Source: Oscillospiraceae bacterium
GTDB taxonomy: Bacteria > Bacillota > Clostridia > Oscillospirales > Oscillospiraceae
DNA: 64,000 nucleotides
Assembly (NCBI GenBank): GCA_902778115.1
Contig: CACYWG010000007.1
Span: forward strand, 350-64,349
Direction: 5' to 3'
The notes beneath the pieces were generated by a model that was not told the DNA's origin, did not search any database, and saw only the letters and a program-made list of their open reading frames with translations. Made by a program: the position numbers and the translations under genes. Positions 1-64,000 of the stretch are shown here, one piece after another. How positions within the stretch are numbered: the stretch's first letter is position 1; the number at the start of each line of letters is the position of its first letter.

Positions 1-134
1 TCAAAAGAATTTTTATAGTCTTTTCAGACTTTTAAAAGCCCTTTTCTTGGTGCTTATTTGCATAAGCTTTTCTTACATTGTTCAATTTTCAAGGTACATC
101 TTGGTGCCGCCCTCTTTGGGGTGACAGCTCGTCT
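1..134 (-). other. rRNA operon leader (rRNA gene lies beyond left edge)
   Basis: On the minus strand this stretch reads away from two strong promoters toward the window edge. It carries CCTTGAAAATTGAA (minus strand of 82-95), the antitermination/processing-type motif that commonly precedes 16S or 23S rRNA in Firmicutes. AT-rich short hairpins follow. No protein gene is supported here; the small plus-strand frames are not credible. That an rRNA gene starts just beyond position 1 is inferred. Confidence 0.6.
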
Positions 135-163
135 AGTATACCACAGCTTTCTTTCCGTGTCAA
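135..163 (-). promoter_or_regulatory. Strong promoter P2 of the leftward rRNA operon
   Basis: Minus strand: TTGACA (158-163), a 17-nt spacer, TATACT (135-140). It is preceded by an A/T-rich tract (about 165-200) that could act as an UP element. Confidence 0.75.
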
Positions 164-239
164 GAAAAACTTTTTCTTTTTTTCAAGTTTTTTTGCGCTC
201 CGGATTTGGAAGCTTTGGCTCTCTCAGGCGAGCTTGCAC

Positions 240-268
240 AATATACACCCGGACCGCCCCTTTGTCAA
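240..268 (-). promoter_or_regulatory. Strong promoter P1 of the leftward rRNA operon
   Basis: Minus strand: TTGACA (263-268), a 17-nt spacer, TATATT (240-245). It sits about 105 bp upstream of a second consensus promoter, an arrangement typical of stable-RNA operons. Confidence 0.7.
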
Positions 269-343
269 GCACTTTTTTGACAAAATTTGAAGAAAATATT
301 TCCAATCAAAATATTGTGGTTCTGCCCGGAAATACTACACGAT

Positions 344-1834
344 ATGGACCATTCTATTCCTTATCATCCAAAAACTGAAGCGGTCTTCCCCGGAGCGGTT
401 TCCGCCGCCTCGATGGACGCGATCTTCGCGCGCTGCTCGGATTATATGCAGCGGCGCATCGACGCCGGGCTCGATCCGGCGCGGCCGGTCGTACTCTGCT
501 GGCTGGACGGACTTGTTTCCGGGCGGGATCTGGCCGAGACCCTGCTGCGCCCGCTGACGGAATTCTGGCGCCTGTCCGCCGGCGCCGCCGACTTTCAGGC
601 GCGTCTGCTCGCGGGCGCTGTCACGGCCTGGTCGGTCAAGCGTTTCGATACCCTGGACGAGACGGTGCAGGCCGTGACCCATGGCTTCTGCGCCCTGATC
701 CTGGAGGAAACGCACGCGGCGCTGTGTTTTGAGCTGCGCAGCGAATCCGGCCGGAGCGTCAGCGAGCCGACCCTGGAAAAGTCCGTCAAGGGCGCAAAGG
801 ATTCCTTCGTGGAGACGATCCGCGTCAATACCGCCCTTGTCCGACGCCGCCTGGCCACACCCGAACTGAAGCTGATCGAAAGCGAACTCGGCCGCCGCTC
901 CGGGACGAAAACGGCGCTGCTGTATCTCGAAGGCGTAGCCGATCCCGCGCTGGTCGGAGAGCTCGCGCGGCGGCTGGACGAGTTGGATCTCGACGCGCTG
1001 CTCGCGCTCGGGCCGCTGGAGGAGGCACTCGCCGAAACGCCCCGCTCGCCCTTTCCGCAGGCGCTGCACACCGAGCGGCCCGACCGTTTTGCCATGCATC
1101 TGAGCGACGGTCGCGTGGGGCTGCTGGTGGACGGGCTTCCCGTTGGACTCGTACTGCCGGTGACGCTGGCGGAATTCATGAAGGTCACCGGCGACCGCGG
1201 CCAGCATTTTCTGGTCAGCAGCACGTTGAGCCTGCTGCGCTGGTTTTCCCTGCTGATCGCGCTGCTGCTGCCCGGCGTCTACGTAGCGATGGCCATGTAT
1301 CACCAGGAGATGATCCCGACAAAGCTGCTGCTGAGCATGATTGAGGCCAAGCAGCAGGTGCCCTTTTCCACAGCGCTGGAGGTGCTGGGCATGCTGCTGG
1401 CCTTTCTGATGCTGCAGGAGGCCGGGCTGCGCCTGCCGGGGCCGATGGGCGACACGGTGAGCATCATCGGCGCGCTGATCGTCGGTCAGGCGGCGGTGGA
1501 GGCGCGCGTCGTCTCGCCGATCGCCATCATCGTGGTTGCGGCGGCCGGCATCGCCTGCTATACGCTGCCGAGCCAGGACCTGTCCGCAGCGCTGCGGCTG
1601 TGGAGCCTGGGGCTTCTGATCGCGGGCGCCCTTGCAGGACTCTACGGCGTCGCGCTCGGCTGCTGCCTGCTGCTATGGCATCTCGCGGGGATCGACAGCT
1701 TCGGCCGCAGCTACACGGCGCCATTGAGCGAGGACGGGCCCGGTCTGCGGCGCATGCTGCTGCGGCGGCCCTTTTCCGCGCTCAAGCTCCGGGACGTGCT
1801 GCTGAAAACGATCGATCGGAGGCGGAGGAAATGA
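344..1834 (+). CDS. gerKA: Spore germinant receptor subunit A (GerA/GerKA family)
   Basis: Inner-membrane subunit of a Ger-type germinant receptor, which senses small-molecule germinants and triggers spore germination. The 496-residue protein has a soluble N-terminal half and a membrane half. The latter shows family hallmarks: LLPGVYVAM at the first membrane segment, then EAGLRLPGPMGDTVSIIGAL and IVGQAAVEARVVSP. Four or five hydrophobic segments end near the C-terminus. ATG at 344 is chosen; an in-frame TTG at 287 would add 19 residues but lies in the AT-rich rrn promoter region. The stop overlaps the next start (ATGA), so the three ger genes are translationally coupled. Which germinant it senses cannot be read from sequence. 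Confidence 0.93.
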   Translation: MDHSIPYHPKTEAVFPGAVSAASMDAIFARCSDYMQRRIDAGLDPARPVVLCWLDGLVSGRDLAETLLRPLTEFWRLSAGAADFQARLLAGAVTAWSVKRFDTLDETVQAVTHGFCALILEETHAALCFELRSESGRSVSEPTLEKSVKGAKDSFVETIRVNTALVRRRLATPELKLIESELGRRSGTKTALLYLEGVADPALVGELARRLDELDLDALLALGPLEEALAETPRSPFPQALHTERPDRFAMHLSDGRVGLLVDGLPVGLVLPVTLAEFMKVTGDRGQHFLVSSTLSLLRWFSLLIALLLPGVYVAMAMYHQEMIPTKLLLSMIEAKQQVPFSTALEVLGMLLAFLMLQEAGLRLPGPMGDTVSIIGALIVGQAAVEARVVSPIAIIVVAAAGIACYTLPSQDLSAALRLWSLGLLIAGALAGLYGVALGCCLLLWHLAGIDSFGRSYTAPLSEDGPGLRRMLLRRPFSALKLRDVLLKTIDRRRRK

Positions 1835-2982
1835 TCCGGCAGTTTAGAAATGCCATGCTGCTTTCAATTATTATAATTGTAGGTCTTTGTCTCGGCGGCT
1901 GCGGCCTGCGCGAGCAGGCGCGCGAGGTGGACGAGCTGCTGGTCATGCAGACCATGGGACTCGATTCCGACCCCCGGGGCGTTCTGCTCAGTTTGTCCTC
2001 CGCGGCCAGCGCCGCGCCGGACAACCCGCCCGTGCGCCTGCAGAGCGCCGGGGCTTCCATTACCACGGCGCTCGAGCACATCCGCGTCGGCGCCAATGAG
2101 GAAGATCTCTTCTGCGCCCACATCGGCCATCTGCTGATCGGGGAGGCGGCGGCCCGGAAGGGGATCCGCCCGGCGCTGGATTACGTATGCCGCTCGGGAG
2201 ACCTTCGCCTGAGCGTGCCGCTGTATATCCTGCGGGAACGCGATGCGCAGGAGGCGGTGCTGGGCACGGGCGACAAGAGCTTTGGCATCTGCGACGCGCT
2301 TGACTCCGTGGACGCGGATCTGCGAGCGCGCGGCGACGGGCACTGCGCCTCCGCCGCCGACATTCTGCGTGATCTGGAGCGCTATGACAGCGCACTCGTC
2401 TGCGCCGTGGCATTCCGTCCCTCGGCGGAGACCGACCAGAGCGCCGGAGCGGAGGATCGTCCGCAAACCGTGCTGCCCGACGGCTACGCCGTGCTCAAAG
2501 GCGGCGCGCTCTGCGGCTTTCTCGACCGGGAGCAGGCGGTCGGCGTCGGCTTTCTCACCGGGAATACCGGGATCTGCGAGCTGACGGTGACTGACCAGGC
2601 GGGGCTGCCCGTCACGCTGATGCTCACCGGCGGCAAATGCACGCTGGAGCCGCGCTGGACCGATGACGGCCGGCTGGAGGCGCTCGGCGTCCAGGTGGAG
2701 GCCGAAGCCCTGCTGGCAGAGGGTTCGGCCAACAATACGTCTCTTGATTATCTTGAAATGATGCTCGAGCGCGCCCTCTCCGAGCATGTGCGGCAGGTGC
2801 TGCAGCTGTCCAAGCAGTGGAAGGCCGATTTCCTCGGTCTGGAGGGGCGGCTGGAGCGCCTCTCGCCGCGAAAAATGCGCGCGCTGAACCCGGATTTTGC
2901 CGTGCGCTGGCCCTCGCTGCCGCTGACGGTCAGCGTCAGTGCGCGGCTCACCGGCACCGGCGACGTGGAGGACCGGCCATGA
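1831..2982 (+). CDS. gerKC: Spore germination lipoprotein, Ger(x)C family
   Basis: Lipoprotein subunit of the germinant receptor, expected on the outer face of the spore inner membrane. The 383-residue product starts with a signal peptide (MIRQFRNAMLLSIIIIVGLC) and a lipobox ending LGGC. The early motif EVDELLVMQTMGLD resembles the conserved Ger(x)C segment after the lipobox. GGAGG lies about 5 nt before the ATG. It overlaps gerA by ATGA at the 5' end and gerB by ATGA at the 3' end. Gene order A-C-B matches the gerK arrangement of bacilli and many clostridia. Confidence 0.9.
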   Translation: MIRQFRNAMLLSIIIIVGLCLGGCGLREQAREVDELLVMQTMGLDSDPRGVLLSLSSAASAAPDNPPVRLQSAGASITTALEHIRVGANEEDLFCAHIGHLLIGEAAARKGIRPALDYVCRSGDLRLSVPLYILRERDAQEAVLGTGDKSFGICDALDSVDADLRARGDGHCASAADILRDLERYDSALVCAVAFRPSAETDQSAGAEDRPQTVLPDGYAVLKGGALCGFLDREQAVGVGFLTGNTGICELTVTDQAGLPVTLMLTGGKCTLEPRWTDDGRLEALGVQVEAEALLAEGSANNTSLDYLEMMLERALSEHVRQVLQLSKQWKADFLGLEGRLERLSPRKMRALNPDFAVRWPSLPLTVSVSARLTGTGDVEDRP

Positions 2983-4061
2983 AATGCGACAAGCCGTATA
3001 CTCTTGGCCAATTGCTGGCGCTCTGCTCCGTCATGGCGCTCACGCCGGCGCTGCGGCTGCTGCCCGGAGCCTCCGCCGCCCTCGCGGGGCGCGGCGGCTG
3101 GCTTTCGATCCTGCTGGCGCTGCCTGCAGCCGTCGCCTACGGCGCCTTCCTCTGGCGATTCGGGCAGCGGCGGCGGGAGGGGGAGAGTCTGCCCGCACTC
3201 TGGCAGCGTGCGGCGGGGGAGACCTTCGGCGCCGTGCTTTTGGCGCTCTGCGGGCTCTGGCTGCTGTTTTATGCGGCCTTCACCCTGCGCGACAGCGCCC
3301 AGCGTCTGATCGACACCGTCTATCCCCATGCCGACCGCCGTCTTTTTGTGCTGCCGCTGGGTCTGGCCGCGGCCGTCGCCGGGTCGGGCGATGCGCGCCG
3401 GCTGGTGCGCTGCGCCAAGCTGCTGCTCCCGCTGCTGCTCGGGGCCGTCGCGCTCACGCTGCTCTTCGCGCTGCCGCAGATGCACGCAGACAATCTCCTG
3501 CCCGTCGCCGGACAGGGCGCGCGGCCGATCCTGAAGGGCACGCTGCCGACGCTCGACGTGGCGGCGCTGGTCCTGGTGCTGCTGCTGTTTCTCTCCGACG
3601 GTCTGACAGGGGAGGCGCGCTATCGCAGCGTCGCGGGACGGATCGCGCTGCTCGGCACGCTGATGGCGGCGCTGACGGCCGCGGTGATCGGCGCCTTCGG
3701 GCATGAGCTGACGGCGCGCCTGAGCCAGCCCTATTTTTCTCTGGTGCGCAACCTTGTGTTCTTCCACAGCCTTGAGCGGATCGAGGCGCTGCTGGCGGCG
3801 CTGTGGATCTTCTCCGACTTTCTGCTGACAGCGGCGCTGCTGCTCGTCGCGCGACGCTGTCTGGCTCCGCTGTGCGGGAAAAACGCCTGGCTTCCGGCGG
3901 CCGCCGGCGCAGCGGCGCTGCTGATCGCCTGTCTTCTCGCGCCGGAGGCGGCCGTCTTTGAACGGCTCTCCCTGCGCTGGATCCCGGTGGCCAACGCGGC
4001 CGTCTGCCTGCTGCTGATCCCCGGCGTTTACGCGCTCGGGCGGCTGCGGAAAAGGCTGTAA
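2979..4061 (+). CDS. gerKB: Spore germination permease-like protein, GerAB family
   Basis: Integral membrane subunit of the germinant receptor, related to amino-acid/polyamine transporters (APC fold). The 360-residue protein has about ten hydrophobic segments and begins YTLGQLLALCSVMALTPALR, in the style of the first helix of GerAB proteins. The C-terminus ends in a basic tail (GRLRKRL). Start at 2979 is fixed by the ATGA overlap with gerC. It completes a three-gene receptor operon and is the last gene before the mfd promoter. Confidence 0.87.
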   Translation: MKCDKPYTLGQLLALCSVMALTPALRLLPGASAALAGRGGWLSILLALPAAVAYGAFLWRFGQRRREGESLPALWQRAAGETFGAVLLALCGLWLLFYAAFTLRDSAQRLIDTVYPHADRRLFVLPLGLAAAVAGSGDARRLVRCAKLLLPLLLGAVALTLLFALPQMHADNLLPVAGQGARPILKGTLPTLDVAALVLVLLLFLSDGLTGEARYRSVAGRIALLGTLMAALTAAVIGAFGHELTARLSQPYFSLVRNLVFFHSLERIEALLAALWIFSDFLLTAALLLVARRCLAPLCGKNAWLPAAAGAAALLIACLLAPEAAVFERLSLRWIPVANAAVCLLLIPGVYALGRLRKRL

Positions 4062-4067
4062 ATCCGA

Positions 4068-4096
4068 TTGCATCCGGGTGCCTGACGTGGTATAAT
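4068..4096 (+). promoter_or_regulatory. Promoter of mfd
   Basis: TTGCAT (4068-4073), a 17-nt spacer, TATAAT (4091-4096). The mfd ATG is only 10 nt beyond the -10 element, so the predicted transcript would have a leader of a few nucleotides at most. There is no Shine-Dalgarno sequence between them. Confidence 0.6.
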
Positions 4097-4106
4097 TCCT
4101 CCCGGT

Positions 4107-7100
4107 ATGAAGATCCTGAATCAAGTATTTTTTGAGAACAAGGAAGCCGCCGCCCTCCCCGGTCTGCTGGAGAGCGGAGGGCTTCCTGCGCTCGTTTCCG
4201 GGCTTTCGGCGGTGCATCGGGCGCATCTGGGCGCGGCGCTGCGCGATCATGCGGGCCGCCCGCTCTTCGTGATCTGCCCGGACGACACCGCCGCCGAGAA
4301 CATGGCCCGCGATCTCAGCTCGATGCTGGGCGAGGAGGCCGCTGTGCTCGGCATGCGCGACTTCAGCTTCTATCCGGCCGAGGCCGTCTCCCGCCAGGCC
4401 GAGCAGCGGCGCATTGCCGCGCTGTACGCGCTCTCTTCCGGCGCAGTAAACGTAGCTGTGGCCTCCGTACCCGGCCTGCTGCAGCGCACACTGACCCCGG
4501 AAGCGCTCGCGCGCGCCGCGTTCGTCATCGACGCCTCCTCCCCCTGCGCCCTGGAGGACACGGAGGACGCGCTGCTGCGCTGCGGCTACAGCCGCGCAGA
4601 CCAGGTCGAGGGCCCGGGTCAGTTTGCCCGGCGCGGCGGCATCCTGGACTTCTTCTCGCCCGCGGACAGCGAGCCCGTGCGCATGGAGTTCTGGGGCGAC
4701 GAGATCGACTCCATGGCTCACTTCGAGGTTTCCAGCCAGCGCCGGACCGATCCGGTCGAGCGCTGCGTGATCCTTCCGGCGGCCGAAGCTCTGCCTCCGC
4801 TTGCGCCGGGCGGCCCCGCCGCCCTGGCGCAGGAGCTGAGGAAGATCGCCGAGCGCTACACGCGCCGCCGCACGAGCGAACAGGCGCAAAAGCTCAGCGA
4901 GACCCTGCGCGGCGACGCCGAGCGTCTGGAAAACGCCGCCTCCCTGCCGGAGGCCGACCGCTATCTGCCGCTGCTCTATCCGATGGACTGCGGCGCGGAC
5001 TATATCCCCGCCGACGCCATCGTGCTGCTCGACCAGCCCGGCCGCTGCGCCGAACGCGCGCGGGACTTTGCCAAGCAGCTTGCGCTGGATTTCACGGAGC
5101 TCGGCCGCCGCGGACTGGTGGCGGATGCGCCGGAGAGCTTTTATCTGTCCTTTGACGCGCTGACGAAGCGTCTGGCAGACTTCCCCCTGTACATGGCCGA
5201 GGCCTTCACCGTCGGCCGCTGTCCGGTGGCGCCGCGCACGCTGACGAGCGTGCCGGCCAAGCAGCTGCCCTCCTATGCGGGCAGCGCGCAGGCCGCCGCC
5301 GATGATGTGAAGCTCTACCTCAAAAACGGCAGCCGCGTGGTCGTGCTGGCCGGGGACGAGCGCCGCGCCCGGGTGCTGCAGGACTTTTTCAAGGATCACG
5401 ACATCCCCGCCCTGCTCCGCGAGCCGCTCGACCGTCTGCCCGAGCCCGGCAGCTGCGTGATCGGCATCGGCGCGATCTCCTCGGGTCTGGAATACCCGGG
5501 GCTGAAACTGGCGGTGCTGACCGACGCGCAGCTCATCCGCCAGAAAAACAAAAAATCCGCCCGCGGCAAAAAGCTGCCGGCCGGGCGCATGCGCATTGAA
5601 TCCTACGCAGACCTTTCCCCCGGCGACTATGTCGTGCACGAAAACCACGGCATCGGCCGCTTTGCCGGCATCGTGCGCATGCCGGTGGACGGGCAGGACA
5701 AGGACTACATCAAGATCAACTACGCCGGCACGGACACGCTCTACGTCCCCGCCACGCAGCTCGACATGGTGTCGAAATACACCGGCGGCGGTGAGGACAA
5801 GGCCGTCAAGCTCTCGAAGATGGGCGGCGCGGAATGGGCGAAGACCCGCTCGCGTGCCAAGAGCGCGGCCAAGGACATGGCCAAGAAGCTCATCGCCCTC
5901 TATGCCGAGCGCCAGCGCCTGCCGGGCTTTGCCTTCTCACCGGACAGCGAGTGGCAGCGGGAGTTTGAAGAAAACTTCGAATATACCGAGACCGACGACC
6001 AGCTCCGCTGCATCGCGGAGATCAAGCAGGACATGGAACGGGCAACGCCGATGGACCGCCTGCTCTGCGGCGACGTGGGCTACGGCAAGACGGAGGTCGC
6101 CCTGCGCGCAGTGATGAAGTGCGTGCTGGACGGCAAGCAGGCGGCGATCCTCGTGCCGACCACCGTGCTCGCGCAGCAGCACTATCAGACGGCGCTGCAG
6201 CGCTTTTTCGGCTTCCCGGTCAACATTGCGGTGCTCAGCCGCTTTCGCACCGGCGGCCAGAGCGCGCAGACCATCGCCGATCTCGCCAGCGGCAAGTGCG
6301 ACCTCGTCATCGGCACGCACCGGCTGCTGTCAAAGGACGTGAAATTCAAGGACCTCGGCCTGCTGGTGGTAGACGAGGAGCAGCGCTTCGGCGTCAGCCA
6401 CAAGGAGCACATCAAGGAGCTCAGCCGCGGCGTGGACGTGCTGACCCTCTCGGCCACGCCCATCCCCCGCACGCTGAACATGGCCATGTCCGGCATCCGC
6501 GACATGTCCACCCTCGACGATCCCCCGGAGGACCGCCTGCCGGTACAGACCTTCGTGATGGAGCATGACTGGGGCCTGGTGGCCGACGCGATCCGGCGCG
6601 AGATCCAGCGCGGCGGCCAGGTCTACTACCTGCACAACCGCATCGACGACATTGAACGCACGGCGCGCAAGCTCCGCGATCTGCTGGAGGACAGCGTGAC
6701 GGTGGGCGTGGCGCACGGGCAGCTGGACAAGGCGGTGCTCGCGAGCGTCATGGACGCCGTCGCCACAGGGGAAACGCAGGTGCTCGTCTGCACCACGATC
6801 ATCGAGACCGGCATCGACATCCCCAACGTCAACACCCTCATCATCGAGGACGCCGACCGCCTTGGTCTTGCGCAGCTGCACCAGATCCGCGGCCGCGTCG
6901 GCCGTTCGACCCGCCGCGCCTCGGCCTATCTGACCTTCCGGCGCGACAAGGTGCTCACCGAGATCGCCGAAAAGCGCCTCAACGCCATCCGCGACTTCGC
7001 GGCCTTCGGCTCCGGCACCAAGATCGCCATGCGCGATCTGGAGATCCGCGGCGCAGGCAACCTGCTCGGCGCCGAGCAGTCCGGCCACATGATCGACGTG

Positions 7101-7634
7101 GGCTACGATATGTATATGAAGCTGCTGAGCGAGGCGGTGCTGGAGGCCCGCGGCATCGAGGTGCCGAAGGCCGCCGACTGCTCCGCCGATCTCGCTGTGG
7201 CCGCCAGCATCCCCGACCGCTACATCCCCTCCTCGGAGCAGCGCATGGACATTTACCGCAAGATCGCTCTGATCCGCAGCGAGGCGGAGGCCGACGACCT
7301 GATGGACGAGCTGATCGACCGCTTCGGCGATCCGCCGCCGGGCGTGACGGCGCTGATCCAGGTGGCCCTGCTGCGCGGCGAAGCCGGGCGTGCGGGTGTC
7401 ACGGACATCGCCCAGAAAGCCGGTTATCTGCGCTTTACGGTCAAGGATTTCGATATGGAAAAAGTCTCGCGCCTGTACGCGCTGCCCGAATACAAGGGAA
7501 GGCTTCGCGTGGAGGCCGGGTCGAAGCCCTGCCTGAGTCTGCGCATCAAGGCCAAAAACCGCGTCATCGACGAGGCGCGCCGCTTTGTGGCCGCCTGGGG
7601 TGAACAATCGGTAAACTCTGCGCCGGAGGCTTGA
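4107..7634 (+). CDS. mfd: Transcription-repair coupling factor (Mfd)
   Basis: ATP-dependent translocase that removes RNA polymerase stalled at DNA lesions and recruits UvrA/UvrB. The 1175-residue length is typical. The UvrB-homology domains are followed by the RNAP-interacting domain (around SYADLSPGDYVVHENHGIGR), then the RecG-like helicase with Walker A GDVGYGKTEVALRA, the DEEQ box (VVDEEQRFG), SATPIPRTL, and the motif VI region (HQIRGRVGRS). The C-terminal TRCF domain is present. The start is unusual: the -10 element is 10 nt upstream and no ribosome-binding site is visible. It is probably translated alone; the following foldase has its own promoter. Confidence 0.98.
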   Translation: MKILNQVFFENKEAAALPGLLESGGLPALVSGLSAVHRAHLGAALRDHAGRPLFVICPDDTAAENMARDLSSMLGEEAAVLGMRDFSFYPAEAVSRQAEQRRIAALYALSSGAVNVAVASVPGLLQRTLTPEALARAAFVIDASSPCALEDTEDALLRCGYSRADQVEGPGQFARRGGILDFFSPADSEPVRMEFWGDEIDSMAHFEVSSQRRTDPVERCVILPAAEALPPLAPGGPAALAQELRKIAERYTRRRTSEQAQKLSETLRGDAERLENAASLPEADRYLPLLYPMDCGADYIPADAIVLLDQPGRCAERARDFAKQLALDFTELGRRGLVADAPESFYLSFDALTKRLADFPLYMAEAFTVGRCPVAPRTLTSVPAKQLPSYAGSAQAAADDVKLYLKNGSRVVVLAGDERRARVLQDFFKDHDIPALLREPLDRLPEPGSCVIGIGAISSGLEYPGLKLAVLTDAQLIRQKNKKSARGKKLPAGRMRIESYADLSPGDYVVHENHGIGRFAGIVRMPVDGQDKDYIKINYAGTDTLYVPATQLDMVSKYTGGGEDKAVKLSKMGGAEWAKTRSRAKSAAKDMAKKLIALYAERQRLPGFAFSPDSEWQREFEENFEYTETDDQLRCIAEIKQDMERATPMDRLLCGDVGYGKTEVALRAVMKCVLDGKQAAILVPTTVLAQQHYQTALQRFFGFPVNIAVLSRFRTGGQSAQTIADLASGKCDLVIGTHRLLSKDVKFKDLGLLVVDEEQRFGVSHKEHIKELSRGVDVLTLSATPIPRTLNMAMSGIRDMSTLDDPPEDRLPVQTFVMEHDWGLVADAIRREIQRGGQVYYLHNRIDDIERTARKLRDLLEDSVTVGVAHGQLDKAVLASVMDAVATGETQVLVCTTIIETGIDIPNVNTLIIEDADRLGLAQLHQIRGRVGRSTRRASAYLTFRRDKVLTEIAEKRLNAIRDFAAFGSGTKIAMRDLEIRGAGNLLGAEQSGHMIDVGYDMYMKLLSEAVLEARGIEVPKAADCSADLAVAASIPDRYIPSSEQRMDIYRKIALIRSEAEADDLMDELIDRFGDPPPGVTALIQVALLRGEAGRAGVTDIAQKAGYLRFTVKDFDMEKVSRLYALPEYKGRLRVEAGSKPCLSLRIKAKNRVIDEARRFVAAWGEQSVNSAPEA

Positions 7635-7659
7635 GTTTCGGGGCTTAGGGTGCTATAGT
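7631..7659 (+). promoter_or_regulatory. Promoter of the PrsA-like gene
   Basis: TTGAGT (7631-7636), a 17-nt spacer, TATAGT (7654-7659). The -35 element overlaps the mfd stop codon. A ribosome-binding site (AAAGGA) precedes the ATG at 7694. Confidence 0.5.
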
Positions 7660-7693
7660 ACGGAAAGAATATCCACAGAAAGGATCTCTGAAG

Positions 7694-8911
7694 ATGAAAA
7701 AACTGTTGATTATCCTGCTGGCCGCCGGCCTGCTCTTTGTCGGCGTCGCCGGCTGCGCACAGAGGACCGCGCCGGTCCCGTCTCCCGCCCCCGTCGACGA
7801 TGAGACCATTTATGTCAGCCCCGTCAATCCGGAGCCGCCCACGACCGCCGTTCCCGAAGCGCAGGCCGCCGCGCCTGTAAAGCACGTGGATCTGGAGGCG
7901 CTGCACGCTCTCTACCCGGAGGATGCCGTTTACGCCACGATCGGCGAGCGTGAAATCGCCTGGGGCGAATACTATGAATGGCTCGGCAGCTATATCCTCA
8001 ACGGCGAGAATTATATGGAATCCATGGCCGCCTACGGCATGTCCGGCGGCTGGGACAGCCCCTATGCCGAGGGCGTCACCCTGGGCGATTCCTTTGTCGC
8101 CAACCTGAACGACAATCTGCGCGCCTTCACCGGCATCGACATGTTCGCCGCGCAAAACGGGATCAGCGTCAGTGCAGAGGAGCTCGAAGCCAAAAAGGCC
8201 GAGGACAGGAACGCCATGCTCGGCGCCGACGCCACGGACGAGGCCTGGGGCGAGCTGCTGACCGCCAACTTCCTGACCGAAAACCTCTACCGCGCGCAGG
8301 CAAGGGCCAACATCCAGCTGCAGAAGCTGATGGAGGCCAAATACGGCAAAAACGGCGAACTGCTCAGCACCGCGGCACTGCAGCACTATATCGAGGACAA
8401 GGAATACCTCCGCTGCAACCACATCCTCTTCCTGACCATGGACATGGAAACGCGCGAGCCTCTGGACGAGGAGACCATCGCCGCCAAGAAATCGCGGGCG
8501 GAGGAGATCGCCGCCGAGCTGCAGTCCATCGAAAACCGCGAGGAGCTGCTGGCGCGCTTTGCCGAGCTCAAGGCCGAGCTGGACGAGGACTCCGGCAAGG
8601 CCCACTATCCCGACGGCTATATCTTCACGCCCGGCACGATGGTGGCCGCCTTTGAGGAGGCAACCAAAGCGCTCAGCGCCTTTGAGGTCTCCGCGCCCGT
8701 CCTGTCCGAGTACGGCTACCACGTCATCATCCGCCTGCCGGTCGATGCGGACACCACCCTGGACGACGGCAGCACCATCGGCGCCTCCGCCGCCAGCGAG
8801 ATCATGGCCGCCGATCTGGACGAGATCGTGGACGCGCTGGACTTCACGCTCGCCGAGGGCATGGAGAAGGTAGACCTGACGAAGTTCCTGGTCGAACCGG
8901 CGGACAAGTAA
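7694..8911 (+). CDS. Lipoprotein foldase, PrsA/SurA-like peptidyl-prolyl isomerase
   Basis: Extracytoplasmic, membrane-anchored chaperone/isomerase that assists folding of secreted proteins. The 405-residue protein has a signal peptide and lipobox (VAGC) followed by a Pro-rich linker. A SurA-like helical region spans about residues 80-230. A parvulin (PPIC-type) domain runs from CNHILFL to YGYHVIIRLPV, although its middle carries a long acidic helix. The gene commonly follows mfd in clostridia, which supports the call. A terminator follows. Confidence 0.85.
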   Translation: MKKLLIILLAAGLLFVGVAGCAQRTAPVPSPAPVDDETIYVSPVNPEPPTTAVPEAQAAAPVKHVDLEALHALYPEDAVYATIGEREIAWGEYYEWLGSYILNGENYMESMAAYGMSGGWDSPYAEGVTLGDSFVANLNDNLRAFTGIDMFAAQNGISVSAEELEAKKAEDRNAMLGADATDEAWGELLTANFLTENLYRAQARANIQLQKLMEAKYGKNGELLSTAALQHYIEDKEYLRCNHILFLTMDMETREPLDEETIAAKKSRAEEIAAELQSIENREELLARFAELKAELDEDSGKAHYPDGYIFTPGTMVAAFEEATKALSAFEVSAPVLSEYGYHVIIRLPVDADTTLDDGSTIGASAASEIMAADLDEIVDALDFTLAEGMEKVDLTKFLVEPADK

Positions 8912-8942
8912 AGCTGCTGCGTCTCTTGCAAAAACACAAACG

Positions 8943-8984
8943 AAAAACAGGAGCTGCCTCCAAAAAGGCGGCTCCTGTTTTTTG
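8943..8984 (+). terminator. Intrinsic terminator after the PrsA-like gene
   Basis: Imperfect GC-rich hairpin (AACAGGAGCTGCCTC paired with GGCGGCTCCTGTT) followed by TTTTTT. Confidence 0.85.
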
Positions 8985-9060
8985 CATCAAAGCCAGGCCT
9001 CGATCGCTCCGGTCCGGCGGCAGCGCGCAAGAGGCCTTCGGTCCTTGCGAAACTCCTATC

Positions 9061-9113
9061 TTGACAATAGGAGATAAACATGGTATAACACTTGTGGTTA
9101 GAGAACTCTAACC
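9061..9113 (+). promoter_or_regulatory. Promoter with a perfect palindromic operator (DUF3793-flavodoxin operon)
   Basis: TTGACA (9061-9066), 17 nt, TATAAC (9084-9089) form a near-consensus promoter. Directly after it is the inverted repeat GGTTAGAG-AA-CTCTAACC (9096-9113), covering the predicted transcription start. A dimeric repressor bound there would block initiation. Because the operon encodes flavodoxin, an iron-sparing electron carrier, an iron-responsive repressor of the DtxR/IdeR type is a reasonable guess; the site does not match a canonical Fur box. Confidence 0.7.
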
Positions 9114-9134
9114 AGCGGTAACGGAGGTGATCCT

Positions 9135-9689
9135 TTGAGCACCGAGCTGCTGATCCGCTGCTGCGCCCCGACCCTGGCCGGATTGAAAACGGGCAGCATG
9201 TATGCCTGCCCCTATGATACGCGGGAAACGCTGCTGGACGAGCTGCGGCGGCTGAACCGGCTGCTCTCTCCCCGGGGGCTGCGCATCCTTCCGCTGCGCT
9301 TTGGGCCGGACCGGGCCCTGCTCTATCTGTTCCGCCCGGAGGATCTTGCGCGGGACCTGCAGTGTCCGCACGCGCAGAAGATCCTCGCTGAGGCCGGTTA
9401 TGAGGATCTTCGTCCGGAAAAATGCATGCGCTGCCTGATCGAGCGGCTGCAAAACCGGGAGGATTTTCCGCATGAGATCGGCCTGTTTCTCAGCTATCCG
9501 CCGGAGGACGTGCAGGGCTTTATCGATAACCGCGCCCACAATTATAAGCGCATCTGCGCCTGGAAGGTCTACGGCGACGAGGAGCGGGCGCAGCGCACGT
9601 TTGAGCAATACAAAAAATGTACAGAATCCTACTGCCGCTCCTATCGGGCCGGAAGAAAGCTCGAAGAGCTGGCAGTGGCAATATCTTGA
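9135..9689 (+). CDS. DUF3793 family protein
   Basis: The 184-residue cytosolic protein matches the DUF3793 pattern as I know it: an N-terminal Cys-containing segment (CCAPTLAGLKTGSMY), LSPRGLRILPL in the middle, then the conserved block FPHEIGLFLSYPPEDVQGF and a C-terminal YRAGRKLEELAVA. The biochemical function is unknown. Family members are often next to flavodoxin or ferrous-iron transport genes in clostridia. TTG start at 9135 is chosen because GGAGGTGAT lies 7-8 nt upstream. It is co-transcribed with the flavodoxin 12 bp downstream and probably regulated with it. Confidence 0.85.
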   Translation: MSTELLIRCCAPTLAGLKTGSMYACPYDTRETLLDELRRLNRLLSPRGLRILPLRFGPDRALLYLFRPEDLARDLQCPHAQKILAEAGYEDLRPEKCMRCLIERLQNREDFPHEIGLFLSYPPEDVQGFIDNRAHNYKRICAWKVYGDEERAQRTFEQYKKCTESYCRSYRAGRKLEELAVAIS

Positions 9690-9701
9690 GGAGGAATCAT
9701 C

Positions 9702-10115
9702 ATGAATCACATTGCAGTCATTTACTGGAGCGGCACGGGCAACACCGAGGCCATGGCCAAAGCAGTACTCAAGGGCGCGGGCGTCGGCGCGGAGCTGTTC
9801 AGCGTCTCGGACTTTGACGAGAGCAAGGTCGACAGCTTTGACGCCTTTGCGCTCGGCTGCCCCGCCATGGGCAGCGAGGCGCTGGAGGACGGCGTATTCG
9901 AGCCCTTCTTCGAGAACGTCAAGGCCAGCCTGGCCGGCAAGAAGGTCGCCCTCTTCGGCTCCTACGGCTGGGGCGACGGCGAATGGATGCGCAGCTGGGA
10001 GGACTCCTGCGCCGAGGCGGGCATCACGCTTGCCGTCGACAGCGTCATCTGCAACGACGCGCCCGACAGCGAAGCCCTGGAGGCCTGCAAGGCCCTCGGC
10101 GCCGCGCTCGCCTGA
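9702..10115 (+). CDS. Flavodoxin
   Basis: FMN-binding low-potential electron carrier that can replace ferredoxin under iron limitation. The 137-residue length is normal for a short-chain flavodoxin. The N-terminal strand and phosphate-binding loop are clear (VIYWSGTGNTEAMA), followed by the FMN-contact loops near GCPAMGSEAL and FGSYGWGDGEWM. It is the second gene of an operon whose promoter overlaps a palindromic operator. GGAGG precedes the ATG and a strong terminator follows. Confidence 0.95.
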   Translation: MNHIAVIYWSGTGNTEAMAKAVLKGAGVGAELFSVSDFDESKVDSFDAFALGCPAMGSEALEDGVFEPFFENVKASLAGKKVALFGSYGWGDGEWMRSWEDSCAEAGITLAVDSVICNDAPDSEALEACKALGAALA

Positions 10116-10167
10116 GACGGCAAGACTTTCCGGCCGAACCGGACGACAAGTATAGCAAAACAGCCTG

Positions 10168-10205
10168 AAAGCAGGGCAGTCAGAGCGGACTGCCCTGCTT
10201 TTTTC
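10168..10205 (+). terminator. Intrinsic terminator after flavodoxin
   Basis: 13-bp perfect stem (AAGCAGGGCAGTC / GACTGCCCTGCTT), 6-nt loop, followed by TTTTTCTTTATTT. Confidence 0.92.
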
Positions 10206-10233
10206 TTTATTTCGAAAAATGCAAAATACCCTC

Positions 10234-10289
10234 TTGACAAATACATCGGACTGCGATATATATTATATCGCAGTCCGATATATCGCAGT
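10234..10289 (+). promoter_or_regulatory. PadR promoter with a 16-bp-arm palindrome
   Basis: TTGACA (10234-10239), 17 nt, TATATA (10257-10262). A perfect inverted repeat with 16-bp arms, ATCGGACTGCGATATA (10245-10260) and its complement (10264-10279) around a 3-nt centre, covers the spacer and the -10. An extra half-site, ATATATCGCAGT, follows at about 10277-10288. This is the expected geometry for autorepression by the PadR-type regulator encoded next. Confidence 0.85.
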
Positions 10290-10306
10290 GAAATGGAGGT
10301 GCGGCG

Positions 10307-10630
10307 ATGGACAAGCGCATCCAACGGATCTATGTTCCGATGACCGAGAGCGGCTTTTACATCCTGTTCTGTCTGCAGCGCCCGCAGCACGGCTACGGGA
10401 TCGGCCAGATGGTCAAGATGATGACCGGCGGCGCGCTGACGATCAGTGCCGGCACCATGTACGGCACGCTCTCCAAAATGGAGGCGGACGGGTTGATCGC
10501 CTTCGTCCGCGAGGAGGAAAAGCGCAAGCTCTATCAGATCACGCCTTTGGGCGAAGAGATCCTGGCTCTGGAGCTGGAGCGGATCGAACGGCTGTATCAG
10601 AACAGCAGAGGGGAGATTTACCATGGCTGA
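10307..10630 (+). CDS. PadR family transcriptional regulator
   Basis: Small winged-helix DNA-binding protein (107 aa) of the short PadR-s2 type. The N-terminal half has the PadR pattern FYILFCLQRPQHGYGIGQMV, followed by the recognition-helix and wing segment ISAGTMYGTLSKMEADGLI and YQITPLGEEIL. It probably represses its own operon through the large palindrome over its -10 element. It overlaps the DUF2812 gene by 8 bp, so the pair forms one operon. The inducing signal is unknown; PadR-DUF2812 pairs often respond to membrane or antibiotic stress. Confidence 0.93.
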   Translation: MDKRIQRIYVPMTESGFYILFCLQRPQHGYGIGQMVKMMTGGALTISAGTMYGTLSKMEADGLIAFVREEEKRKLYQITPLGEEILALELERIERLYQNSRGEIYHG

Positions 10631-11174
10631 AACGAAAACGCTGGTCCGCTTTTTTACGATCGCGGATTTTGAAGAGGAAGAAAAATGGCTGCGCGAGCAG
10701 CATAACAGGGGCTGGAAGCTGACAAATGCGGCCATTTTCTTGTACACCTTCGAGCGCTGCGCGCCGGAGGACGTGATTTACCGCCTGGACTACAAAAACG
10801 GTGACGAGAACGAGGACTATCTCCAGCTCTTCCGTGATTACGGCTGGGAATACTTTGATCAAAATGCGGGCTGGCTGTATTTCCGCAAGCCCGCCGCCGA
10901 GGTCGAGACCGAGGCCGACGGCGAGATCTTCTCCGACGGGCTGTCCCGGGTGGAGATGGTGCAGCACGTCGTCAAAACCCGCATGCTGCCGCTGCTGGTG
11001 ATTTTTCTCTGCTGCCTGCTGCCGAATCTGATCCGCAGCATCGAGGGCTCCGTTCCCTTCGCCAGCTTTTTCAGCGTCCTGTTCGGGATTTTGTTTGTGC
11101 TCTACTGCTACCTGATCACCTACTGCGGCGTCAAGCTGGCCCGGCTGAAGAAAAAGTACAACGAGCAACTATAA
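10623..11174 (+). CDS. DUF2812 domain membrane protein
   Basis: The N-terminal ~105 residues form the DUF2812 domain (RFFTIADFEEEEKWLREQHN, then GWKL and YRLDYKNGDENEDYLQLF, GWEYFDQNAGWLYFRK). Two hydrophobic segments follow at about residues 123-143 and 148-170, with a basic tail (KKKYNEQL), so the protein is membrane-anchored with a cytoplasmic domain. Its function is not established. The family is typically encoded next to PadR regulators, as here (8-bp overlap), and is likely the regulated output or a cofactor of that regulator. Confidence 0.85.
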   Translation: MAETKTLVRFFTIADFEEEEKWLREQHNRGWKLTNAAIFLYTFERCAPEDVIYRLDYKNGDENEDYLQLFRDYGWEYFDQNAGWLYFRKPAAEVETEADGEIFSDGLSRVEMVQHVVKTRMLPLLVIFLCCLLPNLIRSIEGSVPFASFFSVLFGILFVLYCYLITYCGVKLARLKKKYNEQL

Positions 11175-11211
11175 AAAAACACGGAGGAATCCTTGATTCC
11201 TCCGTGTTTTT
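11174..11211. terminator. Bidirectional terminator between DUF2812 and mscL
   Basis: Perfect 15-17-bp stem (AAAAACACGGAGGAATC with complement) with T-runs on both strands, serving convergent genes. Confidence 0.9.
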
Positions 11212-11229
11212 CCTCTAAGCACTGCGCAC

Positions 11230-11661
11230 TTATTTCTTCTTGATCTCTTCCAGGATCTCGCCCAGCAGATCTTCGGCGGTGGGCTTGGGCTCCTCGGCGG
11301 GAGCTTCCTCAGCCGTTTCCGCTTCCTTCTTCGCCGCCAGCTCGCGGGCCTTGTTGAAGGCCTTGATGACGGAGAACAGGACCAGAGCGATCACCAGGAA
11401 GTTGATGATGGCGCCGACAAAGGTGCCCAGGCCGAGCACGATGGCCTCGGTGCCGGCGGCCTCGTCCGCCGCGCGCAGGGTGATGTTCAGAGCGTCGGTG
11501 TTGGGGGCGCCGAACAGCCAGGCCAGCAGCGGGGTGATGACGTTGCCCACGAGGGAGCTCGTGATCGCGCCGAAGGCGCCGCCGACGATCACGCCGACCG
11601 CCATATCGAGCACATTGCCCTTGGTGATAAAGGTTTTGAATTCTTCAAAGAACTTTTTCAT
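11230..11661 (-). CDS. mscL: Large-conductance mechanosensitive channel MscL
   Basis: Pentameric emergency-release channel of the cytoplasmic membrane that opens under hypo-osmotic tension. 143 residues, the normal length. The amphipathic N-terminal helix and TM1 are clear (FKTFITKGNVLDMAVGVIVG). TM2 is at about residues 80-103 (FVGAIINFLVIALVLFSVIK), and a charged C-terminal helix follows with an unusually Ala/Glu/Pro-rich linker. AGGAG lies about 6 nt before the ATG. Its stop codon lies in a short 7-bp-period repeat (11223-11236). Confidence 0.97.
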   Translation of the reverse strand: MKKFFEEFKTFITKGNVLDMAVGVIVGGAFGAITSSLVGNVITPLLAWLFGAPNTDALNITLRAADEAAGTEAIVLGLGTFVGAIINFLVIALVLFSVIKAFNKARELAAKKEAETAEEAPAEEPKPTAEDLLGEILEEIKKK

Positions 11662-11747
11662 GTGTTTCCTCTCCTTTTATTTAAATTTTTGTTCCTTGAC
11701 TGAAAAATGGAATGAAGCCGCGCTTTCCAGCGAAAGGGAGTTTCATC

Positions 11748-12070
11748 GTTTTTGAGGCGGCTTTGCCGCTTCAAAAACGCCCTAAGGCGAGTACCGCGAG
11801 CCCTCGCGCCGTCGTTAAACGAAATTCGCTCCAGTCCGCTTCCCCGGTTTCGAAGCGCCGGGAAAGCTCCCTATCCGCTCTTTCCGTTTTCCTCACAAAT
11901 TCAAAGCCTTCGCTTTGAATTTGAAAGGAGGCGCAGCGGAATGGACGAGCCTTCGTCATGCTTGACGGAGGCGAGTGATATGGAGCTTGTGCCGACGTAC
12001 GAGGCTTGTCCTCCGTAAGCCGAGCGCGATGAGCGCGAGTATACCCGCTGCGAAACATGTTTCGCAGCGG
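11748..12070. repeat. Dispersed intergenic element D, copy 1 (long form)
   Basis: This non-coding stretch between mscL and serS shares two blocks with 50316-50459. The left block is a hairpin around GCTTTGCCGC followed by TAAGGCGAG and CTCGCGCCG. The right block holds GAGGCTTGTC, CCGTAAGCCGAG, GCGATGAGCGCGAGT and a terminal hairpin (CCGCTGCGAAACATGTTTCGCAGCGG here, split as two arms of 11). About 150 bp lies between the blocks here and almost none in copy 2. The terminal hairpin is next to the serS stop and might also terminate transcription. No gene is supported. Confidence 0.7.
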
Positions 12071-12072
12071 AT

Positions 12073-13392
12073 TTATTTATGTGGAATCAGAACTTTCGTT
12101 CCGCCCATATACGGCTGCAGGACTTCGGGGATGGTCACGCTGCCGTCGGCCTGCAGGTGGTTTTCCAGGAAGGCGATCAGCATGCGCGGCGGAGCCACGA
12201 CGGTGTTGTTGAGCGTGTGCGGCAGATACATCTTGCCGTCCGCGCCCTTGACGCGCATTTTCAGGCGGCGTGCCTGCGCGTCGCCGAGGTTGGAGCAGGA
12301 GCATACCTCAAAATACTTCTGCTGGCGCGGAGACCAGGCCTCGATATCGCAGGATTTGACCTTCAGATCGGCCAGATCGCCGCTGCAGCACTCCAGCTGG
12401 CGCACCGGGATCTCCATTGAGAGGAACAACTCCACGCTGTAGCGCCACATTTTCTCATACCAGGCCATCGAATCCTCGGGCCGGCAGACCACGATCATCT
12501 CCTGCTTTTCGAACTGGTGGATGCGGTACACGCCGCGTTCCTCGATGCCGTGCGCGCCCTTTTCCTTGCGGAAGCAGGGGGAATAGCTCGTCAGGGTCTG
12601 CGGCAGACTCTCCTCCGGGATGATCTGGTCGATAAACTTGCCGATCATCGAGTGCTCGCTGGTACCGATCAGATAGAGGTCCTCGCCCTCGATCTTGTAC
12701 ATCATGGCCTCCATGTCGGTCTGGCTCATCACGCCCTCGACGACGTTGCCGTGGATCATAAAGGGCGGGATGCAGTAAATGAAGCCCTTGTTGATCATAA
12801 AATCGCGCGCATAGGCCAGTACCGCCGAGTGCAGGCGCGCGATGTCGCCCATCAGATAATAAAATCCGTTGCCGGATACGCGGCCGGCCGCGTCCATGTC
12901 CACGCCGTCAAAGCGCTCCATGATCTCCGTGTGATAGGGAATGGGAAAATCTGGAACTTTTGCTTCGCCGAAGCGCTCCACCTCGACGTTGGCGCTGTCG
13001 TCCGGGCCGATGGGCACGCTGGGATCGATAATATTCGGGATCTGCAGCAGGATCTGGTGGATGCGTGCGGCATACGCCTCCTCCTGCTTCTCCAGCGCCT
13101 CGCGGCGCTCATCGCTGGCCTTGACCTTTGCCATGTTCGCGTCGATCTCGGCCTGTATGGCGGCCTTTTCCTCCTCGGAAGCCTTTTTCAGCCTGCCGAA
13201 CAGGGGGCCGTTTGCCTTGCTGAGCTGGTTGCGCTGGGCGCGCAGGTCGCTCGCCTCGGTGATCGCGGCGCGGTTTTTCGCGTCGAGCTCCAGCAGCTCG
13301 TCCACCAGGGGCAGCTTTGCATCCTGGAACTTTTTGCGGATGTTTTCCTTGACAACTTCGGGATTTTCCCGGATAAACTTCATATCTAACAC
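12073..13392 (-). CDS. serS: Serine--tRNA ligase
   Basis: Charges tRNA-Ser (and tRNA-Sec) with serine. 439 residues. The N-terminal coiled-coil arm spans about residues 30-100. Class II catalytic motifs are visible: motif 2 around FRKEKGAHGIEERG and RIHQFEK, and motif 3 near LNNTVVAPPRMLIAFLENH. GTG start at 13392 is chosen because it gives the family-typical MLDMKFIREN start and lies 10 nt after GGAGG. It follows parB by 21 bp, so parA-parB-serS is probably one transcript. Confidence 0.97.
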   Translation of the reverse strand: MLDMKFIRENPEVVKENIRKKFQDAKLPLVDELLELDAKNRAAITEASDLRAQRNQLSKANGPLFGRLKKASEEEKAAIQAEIDANMAKVKASDERREALEKQEEAYAARIHQILLQIPNIIDPSVPIGPDDSANVEVERFGEAKVPDFPIPYHTEIMERFDGVDMDAAGRVSGNGFYYLMGDIARLHSAVLAYARDFMINKGFIYCIPPFMIHGNVVEGVMSQTDMEAMMYKIEGEDLYLIGTSEHSMIGKFIDQIIPEESLPQTLTSYSPCFRKEKGAHGIEERGVYRIHQFEKQEMIVVCRPEDSMAWYEKMWRYSVELFLSMEIPVRQLECCSGDLADLKVKSCDIEAWSPRQQKYFEVCSCSNLGDAQARRLKMRVKGADGKMYLPHTLNNTVVAPPRMLIAFLENHLQADGSVTIPEVLQPYMGGTKVLIPHK

Positions 13393-13413
13393 GGTTTTAT
13401 GTCCTCCGTTTCC

Positions 13414-14277
13414 TTACTTGCCGATCGTCTGCAGCAGCTCGATCAGCGCTTCTCGGTCGTCCGAGCCGACGTATTCGATCTCGATCCGGCCGCCTTTTTT
13501 CCCCTCAATCAGCCTGACCTTGCGGCCGATCGTCCGGCTGAGCGCCTCGGAGACCTCGGCGGCGTAATCCACCGCCAGCGGATCTTTTTCCGGCTCCGGC
13601 TTTGGCTCTTTCTGCAGCCGCGCCGCGAGCTGTTCGGTCTTGCGCACCGAAAGTTCCCGCGCGATGACCTCATTGGCCGCGTCCAGCTGCCGCGGATCGT
13701 TGTTCAGCGGGATCAGCGCCCGCGCGTGTCCAGCCGAAAGCAGGCCGGTCTCGACCAGTTCCCTGAGCTCGGGGCTCAAGGTCAGCAGTCGCAGAGCGTT
13801 GGCCACCGCCGGGCGCGAGCGTCCGACGCTTCGTGCCGCTTCCTCCTGGGTCAGGCCGTAGTCCTGCATCAGGCTCAGATAACCGCGTGCCTCCTCCATC
13901 GGGTTCAGATCCTGCCGCTGCAGGTTCTCCACCAGTGCCAGCTCCGCCGTGCGGCGGTCGTCGGCCTCGATGACGCGCACCGGCACCTCGCTCAGGCCGG
14001 CCAGACGGGCCGCGCGCCAGCGCCGTTCGCCGGCAATGATCTGGTAATAGCCGCTGTCGAGCCGACGCACCGTGATCGGCTGAATCAGCCCGTACTGCGC
14101 GATGGAGTCGGCCAGATCCTGCAGCGCCTGCTCGTCAAAGCGTTCGCGCGGCTGCTCCCGGCGCGGCTCCACCTTGCTCAGCGGCACATTGAGCAGCTCG
14201 CTCTCTTCCTCGTCGAAATCGTTGGCCGCAAACAGCACGTCCAGCCCGGTGCCAAGGCCCCGTTTTTCTTTTGCCAT
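13414..14277 (-). CDS. parB: Chromosome partitioning protein ParB (Spo0J)
   Basis: CTP-dependent DNA clamp that loads at parS and spreads, guiding origin segregation, SMC loading and, in spore formers, sporulation control. 287 residues. The CTP-binding motif GERRWRAARLAG and the box ENLQRQDLNPMEEARGY are followed by an HTH (LTQEEAARSVGRSRPAVANALRLL) and a C-terminal dimerisation domain. The second ATG (14277) is 8 nt from AGAGG; the first ATG (14283) overlaps the parA stop. Two parS sites lie 0.8 kb upstream. Confidence 0.96.
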   Translation of the reverse strand: MAKEKRGLGTGLDVLFAANDFDEEESELLNVPLSKVEPRREQPRERFDEQALQDLADSIAQYGLIQPITVRRLDSGYYQIIAGERRWRAARLAGLSEVPVRVIEADDRRTAELALVENLQRQDLNPMEEARGYLSLMQDYGLTQEEAARSVGRSRPAVANALRLLTLSPELRELVETGLLSAGHARALIPLNNDPRQLDAANEVIARELSVRKTEQLAARLQKEPKPEPEKDPLAVDYAAEVSEALSRTIGRKVRLIEGKKGGRIEIEYVGSDDREALIELLQTIGK

Positions 14278-14279
14278 TG

Positions 14280-15041
14280 TCATTTCCTCTCAGACCGGGC
14301 AACGAATTCTTCGGCCAATGCCAGGTACGCCTTGCTGCCCTTGTTGGATTTGTCGTAGATCACGCCCGGCACGCCGTGGCTCGGCGCCTCGGACAGACGG
14401 ATGCTGCGCGGGATCACGGTTTCATAGACCTTATCGCCCAAATGACGGCGCAGCTCCGCCGCGACCTGCGCGGTCAGATTCATGCGGCCGTCATACATCG
14501 TCAGCACGATGCCCTCGATCGTCAGCCGCCGATTCAGGCGCTTCGAGCACATTTTGATACTGGTCATCAGGTCGGCCAGCCCCTCCAGCGCATAGTATTC
14601 GCACTGCATCGGCACGAGCACGCTGTCCGCCGCGACCAGAGCGTTCACGGTCAGCAGCTCGAGCGAGGGCGGGCAGTCGATCAGTATGTAATCGTAATCC
14701 GTATACAGGGCGAGCAGCGCGTTTTTCATCACGTACTCGCGCTTTTCCTGCCCGATCAGCTCCACGGACGCGGCCGCCAGTTCTTTTCCGGTCGGAACCA
14801 GATCTCCGGCCTTCGTATGTACCACGCAGTCGGCGGCGGAGCGGCCGCCGATCAGCATGTCATAAACATTCGGACGCTTGCTTTTGGGTACTCCCATCCC
14901 GGAGCTGGCGTTGCCCTGGGGATCCGCGTCCACCAGCAGGACGTGCCGTCCGAGCTGATGCAGGGCTGCGCAGAGGTTGACGGCGGTCGTTGTTTTGCCG
15001 ACGCCGCCTTTTTGGTTGGCGATTGCCACGATTTTTGCCAT
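14280..15041 (-). CDS. parA: Chromosome partitioning ATPase ParA (Soj)
   Basis: DNA-binding Walker ATPase that acts with ParB on origin positioning. 253 residues starting MAKIVAIANQKGGVGKTTTA, the deviant Walker A (KGGVGKTT) at residues 10-17. Walker A' is at VLLVDADPQGNASSGMG and Walker B near YILIDCPPSLELLTVNAL. ATG at 15041 is preceded by AAGGAGAGG. The promoter abuts a parS site, suggesting control by ParB. Confidence 0.97.
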   Translation of the reverse strand: MAKIVAIANQKGGVGKTTTAVNLCAALHQLGRHVLLVDADPQGNASSGMGVPKSKRPNVYDMLIGGRSAADCVVHTKAGDLVPTGKELAAASVELIGQEKREYVMKNALLALYTDYDYILIDCPPSLELLTVNALVAADSVLVPMQCEYYALEGLADLMTSIKMCSKRLNRRLTIEGIVLTMYDGRMNLTAQVAAELRRHLGDKVYETVIPRSIRLSEAPSHGVPGVIYDKSNKGSKAYLALAEEFVARSERK

Positions 15042-15068
15042 AGTCGCCTCTCCTTTTTCTATGGCGAC

Positions 15069-15097
15069 ATTATAACAGCATCTTGCCGGCATTGCAA
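15069..15097 (-). promoter_or_regulatory. parAB promoter
   Basis: Minus strand: TTGCAA (15092-15097), 17 nt, TATAAT (15069-15074). The -35 is immediately adjacent to parS1. Confidence 0.75.
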
Positions 15098-15113
15098 TGT
15101 TTCACGTGAAACA
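15098..15113. promoter_or_regulatory. parS site 1
   Basis: Perfect 16-bp TGTTTCACGTGAAACA, the bacterial consensus ParB binding site, touching the -35 of the parA promoter. Confidence 0.97.
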
Positions 15114-15143
15114 AATTTTGAGCCGCCCGCGCGTGCTTCGACA

Positions 15144-15159
15144 TGTTTCACGTGAAACA
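15144..15159. promoter_or_regulatory. parS site 2
   Basis: Second perfect TGTTTCACGTGAAACA, 46 bp from site 1 (start to start), ending 1 bp before the gpr stop codon. Confidence 0.97.
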
Positions 15160-15160
15160 T

Positions 15161-16021
15161 TCACTCTAGCAGCGCGGACACGTCCTCCACCCGCAATCCG
15201 GGGTGCAGCGCCAGATCCAGCGCGTAACCAAGGAGTCTGGCCGCACAGCGGATCGACTCGTCAATGTCCTTCGGGGTCACAAACCAGCCGCGAAGAGCTT
15301 CCTCCCCGAAGCAGCCGGCATCCACGACCGTAGGCACGCCGATTGCCAGCACCGGCACGCCGAGACTATCCTGCGACAGGGCAGCCCGGTCATTGCCGAC
15401 GCCGGAGCCGGGGGCGATGCCGGAATCCGCAAGCTGGACGCAGCGGCAGAGATGCCGGGGGTCCGCACCGGCCAAGGCGTCAAAGACGACGACGCGCGCC
15501 GGACGGATTTCCCGGCAGATCGCGGTGATCTGCCGTGCGCTTTCCACCCCGGAAGCGGCGAGCACGCCCGGCGTGCAGACTGCTACCTCCGCAAACGGCT
15601 CAAAAAGCGGGTGCCTGACTGCCTTCAAATGGCGCGTGGGGAAGACATAGCGCGCCGCCTCCGGGCCGAGCGCGTCCGGCGTGACCTCCCGGTTTCCGAG
15701 TCCGACCGCCAGCGTCGTCCCCTCCGTGCCGCCGAGCATGGCGCGGATCTCGGCCGCCAGCATATTGGTCAAAGCAGGGAAGCGGTCGTCGCCGCGCGGG
15801 AAAAAGCGCTCTGCTTCCAGCGTACAGTAAGAGCCCTGCGGTTTTCCGATCGTTTGGGCGCCGCGCTCGTCCAGCACACGCACGCGGAAGAGAGAGACGC
15901 CGTTTTTCGTCTCCTCCTCGGCCTCCAGGCCGGGAAGCGGGTCAAGATCGGTCTTTCCGTTTTTCAGCATCCGATGTGCTTCGCTGGCCAGGTCCGTGCG
16001 CGCCGTCTTAAAAATATCCAT
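15161..16021 (-). CDS. gpr: Germination protease Gpr
   Basis: Spore-specific aspartic-type protease that degrades small acid-soluble proteins after germination. 286 residues. ARTDLASEAHRM at the N-terminus matches the autoprocessing region of the family. Other conserved blocks are VGLGNREVTPDALGP, TPGVLAASGVES, VVVFDALAGADP and IAPGSGVGNDR. ATG at 16021 has AGGAGA about 8 nt upstream; a longer frame to 16111 would run into the divergent promoter region. It is divergent from rpsT. A sigma-G promoter is expected but none could be assigned with confidence. Confidence 0.95.
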   Translation of the reverse strand: MDIFKTARTDLASEAHRMLKNGKTDLDPLPGLEAEEETKNGVSLFRVRVLDERGAQTIGKPQGSYCTLEAERFFPRGDDRFPALTNMLAAEIRAMLGGTEGTTLAVGLGNREVTPDALGPEAARYVFPTRHLKAVRHPLFEPFAEVAVCTPGVLAASGVESARQITAICREIRPARVVVFDALAGADPRHLCRCVQLADSGIAPGSGVGNDRAALSQDSLGVPVLAIGVPTVVDAGCFGEEALRGWFVTPKDIDESIRCAARLLGYALDLALHPGLRVEDVSALLE

Positions 16022-16119
16022 TTTCTTCCATCTCCTGCTACCATATCTAGTGGTATTTTGCCCGAAAGCGAGGCCGGAATAACAAGCGAAAAAAAGTTTT
16101 CGATTCATCAAAAAAACTC

Positions 16120-16148
16120 TTGCTTTTCGCGTGTTTCTTTGCTATAAT
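16120..16148 (+). promoter_or_regulatory. rpsT promoter
   Basis: TTGCTT (16120-16125), 17 nt, TATAAT (16143-16148). Confidence 0.75.
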
Positions 16149-16213
16149 TTCAAAACGCGAGTCATGCACGCACCATGAACACGCAATTTTATAGGAGGAG
16201 GTGGCGTTCGAAC

Positions 16214-16480
16214 ATGGCCAACATTAAATCTTCTGCCAAGCGTGACGAGAAGTCCAAACAGCTCAGAGCCAAGAACCGGGCCGACAAGACCGAGCTCAAG
16301 ACCATGATGAAAAAGTTTGACGCAGCCGTTGCCGAAGGCAACCACGATGCAGCCGTCAGTGCCTATAAAGTTGCCGTCAAGACCGTTGACCGCGCAGCCG
16401 GCAAGGGTCTGCTGCCGAAGAACAACGCGGCTCGCAAAAAGTCCGCGATGACGGTTAAGCTCAACGATCTGGCTGAGTAA
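16214..16480 (+). CDS. rpsT: 30S ribosomal protein S20
   Basis: Small-subunit protein binding 16S rRNA. 88 residues starting MANIKSSAKRDEKSKQL, rich in Lys/Arg/Ala as expected. Start at 16214 gives the canonical MANIKSA-like N-terminus with GGAGGAGGTGG 9 nt upstream. A strong terminator follows, so it is monocistronic. Confidence 0.97.
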   Translation: MANIKSSAKRDEKSKQLRAKNRADKTELKTMMKKFDAAVAEGNHDAAVSAYKVAVKTVDRAAGKGLLPKNNAARKKSAMTVKLNDLAE

Positions 16481-16490
16481 GCAGCAAGTC

Positions 16491-16522
16491 AAAAAGAACA
16501 CGGTTTTCCGTGTTCTTTTTTC
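16491..16522 (+). terminator. Intrinsic terminator after rpsT
   Basis: Stem AAAAGAACACGG / CCGTGTTCTTTT with TTTT loop and trailing T-run. Confidence 0.92.
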
Positions 16523-16613
16523 TTTATCAGTTTGTTCATCAATCTTCTTTCATCCCGGGCTATACTGAAACTACCACCGCGGCCGCAGGGCCGCGTCAAA
16601 GAGGTGTTCCGTC

Positions 16614-17504
16614 ATGGATAAAAAGCTGATGCTGATCGTCAACCCCGTGGCCGGGCGCAGCGCCTACAAGCCCAGTTTCGCCGAGGCCACGCTTCTGCTG
16701 GCGCAGGCGGGCTATCGGGTCGATCTGTACTATACCGCCGCGCGCGGCGACGCCACCCTTTTTGCGCGCGATCATGCCGCCGGCTATGACGCTGTGGCCT
16801 GCATCGGCGGTGACGGCACGCTCAGCGAGGTCATCTCCGGCCTAATCCAGCTGGACAATCCCCCTCCGCTGGGTTATTTCCCGATGGGCACGGCCAACGA
16901 TGTGGCCACGACCCTCGGTCTGCCGAAGAACAACACGCTGGAGGCTGCCGCGCGCATGCTCACGGGCACGCCCCACCCCTATGACGTGGGGCTCTTCGGC
17001 GGGCACGAGCATTTTGCCTATATTGCGGGCTTCGGCGCCTTCACGGACGTGAGCTACACTACCCCGCAGGATCAGAAAAACGCACTGGGCCACCTGGCCT
17101 ACGTGCTGCAGGGCATGGCGCGCCTGCCGAGCATCGAAAGCTATCAGGTCCGCGTCGTCTGGGACGACGGCGAATACGAGGGCAAGCTGGTCTACGGCAG
17201 CATGTCCAACTCCACCTCCGTGGCGGGTATCGTCCACTTCAAGGAACAGATGGTCAGCCTCTCGGACGGTCTGTCGGAGCTGGTGCTGGTGAAGGATCCC
17301 TCCGCGCTGGCGGATCTGGCCAACCTGGCCGGCAGCGTGCTGACGCAGCGCTTCGACAGCGACACGATGATCATCGCCCATACGAAGTCTGCCAGCTTTC
17401 AGTTCGAGCGCCCCGTGGCCTGGACGCGCGACGGCGAGCCCGGCGGTCTCTGGCAGGCGGTGGAGCTGAAAAACCTCCACGCGCCCGTACAGCTGATCTT
17501 CTAA
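16614..17504 (+). CDS. Diacylglycerol kinase-like lipid kinase (YegS/DgkB family)
   Basis: Soluble, peripheral membrane kinase that phosphorylates diacylglycerol or a related lipid. 296 residues. The N-terminal catalytic domain shows the nucleotide-binding motifs IVNPVAGRSAYK and GGDGTLSEVISGL, then PMGTANDVATTLG. The C-terminal domain is the beta-rich substrate-binding part. DgkB, recycling DAG from lipoteichoic acid synthesis, is the likely role in a Firmicute, but related lipid kinases cannot be excluded. Confidence 0.88.
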   Translation: MDKKLMLIVNPVAGRSAYKPSFAEATLLLAQAGYRVDLYYTAARGDATLFARDHAAGYDAVACIGGDGTLSEVISGLIQLDNPPPLGYFPMGTANDVATTLGLPKNNTLEAAARMLTGTPHPYDVGLFGGHEHFAYIAGFGAFTDVSYTTPQDQKNALGHLAYVLQGMARLPSIESYQVRVVWDDGEYEGKLVYGSMSNSTSVAGIVHFKEQMVSLSDGLSELVLVKDPSALADLANLAGSVLTQRFDSDTMIIAHTKSASFQFERPVAWTRDGEPGGLWQAVELKNLHAPVQLIF

Positions 17505-17540
17505 AATCTGAATTTTACCTTGTAAAAAGCGAAAGATAAT

Positions 17541-17571
17541 GATATCATAGCCGCATCGCGGCTATGATATT
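17541..17571 (+). terminator. Hairpin between the lipid kinase and asnS
   Basis: Perfect 14-bp stem GATATCATAGCCGC / GCGGCTATGATAT(C) with a 3-nt loop and only a short T-run (TTTCT). It may terminate the kinase transcript. It also overlaps a candidate asnS -10 (TTGTAA 17520-17525, 17 nt, TATCAT 17543-17548), so its role is uncertain. Confidence 0.55.
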
Positions 17572-17624
17572 TCTATGCGCGAAAAATATGAGTACCTCTC
17601 GGTACAAAGAAAGGAACAGTGCCA

Positions 17625-19019
<1,395 letters not shown>

Positions 19020-19066
19020 GCGGGCGCACAAAGCGTCATTCATCAACGAAAGAGAGGGGCCGGGAT

Positions 19067-20074
19067 GTGAGAAAAGGCTTCCGTCTGCTCACTTTTCTGC
19101 TCTGGTTCACACTGCTGCTGCCCTGTGCGGCGGCCAGTGCGGACACACCAAGGTATCATTTCGATGCCGATTTTTCGCAGGAGAGCCTCGGCGACGCGAT
19201 CGAGCGCTATCTGGCCTCCCGGTATCTCAGCAGCTACAGCGTCAAGATCGGCTGGTGCGATCTTCAAAGCGGCGAAGAATGGTACCTCGACGGCGACACC
19301 TTCATGGAGTGCGCCAGCACCTATAAGCTGCCGCTGGCGATGATCTACGTCGACAAGATCGCGGCGGGCGAGCTCACGCTTGACGACAAGATCGGGTCCT
19401 ATGTGCTGGGTGATGCGCTTGAGAACATGCTGGTCAACTCCCACAACGGCTCGGGCTACATTCTGCGCAGCCATGTGTCCGAGGACGTGATGGAATATCG
19501 GCGCCTGCAGGCCGCGTACAGCGGACTGAGCGAGGACGAGATCTCTCCGGCGTTTTATCACTACAACCTCTTCTCTCCGCGCTTTATGATCGGCACGCTG
19601 CATACGCTCTACGACAATTCCGAGCGCTACAGTCTGATCCTTGACTATCTCAAGCAGTCGCGGCCGACCCAGTATTTCAGCCTCTACCGCGGCGAGACCG
19701 AGGTCGCGCACAAGTACGGCTCTTACGAGGAATACGTCTGCGACAGCGGCATCATATACACCGAGCGGCCCTTCCTGCTGTGCGTCATGACCTATAAAGT
19801 CAGAGGCGCGCCGTTCATTATCGGCCAGATCGCGCGCATCGCGATGGATTATGCCGAATACCTGGCCGCCCATCCAGAACCGACTCCCGCGCCCACCCCG
19901 GTGCCAAAGCCTGTGCCGTCATCTGTGCCGTTGCCCGAACCCACCCCGGTGCCGACGCCCATGCCTGCGCCGACCGTCGGATCGAACGAGTCCCTGCCGG
20001 GCGCAGCTGTCACGACCGGCGCTGTGCTGGTCGCGCTGCCCTTCATCCTCAGGCGAGGGAAGAAGCGCTCATGA
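19067..20074 (+). CDS. Secreted class A beta-lactamase-like serine hydrolase with Pro-rich tail
   Basis: 335 residues. A signal peptide (about residues 1-24, ending CAAASAD) precedes a catalytic domain whose SxxK motif is STYK in ECASTYKLPLAMIYVD. A downstream SHNGSG could provide the SxN-like element and VAHKYGS the KTG-like element, so it resembles class A beta-lactamases/DD-peptidases. A linker of repeated PTPAPTPVPKP units follows. The C-terminus is a hydrophobic stretch plus a basic tail (ALPFILRRGKKRS), preceded by SLPGA, like a membrane or sorting anchor. GTG start at 19067 gives the signal peptide; the longer upstream frame overlaps asnS. True antibiotic hydrolysis is not implied. Confidence 0.75.
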   Translation: MRKGFRLLTFLLWFTLLLPCAAASADTPRYHFDADFSQESLGDAIERYLASRYLSSYSVKIGWCDLQSGEEWYLDGDTFMECASTYKLPLAMIYVDKIAAGELTLDDKIGSYVLGDALENMLVNSHNGSGYILRSHVSEDVMEYRRLQAAYSGLSEDEISPAFYHYNLFSPRFMIGTLHTLYDNSERYSLILDYLKQSRPTQYFSLYRGETEVAHKYGSYEEYVCDSGIIYTERPFLLCVMTYKVRGAPFIIGQIARIAMDYAEYLAAHPEPTPAPTPVPKPVPSSVPLPEPTPVPTPMPAPTVGSNESLPGAAVTTGAVLVALPFILRRGKKRS

Positions 20075-20078
20075 CCGC

Positions 20079-20129
20079 AAAAAAATGTACGGTGAATTCG
20101 CAGAATGTGTGAATTCACCGTACATTTTT
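20079..20129. terminator. Strong bidirectional terminator
   Basis: 17-bp stem AATGTACGGTGAATTC (plus A/T extensions) with an 11-nt loop and T-runs on both strands, between convergent genes. Confidence 0.88.
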
Positions 20130-20187
20130 CCACTTTTTATTTCTCTGCGGCATCTCTCGCCGCTCTTCGGCAATATCCGGCTTGTCG

Positions 20188-20844
20188 TCAGCCGCCGAGC
20201 TCCAGCTCGCCGGACACGCTCTCCAGCGTCACCTGGCTCAGGTCGATGTAAAAGCCGGACCAGACGCGGGATTCGGCATGCAGGGAGCAGTAGCCGGTAA
20301 AGAAAGCGTTGGAAAAGCCATCGTAGAGGCTCGCATCCCCGCCATAGGCGGCGCTGGGCAGGGCGTAGCGGTCAAAGACCGCGTTTTTTGTTGTCTCCAC
20401 GGCGTAGAACAGGTCGTCTGTGTGGTCGTAGACGCCCTCGTTGGTGTTGATGTCCATCGTGTCGATGTACAGGTCAAAGCGGAAGCTGAACTCCACCCGG
20501 TAATTCCCGTTCGGATTGAGGTAGGGCAGGTATTCCTCGCGCAGCACCACACAGAAGTTCTGGCAGACCTGCGCGATCACGTCGCCCTGCGTGACCGTAT
20601 AGAGCGGGATCTCCTTCAGCTCAAAATAATCCGCCCAGTTGTCCGCCGTGATTGCCACGCGGTGATATTTGCCGGAATAGTTCGATGCAGCCGTGCCGCT
20701 TCCGTTCTGCGCAGGAGCGGCGGCGCCGTTTTGCGGCCGTCCCGGCCGGCCGGCCGGCAGCGATGCGCCGTTTTCTCCGGAGCTGCAGGCACACAGGCTC
20801 AGCAGACAGCACAGCGCCAGCAGCAGCGACAGTATCCTTTTCAT
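20188..20844 (-). CDS. Putative lipoprotein of unknown function
   Basis: 218 residues. The signal peptide MKRILSLLLALCCLLSLCAC has the lipobox LCAC, followed by a low-complexity Gly/Ala/Pro-rich linker (to about residue 55). A domain with alternating strands follows (YHRVAITADNWADYFEL, YRVEFSFRFDLYIDTMD, VWSGFYIDLSQVTLESVSG). The start at 20844 is set by the signal peptide and GGGGGTGAG just upstream. I do not recognise the C-terminal domain. It shares its promoter side with the repeat array at 20913 and ends near a terminator. Confidence 0.7.
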   Translation of the reverse strand: MKRILSLLLALCCLLSLCACSSGENGASLPAGRPGRPQNGAAAPAQNGSGTAASNYSGKYHRVAITADNWADYFELKEIPLYTVTQGDVIAQVCQNFCVVLREEYLPYLNPNGNYRVEFSFRFDLYIDTMDINTNEGVYDHTDDLFYAVETTKNAVFDRYALPSAAYGGDASLYDGFSNAFFTGYCSLHAESRVWSGFYIDLSQVTLESVSGELELGG

Positions 20845-20912
20845 CCGTCTCACCCCCGGAATCGTTTGCTCTATTATAGTCCGATTCCGCGCTATCGTCA
20901 ACGGAAAGCACG

Positions 20913-20944
20913 ATTCCGAATTCCGAACTCCGAATTCCGAATTC
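20913..20944. repeat. 7-bp-period array (ATTCCGA type) at the M14 peptidase stop codon
   Basis: Units ATTCCGA, ATTCCGA, ACTCCGA, ATTCCGA then ATT, ending directly at the stop codon (20945-20947) of the minus-strand M14 gene. The same four-unit layout, with the third unit variant, occurs at 26991, 54322 and 63692. Confidence 0.85.
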
Positions 20945-22222
20945 TCAGGTGACGAGCGCCGCCAGGGTCAGGATGCCGAGGTTTTCCCGGTAAATCGCGT
21001 CAAAATCGGACAGCGGCAGGGGATTGACGCCGCGGCCGACCTCGATCGTATAGCCCGGGCGGTCATAGTCCTGCAGAAACCAGTCCTTGTAGCCTGCAAA
21101 GCCCGACTCAAAGGGCACATCCGCCACCTCGTAGCCGCTCACCGCGCCGAAGAGCTCCGCGATCCGCCGCGCGCCGGGCGGTTCGATATCGAGAAACTGC
21201 CAGTAGATCACCCTCCCCTGGCTGTGATAGGCCAGCACCAGATCCGGCGAGAGGCGCTGCGTATAATCGTACATGGCGCGGCTTTCCGGCGCCGTCAGCG
21301 GGGCAGGGCCCACATAGTCCGCCGGCGCCGGGCCGCGCACGCCCTGGGCGAACTTGATCTCCCGCGCCTGTTCCCAGCCGGCCGGGTACTGCAGGTTCGG
21401 GTCGATGCCGCGGATATTGGCCTTCCAGCCCGAGGGGAAGGGGACGCGCGGGTAAGCCGCGGCGATGCGCCGCGCGCCCTCGTAGTATTCGCCGCGCTGC
21501 AGCTCCCCGGTGACCAGGTCGATCCCGTCGGGATTGACCGCCGGGATCAGTGTCAGCGCCGCATAGTCCAGGATCTCTGCCGCCGCATAGCCCGCCAGCA
21601 TCTCTCCGGCGGCGAAGGCCGCGGCCAGGTCTTCGGCGAATTTCAGCAGCAGCGGTGTCGTGATCCACTCATTGGCGTGATGCGAGGCGTTATACAGCAC
21701 TCGGTTCTCCCCGCTGCCGAGGCGCAGGGACCAGAGCGGCTTGCCCATGACGCTTTTGCCGATCTCTCCGACGCTGACAAAGGGGTAGCGGGCGGCAATG
21801 CCGCGCACGCAGTAGGCCGTCAGCGCGCTGCTCCAGTCGATCGTCGTGGGCACCACGGGAAAAGGCAGCGGCACCACCAGCTCGCTGCCGACGGCGAGGT
21901 TTTCCGGCACGGTCCCGGGATTTGCCAGAAGGATGGCCTCCTCGCTGCTGCCATAGCGCTGCGCGATGCTCCAGACCGTGTCGCCCCGGCGCACGCGGAA
22001 GACCAGATAACCCGTATACCAGGGCAGCAGCTGCCGGTGGGTCTGCGGCCCGGCGATCCCGTCGGCCGCGAGGCCGCGGTCGGCCTGAAAGCGCCGGAGC
22101 GCTTCGCGGGTGAGACCGCCGAAAATGCCGTCGGTCGTCAGCTCCCCATAGCCCGCGCGATTGAGCGCCAGCTGCAGCAGCTGCACCGCCGGCCCGGTGC
22201 TTCCTATTCGCAAAACTCTCAT
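20945..22222 (-). CDS. M14 zinc carboxypeptidase/endopeptidase with peptidoglycan-binding and LysM domains
   Basis: Likely gamma-D-glutamyl-meso-diaminopimelate peptidase acting on cell-wall or spore-cortex peptides. 425 residues in three parts. First is an N-terminal peptidoglycan-binding repeat (GSTGPAVQLLQLALNRAGYG to GPQTHRQLLPW). Second is a LysM domain (FRVRRGDTVWSIAQRYGSSE). Third is the M14 domain from about residue 140, with zinc ligands in ASHHANEW (HxxE) and LAYHSQG and the catalytic Glu in YTIEVGRG. ATG at 22222 has AGGAGGG 7 nt upstream. No signal peptide is visible, as in the Bacillus sporulation enzyme ENP1. Confidence 0.88.
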   Translation of the reverse strand: MRVLRIGSTGPAVQLLQLALNRAGYGELTTDGIFGGLTREALRRFQADRGLAADGIAGPQTHRQLLPWYTGYLVFRVRRGDTVWSIAQRYGSSEEAILLANPGTVPENLAVGSELVVPLPFPVVPTTIDWSSALTAYCVRGIAARYPFVSVGEIGKSVMGKPLWSLRLGSGENRVLYNASHHANEWITTPLLLKFAEDLAAAFAAGEMLAGYAAAEILDYAALTLIPAVNPDGIDLVTGELQRGEYYEGARRIAAAYPRVPFPSGWKANIRGIDPNLQYPAGWEQAREIKFAQGVRGPAPADYVGPAPLTAPESRAMYDYTQRLSPDLVLAYHSQGRVIYWQFLDIEPPGARRIAELFGAVSGYEVADVPFESGFAGYKDWFLQDYDRPGYTIEVGRGVNPLPLSDFDAIYRENLGILTLAALVT

Positions 22223-22303
22223 TTCTCGCCCTCCTTCGGCCACAGTATATGCGCCGAAAAGAGGAAAAAGAACGGGGTTTCCCCCCAGTATAAAAACTTT
22301 TGG

Positions 22304-22331
22304 TTGACTTTCTTAAAATAAGACTTAGAAT
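22304..22331 (+). promoter_or_regulatory. Candidate mgtC promoter
   Basis: TTGACT (22304-22309), 16 nt, TAGAAT (22326-22331); the gene starts at 22360 after AAAGGAGG. Confidence 0.5.
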
Positions 22332-22359
22332 GGGTAAAAGGGCCAAAGGAGGTTTGATC

Positions 22360-23085
22360 ATGACTCTCGGGAACTATCTGAACAGTCAATTTACGATATT
22401 GCAAACGCTGGAATTCTTCTTCCGCGTCCTGCTGGCCGGCGTTTTCGGCGCGGCCATCGGCTTCGAGCGCACTCGCCGTTTCAAGGAAGCCGGCATCCGC
22501 ACGCATGTGATCGTCTGCACGGCCGCTGCGCTGATGATGCTCGTCTCCAAATACGGTTTTGCCGATCTGAGCACTGCGGACAGCTTTTTCAGCGGCACCC
22601 GCGGCGCCGATCCCGCGCGGATCGCCGCGCAGGTCGTCAGCGGCATCAGCTTTCTGGGTGCGGGCGTCATCTTCAAAAACGGCAGCACCGTCAAGGGCCT
22701 GACCACGGCGGCCGGCATCTGGGCCACGGCCGGCATCGGCCTCGCCGTCGGCGCGGGCATGTACTGGCTCGGCCTCTTCACGACGCTGCTGATCGCCGTC
22801 ACCCAGATCGCCATGCACCGCTTCACCTTTGGCGCGGACGCTTACAACACCTGCAAGCTGCGCCTGAAGGTGCAGGACGACGGCAATTTTCAGCCTCACC
22901 TGCAGGATCGGCTCCAGCTGTGGAAAGCGAAGGCGGTCAACGTGCGCATGGCGCGAGGCGACAACGGCATCGTCAGCTACGAGCTCACGCTGCGCACGCA
23001 GCATGACATCACGGCCGAGGATCTGCTGCTCTTCTCCCGCGAACACAGCGAGATCCTGGAGATCAGCAACTCGCTGGTCGACTGA
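22360..23085 (+). CDS. MgtC/SapB family membrane protein
   Basis: 241 residues. The MgtC domain has four or five transmembrane segments with the family motifs FRVLLAGVFGAAIGFERTRR, KEAGIRTHVIVCTAAALMML, RIAAQVVSGISFLGAGVIFK and VKGLTTAAGIWATAGIGLAV. A cytoplasmic C-terminal ACT-like domain follows (about residues 170-241). The family is linked to Mg2+ homeostasis and modulation of transporters or ATP synthase; the exact role here is not inferable. ATG at 22360 follows AAAGGAGG. A bidirectional terminator follows. Confidence 0.92.
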   Translation: MTLGNYLNSQFTILQTLEFFFRVLLAGVFGAAIGFERTRRFKEAGIRTHVIVCTAAALMMLVSKYGFADLSTADSFFSGTRGADPARIAAQVVSGISFLGAGVIFKNGSTVKGLTTAAGIWATAGIGLAVGAGMYWLGLFTTLLIAVTQIAMHRFTFGADAYNTCKLRLKVQDDGNFQPHLQDRLQLWKAKAVNVRMARGDNGIVSYELTLRTQHDITAEDLLLFSREHSEILEISNSLVD

Positions 23086-23098
23086 CGGCCCATCCGAT

Positions 23099-23137
23099 AA
23101 AAATACCGGGAACCCGACGGGTTCCCGGTATTTTTTT
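23099..23137. terminator. Bidirectional terminator between mgtC and M32 peptidase
   Basis: Stem AAATACCGGGAACCC / GGGTTCCCGGTATTT with a 3-nt loop and T7 run; convergent genes on both sides. Confidence 0.92.
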
Positions 23138-23146
23138 GTCTGTTTT

Positions 23147-24655
23147 TCACTTCAGCTCATACAGGGCCGTGAACTTCTGCTCCAGATAGTCCAGATAGTA
23201 GTTCACGTTCAGGCTCTCGCCGCTGATCGCGCGGATCCATTCGTCCGGCGTCGTCAGCGAGGCGATCGAGAACACGTGCTTGGTCAGCCAGTCGCGGATC
23301 TTCGTCAGCTCGCCCACGCGCACGGCGGCAAAGACGTCAAAGTCCTTTTCCATCCTGCGAAGGATCTGCACGCCGTAGGCGTTGCCCAGCGCATAGGAGG
23401 GGAAGTAGCCGTAGGACCAGCCGGACCAGTGCACGTCCTGCAGGCAGCCCTGCGTGTCGTCCGGCACGTCGATGCCCAGATACTCCTTATATTTCGCGTT
23501 CCAGAGTGTCGGGATCTCGTCCACGGTGATCTCGCCGTTGACGAAGGCCTTCTCCAGCTCGTAGCGGATCAGGATGTGCAGGCAGTAGCTCAGCTCGTCG
23601 GCCTCGGTGCGGATCAGGCTCGGGCGGGCGACATTGACCGCCTCGAAAAGCTCGCGGTTCGTCACGTCGTCGAAAATGCCGCCGGAGAGCTTCCGGATCT
23701 GCGGCGCGGCAAAGTCGATGAAGGCCTCGCTGCGGCCGATCAGGTTCTCGTAGAAGCGGGAGATCGTTTCGTGCATGGCGCTGGTCATGTTGTTGGCGCA
23801 GTGATTGTCGTGCAGCTCCTGGGGCTCGTTCTGCATAAAAAGCGCGTGGCCGCCCTCGTGCAGGGTGGTGAAGACGTTGGAGATGAAGCTGTCCTCATGA
23901 TAATGCGTCGTCACGCGCACGTCATGATTGCCGAAATTCGTGGTGAAGGGATGCTCGGTGGTCATCAGCACCAGCGCGCTTTGGCGCAGGCCCTCCTGCT
24001 CCAGCAGCCAGCGGCTCATGGCCTCCTGGGCGGGGATGGGCACCGGGCGTGACATGAAGTCCTCGCGGATAGGCTTGCCCTCGGTGACGATGCGGCCCAG
24101 CAGCGGGACGATGCGCGCCTTGAGCGCGGCAAAGAAGGCGTCAAGCTGTTCGATGCTGCCGCCCTCCTCATAGTCGTCCAGGCAGGTATCGTAATAGCTT
24201 CCCTTTTTCTCGTCGCGCAGGTCGATCGAAATGCGGTTATAGCGGATCAGGTCGGCCAGCGCGTCGCGGAACAGCGAGAAGTCGTTGGCCTTTTTGGCGC
24301 TCAGCCAGGCACCGTAAGCCTTGTTGGAGGCCACGTCCATCTCATAGGAGAGCTCGGCAGAGATATTCTTCGCTCTTGCGTAGCCCTTGTAAAGGTGCTC
24401 CACGGCCTTTTTCTGCACCGGCGTGAGGCCTTCGCTGTCCGCGTGCAGCTCGCAGATCAGCTTTTCATAGCGCTTGTCGTGGGTCATTTTGTAGATCTGC
24501 TTGCCGAGCACGGCCATGTCCTCGCCGGCAGGGCCGATGCCCTCGGCCGGAGCGCAGCACTCCATGTCAAAGCTCAGCTTGCCGATGCTGCGGTAATAGG
24601 CCTCGATCTCGTCCAGGCGCGCAAAGAGTTTTTTCAGCTTCTGTTGATTGCTCAT
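23147..24655 (-). CDS. M32 family carboxypeptidase (Taq-type)
   Basis: Cytosolic zinc metallocarboxypeptidase removing C-terminal residues from peptides. 502 residues. Active-site HExxH appears in TLHEGGHALF, with the third ligand region in SAMHETISRFYENLIGRS. Other M32 blocks are DVRVTTHYHEDSF and HWSGWSYGYFPSYALGNAYG. ATG at 24655 has AAGGAGA upstream. Repeat element A1 lies directly upstream. Confidence 0.95.
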   Translation of the reverse strand: MSNQQKLKKLFARLDEIEAYYRSIGKLSFDMECCAPAEGIGPAGEDMAVLGKQIYKMTHDKRYEKLICELHADSEGLTPVQKKAVEHLYKGYARAKNISAELSYEMDVASNKAYGAWLSAKKANDFSLFRDALADLIRYNRISIDLRDEKKGSYYDTCLDDYEEGGSIEQLDAFFAALKARIVPLLGRIVTEGKPIREDFMSRPVPIPAQEAMSRWLLEQEGLRQSALVLMTTEHPFTTNFGNHDVRVTTHYHEDSFISNVFTTLHEGGHALFMQNEPQELHDNHCANNMTSAMHETISRFYENLIGRSEAFIDFAAPQIRKLSGGIFDDVTNRELFEAVNVARPSLIRTEADELSYCLHILIRYELEKAFVNGEITVDEIPTLWNAKYKEYLGIDVPDDTQGCLQDVHWSGWSYGYFPSYALGNAYGVQILRRMEKDFDVFAAVRVGELTKIRDWLTKHVFSIASLTTPDEWIRAISGESLNVNYYLDYLEQKFTALYELK

Positions 24656-24678
24656 GGCGGTCTCCTTTTCACCTATTA

Positions 24679-24805
24679 GCCTCCCTTCCGCAGAAGGGAG
24701 GTGGCCGCGCCTAAAGCGGCCGGTGGGTTTCCCCTCACTATTTCCGATTTGTTGGTAACCCTCAGTCTCGCTTCGCTCGACAGCTCCCTTTTGCAAAAGG
24801 GAGCC
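24679..24805. repeat. Hairpin-bounded intergenic element, copy A1
   Basis: Begins GCCTCCCTTCCGCAGAAGGG and ends CTCCCTTTTGCAAAAGGGAG, so each end is a hairpin. Inner arms carry GGTTTCCC and AACCCTCAGTCTCGCTTCGCTC. The overall imperfect palindrome of ~125 bp matches copies at 32591 and 34664. Its right end reaches the nth stop codon. Confidence 0.85.
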
Positions 24806-25440
24806 TATTCCTCACAAAACTGGCACAGCTCCCGCAGGCAGCAGATCTCGCAGCGGGGCTTTCGCGCATCGCACACGGCGCGGCCGTGCAGCACGATGCA
24901 GTGGCAGAAGTCGGAGGAATGCTCCGGCGGCAGGATCTTGCGCAGCTCGCGCTCGATCTTCTCCGGCTCCTTGAGGCAGTCCACCAGGCCGAGGCGGTTG
25001 GAAATGCGGATGCAGTGCGTGTCCACCACGGTTGAGCCCGGCACGCGGTACACATCGCCCAAGATGAGATTGGCGGTCTTGCGGCCGACGCCGGGCAGCG
25101 CCGTGAGCTCCTCCATCGTGCGCGGCAGCTCGCCGCCGTACTTTGTCAGCAGCACCTGCGCGCAGGCCACGATATCCCGTGCCTTGGCGCGGAAGAAGCC
25201 GCAGGAATGCACATATTTTTCTACTTCAGCGACGTCCGCCTCCGCAAAGCTCTCCAGCGTGGGGAAGCGCTCAAACAGCGCCGGCGTGATCATGTTCACG
25301 CGCTCGTCGGTGCACTGCGCGGCCAGACGCACGGAAAACAGCAGCTCATAGGGCTTTTCATAATCCAGCGTACAGCTCGCCTCCGGATATTCCGCCAGCA
25401 GCCGCCGCACGATCTCATTGACCTGTTCCTGTGTCCTCAT
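24805..25440 (-). CDS. nth: Endonuclease III (DNA glycosylase/AP lyase)
   Basis: Removes oxidised pyrimidines in base-excision repair. 211 residues. The helix-hairpin-helix LPGVGRKTANLILG holds the catalytic Lys, and the catalytic Asp is in VDTHCIRISNRLGL. The C-terminal iron-sulfur cluster loop is intact (C-x6-C-x2-C-x5-C: CDARKPRCEICCLRELC). Start at 25440 agrees with the family N-terminus. The stop codon overlaps the end of repeat A1. Confidence 0.97.
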   Translation of the reverse strand: MRTQEQVNEIVRRLLAEYPEASCTLDYEKPYELLFSVRLAAQCTDERVNMITPALFERFPTLESFAEADVAEVEKYVHSCGFFRAKARDIVACAQVLLTKYGGELPRTMEELTALPGVGRKTANLILGDVYRVPGSTVVDTHCIRISNRLGLVDCLKEPEKIERELRKILPPEHSSDFCHCIVLHGRAVCDARKPRCEICCLRELCQFCEE

Positions 25441-25507
25441 GGCGTTACCCCTTTCCGTCTGTTGCAGATCCAGTATACGCATTCGGCGCATTTTCGTCAA
25501 GAAGCAT

Positions 25508-25540
25508 GAAAAAAGAGGAGTCCGCAGACTCCTCTTTTTC
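25508..25540. terminator. Terminator after the Pro/Gln-rich surface protein
   Basis: Stem AAAAAGAGGAGTC / GACTCCTCTTTTT with a CGCA loop; symmetric, can act on both strands. It separates nth from the gene upstream. Confidence 0.85.
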
Positions 25541-25549
25541 AATTGCGGA

Positions 25550-26266
25550 TCAACCCAGATTGATCGTACCGCCGCACTCGATCACGTCCAGCGCGACGCC
25601 GCTGTAAGTGCCGTTGTAGTGCCACTCCACCGCAACGGGAAGACTGCTGCCGCCTGCCAGAGAGACCGTGAAGGTCTTGGAGCCGACGCTGTGGGTCGTT
25701 TTGCCGCCCTCATAGCTCAGCGCGGGCTGCGTCAGGGTCCCGGTCTGATCACCGACGCGAAGGCCGATGCAATCCTGCCACTCGTTGAGATAGATCGTAG
25801 AGGACTCGATGCTGACGGTCAGCGTGACCTCCGCCTTGTTATCCGCAGCGCTGACGGCGCTCCAGTCGCAGATCAGCTCAAGACCGGCTCCGGTCGCGGA
25901 GCGGAAGCTGTCGCTGCCGAGGCTCTGCCCGGCCGGCCGGGGCGCGGGGGTGGGCGCGGGCGTCGGCGCTGCGACGGGCGTATTCTGCTGCGGCTGTTGC
26001 TGCTGCGGCTGCTGCTGCGGCGCGGGGTTCGAGGCCGGACGGTTGGCCGGCGGCGGGGTGGGCGCGGGCGCCCAGGTCGGGATCGGCACCGGCGTTTCCT
26101 GCGCGGGCTGCTCCGGGACGATCTCCGTCTGCTCGGTTTGTTCCGGTTCCTCCGGCTGCACGGGATGCTTTTTCGCATCCAGACCCAGTGCGGCGTTGAC
26201 GACAAGCGCCAGCACCAGGAAAAAGACCAGGATAAAGAACACGGCTTTCACTTTGCCGAAATTCAT
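25550..26266 (-). CDS. Membrane-anchored surface protein with Pro/Gln-rich linker, unknown
   Basis: 238 residues. The N-terminal hydrophobic segment VFFILVFFLVLALVVNAAL is an uncleaved signal-anchor. It is followed by a Glu/Gln/Pro-rich stalk (about residues 35-115) with runs such as PQQQPQQQQPQQ and PTPAPTPAPRP. The C-terminal domain (about 120-238) is beta-rich (LICDWSAVSAADNKAEVTLT, FTVSLAGGSSLPVAVEWHYN). I do not recognise the C-terminal domain. The gene has its own promoter and terminator. Confidence 0.75.
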   Translation of the reverse strand: MNFGKVKAVFFILVFFLVLALVVNAALGLDAKKHPVQPEEPEQTEQTEIVPEQPAQETPVPIPTWAPAPTPPPANRPASNPAPQQQPQQQQPQQNTPVAAPTPAPTPAPRPAGQSLGSDSFRSATGAGLELICDWSAVSAADNKAEVTLTVSIESSTIYLNEWQDCIGLRVGDQTGTLTQPALSYEGGKTTHSVGSKTFTVSLAGGSSLPVAVEWHYNGTYSGVALDVIECGGTINLG

Positions 26267-26299
26267 AAGATCCCCTTCCTTTGTAACTTATTTGTAACT

Positions 26300-26328
26300 A
26301 TTATACACCCTTGCCGCCGCCTTGTCCA
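26300..26328 (-). promoter_or_regulatory. Candidate promoter of the Pro/Gln-rich protein gene
   Basis: Minus strand: TGGACA (26323-26328), 17 nt, TATAAT (26300-26305). Confidence 0.6.
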
Positions 26329-26401
26329 TAGTCTGTTCGACAAATTCAGACATGTTAAGAAAATTTTTTCGCCCGGGAGCCTGTTCCCGGGCGAAAGCCT
26401 C

Positions 26402-26977
26402 TTATTTGACCGGCCGGATCTCCACCATGCTCTCCAGCGCCGCCGGAGAGAGGACGCGGGAATAGAAATCCAGCATCACGCGGTGGATGATCGGGCTGAT
26501 CTCGGCGCTGCCGCGAAGGGGCTTGACCATGATATGGTCCTCCACGCCGCCGATGCGCAGATCGCTCTCGATCTCCTCGTAGCCGAAGCGGGCGAAAAAT
26601 TTCCGCTGCCGGCGCAGGGCCTCTCCCTCGCCGTCCGCGTCAAAGTCGGTGATCTCGGCCACGATGCCCTGCCGGTCGGCAAAGCGCTTGTTCAGCAGGC
26701 GCATGGCCTGCACGCCGAGTCCCTTTTCGCGGTAAAAGGGGATCACGTCGAGGTATTTGAGCCAGACGTAGCCGTAGAGGCCGCGGCAGCCGACCAGCGC
26801 GTAGGCCAGATCCAGCCGGCTCTCCTCGTCGGTGACGGCCAGCAGCTCCATATCGTCCTTGAGCATCGCCTTGTGCACACCCAGGCGCGGCAGTAGCTCC
26901 TTTTTATCAAAATCCACCTCGAACAGCGAATAATAGTGCTCCAGCTCGCGGTGTCCGCATTTTCGCAGGATCAGCAT
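26402..26977 (-). CDS. GNAT family N-acetyltransferase
   Basis: 191-residue acyl-CoA-dependent transferase of unknown substrate. The acetyl-CoA-binding region is recognisable around LKYLDVIPFYREKGLGVQAM (the R/Q-x-x-G-x-G/A pattern) and the later strand KFFARFGYEE. ATG at 26977 has GGGAGG 8 nt upstream. A GC-rich hairpin (26369-26395) follows the gene but lacks a clean T-run. Confidence 0.75.
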   Translation of the reverse strand: MLILRKCGHRELEHYYSLFEVDFDKKELLPRLGVHKAMLKDDMELLAVTDEESRLDLAYALVGCRGLYGYVWLKYLDVIPFYREKGLGVQAMRLLNKRFADRQGIVAEITDFDADGEGEALRRQRKFFARFGYEEIESDLRIGGVEDHIMVKPLRGSAEISPIIHRVMLDFYSRVLSPAALESMVEIRPVK

Positions 26978-26990
26978 AGTGATTCCTCCC

Positions 26991-27018
26991 ATTCCGAATT
27001 CCGAACTCCGAATTCCGA
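26991..27018. repeat. 7-bp-period array (ATTCCGA type) at the ABC exporter stop codon
   Basis: ATTCCGA, ATTCCGA, ACTCCGA, ATTCCGA, reaching within 1 bp of the stop codon at 27020-27022. It lies between the exporter stop and the GNAT ribosome-binding region. Confidence 0.85.
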
Positions 27019-27019
27019 A

Positions 27020-28753
27020 TTATCCCAGGCTCTGTGCCCGACAGAGCGCGGCGTAAACGCCGCCCTTCGCGACCAGCTCCTCATGGCTGCCGCGCTCGAC
27101 GATGTGCTCGCCCTCCACGACGGCGATCTCGTCGGCGTGGCGCACCGTGGACAGGCGGTGGGCGACGATCACGGTCGTGCGCCCGACGCTCAGCTCCTCG
27201 AGCGCGGCCTGGATGCGCTGCTCGGTCACGGTGTCAAGCGCGGAGGTCGCCTCGTCGAGGATCAGGATTTTCGGGTTTTTCAAAAAGACGCGGGCGATGG
27301 AAATGCGCTGCTTCTGCCCGCCGGAGAGCATCACGCCGCGCTCACCCACATAGCTGTCATAGCCCTGGGGCAGCGCCATGATCTCGTCGTGGATCTCGGC
27401 GCGTTTGGCGGCCTCGACGATCTCCTCGTCGGTCGCCTCCGGGCGGCCGTAGCGGATATTCTCGCGGATCGTGTCGGCAAAGAGGAAGACGTCCTGCTGC
27501 AGGATGCCGATATTGCGCCGCAGACTCGACTGCGTCACGCTGCGCACGTCCCTGCCGTCCACCAGCACCGCGCCGTCCGATACCTCGTAAAAGCGGGGCA
27601 GCAGCTGGCAGAGCGTGGTCTTGCCGCCGCCGGACGGTCCGACGAGGGCCAGCGTTTTGCCCGGCTCCAGCTTCAGGCTGATGTGGCTGAGCACCGGGAT
27701 GCCGTTGGCATAGGCGAAGCTGACGTCGCGGTATTCGATCTCGCCGCGCACATCGGACAGGGTCTTCGCGTCCGGCGCGTCCTGGATGTCCGCCTCGGTG
27801 CGCATGATCTCCAGAAAGCGCGTAAAGCCCGCCGTGCCCTGCATATACTGCTCGGCAAACTGCGCGAGCTTGCGCACCGGGGTGACGAAGGTGGAGACAT
27901 AGAGCGTGAAGGTGACGAGATCCACCGCGTCCATACGCCCGGCCATGATCAGCAGGCCGCCCACCGTGATGACCAGCACCTGCATGATGCCGGTGGTGAA
28001 CTCCATCCCGCTCATAAAGAGGCCCATGGTCTTGTAGTATTCGACCTTCGCGCCCTTGAACATGTCGTTGGCGCGGTCGAATTTGCGGCCCTCCTGCTCC
28101 TCGTTGGCGAAGGCCTTGGCCACGCGCACGCCGGAGATGCTGCTCTCGATGGCGGCGGTGATCTCGGCGGTCTTTCGCTTGACCTCAATGTTGGCGCGCT
28201 TCATGCGCAGCCGCTGGCTGAGCGTGAACCACAGGCAGACCGGCAGCGCGATCGTCAGCACCAGCGCCAGCTCCCAGCGCAGGATGAACATCACGATCAG
28301 CGCGCCGATGATGGTCAGCGAGCAGATGATCAAGTTCTCCGGGCCGTGGTGGCTCAGCTCCGTGATATCGAACAGCTCGCTCGTGATGCGGCTCATCAGC
28401 ACGCCCGTGCGATTCTGGTCGTAAAAGCGGAAGGAGAGCTTCTGCATATGTTCAAAGAGGTCGCGCCGCATCTCCGCCTCCACCAGCACGCCCATGCGGT
28501 GGCCGAGCACGGTGATGACGTAGTACAGCAGCGCCTTGGCCAGATACGCCAGCGCCATCACGCCCATCACCAGGAAAAATACGGTATAGAGCTTCTGCGG
28601 CAGGTAGCTGCGCATCGCGCTGCGCGACACATAGGGGAACACCAGGTCGATCACCGCCACCAGCAGCGCGCAGATCATGTCGATCGTGAACAGCTTTTTC
28701 TGCCGCGCGATGTAGCGGATGAAGATTTTCAGCGGCTTTTCGTTGTAATTCAT
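27020..28753 (-). CDS. ABC exporter, fused membrane and ATPase domains (MsbA/MDR type)
   Basis: 577-residue half-transporter for export of lipids, drugs or peptides. Six transmembrane helices lie within residues 1-310. The nucleotide-binding domain follows: Walker [13 protein letters not shown]-loop region [12 protein letters not shown], signature [12 protein letters not shown], Walker [13 protein letters not shown], and the H-loop IVAHRLSTV. It works as a homodimer unless a partner exists elsewhere. Its ATG overlaps the rnhA stop (ATGA), so the two are coupled. The substrate is unknown. Confidence 0.94.
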
Positions 28754-29187
28754 GCGAATTTTTCCCTCTCAGCCACAGCCATGGCGTCGCAGCGGTTGTT
28801 GAATTCGTTCTCAGCGTGCCCCTTGACCCAGTGATAGTGCATCTCGTGCTGCCGCGTCAGATCCAGCAGCAGCTCCCAGAGATCGGGGTTCAGGGCGGGC
28901 TTCTTGTCGCTCTTGACCCAGCCTTTTTTGCGCCAGCCCCAGGCCCAGCCCTTGTCCAGCGCGTCGATGACGTACTTGGAGTCGGAATAGAGCTCGACGG
29001 TGCAGCTCTCCTTGAGCGCCAGCAGCGCCTGGATCACGGCGGTCAGCTCCATGCGGTTGTTGGTGGTCTGCGCCTCGCCGCCGGAGAGGGTCTTTTCGCG
29101 GCCCTGATAGCGCAAAATCGCGCCCCAGCCACCGGGACCGGGATTGCCGCTGCAGGCCCCGTCGGTATAGATCTCAACTGTTTTCAT
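28750..29187 (-). CDS. rnhA: Ribonuclease HI
   Basis: Cleaves RNA in RNA:DNA hybrids. 145 residues with all active-site carboxylates visible: Asp in [17 protein letters not shown], Glu in NNRMELTAV, Asp in LYSDSKYV, and the last Asp in [12 protein letters not shown]. The basic handle region [12 protein letters not shown] is present. It overlaps the exporter downstream by 4 bp. Confidence 0.97.
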
Positions 29188-29202
29188 AGACGATTCCTCT
29201 TA

Positions 29203-29335
29203 GCCTTCCCCTTGAGGGGAAGGTGGCAACCGGCGTCTCTCGCGAGCCGGATGGCGGATGAGGTGACAATCATTCCGCAGTCTGATAATCACACCTCATC
29301 AGTCGCTTCGCGACAGCTTCCCCTCAAGGGGAAGC
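29203..29335. repeat. Hairpin-bounded intergenic element, copy B1
   Basis: Starts GCCTTCCCCTTGAGGGGAAG and ends CTTCCCCTCAAGGGGAAGC, both ends hairpins. The inner arms ATGAGGTG and CACCTCATCAGTCGCTTCGC are complementary. It shares the GACAGCTTCCC end architecture with copy B2 (55274) and the plan of family A. Confidence 0.85.
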
Positions 29336-29337
29336 CG

Positions 29338-29811
29338 TTATTGGTCGTGTTCGAAGCGGTTTTTCAGCACCAGATATTCCTGCTTGTCGACCAGGCCGTT
29401 TTTCAGCCAGCTGTCCAGCTGCTGGAGGCGGCGCTGGCGGTCGCGGACGAAGTGATCCTCGCCGCTCAGCTCACAGGACACGCAGTAGGCATCCGGCTGC
29501 GGAAAGCTGCGCTGCGCCGTCGGTTCGCGGCGCTGCATGGAGGGAACCGGGCGATGGAGCTCGACCTCGGGCGTTTTTCTCCCCGGCGCGGCCTTCGTCC
29601 CGTTTCCGCGCGACTCCAGGGCGTTTTTCGCCGCTTTGTCCCTGTTTTTGGCCATCTTGCCGAACGCAATGGCCGCAACCACGGCGATCACGATCACGCC
29701 GAAAACGACCGGAGGCAGGTCTCCGTCCAGCGTGCGCATCAAAAGCGGGATCAGAATGACCAGAACAGCCCAGGATGCGCCGGAATTTTTCTTCTTCTGC
29801 TGATTGTTCAT
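29338..29811 (-). CDS. Membrane protein with C-terminal SHOCT-like segment
   Basis: 157 residues. Two hydrophobic segments occur at about 13-27 and 33-51 (WAVLVILIPLLM; VVFGVIVIAVVAAIAFG), followed by a basic, Pro-containing linker. The short C-terminal helical module RLQQLDSWLKNGLVDKQEYL resembles SHOCT domains. A Cys pair (AYCVSCELSG) precedes it. Function unknown. GGAGGAA lies just before the ATG. It sits downstream of gyrA and the 77-aa gene, between them and repeat B1. Confidence 0.7.
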   Translation of the reverse strand: MNNQQKKKNSGASWAVLVILIPLLMRTLDGDLPPVVFGVIVIAVVAAIAFGKMAKNRDKAAKNALESRGNGTKAAPGRKTPEVELHRPVPSMQRREPTAQRSFPQPDAYCVSCELSGEDHFVRDRQRRLQQLDSWLKNGLVDKQEYLVLKNRFEHDQ

Positions 29812-29835
29812 CGCAATTCCTCCTCAAGCGCCGCG

Positions 29836-30069
29836 TCAATACGGCGGATACGGGTCCTCGTCCTTGTTTTCTTCCTCCGGCTCCGGGTGCTTCTTTCTCC
29901 ACACATAGCCCGCGATGGCCGTGACCGCGCCGGCCGCCAGAGCGGCCAGCAGCTTCCAGTGGAATTCAAGCGCCGGGAAGAGCAGGTTCAATGCAATAAA
30001 GACCAGGATCAGAACCAGCTCTGCGATCCGGTACGGATATTTCCATTTCCAATGCTTCTGATCCCACAT
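29836..30069 (-). CDS. Small membrane protein, unknown
   Basis: 77 residues with two predicted membrane segments (IAELVLILVFIALNLLF; KLLAALAAGAVTAIAGYVW) and a highly charged C-terminal tail (KKHPEPEEENKDEDPYPPY). It starts 8 bp after the gyrA stop, so it is co-transcribed with gyrA. I do not recognise the family. Confidence 0.65.
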   Translation of the reverse strand: MWDQKHWKWKYPYRIAELVLILVFIALNLLFPALEFHWKLLAALAAGAVTAIAGYVWRKKHPEPEEENKDEDPYPPY

Positions 30070-30077
30070 AAGTTGCT

Positions 30078-32567
<2,490 letters not shown>

Positions 32568-32590
32568 ATTCCAATAATTCCTTCCTTGTA

Positions 32591-32705
32591 GGCTCCCTTT
32601 TTCAAAAGGGAGCTGTCAGCGAAGCTGACTGAGGGTTCCTGAAAATTGATAAGAAACCCTCCGGCCTCGCTTTGCTCGGCCACCTCCCTTCTGCGGAAGG
32701 GAGGC
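32591..32705. repeat. Hairpin-bounded intergenic element, copy A2
   Basis: Starts GGCTCCCTTTTTCAAAAGGG and ends CTCCCTTCTGCGGAAGGGAG. The inner part reads AGCTGTCAGCGAAGCTGACT then GAGGG, and AACCCTCCGGCCTCGCTTTG on the other arm. It lies between gyrB and gyrA and would be transcribed as a long hairpin in the gyr mRNA. Confidence 0.88.
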
Positions 32706-32708
32706 TAA

Positions 32709-34640
32709 TCAAATATCCAGATTGACAACGTATTTGGCGTTGGTTTCGATCCACTCGCGGCGGGGTTCGACCTCCTCGCCCATCAGTACCGTGAAGACCT
32801 GGTCGGCCATGATGGCGTCCTTGAGCGTGATGCGGCGCAGAGAGCGCTGCTCCGGGTCCATCGTGGTCTCCCACAGCTCGTGCGGGTCCATCTCGCCCAG
32901 ACCTTTGAAGCGGTTGATGTCCACCTTGGCGTTGGGGTTGTCGGCGCGCATTTCGGCGCTGATGCGGTCGCGCTCCTCGTCGGAGTAGGCCACGCGCTGC
33001 GTCTTGCCGCGCTGCAGCTTATACAGCGGAGGCACCGCGGAATAGACGTAGCCGCGCTCGATGAGCGGGCGCATATAGCGGAAGAAGAAGGTCAGCAGCA
33101 GGGTTCGGATATGGCTGCCGTCCACATCGGCATCGGCCATGATGATGATCTTGTGGTAGCGGAGCTTTTCGATGTTGAACTCGTCCCCGATGCCGGCGCC
33201 GAGCGCCACAATCAGCGGATAGAGCTTGTCGTTGCCGTAGATCTTGTCGGCGCGCGCCTTTTCCACGTTGAGCATCTTGCCCCACATGGCCAGGATTGCC
33301 TGGAAGCGGCTGTCGCGGCCCTGGATGGCAGAGCCCGCGGCGGAATCGCCCTCGACGATGTAGATTTCACACAGCGAGGGGTCGCGCTCGTTGCAGTCCT
33401 GCAGCTTGTCCGGCATCTGGCCGGATTCAAGCCCCGTCTTGCGCCGGACGGATTCCTTGGCCTTGCGCGCGGCCTCGCGGGCGCGATTGGCCATCATGGC
33501 CTTCTCCAGGATGGCCTTGGCCGCCTGGGGATGCTCTTCAAAATAAGTCGACAGCTGATCGTTGACGATGCCGTCGACCAGGGTGCGGATATAGGCGTTG
33601 CCCAGCTTCTGCTTGGTCTGGCCCTCAAACTGCGCCTCGGGGAGCTTGACGGAGATGACGGCGGAGATGCCCTCGCGCACGTCCTCGCCGGAGACCTTGT
33701 CCTCTCCCTTGATGATGTTGTTTTTCTGTCCGTAGGCGTTGATAACGCGCGTCAGGGCCGTTTTGAAGCCCGTCTCGTGCATGCCGCCTTCCGGGGTGTG
33801 GATGTCGTTGGCAAAGGAGACCAGGGTCTCGTTATAGCCGTCGTTGTACTGCAGCGCGATCTCGGCCACAGCGTCGCCCTTGGCGCCGGAAAGGTAGATG
33901 ACCTCGTCATGGACCGGCGTCTTGTGGCGGTTGAGCCAGCTGACAAATTCGCGGATGCCGCCCTGATAGTAGAGCGTGTCATCCTGCTCCTTGCCCTCGC
34001 GCTCGTCGCGCAGGATGATGGTCAGGCCGCCGTTGAGGAAGGCCTGCTCGCGAAGCCTGGTGTGCAGCACCTCGTAGTCATAGACCACGTCGTCGAACAT
34101 CTCGGGATCGGGCTTGAAGCGCACGGTTGTGCCGGTGCGGTCGGTCGTGCCGACCACGTGGATCTCCTCGGTGATCTCGCCGCGGGAAAAGCGCATCTGA
34201 TAGATTTTTTCATCTTTATGCACCCGCACTTCCAGCCATTCGGACAAAGCGTTGACCACGCTCGCGCCGACGCCGTGCAGGCCGCCGGAAACCTTGTAGC
34301 CTCCGCCGCCGAACTTGCCGCCGGCATGCAGCACCGTGAAGACGACCTCCAGGGCGCTCTTTCCGGTCTGCTCCTGGATGTCCACGGGGATGCCGCGGCC
34401 GTTGTCGCGCACGCGGATCACGTCCCCCTGCTCGATCGTCACTTCGATCGCCGTGCAGAAGCCGGCCAGCGCCTCGTCGATGGAGTTGTCGACGATCTCG
34501 TAGACCAGATGGTGAAGACCGGAGGAGGAGGTGGAGCCGATATACATACCGGGGCGCTTGCGCACCGCCTCCAGGCCTTCCAGCACCTGGATCTGCGAGG
34601 CGTCATATTCCTGTTTGACCTGTTCGATGTTGTCTGACAT
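32709..34640 (-). CDS. gyrB: DNA gyrase subunit B
   Basis: ATPase subunit of gyrase. 643 residues. GHKL ATPase motifs are visible: [25 protein letters not shown], and the loop [16 protein letters not shown]. The TOPRIM domain has [12 protein letters not shown] and [21 protein letters not shown] typical C-terminus ([20 protein letters not shown]) follows. Repeats A2 and A3 flank it on both sides. Confidence 0.98.
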
Positions 34641-34663
34641 AGATTCAATTTCCTTTCCATATA

Positions 34664-34796
34664 GGCTCCCTTTTTTGAAAGGGAGCTGTCACGCGCAGCG
34701 TGACTGAGGGTTATTCCGCTTAAAATCAGAGAAACCCTCCGTCATCCGCCTCGCGGAAGCTTGGCGGATGACACCTCCCTTCTGCAGAAGGGAGGC
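34664..34796. repeat. Hairpin-bounded intergenic element, copy A3
   Basis: Starts GGCTCCCTTTTTTGAAAGGG and ends ACCTCCCTTCTGCAGAAGGG plus AGGC. Inner arms carry AGCTGTCACGCGCAGCGTGA and an additional hairpin (GTCATCCGCC / GGCGGATGAC). It separates gyrB from remB and ends 1 bp before the remB stop codon. Confidence 0.88.
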
Positions 34797-34797
34797 G

Positions 34798-35055
34798 CTA
34801 TACCAGATCGCTTTCGCTGCGCTTGAGCAGCGTGGATGCGGCCATCTGGCTCAAAATCACCGATTTTTTCCATTTTTCACAGCATACGACGAAGGATTTG
34901 GGAAGATCCTCCGCCGCATTGACGACCTCGCCGGCCTGTTCCGACTGACGCAGAAACTTTCGCGTCAGATGGCTCTGGCTGGTGATATCCAGATCAAAAA
35001 TGCCGACGATGTCTTTTTTCGGGACGACCGTCCCCTTGCCCAGATGAAGATACAT
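34798..35055 (-). CDS. remB: Extracellular matrix regulator RemB-like protein (DUF370)
   Basis: 85 residues beginning MYLHLGKGTVVPKKDIVGIF, the DUF370/RemB N-terminal pattern (MYLHIG...V..KDIIGIFDLD). In Bacillus, RemB lies between recF and gyrB as here, and its relative RemA is a DNA-binding activator. The C-terminal part (SFVVCCEKWKKSVILSQMAA) matches RemB rather than RemA. The biochemical role is not well established. Confidence 0.88.
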   Translation of the reverse strand: MYLHLGKGTVVPKKDIVGIFDLDITSQSHLTRKFLRQSEQAGEVVNAAEDLPKSFVVCCEKWKKSVILSQMAASTLLKRSESDLV

Positions 35056-35060
35056 AAGTC

Positions 35061-35130
35061 AATTTGGAATGCGGAATTCGGAGTTCGGAATGACTTGATC
35101 ATCTCATTCCGAATTTATCATTCCGAATTC
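35061..35130. repeat. Two opposed 7-bp-period arrays between remB and recF
   Basis: Left array: AATTTGG, AATGCGG, AATTCGG, AGTTCGG, AATGACT (35061-35095). Right array, opposite polarity: ATTCCGA, ATTTATC, ATTCCGA, then ATTC up to the recF stop (35106-35130). The two halves form an imperfect inverted repeat about a short centre (TGATCATCTC). Confidence 0.75.
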
Positions 35131-36237
35131 CTAATTTGTTTTGATCCTGCCCTTTTCGACAAAGAGCACCTTGCCGCCGGTGCGCCGGGAGATGCCCTCG
35201 TCCTCGCAGCAGGTGATCAGCGTCTGCCCGCCGCCGATGCGGTTGAGCACGAATTCCTGCCGCCTGGTGTCGAGCTCGGAGAGGACGTCGTCGAGCAGCA
35301 GGATCGGATATTCTCCGGTTTCAGCCAGGAAGATCTCCCGCTCGGCCAGCTTCAGCGACAGCGCCGCCGTGCGCGTCTGCCCCTGAGAAGCAAAGCTGCG
35401 GGCCGGGCGGCCGTTGATGCTGATCTCCAGGTCGTCCTTGTGGGCGCCGGTCAGGCACTGGCCGGCCTCCAGCTCGGCCTGCCGGTGGCTTTCCTGATGG
35501 TCGCAGATGTCATAGTAGATGTCCCGGACGCTTGCGCCGGGATCCTTGACCGTGCTCACGGTGCAGTAGCGCAGGCTCAGAGCCTCGCCCTCGCCGGAAA
35601 ACTCCCGGTGGATCGGCGCCGCGGCCTCCTGCAGCCGCTCGGCAAAGGCGGCGCGGTAGCGGATCAGATGGGCGGAAGCGCGCGCCATCGCGTCGGAAAA
35701 TTCGTCGAGCGTATCCAGCAGCGAAGGCTTTTCCCGCCAGTCCTTCAAAATGCGGCTTTTGTGCTCGTACAGGCGGTTGAACTCCGCCAGTACCTCGGCA
35801 TAGCGAGGGCGGATCTGGCTGATGGCGTTGTCCATCAGCCGGCGCCGCACGGCCGCTCCCTCCTTGATGAGGTTCAGATCGTCCGGGCAGAAGAGCACCG
35901 TATTGACGACGGCGCTGAGCTCTCCGGCTGTCTTTTTTACGCCGTTGACCTGGATCTTTTTGGCCTGGCCCGGCTGCATCAGCAATCGGATGCTCTGCGG
36001 CCGCTCATGGCTGTACACCTCGGCCAGGATCTCCGCCGCGCTGTAGCCGAAGCCGATCAGCTCCCGGTCAAAGCGCGTGCGGAAGCTCCGTCCGGCCGAG
36101 AGCATATACACGGCCTCCAGCAGATTGGTCTTTCCCTGGGCGTTCGGCCCCGTGATGACATTGGTGTCCGGCGCAAACTCCGCCGTCTCCCACTCATAGT
36201 TCCGAAAGCCGTTGAGGGCGATCTTTTCGACTCTCAT
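35131..36237 (-). CDS. recF: DNA replication and repair protein RecF
   Basis: SMC-like ATPase that helps load RecA at gaps. 368 residues. Walker A is [15 protein letters not shown] near residue 30, the signature region is near [19 protein letters not shown], and Walker B is [12 protein letters not shown]. The start overlaps the S4 gene stop (ATGA). Conserved placement dnaN-S4-recF. Confidence 0.97.
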
Positions 36238-36446
36238 GCCTGCTGCACGTCCAGCTCGAAGCGGTCAAAGCAGACCTTGTCGCCCGGACGGATCTTTTTA
36301 CCGCGCATCGTGCAGACTTCGCCGTTGACCGTGACAAGTCCATCGGCGATGACCGCTTTGGCCTCGCCGCCGGTGCCGACCGCGGCCGCATATTTCAGCA
36401 GTGCGTCAAGCTTGATGAACTCGGTGTGGATCGTAATCGTTTCCAT
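36234..36446 (-). CDS. S4-domain RNA-binding protein (YaaA/RlbA family)
   Basis: 70 residues, essentially a lone S4 RNA-binding domain: [20 protein letters not shown] followed by [19 protein letters not shown]. It is found between dnaN and recF in most Firmicutes, as here. Proposed to act in ribosome assembly; direct function uncertain. It overlaps recF by 4 bp. Confidence 0.93.
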
Positions 36447-36451
36447 AGAAA

Positions 36452-36486
36452 CCTCTAAAAACTAAAAACTAAAATCTATAAACTGT
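36452..36486. repeat. 7-bp-period array (AAACTAA type) at the dnaN stop codon
   Basis: On the plus strand CCTCTAA, AAACTAA, AAACTAA, AATCTAT, AAACTGT, ending at the dnaN stop codon (36487-36489). On the coding strand this gives TAG every 7 nt after the stop. Confidence 0.75.
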
Positions 36487-37599
36487 TTATTCACCCGCTC
36501 TCAGACGCACGGGCAGGATCATGTAGGTAAAGCTCCTGCTGCCGTCGGCGGCCTCAATCACGCTGGGAGAGGCGGCGGTATTCAGGCAGATATGCAGCTT
36601 GTCCGTACCGGAGGCCTTCAGCGCGTCCATCAGATAACGGTCGTTGAAGCCGATCTCCAGATCCTCGCCGCTGCCCTCGCAGGAGCACTGATCCTCCGCC
36701 TTGCCGACCGGCGTCACGCAAAGGCAGTCGATCAGACCGTCACTGAAGCGCATGCGCACCGGAGAGGAGTTTTTCTCGCTGACGATCAGCGCTACGCGGT
36801 CGATGACGCTCATCAGCTCGGCGCGGTCGACCTCGACCACATGACGGAAGTTTTCGGGGATGGACTTGCGGTAGTTGAGAAATTCGCCCTCGAGACGGCG
36901 GGTGACGACCACAGTCTCCCCAATAGCAAAGGAAATGTGCTTGCTGCCGACGGAAATCTGGACCTCGCCCTCCTCGTCGGAGCAGATGCGCTCCACGTCG
37001 CTGAGCGCGGAGCCGGGCACGACAAAGCTGCAGTTTTCGAGTTTGCCTTCTTCGATCTCCTCGCAGCGCTTGGCCAGGCGGTATCCGTCCACAGACACCA
37101 TGGTGAGCGCCTGATCCTCGATTTCAAAGAGCGTGCCGGTGTAGATGGGGCGCACGTCGCTGGTCGCGACGGCGAAGATCGTCTGATTGATCATGCTGCG
37201 CAGAGTCTTCTGCGGCAGAGTGATGTTATTGACGCTGTCCACACTGGGCATTTCCGGATAATCGCCGGAGAACATGCCCATGAAGTGAAAGTCGCTGCGG
37301 CCGCACTTGACATTAACGGTGTTGTTGCTGTCGGTCGAAACGGTGACGATGCCGTCCGGCAGACGGCGGATCATCTCGCCGAAAAGGCGCGCGCCGACCA
37401 CGATGGAGCCGGCTTCTTCGATCTCGGCGCCGATGTTGGTATAGATGCCCTCCTTCAGATCATAGCCGGTCACACGCAGATCGTCACCTGCCTGCAGCAG
37501 CAGACCTTCCAGCGCGGGGATCGGGCTCTTGGAGGCAGCCGCACGGGAGGCGATCGTCACAGCGCTCTGAAGCAGATATTTTTCGCAGCTGAATTTCAT
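36487..37599 (-). CDS. dnaN: DNA polymerase III beta subunit (sliding clamp)
   Basis: Ring-shaped processivity clamp. 370 residues in three homologous domains, beginning MKFSCEKYLLQSAVTIASRA. Family blocks are VSVDGYRLAKRCEEI in domain 2 and the C-terminal YMILPVRL of the hydrophobic peptide-binding pocket. GAGGAGGAA precedes the ATG. Downstream of dnaA with an origin-like gap between. Confidence 0.98.
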   Translation of the reverse strand: MKFSCEKYLLQSAVTIASRAAASKSPIPALEGLLLQAGDDLRVTGYDLKEGIYTNIGAEIEEAGSIVVGARLFGEMIRRLPDGIVTVSTDSNNTVNVKCGRSDFHFMGMFSGDYPEMPSVDSVNNITLPQKTLRSMINQTIFAVATSDVRPIYTGTLFEIEDQALTMVSVDGYRLAKRCEEIEEGKLENCSFVVPGSALSDVERICSDEEGEVQISVGSKHISFAIGETVVVTRRLEGEFLNYRKSIPENFRHVVEVDRAELMSVIDRVALIVSEKNSSPVRMRFSDGLIDCLCVTPVGKAEDQCSCEGSGEDLEIGFNDRYLMDALKASGTDKLHICLNTAASPSVIEAADGSRSFTYMILPVRLRAGE

Positions 37600-37824
37600 T
37601 GGTATTCCTCCTCAGGAAATTTTTATCTATTTATCTTTTTGTCTATTTGTTTGTTATTGTTGTTTCAGAAAAAATTATTGTGGAAAAGGGGATTTTTTGA
37701 GCTGCTGCAAGGCTTTTTGCTGTGGAGAAAAAAGTAGATAATTTTCTGCTTTTCAACACGGGCGGCGGCTGATTATTTGATAACATCTTTCTTTTCCACT
37801 TTTTACAGCAGATTGTGGAGAAAA
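37600..37824. other. oriC: Candidate origin of replication (dnaA-dnaN gap)
   Basis: This 225-bp AT-rich gap holds four near-consensus DnaA boxes: TGTGGAAAA (37679-37687), TGTGGAGAA (37721-37729), TTTTCCACT (37792-37800) and TGTGGAGAA (37814-37822). Read as TTTTCCACA/TTCTCCACA, most differ from TTATCCACA by one base. On the dnaN side is a pyrimidine-rich 8-bp-period ladder (CTATTTAT, CTTTTTGT, CTATTTGT; about 37619-37650) suited to DNA unwinding. No perfect TTATCCACA is present, and strand bias around the site is odd (see findings). Confidence 0.6.
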
Positions 37825-39129
37825 TCAGGAGTTGATGTTGGAGGTGATATCGCGGATCGTGCCGGCCATGACGGGGTCGGTTTTGACCATGTCCTCCACC
37901 TTGCGGATGGAGGCGAGCACGGTGGCGTGGTTGCGGTCCTGATATTCGGCGCCGATCTCCTGCAGGGAGAGGTTCGTCAGAGAGCGCATCAGATACATCG
38001 ACACCTGGCGGGCCTTGGCCACCTGCTTGGAGCGGTTTTGACCGCGGATCTCGTCGCTGGTCAGGGAATAGTAGCGCGCCGTCTCGCGGATGATGATCTC
38101 AGGCGTGGGAATGAAGGTGCCGGTGCGGATCACGTCTTTGATGGCCCGCTCGACCGATTCGGTGGTGATGACATCGTTGAGGATCTCCTTATAGGCGGTC
38201 AGGCGCTTGATGACACCCTCCAGCTGGCGGATATTGGAGGTGATTTTGCCGGCGATATATTCGACGGCCTCGTTGGAGAGGACCAGACCGAGCTGGGCGG
38301 CTTTGTTGCGCGTGATGGCCATGCGCGTTTCCAGGTCGGGCGGCTGGATATCCGCCATCAGACCGCCTTCAAAGCGGGTGCGCAGGCGGTCGTCCAGCAC
38401 GCTCATCTCCATCGGCGGGCGGTCGGAGGTGATGACGATCTGGTGGCCGGCCTCATAGAGATTGTTGAAGGTGTGGAAAAATTCGTTCTGCGTGGCCTGC
38501 TTGCCGGCGATGAACTGGATATCGTCCACCAGAAACAGATCAACGTTGCGGTACTTGCTGCGAAATTCCTCGCCGGTGCCGTCCTTGATGGCCTTGACCA
38601 TCTGGACGGTGAAATCGTCGCCCTTGATATAGGCGATCTTCTTGGAGGGATCGTTTTCCTGGATGTAATGGCCGATCGCCAGCAGCAGGTGCGTCTTGCC
38701 CAGGCCGGAATTGCCGTAGATAAACAGCGGATTGTAGGAAGCGCCGGGATTTTTGGCAACACTGATGGCAGCCGCGTGGGCAAATTTATTGGAATTGCCG
38801 ACGATAAAGTTGTCAAAAGTGTAGCCCGCCATCTCCGGCAGCATGTTCTCTGTTTTTTTGCGCAGCTCGTAATCCCGGATCTCGTCGCCGGAGAGCACCT
38901 GCAGGTCAAAGTCCTGGGAGAACAGATCGCTCAGCGCCTCTTTGATGATGCTCCCATAGCGGGTGTTGATGATGTTGCCCTTGAATTCGCTGGGGCTGTG
39001 GAGCACCAGGCAGTTTTCATCCAGGCCGACGGGCGTGCAGTCGTCAAACCAGGTATTCATGGCGGTCGGCGTCAGTTTTTTTGATAAAACCTCCAGGATG
39101 CTCTGCCAGATATCGTTGAGAGAATTCAT
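37825..39129 (-). CDS. dnaA: Chromosomal replication initiator DnaA
   Basis: AAA+ initiator that binds and opens the origin. 434 residues. Domain I is at 1-80. Domain III has Walker A YGNSGLGKTHL (about residue 140) and Walker B LFLVDDIQF. Domain IV carries the DnaA-box-binding signature QDRNHATVLASIRKVE. It is slightly short because the domain II linker is minimal. Start ATG with GAGGTG upstream. Confidence 0.99.
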   Translation of the reverse strand: MNSLNDIWQSILEVLSKKLTPTAMNTWFDDCTPVGLDENCLVLHSPSEFKGNIINTRYGSIIKEALSDLFSQDFDLQVLSGDEIRDYELRKKTENMLPEMAGYTFDNFIVGNSNKFAHAAAISVAKNPGASYNPLFIYGNSGLGKTHLLLAIGHYIQENDPSKKIAYIKGDDFTVQMVKAIKDGTGEEFRSKYRNVDLFLVDDIQFIAGKQATQNEFFHTFNNLYEAGHQIVITSDRPPMEMSVLDDRLRTRFEGGLMADIQPPDLETRMAITRNKAAQLGLVLSNEAVEYIAGKITSNIRQLEGVIKRLTAYKEILNDVITTESVERAIKDVIRTGTFIPTPEIIIRETARYYSLTSDEIRGQNRSKQVAKARQVSMYLMRSLTNLSLQEIGAEYQDRNHATVLASIRKVEDMVKTDPVMAGTIRDITSNINS

Positions 39130-39167
39130 AGTAACACCTCTTTGGCGATAGTTTCCTTATCCTACTC

Positions 39168-39196
39168 ATTATAGCAAAAATCCACTCTTATTGCAA
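39168..39196 (-). promoter_or_regulatory. dnaA promoter
   Basis: Minus strand: TTGCAA (39191-39196), 17 nt, TATAAT (39168-39173), about 40 bp upstream of the dnaA ATG. No consensus DnaA box was found in this upstream gap. Confidence 0.75.
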
Positions 39197-39242
39197 CATG
39201 ATTCGGAAGATCTAAATATAAATAATGTAACCAGATAGAAAG

Positions 39243-39280
39243 AAAAGAAAACCTTGAGCGGATGCTCAAGGTTTTCTTTT
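39243..39280. terminator. Terminator after spoVFAB
   Basis: Stem AAAAGAAAACCTTGAGC / GCTCAAGGTTTTCTTTT with a 4-nt loop; T-rich on both strands. It insulates dnaA from the spoVF operon. Confidence 0.9.
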
Positions 39281-39858
39281 CATGGCCGCAGCGGAACGAG
39301 GATCGGCTGCAGCTGTTTTCCCTGCAGCGCGGCGGAGACGCTATCCCCCAGCAGCGAAAAATCCGCCTGCAGCGAGCAGGGCTTTTTCACGGGATCATCC
39401 TGCCGGAATGGCACAAAGTAGACGTTTTTGCGGTTGAGGAGCCGCGCGATGTTCTCCGCCGAGCCGCTGAGGCCGTCATTGGTGGAAAAGGCGATCACCA
39501 GGGGTTTTCCATTGCGCAGATGGGCCTTGGCCGCCATGGCAACACAGCTGTCCGTGAGTCCGTGTGCAAGCTTTCCCAGGGTGTTTCCGGTACAGGGCGC
39601 GATCAGCAGCGCGTCCATCGGCTCTTTCGGGCCGAGAGGCTCCGCCTCGGCGATGGAGGTCACCGGCTTTCTTCCGGTCAGCGCTTCCAAACGGCGCAGA
39701 TGCTCCGCCGCCGTGCCGAAGCGGCTGTCGGTGCGCGCGGCGGTCTCGCTCATGATGGGGATCAGCTCATAGTCCTCTTTCAGCTTCTCCGCCGCGGCAA
39801 ACAGCGTCTCATACGTACAGTAGGAGCCGCAGAGCGAAAGCCCCAGTTTTTTCTTCAT
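39280..39858 (-). CDS. spoVFB: Dipicolinate synthase subunit B
   Basis: Flavoprotein-like subunit (DpaB) of dipicolinate synthase, which makes the DPA of the spore core in the mother cell. 192 residues. The flavoprotein-family segment is LIAPCTGNTLGKLAHGLTDS, preceded by PIMSETAARTDSRFG. It overlaps spoVFA by 4 bp, forming the standard two-gene operon. Sigma-K control is expected from the family but no promoter could be assigned. Confidence 0.95.
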   Translation of the reverse strand: MKKKLGLSLCGSYCTYETLFAAAEKLKEDYELIPIMSETAARTDSRFGTAAEHLRRLEALTGRKPVTSIAEAEPLGPKEPMDALLIAPCTGNTLGKLAHGLTDSCVAMAAKAHLRNGKPLVIAFSTNDGLSGSAENIARLLNRKNVYFVPFRQDDPVKKPCSLQADFSLLGDSVSAALQGKQLQPILVPLRP

Positions 39859-40706
39859 TCCCGTTCCTCCTTCATCGCCCGGCGAAATTCCCGCCGCAGC
39901 AGCTCCGCCGCCGACTGCGGCGCGCTTCTGCCGGGCAGGCCGGGCGCCGCCAGGCAGCGCAGCCCGAGGTTTTCCGCCAGATTCCGGTCATAGCCGCCCG
40001 GCGCCGAGGCAAGCTCCAGCAGCAGCGCCGTCTCCGGCAGGCAGCAGAGAAAGGCCTCGCCGAGCACACGCTCCGGTACGGTGTTGACCACATAATCAAA
40101 GCCGCCGCTCAGTGTGTCGAAGGGCAGGGCTGTATAGCCCCGCGCCTCCGCCTCCGCGCGGCTCTCTTCGCGCCGGGCCGCCACCGTCACAGCCGCGCCC
40201 AGCGCCTTCAGTTTGACGGCCAGCAGCCGCCCGATCCGGCCGAAGCCGCTCACCAGCACGCTGCTGCCGCAGAGACTGCGCTCGCTCTCCTGCAGCAGCA
40301 AGCCGACGGCGCCCTCCGCCGTCAGCGCGGCGTTGCCGATCACAAAGCCGGGCCGCCGCATCCAGTCCACCGGCAGCAGGCCCTGCGAGACGGCCTGCTG
40401 CCGCAGCCGCTCCGAAAACATCCCGCCGAACACGATCTGCCCGGGCCACAGCGCGTCCATGACTTCCTCCGTCCGGCAGGGCAGGCGGGCATAGGGCGCG
40501 TTCAGCAGCCCGCCCTTCTCCACAGGCAGGGGCAGGAGCACCGCGTCCGCGCCGTAGAGCGCGGCCTGCAGATGCTCCGCGCGCGGGATTTCCTCCGGCA
40601 GCTCCGCCCGCTCCAGCGCAAAGCTCTGCAGCCGCTCTCCGTCGCGCTGCAGCAGACCCGCCAGCAGCACCGCGCGGCGGTCTCCGCCGATCACAGCAAC
40701 TTTCAC
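39855..40706 (-). CDS. spoVFA: Dipicolinate synthase subunit A
   Basis: NAD(P)-dependent subunit (DpaA) converting a dihydrodipicolinate-pathway intermediate to dipicolinic acid. About 283 residues. There is an N-terminal domain (VAVIGGDRRAVLLAGLLQRD) and a Rossmann NAD(P) domain with VLVSGFGRIGRLLAVKLKAL. The start is not obvious: an ATG at 40712 lies inside the Shine-Dalgarno GAGGTGAT, so the GTG two codons later (40706), about 8 nt from GAGG, is chosen. It partners with spoVFB. Confidence 0.93.
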   Translation of the reverse strand: MKVAVIGGDRRAVLLAGLLQRDGERLQSFALERAELPEEIPRAEHLQAALYGADAVLLPLPVEKGGLLNAPYARLPCRTEEVMDALWPGQIVFGGMFSERLRQQAVSQGLLPVDWMRRPGFVIGNAALTAEGAVGLLLQESERSLCGSSVLVSGFGRIGRLLAVKLKALGAAVTVAARREESRAEAEARGYTALPFDTLSGGFDYVVNTVPERVLGEAFLCCLPETALLLELASAPGGYDRNLAENLGLRCLAAPGLPGRSAPQSAAELLRREFRRAMKEERE

Positions 40707-40735
40707 TCGCATCACCTCAAGCCATCGTATTCCTG

Positions 40736-40764
40736 TGGACAAGGCGCGGTGACTGTGTTAGAAT
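40736..40764 (+). promoter_or_regulatory. thyA promoter
   Basis: TGGACA (40736-40741), 17 nt, TAGAAT (40759-40764); GGGAGGG precedes the ATG at 40808. A second TATAAT occurs at about 40783 without a good -35. Confidence 0.5.
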
Positions 40765-40807
40765 GAACGGGTACAATTCAAATATAATGGCAACGGGAGG
40801 GTAAACC

Positions 40808-41638
40808 ATGAGCAGAGCAGATGAAATATTTATCCAAAACTGCAAAGATATACTGGAAAACGGCATCTGGGACACAGACCGCGAGGTGCGTCCTCGCTGG
40901 GAGGACGGAAGCCCGGCACACACCATCAAGAAGTTCGGCATTGTCAACCGCTATAATCTGGCCGAGGAATTCCCCATCCTCACCATCCGCCGCACCTTCT
41001 GGAAGTCCGCCATCGACGAGCTGCTGTGGATCTGGCAGGCCAAGAGCAATAACGTCCATGAGCTGCGCACCCGCGTCTGGGACGCCTGGGCCGACGAAAA
41101 CGGCTCCATCGGCAAGGCCTATGGCTATCAGCTGGGCGTGAAGCACCACTATCCCGAGGGCGACATGGACCAGGTGGACAAGGTGCTCTGGGACCTCAAG
41201 CACAACCCCGCCTCCCGCCGCATCATGACCAATATCTATACTTTCGCCGATCTGAGCGAGATGGCGCTCTATCCCTGCGCCTATTCGATGACCTTCAACG
41301 TCAGCGGCAACAAGCTCAACGCCATCCTGAACCAGCGCAGCCAGGACATGCTGGCCGCCAACAACTGGAACGTGGTGCAGTATTCCGTGCTGACGATGAT
41401 GATCGCCCAGGTCACCGGCTTTGAACCCGGCGAATTTGTGCACGTCATCGCCGACGCGCATATCTACGACCGCCATGTGCCCGCCATCGAGGAAATCATC
41501 AAGAACGAGCCCAAGCCGGCGCCGAAGTTCATCATCGACCCGAGCGTGGACGACTTCTACAAGTTCACCCGCGACAGCTTCAAGATGGAAGGCTACGAGT
41601 ACTCCGACTTCAACGGGAAGATCCCCGTGGCGGTGTGA
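40808..41638 (+). CDS. thyA: Thymidylate synthase (ThyA)
   Basis: Converts dUMP to dTMP using methylene-tetrahydrofolate. 276 residues. The catalytic Cys is in MALYPCAYSMTFNV; the usual PCH is PCA here, as in the Bacillus subtilis ThyA subclass (TPCVY) rather than the E. coli type. Other motifs are IDELLWIWQAKSN, NPASRRIMTNIY, the dUMP-binding RSQDMLAANNWNVVQY and HIYDRHV. It is coupled to folA, which recycles the dihydrofolate it produces. Confidence 0.96.
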   Translation: MSRADEIFIQNCKDILENGIWDTDREVRPRWEDGSPAHTIKKFGIVNRYNLAEEFPILTIRRTFWKSAIDELLWIWQAKSNNVHELRTRVWDAWADENGSIGKAYGYQLGVKHHYPEGDMDQVDKVLWDLKHNPASRRIMTNIYTFADLSEMALYPCAYSMTFNVSGNKLNAILNQRSQDMLAANNWNVVQYSVLTMMIAQVTGFEPGEFVHVIADAHIYDRHVPAIEEIIKNEPKPAPKFIIDPSVDDFYKFTRDSFKMEGYEYSDFNGKIPVAV

Positions 41639-41640
41639 GC

Positions 41641-42120
41641 ATGGACGCGATCGTCGCAGTCTATGCCGACTGGGGCATCGGCGACGGCGGCACCCAGCCC
41701 GTGGTGCTCAAGGCCGACCGCGCCCACTTCCGCGAGCTGACGAAGGGCGCGGCGGTGATCGTCGGCCGCCGGACGCTGGGGGATTTTCCCGGCGGGAAGC
41801 CGCTCAAGGGCAGAGACAACCTGGTCGTCACCCGGCAGGATATCGAAATCCCCGGCGCGCGCGTCGTGCACTCCACCGAGGAGGCGCTGGCCGCGGCTGC
41901 GGAATATGAGCGCTGCCTGGTCATCGGCGGAGCCAGCATCTATCGGCAGTTCTTTCCCCACATAAACCGTGTTTTTATTACAAAAATTGACTTGACTCCC
42001 CACTCGGACAGTTTTTTTCCCAATCTCGACGAGGATCCCGCCTGGGTCTGCACGGAGAGCGGCCCCTGGCTGGAGGAGGACGGCCTGCGCTATCAGTTCT
42101 GCACCTACGAGAGAGTTTAG
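41641..42120 (+). CDS. folA: Dihydrofolate reductase
   Basis: NADPH-dependent enzyme regenerating tetrahydrofolate after ThyA. 159 residues. The N-terminal MDAIVAVYADWGIGDGGTQP corresponds to the Met20-loop region. The substrate-binding segment is near LKADRAHFRELTKGAAVIVG, and GRRTL corresponds to the usual GRKTx/GRxTW. LVIGGASIYRQFFP is the NADPH motif. ATG at 41641 is chosen, 2 bp after the thyA stop; a GTG at 41635 overlapping thyA is possible. The stop codon begins a 7-bp-period array. Confidence 0.95.
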   Translation: MDAIVAVYADWGIGDGGTQPVVLKADRAHFRELTKGAAVIVGRRTLGDFPGGKPLKGRDNLVVTRQDIEIPGARVVHSTEEALAAAAEYERCLVIGGASIYRQFFPHINRVFITKIDLTPHSDSFFPNLDEDPAWVCTESGPWLEEDGLRYQFCTYERV

Positions 42121-42148
42121 TGCTTAGTTCCCAGTGCTTAGTGCTTAG
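42118..42148 (+). repeat. 7-bp-period array (TGCTTAG type) starting at the folA stop codon
   Basis: TAG (stop) followed by TGCTTAG, TTCCCAG, TGCTTAG, TGCTTAG. The array is immediately followed by the terminator at 42149. Confidence 0.85.
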
Positions 42149-42179
42149 AAAAGTCCGGGCGGTTTTCCGCCCGGACTTT
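42149..42179 (+). terminator. Intrinsic terminator after folA
   Basis: Stem AAAGTCCGGGCGG / CCGCCCGGACTTT with TTTT loop, followed by TGTATTTTT. Confidence 0.88.
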
Positions 42180-42212
42180 GTATTTTTGCCCTTTCTTTCA
42201 TTCTGCTAAGCA

Positions 42213-43223
42213 CTATGCACTACGCACCAACTCGGTTCCCGTATAATAGTGCGCGAGGATCTCGGTATAGTCCGCGCCCTGCTCGGCCATGACCTTGGCC
42301 CCGTACTGGCTCATGCCTACCCCGTGTCCGAAGCCGGTCACGGTGAAGACGAAGAGACCGTCTGACAGTGTCAGCTCAAAGGCGGTGGAGCGCAGCGAAA
42401 ACAGCCGCCGCAGCTCGGTGCCGCTGAAGGACACGCCGCCGAGCAGCGCCTCCGCCACCCGTCCGCTCGCGTCCCGCCGGATCTCGCCGATCCAGCCGCC
42501 GAGCGGCCCGGAAAAATCTGCCTCCGGCCGGAGCGACAGCAGCGTATCCCGGAAGTCGGTGGGCCAGCAGCTCACCGTGCTGACGAAATTGGGTACGTCC
42601 TCCGCTGTCTCCGGGCTGGACACGCTGACGAGATACGGGCGCGGGTTCCAGACGGCGCCGCAGTCCTCGGTGGCGCCGGCGGAGGAGGAATGGAAGGCGG
42701 CGAACACGGGCGCGCTGCCGTAGCAGAGGATCTGCCCGGCCGTCGCCTCAACGGCGGCGCGGACGCGCTGCGCGTTGGTCTCATAATCGTCCCCCCAGCG
42801 TTTGCGCTGCGCCTCCTCACTCAGCCAGGCCTGGCAGCAGCCGGGATCGGCGCAGACGGCCGCTTCGCCGTGCTTGTGCGCCGAGGCGCCGCTGCAGGTG
42901 AAGCTCCTGGCCGCGACGGCCTGCGCCTTCAGCGCCTCTTCGGGGAAGGAGGCGGGCATCTCCGCGGCCACCACGCCGCAGAGGTAATCCTCCAGCGGCA
43001 GCTCCAGCGTCTCCCCGCCGGACAGCAGCCGGATGGTCTCCGGCAGAGACGGGGATGATGCGGCGGGAGAAGGCGAGGGCTGAGGAGCCGGAGCACAGGG
43101 TACGGCGGGCAGAGGCGCCGCGGCAGCCGATGGGATCGCGCCGGAAACGGCGCGCGGCGCGGGCAGCGGCAGAAACAGAGACAGCAGGATCGCCAGCAGG
43201 GACAGCAAAATCGTTTTCTTCAT
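42213..43223 (-). CDS. spoIID: Stage II sporulation protein D (lytic transglycosylase)
   Basis: Membrane-anchored peptidoglycan lytic transglycosylase that drives engulfment in sporulation. 336 residues. The signal-anchor (MKKTILLSLLAILLSLFLPL) is followed by a Pro/Ala-rich linker. The SpoIID domain has LEDYLCGVVAAEMPASFPEE, ALKAQAVAARSFT, VFAAFHSSSAGATEDCGAVW and GFGHGVGMSQYGAKVMAEQG. The His/Cys segment CADPGCCQAWLS matches the zinc-binding region of SpoIID. A sigma-E promoter is expected but not assigned. Its last codons overlap a 7-bp-period repeat (42206-42226). Confidence 0.94.
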   Translation of the reverse strand: MKKTILLSLLAILLSLFLPLPAPRAVSGAIPSAAAAPLPAVPCAPAPQPSPSPAASSPSLPETIRLLSGGETLELPLEDYLCGVVAAEMPASFPEEALKAQAVAARSFTCSGASAHKHGEAAVCADPGCCQAWLSEEAQRKRWGDDYETNAQRVRAAVEATAGQILCYGSAPVFAAFHSSSAGATEDCGAVWNPRPYLVSVSSPETAEDVPNFVSTVSCWPTDFRDTLLSLRPEADFSGPLGGWIGEIRRDASGRVAEALLGGVSFSGTELRRLFSLRSTAFELTLSDGLFVFTVTGFGHGVGMSQYGAKVMAEQGADYTEILAHYYTGTELVRSA

Positions 43224-43318
43224 GGCGCCCTCCCTTGACGAATCGGTGAAAGAAAGGTAAAATAAACAGACAGGCTCTGTGGCTTGCTAATTCATGGTAT
43301 GGAAACGAGCGTTTGAAT

Positions 43319-44161
43319 ATGCACAACAAGGCTTTGGAGAATACGGTATATGTGCTGGCGGCCGGCGCCTTCGGGGTGTTTGTCCGCTGGCTGCAGCTGC
43401 AGCTGGCCTTCGACGAAAAAGGACTGTGCGGCGCGAGCATCTTTAATGTCATCGTCCCGGCCTTTATCCTGATCGTGGCCTGGGCGCTTCGCCGCCGCAT
43501 CGCGCAGACGCTGCGCGTGGCGGTGCTGCCGCAGGATTACGCCGCTGCGCTGGAAAACCAGGGAAAGTTCTACGCCTTCCTGCGCTGGCTGGTCGGCGCG
43601 GTCATGGCGCTCGGCGGCGCGCTGATCATCCGCGGCAGCGAGGTGGAAAAGCATGTCGTCATGCTCCGTCTGCTCGGCGGTCTGGCGATCGTGAGCGGGA
43701 TCTGCTTCCCGCTGTATCTGGGCGCGGCCAACCGGGAGCTCAAGTCCCGGCAGAAAAGGCTGAGCTGCCTGCTCGGCCTGGCGCCGATCCTGCTGTTTTC
43801 TCTGTGGCTGGTCTATGACTATATGGACAACGCCATCAACAGCGTGGTCTGGGCCTTTCTGATCGAGGTGCTGGCAGTATGCACGCTGATGCTGGCTTTC
43901 TTCCGTCTGGCCGGCTTTGCCTTTGGTCAGGTACAGCCGAAGAAAACGCTGTTCTGGCTGCAGTTCGGCATTTTCATGAGCCTGACCGTACTGGCGGACA
44001 GCCGCAGCATGGGCAAGCAGATCGTCTTTTTCGCGGCGGGCATGATGCTTGCGCTGGCCGATTTCATCCTGCTGAAAAAGCTGAGAGAGAAGACCCTGGC
44101 AGAGACTCTGGCGGAAGAGGCAAAACCGGCCGCGAACGACGGCGGCATCGAAAAGCTATGA
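43319..44161 (+). CDS. Polytopic membrane protein, unknown
   Basis: 280 residues with about eight hydrophobic segments and a charged C-terminal tail (LREKTLAETLAEEAKPAAND). I do not recognise the family. ATG at 43319 is chosen; a TTG at 43313 is equally possible, and the ribosome-binding site is weak in either case. It diverges from spoIID across about 95 bp and ends before a bidirectional terminator. Confidence 0.65.
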   Translation: MHNKALENTVYVLAAGAFGVFVRWLQLQLAFDEKGLCGASIFNVIVPAFILIVAWALRRRIAQTLRVAVLPQDYAAALENQGKFYAFLRWLVGAVMALGGALIIRGSEVEKHVVMLRLLGGLAIVSGICFPLYLGAANRELKSRQKRLSCLLGLAPILLFSLWLVYDYMDNAINSVVWAFLIEVLAVCTLMLAFFRLAGFAFGQVQPKKTLFWLQFGIFMSLTVLADSRSMGKQIVFFAAGMMLALADFILLKKLREKTLAETLAEEAKPAANDGGIEKL

Positions 44162-44197
44162 AAAATGCCCCGGAAGAGCGGGGCGTGGACAGACAAA

Positions 44198-44234
44198 GAA
44201 AGAACTCCGGGACAGTTTGTCCCGGAGTTCTTTT
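44198..44234. terminator. Bidirectional terminator between the membrane protein and the nup operon
   Basis: Stem AAGAACTCCGGGACA / TGTCCCGGAGTTCTT with GTT loop and T-runs on both strands. Confidence 0.92.
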
Positions 44235-44236
44235 GT

Positions 44237-45235
44237 TCAGCGTTCCTCGCGGAAGTAAGCCAGACCCAGCGAGGCGGGGGGCTGATCCTCGCGCTTGTTG
44301 CGCATCGAGGTGATAATCAGCACGATGATCGTGACGACGTAGGGCGCCATCTTGTAGATCTCCTTGATGGCCAGGTTCATGCCGGAGGGAATGTACATAT
44401 GAAGGATGTACAGACCGCCGAACAGGAAGGAGGCCAGCACGCCCACGTTCGGCCGCCAGATCGTGAAGATGACCAGCGCGATCGCCAGCCAGCCGCGGTC
44501 GCCGAAGGCGTCGTTGGTCCAGACGCCGCTGGCGTAGTCCATCACGTAATACAGGCCGCCGAGACCGGCGATGACGCTGCCGAGGCAGGTCGCAGCGTAT
44601 TTATAGCGCGCCACGTTGATGCCGGCGGCGTCCGCGGTGTTCGGGCTCTCACCCACGGCGCGCAGATGCAGGCCCGTGCGGGTGCGGCTGAGAACATAGG
44701 CGGCGGTGAGGGCGATGATGACGGCGATATAGGCGAGAAAGCCATAGCTCAGAAAGAGCTTGCCGAACCAGCTGCCCGCCAGGGCGGGAGACAGAGGCAG
44801 ACTGCGGCGGAAGGCGTTGCTGGTGGGCGTGAGGATGATCGAGGGCAGGGAGCTGCCGGAGAGCTTGATGAGCGAGCCGCCGAAGAAGTTGCCAAAGCCG
44901 ACGCCGAAGGTGGTTATCGCCAGACCGGTGACATTCTGGTTGGCGCGCAGCGTCACCGTCAGGAAGCAGTAGAGCAGACCCATCAGCAGCGAGCCGATCA
45001 GGCAGCAGCACAGCGGGATCAGGATGCCGACAAGCGGCTGAAAGGCGTCGCCCGGATGGGACTGTTCGTAGAAGAAGGACCCGATGACGCCGCAGATGGC
45101 ACCGACATACATCACGCCGGGAATGCCGAGGTTCAGGTTGCCGGATTTTTCGGTCAGCGTTTCGCCGGTGCTGCCCAGCAGCAGCGGGATGCCCTGCACG
45201 ACGGCGCGCGGGATAAAGGAAATAAAGTCAAACAC
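44237..45235 (-). CDS. nupQ: Nucleoside ABC transporter permease 2 (NupQ/YufQ-like)
   Basis: Membrane subunit of a guanosine/purine nucleoside ABC importer. 332 residues, about nine hydrophobic segments, of the branched BPD_transp_2 family. Characteristic segments are GETLTEKSGNLNLGIPGVMY, GLAITTFGVGFGNFFGG and the coupling loop GLHLRAVGESPNTADAAGIN, with DRGWLAIALVIFTIW after it. It forms a heterodimer with the permease encoded 3 bp upstream. Confidence 0.93.
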   Translation of the reverse strand: MFDFISFIPRAVVQGIPLLLGSTGETLTEKSGNLNLGIPGVMYVGAICGVIGSFFYEQSHPGDAFQPLVGILIPLCCCLIGSLLMGLLYCFLTVTLRANQNVTGLAITTFGVGFGNFFGGSLIKLSGSSLPSIILTPTSNAFRRSLPLSPALAGSWFGKLFLSYGFLAYIAVIIALTAAYVLSRTRTGLHLRAVGESPNTADAAGINVARYKYAATCLGSVIAGLGGLYYVMDYASGVWTNDAFGDRGWLAIALVIFTIWRPNVGVLASFLFGGLYILHMYIPSGMNLAIKEIYKMAPYVVTIIVLIITSMRNKREDQPPASLGLAYFREER

Positions 45236-45238
45236 GGC

Positions 45239-46339
45239 TCAGTCCTCCTTTCCCGCCGGCCGGCGGAAAATAATCCGATAGTTGATGAAAAATTCGCTGC
45301 CGATGATAAAGAAGAGGATCACGCCGGTCAGAATATCGCCGAAGGACTGGTTCAGGCTGAACCGGGTGGCGATTTCGCCGGCGCCGCGGGAGAGGAAGAC
45401 CAGCAGGAAGCTGGTGAGGATCATCCAGACGGGGTTGAACTTGGCCAGCCACGAGACCATGACCGCAGTAAAGCCGCGTCCGTCGACGATGGTGGGCGTC
45501 AGGGTGTGGTTGGTGCTGCCGACCAGCAGCAGGCCCGCCAGGCCGCACACGGCGCCGGAGAGCAGCATGGTGCGGATAATGACCCGGTCGACTTTGATGC
45601 CGACATAGCGGGCGGTGCGCTCGCTCTCGCCGACGACGGCGATCTCATAGCCGTGCTTGGAGAAGTTGAGGTAAATGTACATGGCCACACAGACGGCCGC
45701 CACGATCAGAATGTTCAGCAGATACTTGTAGCTGCCGATCTGCGGGAACCAGCCGATCTGGGTGTTGGGATTGATGATGCCGATGTTGCCGGAGCCCTTC
45801 GGGCTTTCCCAGACCACGCAGTAGTAGGCAACGAGCTGGGTCGCCACATAGTTCATCATCAGAGTAAACAGCGTTTCGTTGGTGTTCCAGCGGGCCTTGA
45901 ACAGCGCGGGGATGCCCGCCCAGACGGCGCCGGCCAGGATGCTGGATACCGTCATGCAGACGATGACGGCCCAGTTGGGCAGCTTGCCGGGCAGCAGGAT
46001 CATGCAGGCCGCCGCGGCGAGACCGCCGATCAGCGCCTGGCCCTCGCCGCCAAGGTTCCAGCAGCGCATGCGAAAGGCCGGGGTCACGGCAAGAGAGACG
46101 CACAGCAGCATGGCGACGTTCTGCAGCAGCACCCAGACTTTACGGGAGGTGCCGAAGGAGCCCTTGAAGATCGCCACATAGACCTGCAGCGGGTTTTCGC
46201 CGGTGACCAGGGTCGTGATCAGGGCGCAGACGATCAGCGCCAGCACCAGCGCGCCGCCGCGGATGGCCCAGGTCCGATACCAGGGGAGCGCAGCGCGTTT
46301 GGCAATATGAAACAGGGGCTCGCGGGTCTTGTTATTCAT
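45239..46339 (-). CDS. nupP: Nucleoside ABC transporter permease 1 (NupP/YufP-like)
   Basis: Second membrane subunit of the importer. 366 residues. There is an N-terminal cytoplasmic stretch and about ten membrane segments. The motifs FRMRCWNLGGEGQALIGGLA and GYEIAVVGESERTARYVGIK match the YufP-type permeases, with a later GRGFTAVMVSWLAKFNPVWM. It overlaps the ATPase gene by 8 bp. Confidence 0.93.
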   Translation of the reverse strand: MNNKTREPLFHIAKRAALPWYRTWAIRGGALVLALIVCALITTLVTGENPLQVYVAIFKGSFGTSRKVWVLLQNVAMLLCVSLAVTPAFRMRCWNLGGEGQALIGGLAAAACMILLPGKLPNWAVIVCMTVSSILAGAVWAGIPALFKARWNTNETLFTLMMNYVATQLVAYYCVVWESPKGSGNIGIINPNTQIGWFPQIGSYKYLLNILIVAAVCVAMYIYLNFSKHGYEIAVVGESERTARYVGIKVDRVIIRTMLLSGAVCGLAGLLLVGSTNHTLTPTIVDGRGFTAVMVSWLAKFNPVWMILTSFLLVFLSRGAGEIATRFSLNQSFGDILTGVILFFIIGSEFFINYRIIFRRPAGKED

Positions 46340-47867
46340 TCGTCTGCCCTCCTCCGAGCTTGGTCATCATCAGGCCGACGTCGCGCTTTTTCGCGCCGCG
46401 GCCGGGAACGATGCCGCTGACCTTGCCGCCGCAGAGCACAAGGATGCGGTCGGCCAGCTCCAGCAGCACGTCCAGGTCCTCGCCGACATAAATCACGGCG
46501 ACGCCTTCGGATTTCTGGCGGTTGATGAGGTCGTAGATCGTATAGGACGAATTGATGTCCAGGCCGCGCACGGCGTAGGCGGTCAGCAGCACGCGGGGAG
46601 CCGAGGCGATCTCGCGCCCGACCAGCACCTTCTGGACGTTGCCGCCGGAGAGGCGGCGCACCGGCGTGCTCACGCCGGGCGTGTTGACCTCCAGGTCACG
46701 CACGACCGTTTCGGCCAGCTGATGCGGGGTTTTGCGGTCGGTAAAGAGAGAGTGCCCTCTGCGGAAGGAGCGGAGCATCATATTGTCCGAGAGGTCCATA
46801 TTGCCCACGAGGCCCATGCCCAGGCGGTCCTCCGGCACGAAGGAGAGGCTGACGCCCATGTTCTGGATGCTCAGCGGATCCTTGCCGATGAGCTCCTCGC
46901 GCGTCCCGTCGTCCTCAATGTAGCAGATGCTGCCCTTTTCCACGGGCTGCAGCCCGGCGATGGCCTCCAGCAGCTCCTTCTGGCCGCAGCCGGAAATGCC
47001 CGCGACGCCGAGGATCTCGCCGGAGTTGGCGGTAAAGCTGACGTCGTCCAGTTTGAGCGTGCCCTCGATGTCGCGCACGGTCAGACCCTTGACCTCGATG
47101 CGCGGCTTCGGGTTCTTCGGCTCGGGACGGTCGATGTTCAGCACCACGGGATGGCCGACCATCATGTTGGTCATCTCCTGCGCGTTGGTGGTCTTGGTGG
47201 GCATGTCGCCGATGAACTGTCCGTGACGCAGCACGGCCACGCGGTCCGACAGGGCCTCCACCTCGTGCATCTTGTGCGTGATGATGACGATGGCCTTGCC
47301 GTCGTTGCGCATGTTGCGCAGCACGGCGAAGAGTTTGTCCGTCTCCTGCGGGGTCAGCACGGCGGTGGGCTCGTCGAGGATCAGGATGTCCGCGCCGCGG
47401 TAGAGCACCTTGACGATCTCCACGGTCTGCTTCTGGCTGACGGACATGTTGTAGATCTTCTGGTTGGGATCGACCTCAAAGCCATAGGCGGAGCAGATCG
47501 CGCGGATCTTCTCCGAGGCGGCCTTCAGGTCGAGCTTGCCGGGCAGGCCGAGCACAATGTTTTCCGCGGCGGTCAGCACGTCGACCAGCTTGAAATGCTG
47601 GTGGATCATGCCGATGCCGAGGGCAAAAGCGTCCTTCGGCGAACGAATGACGACTTCCTTGCCGTCGATGGCGATCTCGCCCTCGTCGGGGAAGTAGATG
47701 CCGGAGAGCATGTTCATCAAGGTCGTTTTGCCGCTGCCATTCTCACCCAGCAGGGCGAGGATCTCGCCGCGGTAGATGTTCAGCCAGACCTTGTCGTTGG
47801 CAACGACCTTGCCATCGAAGCGTTTGGTGATGTTGCGCATGGTGACGGCGGGCGTTTTGTTGTCCAT
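46332..47867 (-). CDS. nupO: Nucleoside ABC transporter ATPase, tandem domains (NupO/YufO-like)
   Basis: Energises the importer. 511 residues with two ABC domains, as in RbsA-type ATPases. Domain 1 has canonical Walker A GENGSGKTTLMN and Walker B LILDEPTAVL, with a variant signature (MSVSQKQTVEI). Domain 2 has a degenerate Walker A (GISGCGQKELLE) and signature LSGGNVQKVLVGRE. ATG at 47867 has GGAGG 8 nt upstream; the longer frame would run into the repeat array at 47886-47912. A 205-bp structured gap separates it from bmp. Confidence 0.94.
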   Translation of the reverse strand: MDNKTPAVTMRNITKRFDGKVVANDKVWLNIYRGEILALLGENGSGKTTLMNMLSGIYFPDEGEIAIDGKEVVIRSPKDAFALGIGMIHQHFKLVDVLTAAENIVLGLPGKLDLKAASEKIRAICSAYGFEVDPNQKIYNMSVSQKQTVEIVKVLYRGADILILDEPTAVLTPQETDKLFAVLRNMRNDGKAIVIITHKMHEVEALSDRVAVLRHGQFIGDMPTKTTNAQEMTNMMVGHPVVLNIDRPEPKNPKPRIEVKGLTVRDIEGTLKLDDVSFTANSGEILGVAGISGCGQKELLEAIAGLQPVEKGSICYIEDDGTREELIGKDPLSIQNMGVSLSFVPEDRLGMGLVGNMDLSDNMMLRSFRRGHSLFTDRKTPHQLAETVVRDLEVNTPGVSTPVRRLSGGNVQKVLVGREIASAPRVLLTAYAVRGLDINSSYTIYDLINRQKSEGVAVIYVGEDLDVLLELADRILVLCGGKVSGIVPGRGAKKRDVGLMMTKLGGGQTNE

Positions 47868-47885
47868 GGAAAACCTCCGGAAGGA

Positions 47886-47912
47886 TAATGAAGAATGAAA
47901 AATGAAGAATGA
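47886..47912. repeat. 7-bp-period array (AATGAAG type) upstream of nupO
   Basis: AATGAAG, AATGAAA, AATGAAG, AATGAAG on the plus strand. A reverse-complement remnant (ATCATTCTTCAT, about 47941-47952) lies about 30 bp away, with a small CGCG-rich hairpin between. Unlike most arrays here it is not at a stop codon. Confidence 0.7.
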
Positions 47913-47961
47913 AGCATGGCGCGCTTTTCGCGTTTCTTTGATCATTCTTCATGTAGCAAGT

Positions 47962-48057
47962 TGCGCTGCAAAGGGCAACGCAGGGACGATTGCCCCCACG
48001 CTGCCCTTTGCAGCGCAGGCAAAGGGCCCGGGAAGTCCCGGGGTGCCGGGACTTCCC
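47962..48057 (-). other. Two stable hairpins between bmp and nupO
   Basis: Hairpin 1 pairs GCGCTGCAAAGGGCA with TGCCCTTTGCAGCGC (47964-48018). Hairpin 2 pairs GGGAAGTCCCGG with CCGGGACTTCCC (48030-48057). Neither has a U-tract on the minus strand, so they look like 3'-protective or attenuating structures. Such a structure would raise binding-protein mRNA over the downstream ABC genes. Confidence 0.7.
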
Positions 48058-48072
48058 AAAGCGATGGATTGA

Positions 48073-49341
48073 TCAGGCGTCGATATTGGTGATGCCGTCG
48101 ATGTCGATGTCGAAGTAAGGAGCGGAGCGGAACTCGGACTCGTGGAAGAAGCCGTCGGAGATGACGTTGGTCTCGGGCTGGAAGTCGCCCATGTCGTCAA
48201 CGTCGGCCAGGTACTCGGTCAGGGTCTCGCCGTTCACGGTGAAGTTGGCGGTGTCGAAGACCTTGAGGGTGCCGGCTTCCAGAGCAGCCTGAACCTCGGC
48301 CAGCTTCTCGGCGGTGCCGGGGGCGGCAGCCTGCTCGTTGATCTCGGTCAGCTTCACGGAGCCGGTGGCGATGGTGCCGGTCCAGTCAGCGGGGATGGCC
48401 TCGCCGTTGGCAACGCAGGTCATGGCGAACTCCATGTAGGGAGCCCAGTCGATGCGGGAAGCGACGATGAAGGTGTTGGGGCAGGCGTCAGCGGCAGAGC
48501 CGTTGTAGAACACGAAGGGGATGTTGTTGGACTCGCACTCGGTGGGAGCGCCCATGGAGTCGGCATGCTCGGAAATGAGGACGCAGCCGTTGTTGATGAG
48601 CTTGGTGGCGCCTTCCTTCTCGAGGGTCGGGTCATACCAGGAGTTGGTGAAGGTGACTTCCATGGTGGCGCTGGGGCAGGCATAGCGGACGCCGAGGAAG
48701 AAGCTGGTGTAGCCGGACTTCACTTCGGCATAGGGGAACGCGCCGATGTAGCCGACCTTGGCCTGGTCAGCGGTGATGGTGCCGTCCTCGATCATCTGGT
48801 TGAGCTTCAGGCCGGCAGCGACACCGCCCAGGAAGCGGCCTTCATAGATGGAGGCAAAGCCGTTGTGGTAGTTGGCCAGGCCCTCGGTGTGGGCCTTGGT
48901 GCCGGTGGCATGGCAGAACTGGACCTCGGGGAATTCCTTGGCGGCCTGGATCAGGAAGGGCTCATGGCCGAAGGAGTCGGCAAAGATGAAGTTGCAGCCT
49001 TCGTCGACGAGCTCGGCGGCGGCGTCGTAGCACTCCTGGCCTTCGGGGATACCGGTCTTGAGCAGGTACTCAACACCCAGCTTCTCGCAGGCTTCCTTGG
49101 CGGCGTTGATGAAGTTCAGGTCGTAGGTGGAGTTCTCGTCGTGCAGGAAGATGAAGCCGGCCTTGACGGTGACGGCGTTCTCGGCGGGAGCTTCGGCAGG
49201 AGCTTCGGCAGGAGCTTCGGCGGGAGCCTCAGCAGGAGCGTTGTTCTCAGCAGGCGCATTGTTCTCGGCGGGCTTCTCACCGCAGGCGGCGAGGGCAAAC
49301 ACCATCACGAGGGCAAGCAGCAGAGCAATGATCTTTTTCAT
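48073..49341 (-). CDS. nupN: BMP-family nucleoside-binding lipoprotein (NupN/PnrA-like)
   Basis: Extracellular substrate-binding protein of the purine nucleoside importer. 422 residues. Signal peptide with lipobox LAAC (VFALAACGEK), then a repetitive APAE linker (about residues 24-58, ENNAPAENNAPAEAPAEAPA), then the BMP domain from VKAGFIFLHDENSTYDLNFI. Pocket-type segments are FADSFGHEPFLIQAAKEFPE and FASIYEGRFLGGVAAGLKLN. Start at 49341. Expression is controlled by the guanine riboswitch and terminator upstream, giving nucleoside uptake when guanine is scarce. Confidence 0.94.
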   Translation of the reverse strand: MKKIIALLLALVMVFALAACGEKPAENNAPAENNAPAEAPAEAPAEAPAEAPAENAVTVKAGFIFLHDENSTYDLNFINAAKEACEKLGVEYLLKTGIPEGQECYDAAAELVDEGCNFIFADSFGHEPFLIQAAKEFPEVQFCHATGTKAHTEGLANYHNGFASIYEGRFLGGVAAGLKLNQMIEDGTITADQAKVGYIGAFPYAEVKSGYTSFFLGVRYACPSATMEVTFTNSWYDPTLEKEGATKLINNGCVLISEHADSMGAPTECESNNIPFVFYNGSAADACPNTFIVASRIDWAPYMEFAMTCVANGEAIPADWTGTIATGSVKLTEINEQAAAPGTAEKLAEVQAALEAGTLKVFDTANFTVNGETLTEYLADVDDMGDFQPETNVISDGFFHESEFRSAPYFDIDIDGITNIDA

Positions 49342-49400
49342 GTGTTGTCTCCTCAAAAATTCTTTAGTTTTATCTCAACCGCCGGAGCGGAAAAGAACAG

Positions 49401-49447
49401 AAAAAACAAAAAACGCCGGACTTGCGGGGAATCCGCAATGACCGACG
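49401..49447 (-). terminator. Riboswitch-controlled terminator of the nup operon
   Basis: On the minus strand the arms CGTCGGTCATTGCGG and CCGCAAGTCCGGCG (49414-49447) form a long imperfect stem around ATTCC. They are followed by TTTTTTGTTTTTT (49401-49413). It lies between the aptamer and the bmp start, the usual expression-platform position for an OFF switch. Confidence 0.85.
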
Positions 49448-49506
49448 GGAACAAAGGAAAACAGGAGCACCGACGGGGGCAGAAAAGGCCAAACCCGCCA
49501 GCGCTG

Positions 49507-49578
49507 TTTTCGATAGTCCGGTCATTTACGGCGTCCGGGTAGAAACTTCAAAACCATATTATTTGCTTATATCGAAAA
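49507..49578 (-). ncRNA. Guanine-type purine riboswitch aptamer
   Basis: On the minus strand P1 pairs TTTTCGATA with TATCGAAAA. The conserved core is present in order: ATATGG in L2, AGTTTCTACC in J2/3, CCGTAAA in L3 and GACTAT in J3/1. The C of GACTAT (position 74 equivalent) indicates guanine/hypoxanthine rather than adenine recognition. Ligand binding should favour the downstream terminator and switch off nucleoside uptake. A 2'-deoxyguanosine variant is less likely because the core bases are canonical. Confidence 0.92.
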
Positions 49579-49599
49579 ACGCTGTTCAATTATGGTAGT

Positions 49600-49628
49600 A
49601 CTCTATCAGCAAGCGCGAAAAAAGTCAA
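49600..49628 (-). promoter_or_regulatory. Promoter of the riboswitch-nup operon
   Basis: Minus strand: TTGACT (49623-49628), 17 nt, TAGAGT (49600-49605), about 20 bp upstream of the aptamer. Confidence 0.6.
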
Positions 49629-49697
49629 GTTACCTGTTAGTATATTTTCACCATTTATTTGCGGCGTCTTTTGTGCAAAAAGACAAGGCTCCGGCAC

Positions 49698-50270
49698 TCA
49701 ATCGCAGAATTCCAGGCCGTCGTCGCTCATGGAAGCGATCTTCGCCAGGGATTCGACGCGCAGGCCCTCGGCGCGCAGTTTGTTGCCGCCGCCCTGGAAG
49801 ACCTTTTCCACCGCGATGCCCGCACCGACGACCTCCGCGCCAGCCTGCTCGCACAGCGCCTTCAGCCCGACGAGGGCGGCGCCGGTGGCCAGGAAATCGT
49901 CCACGATCAGCACGCGGTCACCCGCATGGAGATACTCCTTCGACACGACGACGGTGTTGGTGTTGCCGTGGGTGAAGCTCTCAACCTCGACGTTCCAGAC
50001 CTTATCGGAGATGTTGCGGGTCTTGCTCTTTTTGGCGAAGACCAGCGGACAGCCGAAGACGTAGCCCACCATGCTGGCGATGGCGATGCCGCTGGCCTCG
50101 ATGGTCAGGATCTTGGTGATCTCCTCGCCCGCGAACAGGTGCTTGAGCTCCAGGGCCATGTCATAGAGGAGTTGGGGGTCGATCTGGTGGTTGAGGAAGC
50201 CGTCCACCTTGAGGATGCCGCCGGGCAGGACCTTTCCGTCGCGCAGGATGCGCTCTTCGAGCTGTTTCAT
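49698..50270 (-). CDS. xpt: Xanthine phosphoribosyltransferase
   Basis: Purine salvage: xanthine (and guanine) plus PRPP to the nucleotide. 190 residues starting MKQLEERILRDGKVLPGGIL, the Xpt-family N-terminus with the DPQLLYDMALEL segment. The PRPP-binding loop is VLIVDDFLATGAALVGL. ATG at 50270 has AAGGAGA about 7 nt upstream. It lies just upstream of the guanine-riboswitch transporter operon, giving a purine salvage cluster. I see no second riboswitch before xpt; the upstream gap is filled by repeat D2. Confidence 0.95.
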   Translation of the reverse strand: MKQLEERILRDGKVLPGGILKVDGFLNHQIDPQLLYDMALELKHLFAGEEITKILTIEASGIAIASMVGYVFGCPLVFAKKSKTRNISDKVWNVEVESFTHGNTNTVVVSKEYLHAGDRVLIVDDFLATGAALVGLKALCEQAGAEVVGAGIAVEKVFQGGGNKLRAEGLRVESLAKIASMSDDGLEFCD

Positions 50271-50315
50271 ATTGATCTCCTTCCGTTTTGGCTTCCCTGA
50301 AATGGAAACGAAATT

Positions 50316-50459
50316 GTTTTTGACGCAGCTTTGCCGCGGCAAAAACACCATAAGGCGAGCAAAGCGAGCTCTCGCGCCGACCAAACGAGGCTTGTCTCCC
50401 GTAAGCCGAGTGCGATGAGCGCGAGTGCTTCCAATGCGAAACGCGTTTCGCATTGGATA
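50316..50459. repeat. Dispersed intergenic element D, copy 2 (short form)
   Basis: Shares with 11748-12070 the left block (GCTTTGCCGC hairpin, TAAGGCGAG, CTCGCGCCG). It also shares the right block (GAGGCTTGTC, CCGTAAGCCGAG, GCGATGAGCGCGAGT), ending in the hairpin CCAATGCGAAA-CGCG-TTTCGCATTGG. The long central insert of copy 1 is missing. Confidence 0.75.
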
Positions 50460-50465
50460 TAGAAC

Positions 50466-50505
50466 CGAAAAAAGCCCGTCGGGGTAGGTCGACAGGCTTT
50501 GATCG
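50466..50505 (-). terminator. Terminator after rpmB
   Basis: Minus strand: AAAGCCTGTCGACC pairs imperfectly with GACGGGCTTT, followed by TTTTCGG. Confidence 0.7.
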
Positions 50506-50517
50506 GGTCATGTTCAA

Positions 50518-50706
50518 TTAGACAGCGCGGGTGACCTTGCCGCTGCGCAGGCAGCGGGTGCAGGCGTAGACATGCTTGGGAGAGCCGTCCACGATGGCCT
50601 TGACGCGCTTCACATTCGGCTTCCAGGTACGGTTGGAGCGTCTGTGGGAGTGAGAGACCTGAATACCGAAGGTCAGGTCCTTGTCACAGAACTGACATTT
50701 CGCCAT
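50518..50706 (-). CDS. rpmB: 50S ribosomal protein L28
   Basis: 62 residues starting MAKCQFCDKDLTFGIQVSHS. It keeps the zinc-binding Cys pairs (CQFC and CTRC), i.e. the Cys-plus form of L28. SHRRSNRTWKPNVKRV is the rRNA-binding core. Start 50706 follows AAGGAGGTG. It has its own promoter and terminator. Confidence 0.96.
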   Translation of the reverse strand: MAKCQFCDKDLTFGIQVSHSHRRSNRTWKPNVKRVKAIVDGSPKHVYACTRCLRSGKVTRAV

Positions 50707-50746
50707 TTGAAGCACCTCCTTGCTCGTTTTGGAATGAAGCTATACT

Positions 50747-50775
50747 AATATAGCAGACAGTTTCCATAATTGCAA
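50747..50775 (-). promoter_or_regulatory. rpmB promoter
   Basis: Minus strand: TTGCAA (50770-50775), 17 nt, TATATT (50747-50752). Confidence 0.65.
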
Positions 50776-50801
50776 GCAAAATTTTTATTTCTCCGCGTGA
50801 T

Positions 50802-50840
50802 TCTACTAAGAACTAAGAACTAAGCACGAAGCACTGAAAA
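50802..50840. repeat. 7-bp-period array (AGAACTA type) at the dnaE stop codon
   Basis: TCTACTA, AGAACTA, AGAACTA, AGCACGA, AGCACTG, AAAA then CTA, where CTA (50841-50843) is the dnaE stop. On the coding strand TAG recurs at +21, +28 and +35 from the stop, i.e. in all three frames. Confidence 0.85.
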
Positions 50841-53800
50841 CTATTTCACCACAACGTTCCCCTCGCCCAGCATCTCGCGCAGCTCCCGCAGCAGGGCGGG
50901 ATGGATGCGGCAGCGCGCGCCGATCCTCTTGCGCTCGGCCTCGCACCAGATCACCAGCGGCTCCTTGCCCGGGAACATCGTCAGCAGCAGCTCGAGCTTG
51001 CGCATGGCCTTGTCCGCGCGGGACGGGATCTTCACATAGAGCGTTTTTTCCCGCGCCTCCTCGGCGGCGCGCGCCGCGTCCGCGATGGCCTGCTCCAGCG
51101 GCAGCAGCGCCTCCGCCATCAGCTGCGGCTCCTTGTCGTCGCGCGCGGAGATGCGCCCGCGGACATAGAGCACGGCGTTTTCCTTGAGATACTTTCCGTC
51201 CTGGTCCAGCACCTTCTGGAATACGATCAGCTCCATCGCGCCGCTGTCGTCCTCCAGGACCACATAGCTCATCAGCGACTTGTTTTTGGTCGGGCGGGTG
51301 CGCACGGAGGACACGACGCCGGCGATCGTGACCGTCTGGCCGTCGGAAAAGCGGCGGGGGCCTTCGTTGGAGGAAAAATCGCTCAGGATCGCGCCGATGG
51401 AGGAAACGCCGAGGCGGCGGAGGCTGTCGCGGTACTCGTCCATCGGGTGGCCGGAGAGATAGAGACCGGTGACCTCCTTCTCCATCTGCATCTTCTCCTG
51501 CGGGCTGTATTCGTCCAGATCCGGCATCGTGATGCTCTTCGGTTCGGCAAAGGTTTCGTCGCCGCCGAAGAGATCCATCTGGCCGGCGATGTTGTCGCGG
51601 CTTTCGCGGTTGACGGCGTCGAGGATCAGCTCGGCCGCCTGCAGCAGCACGCGCCGCTTGTAGCCGAGCGAGTCGAAGGCGCCGGCGCGGATCAGGTTCT
51701 CGATCGCGCGGCGGTTCATCTCCTTGTCGGTCATGCGGCGGCAGAAGTCCTCGAAGCTCTGGAAGGGGCCGTTCGTTTCGCGTTCGGCCACCATCGCGCG
51801 GATGGCGCCCCAGCCGATGCCCTTGATGCCCACCAGGCCGAAGCGCAGGTTCTCGCCGGAAACGGTGAAGTTTGCGTCGCTCTCGTTCACGTCCGGCGGC
51901 AGCAGGCGGATGCCCATGTCGCGGCACTCGGCGATGTACTCGGCCACCTTGGTGCTGCTGTCGAGCACGGAGGAGATGAGCGCCGCCATGTATTCGCGCG
52001 GATAGTGCTTTTTCATGTAGGCCGTGCGGTAGGCAACGATCGCGTAGCTGACGGCATGCGCCTTGTTGAAGGCGTAGCTGGCAAAGTCGAGGATCTCGTC
52101 GTAGATGCTGTTGGCGACCGCCTCGGGCACGCCGCGCTTCACGGCGCCCTCGATGCCGCGGCTTTCGTCCCCGTGGACGAAGGCCACGCGCTCGGCGTCG
52201 ATGACGGCGTGCTTTTTCTTGCTCATCGCGCGGCGGATCATGTCCGCCTGGCCCAGCGAAAAGCCCGCCAGCTGCTGGAAGATCTGGATGACCTGCTCCT
52301 GGTAGACGATGCAGCCGTAGGTGACGGCGAGGATCGGCCGCAGCAGCTCGTGCTTGTAGCTGACCTTCTCCGGGTGCTGGCTCCACTCGATGAAGCGGGG
52401 GATGGAGTCCATCGGACCGGGACGGTAGAGGGCGATGACGGCGGTGATGTCTTCAATGCTGCGCGGGCGCAGCTGGGTGCACACGCCGGTCATGCCCGCG
52501 CTTTCCAGCTGGAACACGCCCGAGGTGTGCCCGTCGGCGATCATGCGGAAGCTCTCCGCGTCGTCCTCCGGGATGGTCTCCACCCGGAAGCCCGGCTCCT
52601 TCCGGCGCACCATTTTGGCCGCGTCCTCCAGCACGGTGAGGTTTCGCAGACCCAAAAAGTCCATTTTTAAGAGGCCCAGCTCCTCGAGCGTGGTCATCTG
52701 GTACTGGCAGACGACGGATTCGTCGTTCGTGGCCAGCGGCACGTAGTCATAGACCGGCTTTTCGGTAATGACGACGCCGGCGGCGTGGGTGGAGGCGTGG
52801 CGCGGCATGCCTTCGAGGGCTCTGGCAGTGTCCAGCAGGCGCTTGACGGCCGGATCCTGCTCCTGCATGTCGCGCAGGGGCTTGGACAGCTGCAGCGCCT
52901 CGTCGAGCGTGATGTTCAGCGCGCCGGGGCCGTTGGGGATCTGCTTGGCAACAGCGTCCGCGTCGCCGTAGCTCATCGCGAGGGCGCGCGCCACGTCGCG
53001 CACCGCGCCGCGCGCTGCCATCGTGCCGAAGGTGACGATCTGGGCGACGTGGTCGTGGCCGTAGAGGCGGTTGACGTAGTCGATCACCTCGCCGCGGCGG
53101 TTGACGCAGAAGTCCACATCGATATCCGGCATGCTGACGCGCTCGGGATTCAGAAAGCGTTCAAAGAAAAGGCTGTATTTGATCGGATCGACGTCGGTGA
53201 TGTGCAGGCAGTAGCTCACGACGCTGCCCGCCGCGCTGCCGCGCCCGGGGCCGACGGGGATGCCCTGGCGCTTGGCGTAGCCGATGAAGTCCGAGACGAT
53301 CAGAAAATAGTCCACAAAGCCCATCTTGCGGATCATGTCCAGCTCGTAGTCGAGCTGCTTGTGAACCTCCGGGCGGGTGGGAAAACGCTCGGCAAAGCCC
53401 TGCTCACAGAGCTTGCGCAGATAGGCGAAGCTGTCTGTCTCCCCGGCGGGGAGCTGGAAGCGCGGCAGGTGGTAGTGGCCGAATTCGAAGTCGTAATTGC
53501 ACTTGTCCGCGATCTCGGCGGTGATATCGGCCGCTTCGGGGTGCTTCGGGAAGAGCGAACGCATCTCCTCCTCGCTCTTGAGGTAGAACTCCTGTGTTTC
53601 AAAGCGCATGCGGTTCGGCTCGTCCACGGTCTTGCCGGTCTGGATGCACAGCAGCACGTCCTGCGTATAGGCGTCGGCTTTCTCGATGTAATGGGCGTCG
53701 TTGGTGACGACGAGCGGGACGCCGGTTTCCCGGCTGAGCTTTTCCAGCCCCTCGGCGGCCTGCCGCTCCTCGGGGATGCCGTGGTTCTGGATCTCCAGGT

Positions 53801-54308
53801 AAAAGTCCTCGCCGAAGAGGGCCTTCAGATCCAGCGCGCGGGCTTTGGCGGCCTCATAATCGCCGCGGATGAGCTTTTGCGGGATCTCGCCCGCGAGGCA
53901 GCCGGACAGGCACACGAGGCCCTCGGCGTGCTCGTGCAGCAGCGCCCAGTCGATGCGCGGCTTGAGATAAAAGCCCTCGGTGAAGGCCATGCTGACGAGA
54001 TAACAGAGGTTGCGGTAGCCGGTCTCGTTTTTGCACAGCAGGATCAGGTGGGAGTAGGCGTTGTCGATGCCGTGCTCCTTGTCATGGCGCGTGCGCGGCG
54101 CGACATAGACCTCGCAGCCGATGATCGGCTTGACGCCGGCGGCCTTGCAGGCCTTGTAGAAGGCCACCGCGCCGTACATCACGCCGTGGTCGGTCACGGC
54201 CAGCGCCGTCTGCCCCAGCTCTTTGGCGCGTTTGGCCAGCTTCTCGATGCGGCAGGCGCCGTCGAGCAGCGAATACTCGGTATGCACATGGAGATGGACG
54301 AATGACAT
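50841..54308 (-). CDS. dnaE: DNA polymerase III alpha subunit (DnaE)
   Basis: Replicative polymerase of the DnaE class (1155 aa). The N-terminal PHP domain has intact metal-ligand motifs (HLHVHTEYSLLDG; TDHGVMYGAVAFY). The polymerase core has GPGRGSAAGSVVSYCLHITD and the catalytic PDIDVDFC near residue 400. Helix-hairpin-helix and an OB-fold (TVTIAGVVSSVRTRPTKNKS) follow. It has no 3'-5' exonuclease domain, which distinguishes it from PolC. Downstream of whiA in the hprK-murB-rapZ-whiA cluster. Confidence 0.98.
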   Translation of the reverse strand: MSFVHLHVHTEYSLLDGACRIEKLAKRAKELGQTALAVTDHGVMYGAVAFYKACKAAGVKPIIGCEVYVAPRTRHDKEHGIDNAYSHLILLCKNETGYRNLCYLVSMAFTEGFYLKPRIDWALLHEHAEGLVCLSGCLAGEIPQKLIRGDYEAAKARALDLKALFGEDFYLEIQNHGIPEERQAAEGLEKLSRETGVPLVVTNDAHYIEKADAYTQDVLLCIQTGKTVDEPNRMRFETQEFYLKSEEEMRSLFPKHPEAADITAEIADKCNYDFEFGHYHLPRFQLPAGETDSFAYLRKLCEQGFAERFPTRPEVHKQLDYELDMIRKMGFVDYFLIVSDFIGYAKRQGIPVGPGRGSAAGSVVSYCLHITDVDPIKYSLFFERFLNPERVSMPDIDVDFCVNRRGEVIDYVNRLYGHDHVAQIVTFGTMAARGAVRDVARALAMSYGDADAVAKQIPNGPGALNITLDEALQLSKPLRDMQEQDPAVKRLLDTARALEGMPRHASTHAAGVVITEKPVYDYVPLATNDESVVCQYQMTTLEELGLLKMDFLGLRNLTVLEDAAKMVRRKEPGFRVETIPEDDAESFRMIADGHTSGVFQLESAGMTGVCTQLRPRSIEDITAVIALYRPGPMDSIPRFIEWSQHPEKVSYKHELLRPILAVTYGCIVYQEQVIQIFQQLAGFSLGQADMIRRAMSKKKHAVIDAERVAFVHGDESRGIEGAVKRGVPEAVANSIYDEILDFASYAFNKAHAVSYAIVAYRTAYMKKHYPREYMAALISSVLDSSTKVAEYIAECRDMGIRLLPPDVNESDANFTVSGENLRFGLVGIKGIGWGAIRAMVAERETNGPFQSFEDFCRRMTDKEMNRRAIENLIRAGAFDSLGYKRRVLLQAAELILDAVNRESRDNIAGQMDLFGGDETFAEPKSITMPDLDEYSPQEKMQMEKEVTGLYLSGHPMDEYRDSLRRLGVSSIGAILSDFSSNEGPRRFSDGQTVTIAGVVSSVRTRPTKNKSLMSYVVLEDDSGAMELIVFQKVLDQDGKYLKENAVLYVRGRISARDDKEPQLMAEALLPLEQAIADAARAAEEAREKTLYVKIPSRADKAMRKLELLLTMFPGKEPLVIWCEAERKRIGARCRIHPALLRELREMLGEGNVVVK

Positions 54309-54321
54309 AGGATCACACCTT

Positions 54322-54351
54322 AATTCGGAATTCGGAGTTCGGAATTCGGAA
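54322..54351. repeat. 7-bp-period array (AATTCGG type) at the whiA stop codon
   Basis: AATTCGG, AATTCGG, AGTTCGG, AATTCGG, AA, ending at the whiA stop codon (54352-54354). It lies between whiA and dnaE. Confidence 0.85.
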
Positions 54352-55254
54352 TTATTCCCCGCGCGCAGCGAGGCTCAGGATCTTTTTCATGCGGTGGCTG
54401 AGGCAGCTCTTGCTGACGGGCGGCATGCTCAGCTGCGCCAGATCGGCAAGGCTTGCCTCGGGGTTGGCGATGCGCAGCAGCGCCGTATCCTTGAGCGGCT
54501 CCGGCAGCGCGTCCAGCCCGTAGCTGCGCACGATCAGGCGGATCGCGTCGAGCTGCTCCTGTGCGGCCGCGACCACCTTGTCGGCGTTGGCCGAGTCGCA
54601 GTTGACGCGGCGGGTGATGGTGTTGCGCATATCCTTTTCCACCTTCGCGGTCTGCACGCTCATCGAGGCGTTCATCGCGCCGACGGCGGTCAGAAAGTCC
54701 GCGATCGCGTCAGCCCGCTTGAAATACAGCAGGGCGTTGCCGCTGCGCATCGCCTCGCGCGGTTCAAAGCCCATATCCAATAGAAGGCTCATCGTCTCGC
54801 GGCTGACGCTGCGGTGCGGGGTCGACAGCTCCAGATGAAAGCCCTTTTCCGGGTCGGTGGTGCTGCCGCCGGCCAGAAAGGCGCCGCGGATGAAGGCCGT
54901 GCGCTCCTCATCCTCCTCCAGCACGCCGAAATTGACGTGGTGGGAGAGGGTGCTCTCCGGCTCCAGCCCGAAGGCGGCGAAGATCGTGCGGAGCTTGTCC
55001 GGCGCGGTGACGGCAAAGCGCAGCTTGCCCCCGGCGTTTTCGGCCGGGAGCTCGTCGAATTCCAGACCGAAGGCGCGGAAAAACAGCCGCGGCAGCAGCG
55101 CCGCGAAATCCGGCTGCGCGGTCACGAGGCGGATCTCCCGGGCGGAAAAGCTGTTGCCGTAGAGCAAAATGCCGTAGCATTCGGCGGCGGCGATATTCTT
55201 TTTTTGCGGCCGCAGGCGGCACAGTTCCGCCTTGGCTTCGGAGGAAAACGACAT
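54352..55254 (-). CDS. whiA: Sporulation/division regulator WhiA
   Basis: DNA-binding protein with an N-terminal LAGLIDADG-like homing-endonuclease fold and a C-terminal HTH. 300 residues. The start MSFSSEAKAELCRL and the segments AFIRGAFLAGGSTTDPEKGFHL (shown in part) and RRVNCDSANADKVVAAAQEQ are typical. HTH region: EASLADLAQLSMPPVSKSCL followed by SHRMKKI. In Bacillus it affects chromosome segregation and division. It normally sits after rapZ and yvcK; yvcK is absent here. Confidence 0.96.
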   Translation of the reverse strand: MSFSSEAKAELCRLRPQKKNIAAAECYGILLYGNSFSAREIRLVTAQPDFAALLPRLFFRAFGLEFDELPAENAGGKLRFAVTAPDKLRTIFAAFGLEPESTLSHHVNFGVLEEDEERTAFIRGAFLAGGSTTDPEKGFHLELSTPHRSVSRETMSLLLDMGFEPREAMRSGNALLYFKRADAIADFLTAVGAMNASMSVQTAKVEKDMRNTITRRVNCDSANADKVVAAAQEQLDAIRLIVRSYGLDALPEPLKDTALLRIANPEASLADLAQLSMPPVSKSCLSHRMKKILSLAARGE

Positions 55255-55273
55255 AGGTTCACCACTTTTTGTT

Positions 55274-55384
55274 GCCTTCCCCTAGAGGGGAAGGTGGCCC
55301 GCAGGGCCGGATGAGGTGTTTCTGTTACACATTTCCACCTCATCAGTCTCGCTGTGCTCGACAGCTTCCCCTCAAGGGGAAGCC
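55274..55384. repeat. Hairpin-bounded intergenic element, copy B2
   Basis: Starts GCCTTCCCCTAGAGGGGAAG and ends CAGCTTCCCCTCAAGGGGAA plus GCC. Inner complementary arms GATGAGGTG and CACCTCATCAGTCTCGCTGT. It occupies the rapZ-whiA gap where yvcK is usually found. Confidence 0.87.
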
Positions 55385-55390
55385 TTGACA

Positions 55391-56248
55391 CTATTTATCG
55401 ATATCGCGGTTGAGATTGACGGAGTTGACGCCGTGGGCGACAAAATAGTCGTTGAGCGCCGAGGCGAGCGCCACGCTGCGGTGCCGGCCGCCGGTGCAGC
55501 CGATGGCGATCGTCAGCGCCAGCTTCCCTTCCTCCGTGTACAGCGGCAGCAGAAAATCCATCATGTTTTCCAGCTTTTCGAGGAAGTCCCGCGTCTGCGG
55601 GCAGGCAAAGACGAACTCCTTGACCGGCAGATCCAGTCCGGACAGCTCGCGCAGATCGTCCACATAGTAGGGGTTGGGCAGGAAGCGCGCGTCGAATACG
55701 AGATCGGCCTCCATCGGCAGGCCGTGCTTGTAGCCGAAGCTCATCACCGTCACCGACAGACCGCGCTGCCGGGAATCGCCCGCAAAGAGGGCGAAGAGGC
55801 GGTTTTGCAGCATGCCGAGAGTCAGATTGGAGGTGTCGACGATATAATCCGCCCGCTCCTTCACCGGGGCGAGCAGCTCCGCCTCGCGCTTGACCGCGGT
55901 CTCGACCGAGACGCCCCTGGCCGCCAGCGGGTGGGGACGGCGGGATTCCTTGTAGCGGCGGATCAGCGTTTTGAGGTCGGCGTCCATATAGAGGATGCGG
56001 CACTGGCAGTCCATGCCGGCCAGTACGTCGATAGTGCTCAGCAGCTCCTGGAAGCCGTCCTTTTCGCGCACGTCCGTCACCAGGGCCACGCGCTCATAAC
56101 GGCCGCGGGTGGCCAGGCACAGCTCCGCAAAGCGGGGCATCAGCGCCACGGGCATGTTGTCCACGCAGTAGTAGTCCAGATCCTCCAGCACATCCGCTGC
56201 GCGGCTCTTTCCGGCGCCGGACAGGCCTGTGATAATCAGAAATTCCAT
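55391..56248 (-). CDS. rapZ: RapZ/YvcJ nucleotide-binding protein (RNase adapter family)
   Basis: P-loop NTPase; in E. coli it is an RNase E adapter, in Bacillus (YvcJ) it affects competence. 285 residues. Walker A is ITGLSGAGKSRAADVLEDL at the N-terminus. The C-terminal domain has FGYKHGLPMEADLVFDARFL, NPYYVDDLRELSG and the conserved IAIGCTGGRHRSVALA. Located between murB and whiA. Confidence 0.96.
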   Translation of the reverse strand: MEFLIITGLSGAGKSRAADVLEDLDYYCVDNMPVALMPRFAELCLATRGRYERVALVTDVREKDGFQELLSTIDVLAGMDCQCRILYMDADLKTLIRRYKESRRPHPLAARGVSVETAVKREAELLAPVKERADYIVDTSNLTLGMLQNRLFALFAGDSRQRGLSVTVMSFGYKHGLPMEADLVFDARFLPNPYYVDDLRELSGLDLPVKEFVFACPQTRDFLEKLENMMDFLLPLYTEEGKLALTIAIGCTGGRHRSVALASALNDYFVAHGVNSVNLNRDIDK

Positions 56249-56262
56249 ATTCTTTCTCCTTA

Positions 56263-56330
56263 GGCGCCCCTGTCAGGGGAGCTGGTGCGGCGCGCCTCAC
56301 GCAAGCGCCGCGGCTGAGGGGTTTCTTCTG
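56263..56330. repeat. Degenerate hairpin-bounded element (possible copy C1)
   Basis: GGCGCCCCTGTCAGGGGAGC hairpin, then an inner hairpin (GCGGCGCGCC / related arm) and GGCTGAGGGGTTTC. It keeps the left hairpin and GCTGAGGG of families A/B but not the right end. It lies between rapZ and murB. Confidence 0.55.
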
Positions 56331-56352
56331 CCGCTTGTCAGCAGCGGTGAAC

Positions 56353-57333
56353 TCAGTTGCCGATCACCAGATTGCGCTTCGGCGCGGGCGTGTCGTCGAC
56401 CAGCGTGTAATCCGGCGGCAGGATGATGATCTCCGGCTGCAGCTCCACCTGGAACTGCTCGTAAACGGTGTTTCGCACGTGCATCATCAGATCGTATACG
56501 TCTTTGGAAGTGGCGCCGCCGCGGTTGACGACGAAGCCCGCGTGCTTCTCGCTGACCTGCGCGCCGCCCACGGCATAGCCCTTGAGCCCGGCCTGGTCGA
56601 TCAGCGCCGCGGCGAAGTGCCCCTCCGGGCGCTTGAAGGCGCTGCCGGCCGAGGGCAGGTCGAGCGGCTGCTTGTCGCGCCGCTTTTCGCCCAGCTCGCG
56701 CATTTTGGCGGAAATCTCCTCTTTGCTGCCCGGCTGCAGGCGGAACACGGCACTCAGAACGACCATGCCGGCACTCTTCTGGAAGATGCTGCTGCGGTAG
56801 CCGAACATGCAGTTGGCGGCCGGGATCTCATAGAGCATCTGCTCGGGCAGATAGTAATAGACCACGCTGTCCGTGACGTCCTTCAGCTCGCCGCCGTAGG
56901 CGCCCGCGTTCATGCGCAGGCCGCCGCCCACGGTGCCCGGGATGCCGGAGGCGAATTCCAGCCCCGTCAGGCCCTGCTCACAGGCAAAGGCCGCCAGGCG
57001 CGACAGGCTCACGCCGGCCTCGGCGTAGATGGCGCCGTCCGGCAGAAGGAAGAGCTTCTGCAGCTTCTCGGTGCTCAGCAGCAGCAGGTCGGGCAGGCCC
57101 TCGTCGGGAAAGAGGATGTTGCTGCCGTTGCCCAGCGGAAAGGGCGCAACGTGGTTTTCCCGCAGGATGGCGCAGAGCCTGGTCAGTCCCGTCAGGTCCG
57201 AGGGTACGGCCAGCGCGCGCGCAGGCCCCCCGATATGAAAGCTGCTGTGCGCGCTCATCGGCTCGTTTTCCAGCAGGGTCATCCCCGGCAGCTGTTCCTT
57301 GATCTCCTGAATGGCTTTTTCCAGATTTTCCAT
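56353..57333 (-). CDS. murB: UDP-N-acetylenolpyruvoylglucosamine reductase
   Basis: FAD-dependent enzyme of peptidoglycan precursor synthesis. 326 residues. FAD-binding segments are PLGNGSNILFPDEG and GLEFASGIPGTVGGGLRMNA with GAYGGELKD. It is type II MurB: the catalytic Ser is in SAGSAFKRPEG, and the last block is SEKHAGFVVNRGGATSKDV. Co-oriented with hprK and rapZ as in many Firmicutes. Confidence 0.97.
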   Translation of the reverse strand: MENLEKAIQEIKEQLPGMTLLENEPMSAHSSFHIGGPARALAVPSDLTGLTRLCAILRENHVAPFPLGNGSNILFPDEGLPDLLLLSTEKLQKLFLLPDGAIYAEAGVSLSRLAAFACEQGLTGLEFASGIPGTVGGGLRMNAGAYGGELKDVTDSVVYYYLPEQMLYEIPAANCMFGYRSSIFQKSAGMVVLSAVFRLQPGSKEEISAKMRELGEKRRDKQPLDLPSAGSAFKRPEGHFAAALIDQAGLKGYAVGGAQVSEKHAGFVVNRGGATSKDVYDLMMHVRNTVYEQFQVELQPEIIILPPDYTLVDDTPAPKRNLVIGN

Positions 57334-57357
57334 AGATAAACCCCTAAAACAGCAAAA

Positions 57358-58293
57358 TTACAGCGCGGCGTCGATGGCGGCGTCGTGGGCGGCGGTCAGC
57401 GCCTCGGCGGCGTTGTAGCCCATCTTCTTCTGGCGGTTGTTCATGGCGGCCAGCTCGAGGATGACGGCGAGGTTGCGTCCGGGGCGCACCGGGATCGTCA
57501 CCTTCGGCAGCTCCACGCCGAGGATCGTTTCCGTCTCCTCGGTCAGACCCAGCCGGTCGTAGGCCTTGCCGTCGATCCAGGGCTCCATCAGCACCACAAG
57601 GTCGATGCCGCCCTCCGGCTTGACGGCGCCCACGCCGTAGATGTGCCGGACGTTGATGACGCCGATGCCGCGCAGCTCCATGTAATAGCGGATCATCTCC
57701 GGAGCCGCGCCGTGCAGGCGCTGGTGGTTGATTTTCCGGATCTCCACCGCGTCGTCCGCGATCAGGCGGTGGCCGCGCTTGATCAGCTCCAGGGCGGTCT
57801 CACTCTTGCCGATGCCGCTGTCGCCCAGCAGCAGCACGCCCTCGCCGTAGATCTCCACCAGCACGCCGTGGATCGTGCAGCGCGGCGCCAGGTGCCGGTG
57901 CAGGGAAACGATCACGTCGGCCATGAATTCGGAGGTGTCCTCGTCGGTGATGAAGAGGTTGCGGTCGTATTTTTCGGCCATGGCCACGCACTCGGATGAG
58001 GGCTTGACGCCGTGGCAGATCACCAGCGCGGCAATGTCGTACTGCATGAAGCGCTCATAGGCGCGCAGCCTCTCCTGCGAGCTGAGCGTGCTGAGATAGG
58101 TGCTCTCCACGTGGCCGATCATCTGCAGACGGTGCGGATCGAAATAGTTATAAAAGCCGGCCAGCTGCAGGGCCGGGCGGTTGACGTCCGCGGTGGTCAG
58201 CAGGGCGGTCTCATAGTCCTTTGAGGTGTGCAGCGGGCGCAGATGGTGCTCTTCGACCACGGTTTTCAGCTTGACGGAATACTTGCTGCGCAT
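57358..58293 (-). CDS. hprK: HPr kinase/phosphorylase
   Basis: Bifunctional Ser46 kinase/phosphorylase of HPr, the master sensor of carbon catabolite repression in Firmicutes. 311 residues. Walker A LLLGDSGIGKSETALEL (near residue 155) is followed by GHRLIADDAVEI. The family signature is in ELRGIGVINVRHIYGVGAV. ATG at 58293 has AAGGAGGAA upstream. Its own promoter starts the hprK-murB-rapZ-whiA-dnaE run. Confidence 0.97.
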   Translation of the reverse strand: MRSKYSVKLKTVVEEHHLRPLHTSKDYETALLTTADVNRPALQLAGFYNYFDPHRLQMIGHVESTYLSTLSSQERLRAYERFMQYDIAALVICHGVKPSSECVAMAEKYDRNLFITDEDTSEFMADVIVSLHRHLAPRCTIHGVLVEIYGEGVLLLGDSGIGKSETALELIKRGHRLIADDAVEIRKINHQRLHGAAPEMIRYYMELRGIGVINVRHIYGVGAVKPEGGIDLVVLMEPWIDGKAYDRLGLTEETETILGVELPKVTIPVRPGRNLAVILELAAMNNRQKKMGYNAAEALTAAHDAAIDAAL

Positions 58294-58336
58294 GGGCGTT
58301 CCTCCTTGGCAGATGCTGCCGATATATTCTATTCCT

Positions 58337-58365
58337 ATTGTACCCGCCCGGACCGGCTTTGGCAA
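58337..58365 (-). promoter_or_regulatory. hprK promoter
   Basis: Minus strand: TTGCCA (58360-58365), 17 nt, TACAAT (58337-58342). Confidence 0.6.
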
Positions 58366-58396
58366 CCATTTTCTTCACGCACCCGGGAATGTCATG

Positions 58397-58424
58397 AAAA
58401 AGGGATGAGGCAGAGCCTCATCCC
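58397..58424 (-). terminator. Terminator after the PIG-L deacetylase
   Basis: GGGATGAGGC / GCCTCATCCC stem with a 3-nt loop; on the minus strand it is followed by TTTTTC. The upstream arm includes the PIG-L stop codon. Confidence 0.85.
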
Positions 58425-59752
58425 TCGGTTTCACTTGACAAATGCTCCATCAGGTCATTGCGCGCCTCGTCCTCGCCCACCGTGCTGCGGTAAAGACCGA
58501 AGCGGTGGCTGTCCATGGGCGAATCAAACGAGTAGACCGTGAAAGTCCAGTGCTGCTGCGACAGATGCTCGGCATAGGCGTCGAGCGCGATCTCATAGGC
58601 CGTCCGGCCGCCGAAGGCCTCCAGCGGCGTTTCATAATCCAGGATCGTGGGCTCGTCCCCATAGAGGTGCAGGTAGAATTTGGGCGTATCCCAGGCACCG
58701 TATTTCTCGGCGCTGTCTGAAAAGCGCGCCGGGTCGGCGGCGGCCTCGACGGCGGTCGTCAGAGCGATCGCGGAGAGCATGTGCACGGCGTGGCCGTACT
58801 CGCCGTCCAGATCGTGCCCGAGCACGACCTGCGGGCGGAAGCGGCGGATCTGTTCGACCTGGAAATCAACGAAGACCTCCTCACCGTAGTAGTAGCGGGC
58901 GTCGGCCAGCGTGTTCATCACCCAGTCCCGCAGACCGGTGGTCACCGGGTAGTGGTGAAGTCCGGCGGTCCAGAGGCCGTTGAGCAGCTCGTGGCAGCGG
59001 AAGCGTTCCGTGCCGATGTAGGGCGAGGTCATGTAGGCGACCTGCACGTTCAGGCCGCGGGACTCATAAGCGGGGATCACGCCGCCGAAGAAGATGAACT
59101 CGTCGTCGGCATGGGCGGAGAAAAGCAGGATGTCCGCCTGCTCATAGGGCGGCTCCCAGCGCTGCACCCAGTCGGGCAGGATCCCGGTGCCGAATGCGAA
59201 AAGATCGCAGAGCGCCACCGGCTCGCCGCCGAGCCGCAGCGTGATTTCCTGCGCAGGCGACGGCAGCTCGACGTACTCGTGCATGTAGCCCTGCGCGCCG
59301 CATTCGATCGCGCCGTCCGGCGTCTCAAGGGTCCAGGGCTGCGGATGGTCATTCCAGACCAGGTACAGTCCGGCGATCGGCTGCTCGGCGTGAAGGACGA
59401 GCGTATAGCCGCCGGGCAGATCCGCATAAGTCATGAAATCCCCGTCCAGGAGCCTGGGCTCCCAATCGGAGGGCGCCAGCGTCAGCTGGAGCTGCTCGGC
59501 CGGCCAGTCCGGCGCGGGCGTCGGCTCCGGGGTAGGCTCCGGCGTCGGTTCCGGGGTGACTTCGGGTGTGGGCTCCGGCGTCGGCACCGGCGTGGATTCC
59601 GGCTCAGACGCTGCGGTCGGCGCGGGGGTGACCGCGGCACCCGGCGCAGGAGGCCCAAAGGGGAGAAGATTCCGCTGCTGCAGCATCAAACCCGCGGCAG
59701 AAAGCAGCATGAGGATGATCACAACGATGAGAAAACGGCGAACGTATTTCAT
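58418..59752 (-). CDS. Secreted/anchored PIG-L family deacetylase
   Basis: Predicted zinc-dependent N-acetyl-hexosamine deacetylase outside the membrane. 444 residues. N-terminal signal-anchor (FLIVVIILMLLSAAGLML), then a stalk of EPTPEPTP repeats (about residues 40-82). A beta-rich domain (about 85-205) precedes the PIG-L domain, with the metal motif FSAHADDEFIFFGG and the HxxH element GHDLDGEYGHAVHML. ATG at 59752 follows AAGGAA. The substrate is unknown; a cell-surface glycan is a reasonable guess. Confidence 0.87.
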   Translation of the reverse strand: MKYVRRFLIVVIILMLLSAAGLMLQQRNLLPFGPPAPGAAVTPAPTAASEPESTPVPTPEPTPEVTPEPTPEPTPEPTPAPDWPAEQLQLTLAPSDWEPRLLDGDFMTYADLPGGYTLVLHAEQPIAGLYLVWNDHPQPWTLETPDGAIECGAQGYMHEYVELPSPAQEITLRLGGEPVALCDLFAFGTGILPDWVQRWEPPYEQADILLFSAHADDEFIFFGGVIPAYESRGLNVQVAYMTSPYIGTERFRCHELLNGLWTAGLHHYPVTTGLRDWVMNTLADARYYYGEEVFVDFQVEQIRRFRPQVVLGHDLDGEYGHAVHMLSAIALTTAVEAAADPARFSDSAEKYGAWDTPKFYLHLYGDEPTILDYETPLEAFGGRTAYEIALDAYAEHLSQQHWTFTVYSFDSPMDSHRFGLYRSTVGEDEARNDLMEHLSSETEG

Positions 59753-59776
59753 TTGACTGTTCCTTTTCAACGCAAT

Positions 59777-59799
59777 GCCCCCGCCCGACGGGCGGGGGC
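59777..59799 (-). other. GC hairpin upstream of the PIG-L gene
   Basis: Perfect GCCCCCGCCC / GGGCGGGGGC stem with GAC loop, no U-tract on either strand. It lies between two co-directional genes and may be a transcript-stabilising or attenuating structure. Confidence 0.6.
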
Positions 59800-59822
59800 G
59801 GTATGTTTGGATGGCCGGAGGA

Positions 59823-60620
59823 TCAAAGATAGCTGCCGACGGCCTCCTGGACGGCATAGTAGATCGAGTACAGCAGGCTGAGGCCCTGCGTGGAGACCCA
59901 CTTGCCGTTGATCTTCAGCACGGTCAGCTCGCCGTCGTCCTCCTCGGGCTCGTCCAGCTCGCTGCCGGTGATCGTGATGAGGTACTCCAGGTCGTAGCCC
60001 TCGGTAATTTCGGCGCCCTTGAGCTTCTGACCGATGGTCTTCAGGCACTCGATGCAGGCCTTGACGTCCTTGACGTCCATATCGAGATCCTCGGCCAGAT
60101 CCTTCAGGTCGCCGCTCTTGAGCTTGCCGAGCGTCTTGCCCAGCGCGGCGTAATCCTCGCCCAGGGACTTGAGGTCGCTCTTGTAGTCCTTCAGCTCGTC
60201 GCGGTCGAGCTTTTCCTCGACCTCTTTGTCGTTTTTGTAGCGGATCTTGAAGTTTTTGCCGTATTCGTCCCGCTTGTCCTGATGGGCGTCGGCGGCGTCC
60301 TCCTCGAGCTCCTCGAAGCGATCCTCGAATTCGTCGCTGTCGTCGGCAAGACGGATGAGTTTGGCGGCGTTGTTGCCCTCGATCCCGCCGATCATGTCCC
60401 TGACGACGGTCTCGACCTCGATCTCCTTGGCGTTGGCGTATTTCTCCAGCACCTTGATCGGTGTGGTCCGGCTGCTGCTGTTGAACAGCAGGAGGCACAG
60501 GCCGACGATCAGCGCGGCCGCCACGAGGACAACGGCGGCGATGACGGCGATCTTCTTCCAGTCGGGGCGCTTCTTCTGCCCGTCAAATTCGGGCTGGGCC
60601 ACAAAATTTCTATCGTCCAT
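59823..60620 (-). CDS. Single-pass membrane protein with charged extracellular domain, unknown
   Basis: 265 residues. A short cytoplasmic N-terminus (QKKRPDWKK) and a transmembrane segment (IAVIAAVVLVAAALIVGLCL) precede an extracytoplasmic domain very rich in Asp/Glu/Lys. The domain start (PIKVLEKYANAKEIEVETVV) and end (GELTVLKINGKWVSTQGL) resemble small DUF4878-like or NTF2-like lipoprotein domains, but I cannot assign it. Start ATG follows AAGGAGA. The upstream 465 bp contain no gene. Confidence 0.7.
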   Translation of the reverse strand: MDDRNFVAQPEFDGQKKRPDWKKIAVIAAVVLVAAALIVGLCLLLFNSSSRTTPIKVLEKYANAKEIEVETVVRDMIGGIEGNNAAKLIRLADDSDEFEDRFEELEEDAADAHQDKRDEYGKNFKIRYKNDKEVEEKLDRDELKDYKSDLKSLGEDYAALGKTLGKLKSGDLKDLAEDLDMDVKDVKACIECLKTIGQKLKGAEITEGYDLEYLITITGSELDEPEEDDGELTVLKINGKWVSTQGLSLLYSIYYAVQEAVGSYL

Positions 60621-60712
60621 GATGAGTCTCCTTTGCCTGATGTTTTCCGAAAGCTGTTAAAAATATTTTATAACAATCTTTCCGACAGGTCAAGAAAAAA
60701 GCCGACAGAAAC

Positions 60713-60751
60713 AAAAGAAGCAGCCGCCCCGATGGGGTGACTGCTTCTTTT
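60713..60751 (-). terminator. Terminator-like hairpin, second copy
   Basis: Arms GAAGCAGCCGCCCC and GGGGTGACTGCTTC, T-run on the minus strand; near-duplicate of 61051-61085. Confidence 0.7.
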
Positions 60752-60890
60752 GGCTGATCTGCATACTGAAGATGCAGCAAATGTAAGGTTTCGGGAAGGA
60801 AGATATTGTGAAAGAACCCTACGCCCAGGAGGGGTGTCTTTCACGTACAATAACCCCGCCGCGCAGATAAGTTTGCGAAGCAAACTTGCT

Positions 60891-60932
60891 CCAGGAAAAA
60901 AGCCAGCTCCTTCGAGCTGGCTTTTTTCCTGG
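60891..60932 (-). terminator. Terminator-like hairpin after the tRNA-Thr fragment
   Basis: CCAGGAAAAAAGCCAGCTC / GAGCTGGCTTTTTTCCTGG with CTTC loop; symmetric. Confidence 0.75.
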
Positions 60933-60958
60933 AGCTGATACCCAGATTCGAACTGGGG
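60930..60958 (-). pseudogene. tRNA-Thr 3'-end fragment
   Basis: 29 bp identical to 61086-61114, the CCA end, acceptor 3' strand and T-arm of the intact tRNA-Thr. The rest of the tRNA is replaced by unrelated CGAGCG-rich sequence. It is followed by its own terminator-like hairpin. Confidence 0.85.
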
Positions 60959-61050
60959 CGCCGCCGCTCGCCATGCGAGCACGCTGCGCCGCAAGATCCG
61001 CTCGCTGCGCTCGCTCAAACAGTCCCCAGTTCGAATACTTACAGATATGA

Positions 61051-61085
61051 AAAAGACAGCCGCCCCAATGGGGTGACTGTCTTTC
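61051..61085 (-). terminator. Terminator of the tRNA-Asp/tRNA-Thr operon
   Basis: Minus strand AAAGACAGTCACCCC pairs with GGGGCGGCTGTCTTT, followed by TTCAT; starts right after the tRNA-Thr CCA end. Confidence 0.85.
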
Positions 61086-61161
<76 letters not shown>

Positions 61162-61193
61162 AAAATTCATGCCCCTTACAGAAGGGGCATGAG

Positions 61194-61270
61194 TGGCGAC
61201 CGAGAAGGGACTTGAACCCTCGACCTCCGGCGTGACAGGCCGGCGTTCTAACCGACTGAACCACTCGGCC
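61194..61270 (-). tRNA. tRNA-Asp (GTC anticodon)
   Basis: 77 nt on the minus strand. Acceptor GGCCGAG/CTCGGTC, anticodon stem GCCGG/CCGGC-type with loop CTGTCAC (anticodon GTC), T-arm GAGGG-TTCAAGT-CCCTT, discriminator G and encoded CCA. It lies 32 bp upstream of tRNA-Thr. Confidence 0.96.
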
Positions 61271-61281
61271 ACGGCTGGATT

Positions 61282-61310
61282 ATAATATCAAATCGTCCCG
61301 GCTTTGTCAA
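61282..61310 (-). promoter_or_regulatory. Promoter of the tRNA-Asp/tRNA-Thr operon
   Basis: Minus strand: consensus TTGACA (61305-61310), 17 nt, TATTAT (61282-61287). Confidence 0.8.
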
Positions 61311-61330
61311 CACTTTTTTGAAAGATTATC

Positions 61331-61368
61331 GAAAAACACCCGCTCCCATGCAGGGAACGGGTGTTTTT
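61331..61368. terminator. Terminator after the ABC-2 permease
   Basis: AAAAACACCCGTTCCC-type stem (minus strand) with complementary arm ending in GTGTTTTTC; symmetric T-runs. Confidence 0.85.
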
Positions 61369-61373
61369 CTGCA

Positions 61374-62969
61374 TCACAGCGCCCGGAATTTTGCTTCTCC
61401 GCGCGTCGTCAGCCAGCGCCACAGCAGCAGGCACAGCAGCAGCACCAGTCCCAGAAGTCCGCCGGCGATCGCAAGAGGCGGGACCGTGTCGCCGAAAATC
61501 AGGACGATCAGGAGCGGCAGCATCAGCAGCCCCATCGTGCCGAGCATCGTTACGGCCACAGCCATGCCCGTCTTGACGGCCTGGGTCTCGTTGATCCAGT
61601 CCAGATTCGGGTGGCGCAGGTTCTCAAAGAGCCCCAGCAGGCCGGTGAACAGCACGCAGGCGGAGGGCAGCAGGAAGAGCAGGAGCGCGTCAAGCGGCGC
61701 GGGCCGGAGCAGCACAACGAAGATCGCCGAGCAGATCAGCATCGGCGGCACCGCGATCAGCAGGTGCATGCGGAGCTTGGCGCGCAGGACCTGGCGCGGC
61801 GTGACCGGCAGGGACTGCAGCAGCCACAGGCTTTTGCCCTCGAGCGAGATGCTCGGCGCGGTGACCGTGCACATGGCCGCCATGAAGCAGAGCCCGAGCA
61901 GCAGAAGAAGCGGCAGAAATTCGCCGAGGCCGGGCATGGACAGCAGCGGCGCGAGGCTTTCGCGCTTGACGATCAGAAAGACCGCCGCGACCGGGGCCAT
62001 GATCACGCCCAGGGCGCTGTTGAGGATGTAGGAGGGGCAGGCGGCAAAGCGCTTGAACTCGCGGCGCAGCAGCGCGCGGTCCGGAGAGACGGCGTCCACC
62101 GCCTTTTCGACGTACTTCACCTTCGCAATGCTGCTCTTGGCGGTTGCGGTCTTCACGAAGCTGCGCTCCAGAGCCACCCAGATCAGCAGGAGCAGGGCGG
62201 CGGTGAGCAGCGCCAGCGCGCCGAGGGCAAGCAGATCGCCGCCGACGCAGGCCCGGCCGAGCCAGACCAGCGGCGCGACGCCGCCGATCGCATGGGCAAG
62301 CGGCGTGGGATCGGCCGCAAGATTGGTGATCCAGATGTTCATGCGCGAGATCGCGACGAAATACACCGCCAGGAAGGCCAGCGACAGCACGACCGTCATC
62401 AGCGACTGGTTGCGTACCCGGGCGGAGATCAGATGCAGCAGGAAGCCGAAGACCGAGGAGAGCGCCAGCGAGATCAGCGGCAGCAGCACGAAGAGCACGG
62501 CGAAGCTGCACAGAAAGCTGCCGAGGGAGAAGCCCGCCGCCTGGAACCAGGCGAGCATCGCCGGGCCGGCGACGATCAGGTCGAAGAGCAGATTCATCAC
62601 CAGCAGCAGGAGCATGCGGCTGAGCAGCACCTCGCCCGGCTTGACCGGCATCGACAGCAGCAGGTCGTTGTCCGTGGCCTCATAGAGCTGCGCTTTGGCA
62701 GAGAAAACGCTGCCGACGAACATCAGCGCAAAGGCCATCAGCGAAGCCAGCGCGAAATAGATCGCGCCGAGACCCGCGGCGGAAAAAGGCCCCGCCAGGG
62801 TATCGAAGGTCGTATACAGCATGAAGGCGAAGTAGCCGAAGGTGTAGAGCATCAGCACGGCAAAGCCGAGGATCTGCGCCTTCGAGCGCTTGCGCGTGCT
62901 GCGGTTGGCGCCGGTCAGCGAGCTTTTCAGCGACGCCAGACGGACGCGAAACAGAGCCTTAAGCCTCAT
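61374..62969 (-). CDS. ABC-2 type exporter permease
   Basis: 531 residues with about twelve hydrophobic segments, of the large clostridial putative ABC exporter class. A cytoplasmic N-terminus rich in Arg/Lys precedes TM1. Segments such as ATDNDLLLSMPVKPGEVLLS and GKSLWLLQSLPVTPRQVLRA are the repeated coupling-loop motifs seen in each half of this family. It overlaps the ATPase gene by 11 bp. The substrate is unknown. Confidence 0.85.
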   Translation of the reverse strand: MRLKALFRVRLASLKSSLTGANRSTRKRSKAQILGFAVLMLYTFGYFAFMLYTTFDTLAGPFSAAGLGAIYFALASLMAFALMFVGSVFSAKAQLYEATDNDLLLSMPVKPGEVLLSRMLLLLVMNLLFDLIVAGPAMLAWFQAAGFSLGSFLCSFAVLFVLLPLISLALSSVFGFLLHLISARVRNQSLMTVVLSLAFLAVYFVAISRMNIWITNLAADPTPLAHAIGGVAPLVWLGRACVGGDLLALGALALLTAALLLLIWVALERSFVKTATAKSSIAKVKYVEKAVDAVSPDRALLRREFKRFAACPSYILNSALGVIMAPVAAVFLIVKRESLAPLLSMPGLGEFLPLLLLLGLCFMAAMCTVTAPSISLEGKSLWLLQSLPVTPRQVLRAKLRMHLLIAVPPMLICSAIFVVLLRPAPLDALLLFLLPSACVLFTGLLGLFENLRHPNLDWINETQAVKTGMAVAVTMLGTMGLLMLPLLIVLIFGDTVPPLAIAGGLLGLVLLLCLLLWRWLTTRGEAKFRAL

Positions 62970-63675
62970 GGCTCTCCTCCAGTTCCAGGAACACGTCCTC
63001 CAGCGAGGCGTCGCCCTTGACCTCTTCCATCGTGCCGCTGGTGATCAGACGGCCTTCCTTGATGATGGCGACCTTGTCGCAGAGCTTTTCCGCCACCTCC
63101 AGCACATGCGTGGAGAAGAAGATCGCGCCGCCGCGGTCGCAGTGCTCGCGCATCATCTGCTTGAGCAGGTGGGCGGCCTTCGGGTCGAGGCCGACGAAGG
63201 GCTCATCCATCAAAATCAGCTTCGGCTCGTGCAGCCAGCCGGAGATCATCGCCAGCTTCTGCTTCATGCCGTGGGAGTAGGCGGAGATCGGCTGCGCCAG
63301 ATCGGCCGTCAGCTCGAAACTGTCGGCCAGGCGGCGGATGCGCTCGGCGCGCACGGCCTTCTCCACGCCGAAGATATCGGCGATGAAGTTCAGATACTGG
63401 ATGCCGGAGAGGAAGTTGTAGAGATCGGGATTGTCCGGCAGATAGGCCAGCACGCGCTTGGCCTCAAGCGGGTTTGCGCTCACGTCGATGCCGTTGATGC
63501 GGATCTCGCCGGCGTCGAAGGGCAGGATGCCCGCGCAGGATTTGAGCGTCGTGGTCTTGCCGGCGCCGTTGTGGCCGATGAAGCCGTAGATCTCGCCCGG
63601 GGCGATGTGCAGCGTCAGGTCGTCCACGGCCTTCTTGTCGCCGTAGGTTTTGGTCAGGTGGGTGATTTGGAGCAT
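62959..63675 (-). CDS. ABC exporter ATP-binding protein
   Basis: 238 residues. Walker A GHNGAGKTTTLKSCAG, signature YSHGMKQKLAMISGW, Walker B KLILMDEPFVGLDP and the H-loop FFSTHVLEVAEKL. It pairs with the overlapping permease gene. ATG at 63675 has AGGAGG 8 nt upstream; the longer frame runs through a repeat array and into the next gene, so it is rejected. Confidence 0.95.
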   Translation of the reverse strand: MLQITHLTKTYGDKKAVDDLTLHIAPGEIYGFIGHNGAGKTTTLKSCAGILPFDAGEIRINGIDVSANPLEAKRVLAYLPDNPDLYNFLSGIQYLNFIADIFGVEKAVRAERIRRLADSFELTADLAQPISAYSHGMKQKLAMISGWLHEPKLILMDEPFVGLDPKAAHLLKQMMREHCDRGGAIFFSTHVLEVAEKLCDKVAIIKEGRLITSGTMEEVKGDASLEDVFLELEESHEA

Positions 63676-63691
63676 GGATAAGCCTCCTTGA

Positions 63692-63720
63692 AATTCGGAA
63701 TTCGGACTTCGGAATTCGGA
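63692..63720. repeat. 7-bp-period array (AATTCGG type) upstream of the ABC ATPase
   Basis: AATTCGG, AATTCGG, ACTTCGG, AATTCGG, A. Same four-unit layout as at 20913, 26991 and 54322, but here about 30 bp from the nearest stop codon (63752). Confidence 0.8.
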
Positions 63721-63751
63721 ATGAGCGCCCGAGAGAACAGCAGGGGACGAT

Positions 63752-64000
63752 TCACGATCCATCTGCTTCCGCGGCGGGCGCCTTTTTCAACAGAACGAAG
63801 AGCGCGAGGAGCAGCAGCGGCAGCCCGCCGATCACGCCGATCATCACCGGGCCGACGGTGAGCCGGTCGGTATAGGCCGGGTCGAGCAGCAGCAGCGGCA
63901 GGCCGCTGCAGGCGTTGACCGCGCCGTGGGCGAGCGCGGGCGCCCAGATGCTGCCGGTCTTGACGTACAGCGCGTCGAGCAGAATGCCCAGCGCCGTCGT
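63752..64000 (-). CDS. CPBP family intramembrane metalloprotease, C-terminal part
   Basis: An open minus-strand frame enters from the right edge and ends with TGA at 63752-63754 (82 residues seen). The segment VKTGSIWAPALAHGAVNACS matches the last conserved CPBP (CAAX protease/bacteriocin-processing) block, in which the His and Asn are catalytic. A final hydrophobic segment (GVIGGLPLLLLALFVLLKK) and a short tail follow. The start and first motifs are outside the window. It is probably co-transcribed with the ABC exporter. Confidence 0.85.
   Translation of the reverse strand, partial: TTALGILLDALYVKTGSIWAPALAHGAVNACSGLPLLLLDPAYTDRLTVGPVMIGVIGGLPLLLLALFVLLKKAPAAEADGS

Follow-up and report, generated by a model that had tools for sequence, protein, structure and literature searches.

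Heptanucleotide STRRs and the small dispersed repeats (SDR) of cyanobacteria are dispersed very small repeats, often found within heptamer arrays. The clostridial arrays described here resemble them in being dispersed very small repeats, a likeness drawn by description only. According to the available part of their report, the GGGNATC / GGGGA(T/C)T repeats of Xanthomonas/Nostoc have a 7-nt unit, mostly run to four units, and are intergenic, lying mostly no more than 50 bp from stop codons or overlapping them in the sense direction, and before start codons in the antisense direction; their length and sequence vary among close relatives, and no general association with mobile elements is reported there (PMC4692102). 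According to the accessible parts of two reports, heptamers outnumber every other class of long repeat in most genomes, and a polymerase-footprint idea has been put forward (PMC4679880, PMC4692102). TAACTGA repeats, found in Beggiatoaceae, Cyanobacteria, and Bacteroidetes, are mostly intergenic, in two to six copies in the main genome, and bear stops in all frames, some of them overlapping an upstream stop codon, as far as the accessible text goes (PMC4679880). REPINs, associated with RAYT proteins, are described in the available parts of two further reports as miniature hairpin pairs in gene gaps with many copies per genome, and GTAG-tagged REPs as supplying TAG stops to neighbouring genes (PMC3116915, PMC3733652).

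The window analysed here, a 64,000-nt stretch of contig CACYWG010000007.1 from an Oscillospiraceae bacterium, holds arrays that share with the Xanthomonas/Nostoc repeats, as the available part of that report presents them, the unit of 7, the run of about four units, the stop-proximal sense placement, and the variation among relatives (PMC4692102). Unlike that G-rich, G-quadruplex-capable type, the clostridial arrays consist of mixed or A/T-rich units, one genome harbours several families, one site can hold different families in sister species, and in relatives inverted arms surround a hairpin core. TAACTGA repeats, in the text available, have one fixed sequence and stand mostly just upstream of starts in forward direction (PMC4679880), whereas the clostridial arrays have many sequences and lie at stops (20 of the 26 testable ones), those near starts being antisense. 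Hairpin pairs in gene gaps, with many copies in genomes of relatives, and the presence of a RAYT-like gene recall REPINs; the core does not stand beside RAYT genes, however, and heptamer arms go unmentioned for REPINs in the accessible parts of the reports (PMC3116915, PMC3733652). No fixed GTAG tag was seen by eye in the core alignment. Arrays of this sort in Clostridia are unreported among the literature matches listed, which is weak evidence of absence. The preliminary description had regarded a stop-linked heptamer family in a clostridial genome as notable; the host is new, but stop-linked heptamers were already known from Xanthomonas and Nostoc, to judge from the part of that report available, and the clostridial case thus extends a known kind (PMC4692102). 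What is new is the clostridial host, the non-G4 units, the family exchange at one site, and the hairpin core.

Arrays were located with Tandem Repeats Finder and a purpose-made lag-7 scan, and both found period-7 arrays at the stop codons of unrelated genes where the preliminary description had placed them (Table 1). The nine gene names it gave are all backed by Pfam. Eight of these genes hold an array at or near the stop, but mscL has two units only, under the array detection limit, and the arrays at 63692 and 47887 do not stand at a stop.

Table 1. Heptamer arrays and an associated hairpin in the window, with their counterparts in relatives (G019 and G023, sister genomes; L, other loci).
Feature	Position	Strand	Placement and layout	Counterpart in relatives
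M14 peptidase: AATTCGG array	20913..20944	-	Sense, flush after TGA; four units + AATT, third AGTTCGG	Array missing from G019 and G023, where a -35-like TTGACG begins 1 nt past the stop
ABC exporter: AATTCGG array	26991..27021	-	Sense; layout as at 20913; array AA is the final two bases of TAA	TTTTTAG-family array in G019; one TCGGAAT-like unit in G023
recF left arm: decayed AATTCGG array	35104..35130 (approximate)	-	Sense, directly after TAG; by eye	Intact four-unit array in G019
recF right arm: AATTCGG array	35061..35093	-	Antisense, faces 35104..35130 array; about 10 nt before next start	
dnaN: TTTTTAG-family array	36455..36484	-	2 nt past TAA	Equal length, different units in G019; no array in G023
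folA left arm: TGCTTAG-family array	42117..42148	+	folA stop supplied by first TAG	TTTTTAG family in G019; about one unit in G023
Terminator-like hairpin	42149..42205	.	Between facing folA and spoIID arrays	
spoIID right arm: TGCTTAG-family array	42206..42227	-	spoIID final codons and TAG inside array	
dnaE: TTCTTAG/TGCTTAG array	50805..50840	-	After TAG; directly after it by eye, scan start 6 nt after, hence scored not flush	One unit shorter, other units in G019; TTTTTAG units in L052
whiA: AATTCGG array	54322..54353	-	Antisense; fills gap from whiA TAA to dnaE start region	Unrelated dispersed repeat in G019; bare 18-nt gap in L075
ABC ATPase: array with lone ACTTCGG-type unit	63692..63722	-	Antisense, 16 nt before start; nearest stop 29 nt off	One unit shorter in G019
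AATGAAG-family array	47887..47918	-	Antisense, 19 nt before start; stop 154 nt off	Missing in G019
mscL: two TGCTTAG-family units	11215..11229	-	Directly after TAA, before terminator hairpin; by eye	

The scan was extended to a sample of 400 kb of the genome outside the window (464 kb with the window), with gene ends taken from a simple codon-usage predictor, not curated annotation, which missed some genes. The arrays proved enriched in the gene gaps of the sample and specific to period 7. Across the 464 kb, 21 intergenic period-7 arrays reach a score of at least 12, compared with at most one for each of the periods 4–6, 8–11, and 13, two for period 12, and none for period 15; the 16 arrays of period 14 are mostly the same arrays re-read. 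The 241 gene gaps of the sample hold 17 period-7 arrays with a score of at least 10, against a mean of 0.19 and a maximum of 3 in 100 dinucleotide-preserving shuffles, and 150 kb of E. coli K-12 yielded none. A search of plasmids for GGGGATT arrays, intended as a positive control, gave no match, for which a low-complexity filter may be responsible. Chance periodicity is ruled out by the shuffles and the comparison with other periods, and an assembly artefact is improbable, given the position of the arrays inside contigs and the recurrence of their layout in other genomes of the genus that were assembled separately.

Measured against a null, the distance to stop codons supports the link to gene ends. 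Of the sample's 16 testable arrays, 14 are no more than 4 nt away from a stop codon, against an expectation of 6.7 (P 6e-6); the window alone, with 6 of 10 near a stop, falls short of significance (P 0.08), and both together give 20 of 26, where 7.3 to 10.6 are expected depending on the null. Four of the 30 arrays were left out of this test, three standing outside gene gaps and one in a gap with no annotated stop. Lag-7 identity reaches 0.313 and 0.311 against other-lag means of 0.257 and 0.262 (sd 0.012), being raised only within the first 28 nt past stops (226 gaps of at least 40 nt). The relatives behave alike: a stop stands no more than 4 nt away from 16 of their 31 testable arrays, where 5.1 would be expected (P 7e-7). 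Of the 30 arrays, 19 span 4.0–4.9 units and, among those flush with a stop, 18 of 20 run in the sense direction. Four other species together have 57 AATTCGG-type arrays, of which 20 are stop-flush and all 20 sense; in G030 only 6 of 28 such arrays are flush. The arrays near starts in the window and in L039 (35066, 47887, 63692, and L039 12367) are all antisense.

Such placement could also arise by pure selection, in which insertion happens anywhere and arrays survive only just behind stops in compact gaps. This explanation, a serious one held at somewhat under an even chance, is compatible with a miniature element and opposes only the targeting of stop codons. It agrees with the tiny size of empty gaps (1–18 nt between whiA and dnaE in 12 of 28 readable loci), with the -35-like motif so close behind the stop at the array-less M14 peptidase site of both sisters, and with the fact that only 3 of 30 arrays lie within predicted genes. 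However, the enrichment in the sample survives when insertion is allowed only 40 or 25 nt behind the stop (P 4e-4 and 4e-3), and it is also seen in long gaps, such as L044 and L048.

Both sequence families previously recognised in the window were confirmed, 16 of 30 arrays being of the AATTCGG type and 11 of the TAG family. The units AATTCGG, TTTTTAG, TTCTTAG, TGCTTAG, and AATGAAG contain no GGG run, on which ground G-quadruplexes were rejected for the present genome. The sequence AATTCGGANTTCGGAATTCGG has 15 exact matches in the genome (overlapping registers counted), in which the variant unit is AGTTCGG 11 times, AATTCGG three times, and ACTTCGG once, in the copy at 63692. The four-unit layout with a deviating third unit is common in its AGTTCGG form, but ACTTCGG is a single copy. 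Allowing up to two mismatches gives 50 matches, overlapping registers included, and none for a reversed control. The TAG family has a layout of its own, TTTTTAG-TTCTTAG-TTTTCAG, which G019 has four times and the present genome once. The copying of a defined element, as argued earlier, is upheld by one 32-nt sequence standing at several unrelated loci, by a 21-nt layout present in 13 of 61 same-genus genomes (the present one counted), and by empty orthologous sites.

Orthologous 3' ends differ between sister species by gain and loss, by whole units, and by exchange of families, so that one finds empty sites, length differences of exactly 7 or 14 nt, and another heptamer family behind the same stop. 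Over the window and loci L042 and L049, comparison with G019 at 66 orthologous stops gives six with arrays in both genomes, four in the present genome only, two in G019 only, and 54 in neither, the G019-only stops being recF and spoIID, where the present genome has array sequence below the limit of that detector. With G023, the 56 stops divide into none in both, eight in the present genome only, one in G023 only, which is a weak two-unit match, and 47 in neither. Exchange of families at one site is seen at 26991, L049 5699, and L042 18162. By eye, the empty sites display no target-site duplication and no clean element boundary.

The length differences bear on the contrast drawn earlier between copying and free slippage: copying stands, and slippage may well be added to it. 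Local replication slippage alone, with heptamers expanding in place where 3' flanks vary freely since the polymerase would favour units of 7 nt, is an improbable account. The exact 7- and 14-nt differences, the internal uniformity of single arms (0.87 over 29 two-arm elements), the single unit in G023 where the present genome has four (26991), and the published standing of heptamers with its polymerase-footprint idea, in the parts of those reports available, all speak in its favour (PMC4679880, PMC4692102). It is opposed by the recurrence of the 32-nt layout with AGTTCGG third at many unrelated genes, both of the present genome and of other species, by the direction common to 18 of 20 flush arrays, and by inverted arm pairs around a common core.

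That core, of about 50–60 nt and with two hairpins, is conserved in relatives, where inverted arrays flank it. All 16 adjacent array pairs of the dnaE loci (60 arrays) and both pairs of the present genome (33 arrays) are inverted; G063, G006, G030, and G073 (84 arrays) hold three inverted and six direct pairs. The 29 places found with core model R1 have both arms in 23 cases, one arm in five, and none in one; four of them (L292, L235, L297, and L298) had served to build R1, and the independent places have both arms in 19 of 25 cases. Lag-7 identity in the core flanks is 0.55 and 0.50, against 0.28–0.32 at lags 3–6 and 8–13. Arms are more alike within one element (0.80) than between elements (0.69; permutation P 1e-4 over 29 two-arm elements, those sharing a genome treated as independent). 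The core also fits its model on the opposite strand, and relative genomes have up to 56 core matches each, some places matching on both strands. RNA folding is strong for five paired-arm elements (z -4.2 to -10.9) and weak for five solo arrays (z -2.6 to +0.5). In the window, the recF array pair folds into a hairpin with z -4.2, and the folA–spoIID arm–core–arm, with the hairpin between them as core, folds with z -9.2. A search of the window, L039, L056, and L064 at gathering thresholds gave no Rfam family for either the arrays or the core. With one core only in the present genome, and almost all of its arrays solo, the term arm is here an extrapolation from relatives.

These arrays are best read as arms, single or in pairs, of a miniature hairpin element whose insertions fall on stop codons or next to them, a reading given somewhat better than an even chance. 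Such an element is likely REPIN/MITE-like, with fast-evolving arms at gene 3' ends, and not a dedicated fail-safe stop. An element made of arm, two-hairpin core, and inverted arm would copy itself around, as REPINs and MITEs do, and replication slippage would add or remove whole units, the arm staying uniform while its sequence drifts to new families. The 3' edge of genes would tolerate insertion, and stop-bearing arms could assume termination, because with units of 7 nt three copies suffice to put a stop in every frame. Solo arrays, which prevail in the present genome, would be single arms devoid of a core, and a RAYT-like transposase is a candidate enzyme for moving the element.

Movement of core and heptamer arms as a REPIN by such a protein is a doubtful proposition. 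The present genome has a RAYT-like ORF (G000:C3:142216-142704), the best NCBIfam match of the RAYT-like protein is REP_Tyr_transpos, the core is a hairpin pair matching its model on both strands, and at least four core matches occur in 19 of 34 RAYT carriers and in none of 27 non-carriers (P 6e-7, with genomes counted uncorrected for relatedness and both-strand matches counted twice). Nevertheless, the scores of the RAYT-like protein, 64.5 bits (NF047646) and 75, are below the cut-off of 80; none of 30 RAYT loci contains the core, none of the 27 RAYT ORFs in those loci has an array within 400 nt, and 25 of these 27 contain a different, GTAG-type repeat, GTAGGGGC. Moreover, core matches occur where RAYT matches are lacking, three to six in each of the other-family genomes G039, G046, G087, and G059, one in several further other-family genomes, and one to three in each of the same-genus G018, G028, and G074, and ten same-genus RAYT carriers have no core match. 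AATTCGG presence has no clear link with RAYT (10 of 34 carriers and 3 of 27 non-carriers, P 0.08). RAYT as a proven mover was consequently dropped, the link being a correlation and the RAYT loci carrying a different repeat. Reverse-transcriptase copying was also rejected, with no RVT_1 match in the present genome, G019, or G023.

The idea that the period-7 shift of TAG through all frames could make the arrays fail-safe stops is not supported as a general account, since AATTCGG and AGTTCGG contain a stop codon on neither strand, AATTCGG-type arrays form the larger group (16 of 30 arrays against 11), and sisters have no array at several of these genes. A weaker form survives: TAG- and TGA-bearing families supply extra stops, and three units of TTTTTAG, GTGAAAA, or GTGAATA suffice to close any frame that enters them. 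Four relatives (L056, L057, L064, and L082) have a whiA array that encodes the final three to five residues of the protein together with the TGA, and has thus taken over from the gene's own stop. Selection keeping arrays as fail-safe stops or 3'-end signals is nonetheless very unlikely. It would explain the whiA TGA, the stop on the gene-facing strand of most families, and the more frequent flush arrays at TAG stops (4 of 20 against 13 of 206, Fisher P 0.05), but not that AATTCGG, AGTTCGG, and GTGTGGA are stop-less in all frames, that several of the array-bearing genes have none in sister species, or that only 20 of 416 predicted genes (464 kb) hold a flush array.

Heptamer arrays recur in unrelated bacteria with no accepted reason. 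The clostridial ones have the placement and direction of those of Xanthomonas and Nostoc but units that lack the runs of G found in a G-quadruplex; this placement accordingly needs another cause. A broader and rather unlikely view would make heptamer arrays across bacteria the interchangeable arms, turned inward, of miniature elements that form a general class and cap stops. The Xanthomonas/Nostoc heptamers would belong to this class, as might the Beggiatoaceae TAACTGA repeats, with G-quadruplexes incidental; the unit would be 7 because this number is indivisible by three and slippage-friendly, and its sequence would be free to drift. If so, an arm read from either neighbouring gene would place a stop in each frame over a span of three units, and an element could land on the end of a gene and replace its stop. 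The inverted arms with their core, the family exchange, and the array-encoded protein ends offer testable handles on the questions raised: which enzyme is involved, whether stops are actual targets or just tolerated sites, and whether small C-terminal tails of proteins may evolve through repeat insertion.

The heptamer arrays, tandem 7-nt units of the AATTCGG family (third unit often AGTTCGG) or the TAG family (TTTTTAG, TTCTTAG, TGCTTAG), are genuine and specific to period 7. Arrays of the window, a single stretch at positions 350–64349 of contig C7 in a 2.16 Mb genome of 40 contigs, were located by a tandem-repeat listing and a lag-7 identity scan, and a 400-kb sample of seven other contigs provided a test independent of the window, with gene ends taken from a simple codon-usage predictor. 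At a score of at least 12, 464 kb hold 21 intergenic period-7 arrays, at most one array for each of the periods 4–6, 8–11, and 13, and two for period 12; the 16 arrays of period 14 are mostly the same period-7 arrays read again. The 241 gene gaps of the sample contain 17 period-7 arrays (score of at least 10), where 100 dinucleotide-preserving shuffles average 0.19 and never exceed 3; the same scan found zero in 150 kb of E. coli K-12. The typical length is four units (4.0–4.9 in 19 of 30 arrays).

Among the 26 arrays in stop-containing gaps, 20 overlap a stop codon or lie within 4 nt of it (7.3 expected, P 1e-8; 10.6 expected, P 3.5e-6, under a stricter null keeping arrays off start codons). 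Four of the 30 arrays were left out, three outside gaps and one in a gap without an annotated stop, which by eye comes after a TAG. The window alone gives 6/10, which is non-significant (P 0.08). The enrichment at stops proposed in the preliminary description extends beyond the window, with 14/16 arrays in the sample alone (6.7 expected, P 6e-6; P 0.004 with the permissive zone restricted to the first 25 nt behind the stop) and 16 of 31 testable arrays within 4 nt of a stop (5.1 expected) in 49 dnaE loci of relatives, chiefly Oscillospiraceae, Ruminococcaceae, and other Clostridia MAGs, with ruminant guts in several titles. Lag-7 identity averaged without array detection over 226 gaps of at least 40 nt is elevated solely in the 28 nt immediately behind stops, in agreement with the enrichment of detected arrays. 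Stop-flush arrays occur at 20/416 predicted genes (464 kb). In this genome, 18 of 20 run in the gene's direction (AATTCGG 9/11, TAG family 9/9), while non-flush arrays near starts are antisense. In four comparison genomes (G063, G006, G030, and G073), only 20/57 AATTCGG-type arrays are flush (11/21, 2/4, 6/28, and 1/4, respectively), all 20 of them sense.

These arrays are copied sequences, as judged by their layout. Searching the genome with AATTCGGANTTCGGAATTCGG gives 15 exact and 50 near matches, overlapping registers counted, against zero for its reversed control; AGTTCGG is present in 11 of the exact matches. The copying of a defined element, also anticipated in the preliminary description, is borne out by the complete 32-nt layout at several unrelated genes and by a 21-nt layout in 13/61 same-genus genomes (this one counted), found in 0/38 genomes of other genera. 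Within the TAG family, the layout TTTTTAG-TTCTTAG-TTTTCAG is present at four sites in the sister species G019, at one in this genome, and at none in the other 58 genomes searched.

Arrays also turn over quickly. Over long matches, DNA identity to this genome is about 89–94% for G019 and about 84–90% for G023, the second sister species, and aligned orthologous gene ends, compared for gain, loss, or length change, differ in array presence, units, and 7-nt steps. At dnaN, G019 holds an array equal in length with different units, and G023 holds none. Counts cover the window and two further loci of this genome, L042 and L049. Of 66 stops comparable with G019, six have an array in both, four only here, two only in G019 (recF and spoIID, where the array sequence is present here and was missed by the detector), and 54 in neither; the 56 stops compared with G023 give 0, 8, 1 (a weak two-unit match), and 47, respectively. 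In the whiA-dnaE gap, occupied here by a heptamer array, G019 (locus L051) carries a larger dispersed repeat of the CCCTCAGTC...GGGAGCC type, and similar sequences lie in the same gap of loci L052, L057, L058, and L082.

Arrays and other features at individual sites (L042, L049, and L267, loci of this genome)
Location	Feature	Observation
Window 20913	Array, M14 peptidase stop	Site empty in G019 and G023; promoter-like TTGACG one base behind stop
Window 26991	Array, ABC exporter	AATTCGG here, TAG family in G019
L049 5699	Array	AATTCGG here, TAG family in G019
L042 18162	Array	AATTCGG here, TAG family in G019
Window 50805	Array, dnaE	One unit shorter in G019
Window 63692	Array near start	Antisense; one unit shorter in G019
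L049 12708	Array	Two units longer in G019
Window 47887	Array near start	Antisense
Window 35066	Array near start	Antisense
Window 49181-49239, 59517-59603	Period-12 tandem repeats	Probably coding repeats
Window 49494-49594	Purine riboswitch (Rfam RF00167)	Minus strand
L164:2023-2156 (G063)	Unusually long array, 134 nt	Alternating AATTCGG/AATTTGG-like units
L174:1974-2048 (G006)	Unusually long array, 75 nt	Zero mismatches
L179:1952-2143 (G030)	Composite, three near-tandem copies	AATTCGG array plus stretch with GTAGGGGC repeat
L267:1498-1989 = C3:142216-142704	RAYT-like ORF	Carries GTAGGGGC-type motifs, as in other RAYT loci (L262-L291)

In relatives, arrays stand as paired arms. At their dnaE loci (60 arrays), adjacent arrays are inverted in 16/16 cases, 13 of them spaced 50–61 nt, and the stretch between them is mostly a conserved core with two GC-rich hairpins (alignment of 15 cores). 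G063, G006, G030, and G073 are less tidy (three inverted and six direct pairs, 84 arrays), and this genome has two adjacent pairs, both inverted, among 33 arrays. A covariance model of the core has up to 56 matches per same-genus genome, some places on both strands, and one match here. The 29 core places it retrieved bear heptamer arms on both sides in 23 cases, on one in five, and on none in one; without the four already in the alignment (L292, L235, L297, and L298), both arms are present at 19/25. Arm families vary around the same core (GTGAAAA, GTGAATA, GTGAACA, AATGAAT, AAAGTGT, GTGTGGA, and AATTCGG). Arm likeness over 29 elements, pooling elements of one genome with those of others, is 0.80 within an element, 0.69 between elements, and 0.87 within one arm, which fits arms that would share an origin and homogenise locally afterwards. 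In RNA folding, paired arms fold strongly and solo arms do not.

A RAYT-like protein is a candidate route of spread. It occurs in 34/61 same-genus genomes, as fragments in some, and two members score 64.5 and 75 bits against NCBIfam REP_Tyr_transpos, below the cut-off of 80. At least four core matches are found in 19/34 carriers versus 0/27 non-carriers (P 6e-7, ignoring relatedness). However, 30 RAYT loci contain zero cores, 27 RAYT ORFs have zero arrays beside them, ten same-genus carriers lack core matches, and three same-genus genomes and several other families have cores but no RAYT. Moreover, a different repeat, GTAGGGGC, lies inside 25/27 of these ORFs, in most in both directions, its motifs encoding variable peptide stretches, for example RRGDPCGRP and RATARVAPT (by eye). 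Core matches without a RAYT-like match in four genomes of other families of the order (G039, G046, G087, and G059) possibly represent a wider hairpin family.

Arrays of this kind are already known, with these precedents: four-unit GGGNATC heptamers of Xanthomonas and Nostoc that share the placement and direction seen here (PMC4692102); TAACTGA repeats, located near starts, alongside a discussion of 7-nt slippage (PMC4679880); and REPIN hairpin pairs and GTAG REPs that supply TAG stops (PMC3116915, PMC3733652). No earlier report in Clostridia was among the literature matches listed. The arm-core-arm architecture and the family differences at one site are new here.

Such elements may spread in a REPIN/MITE-like manner, with arms growing by slippage, insertions tolerated at gene ends, and solo arrays being single arms. 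GTGAAAA, GTGAATA, GTGAACA, AATGAAG, and AATGAAT units contain stops solely on the gene-facing strand and TTTTTAG-type units on both, and AATTCGG, AGTTCGG, and GTGTGGA units contain zero in all frames. Of 33 whiA 3' ends checked, 28 have readable C-termini, five with a stop-bearing array: in L054 the stop falls within the first unit, and in L056, L057, L064, and L082 the array sequence forms the last three to five residues plus TGA, added about where relatives' proteins end. An array can itself form the end of a gene.
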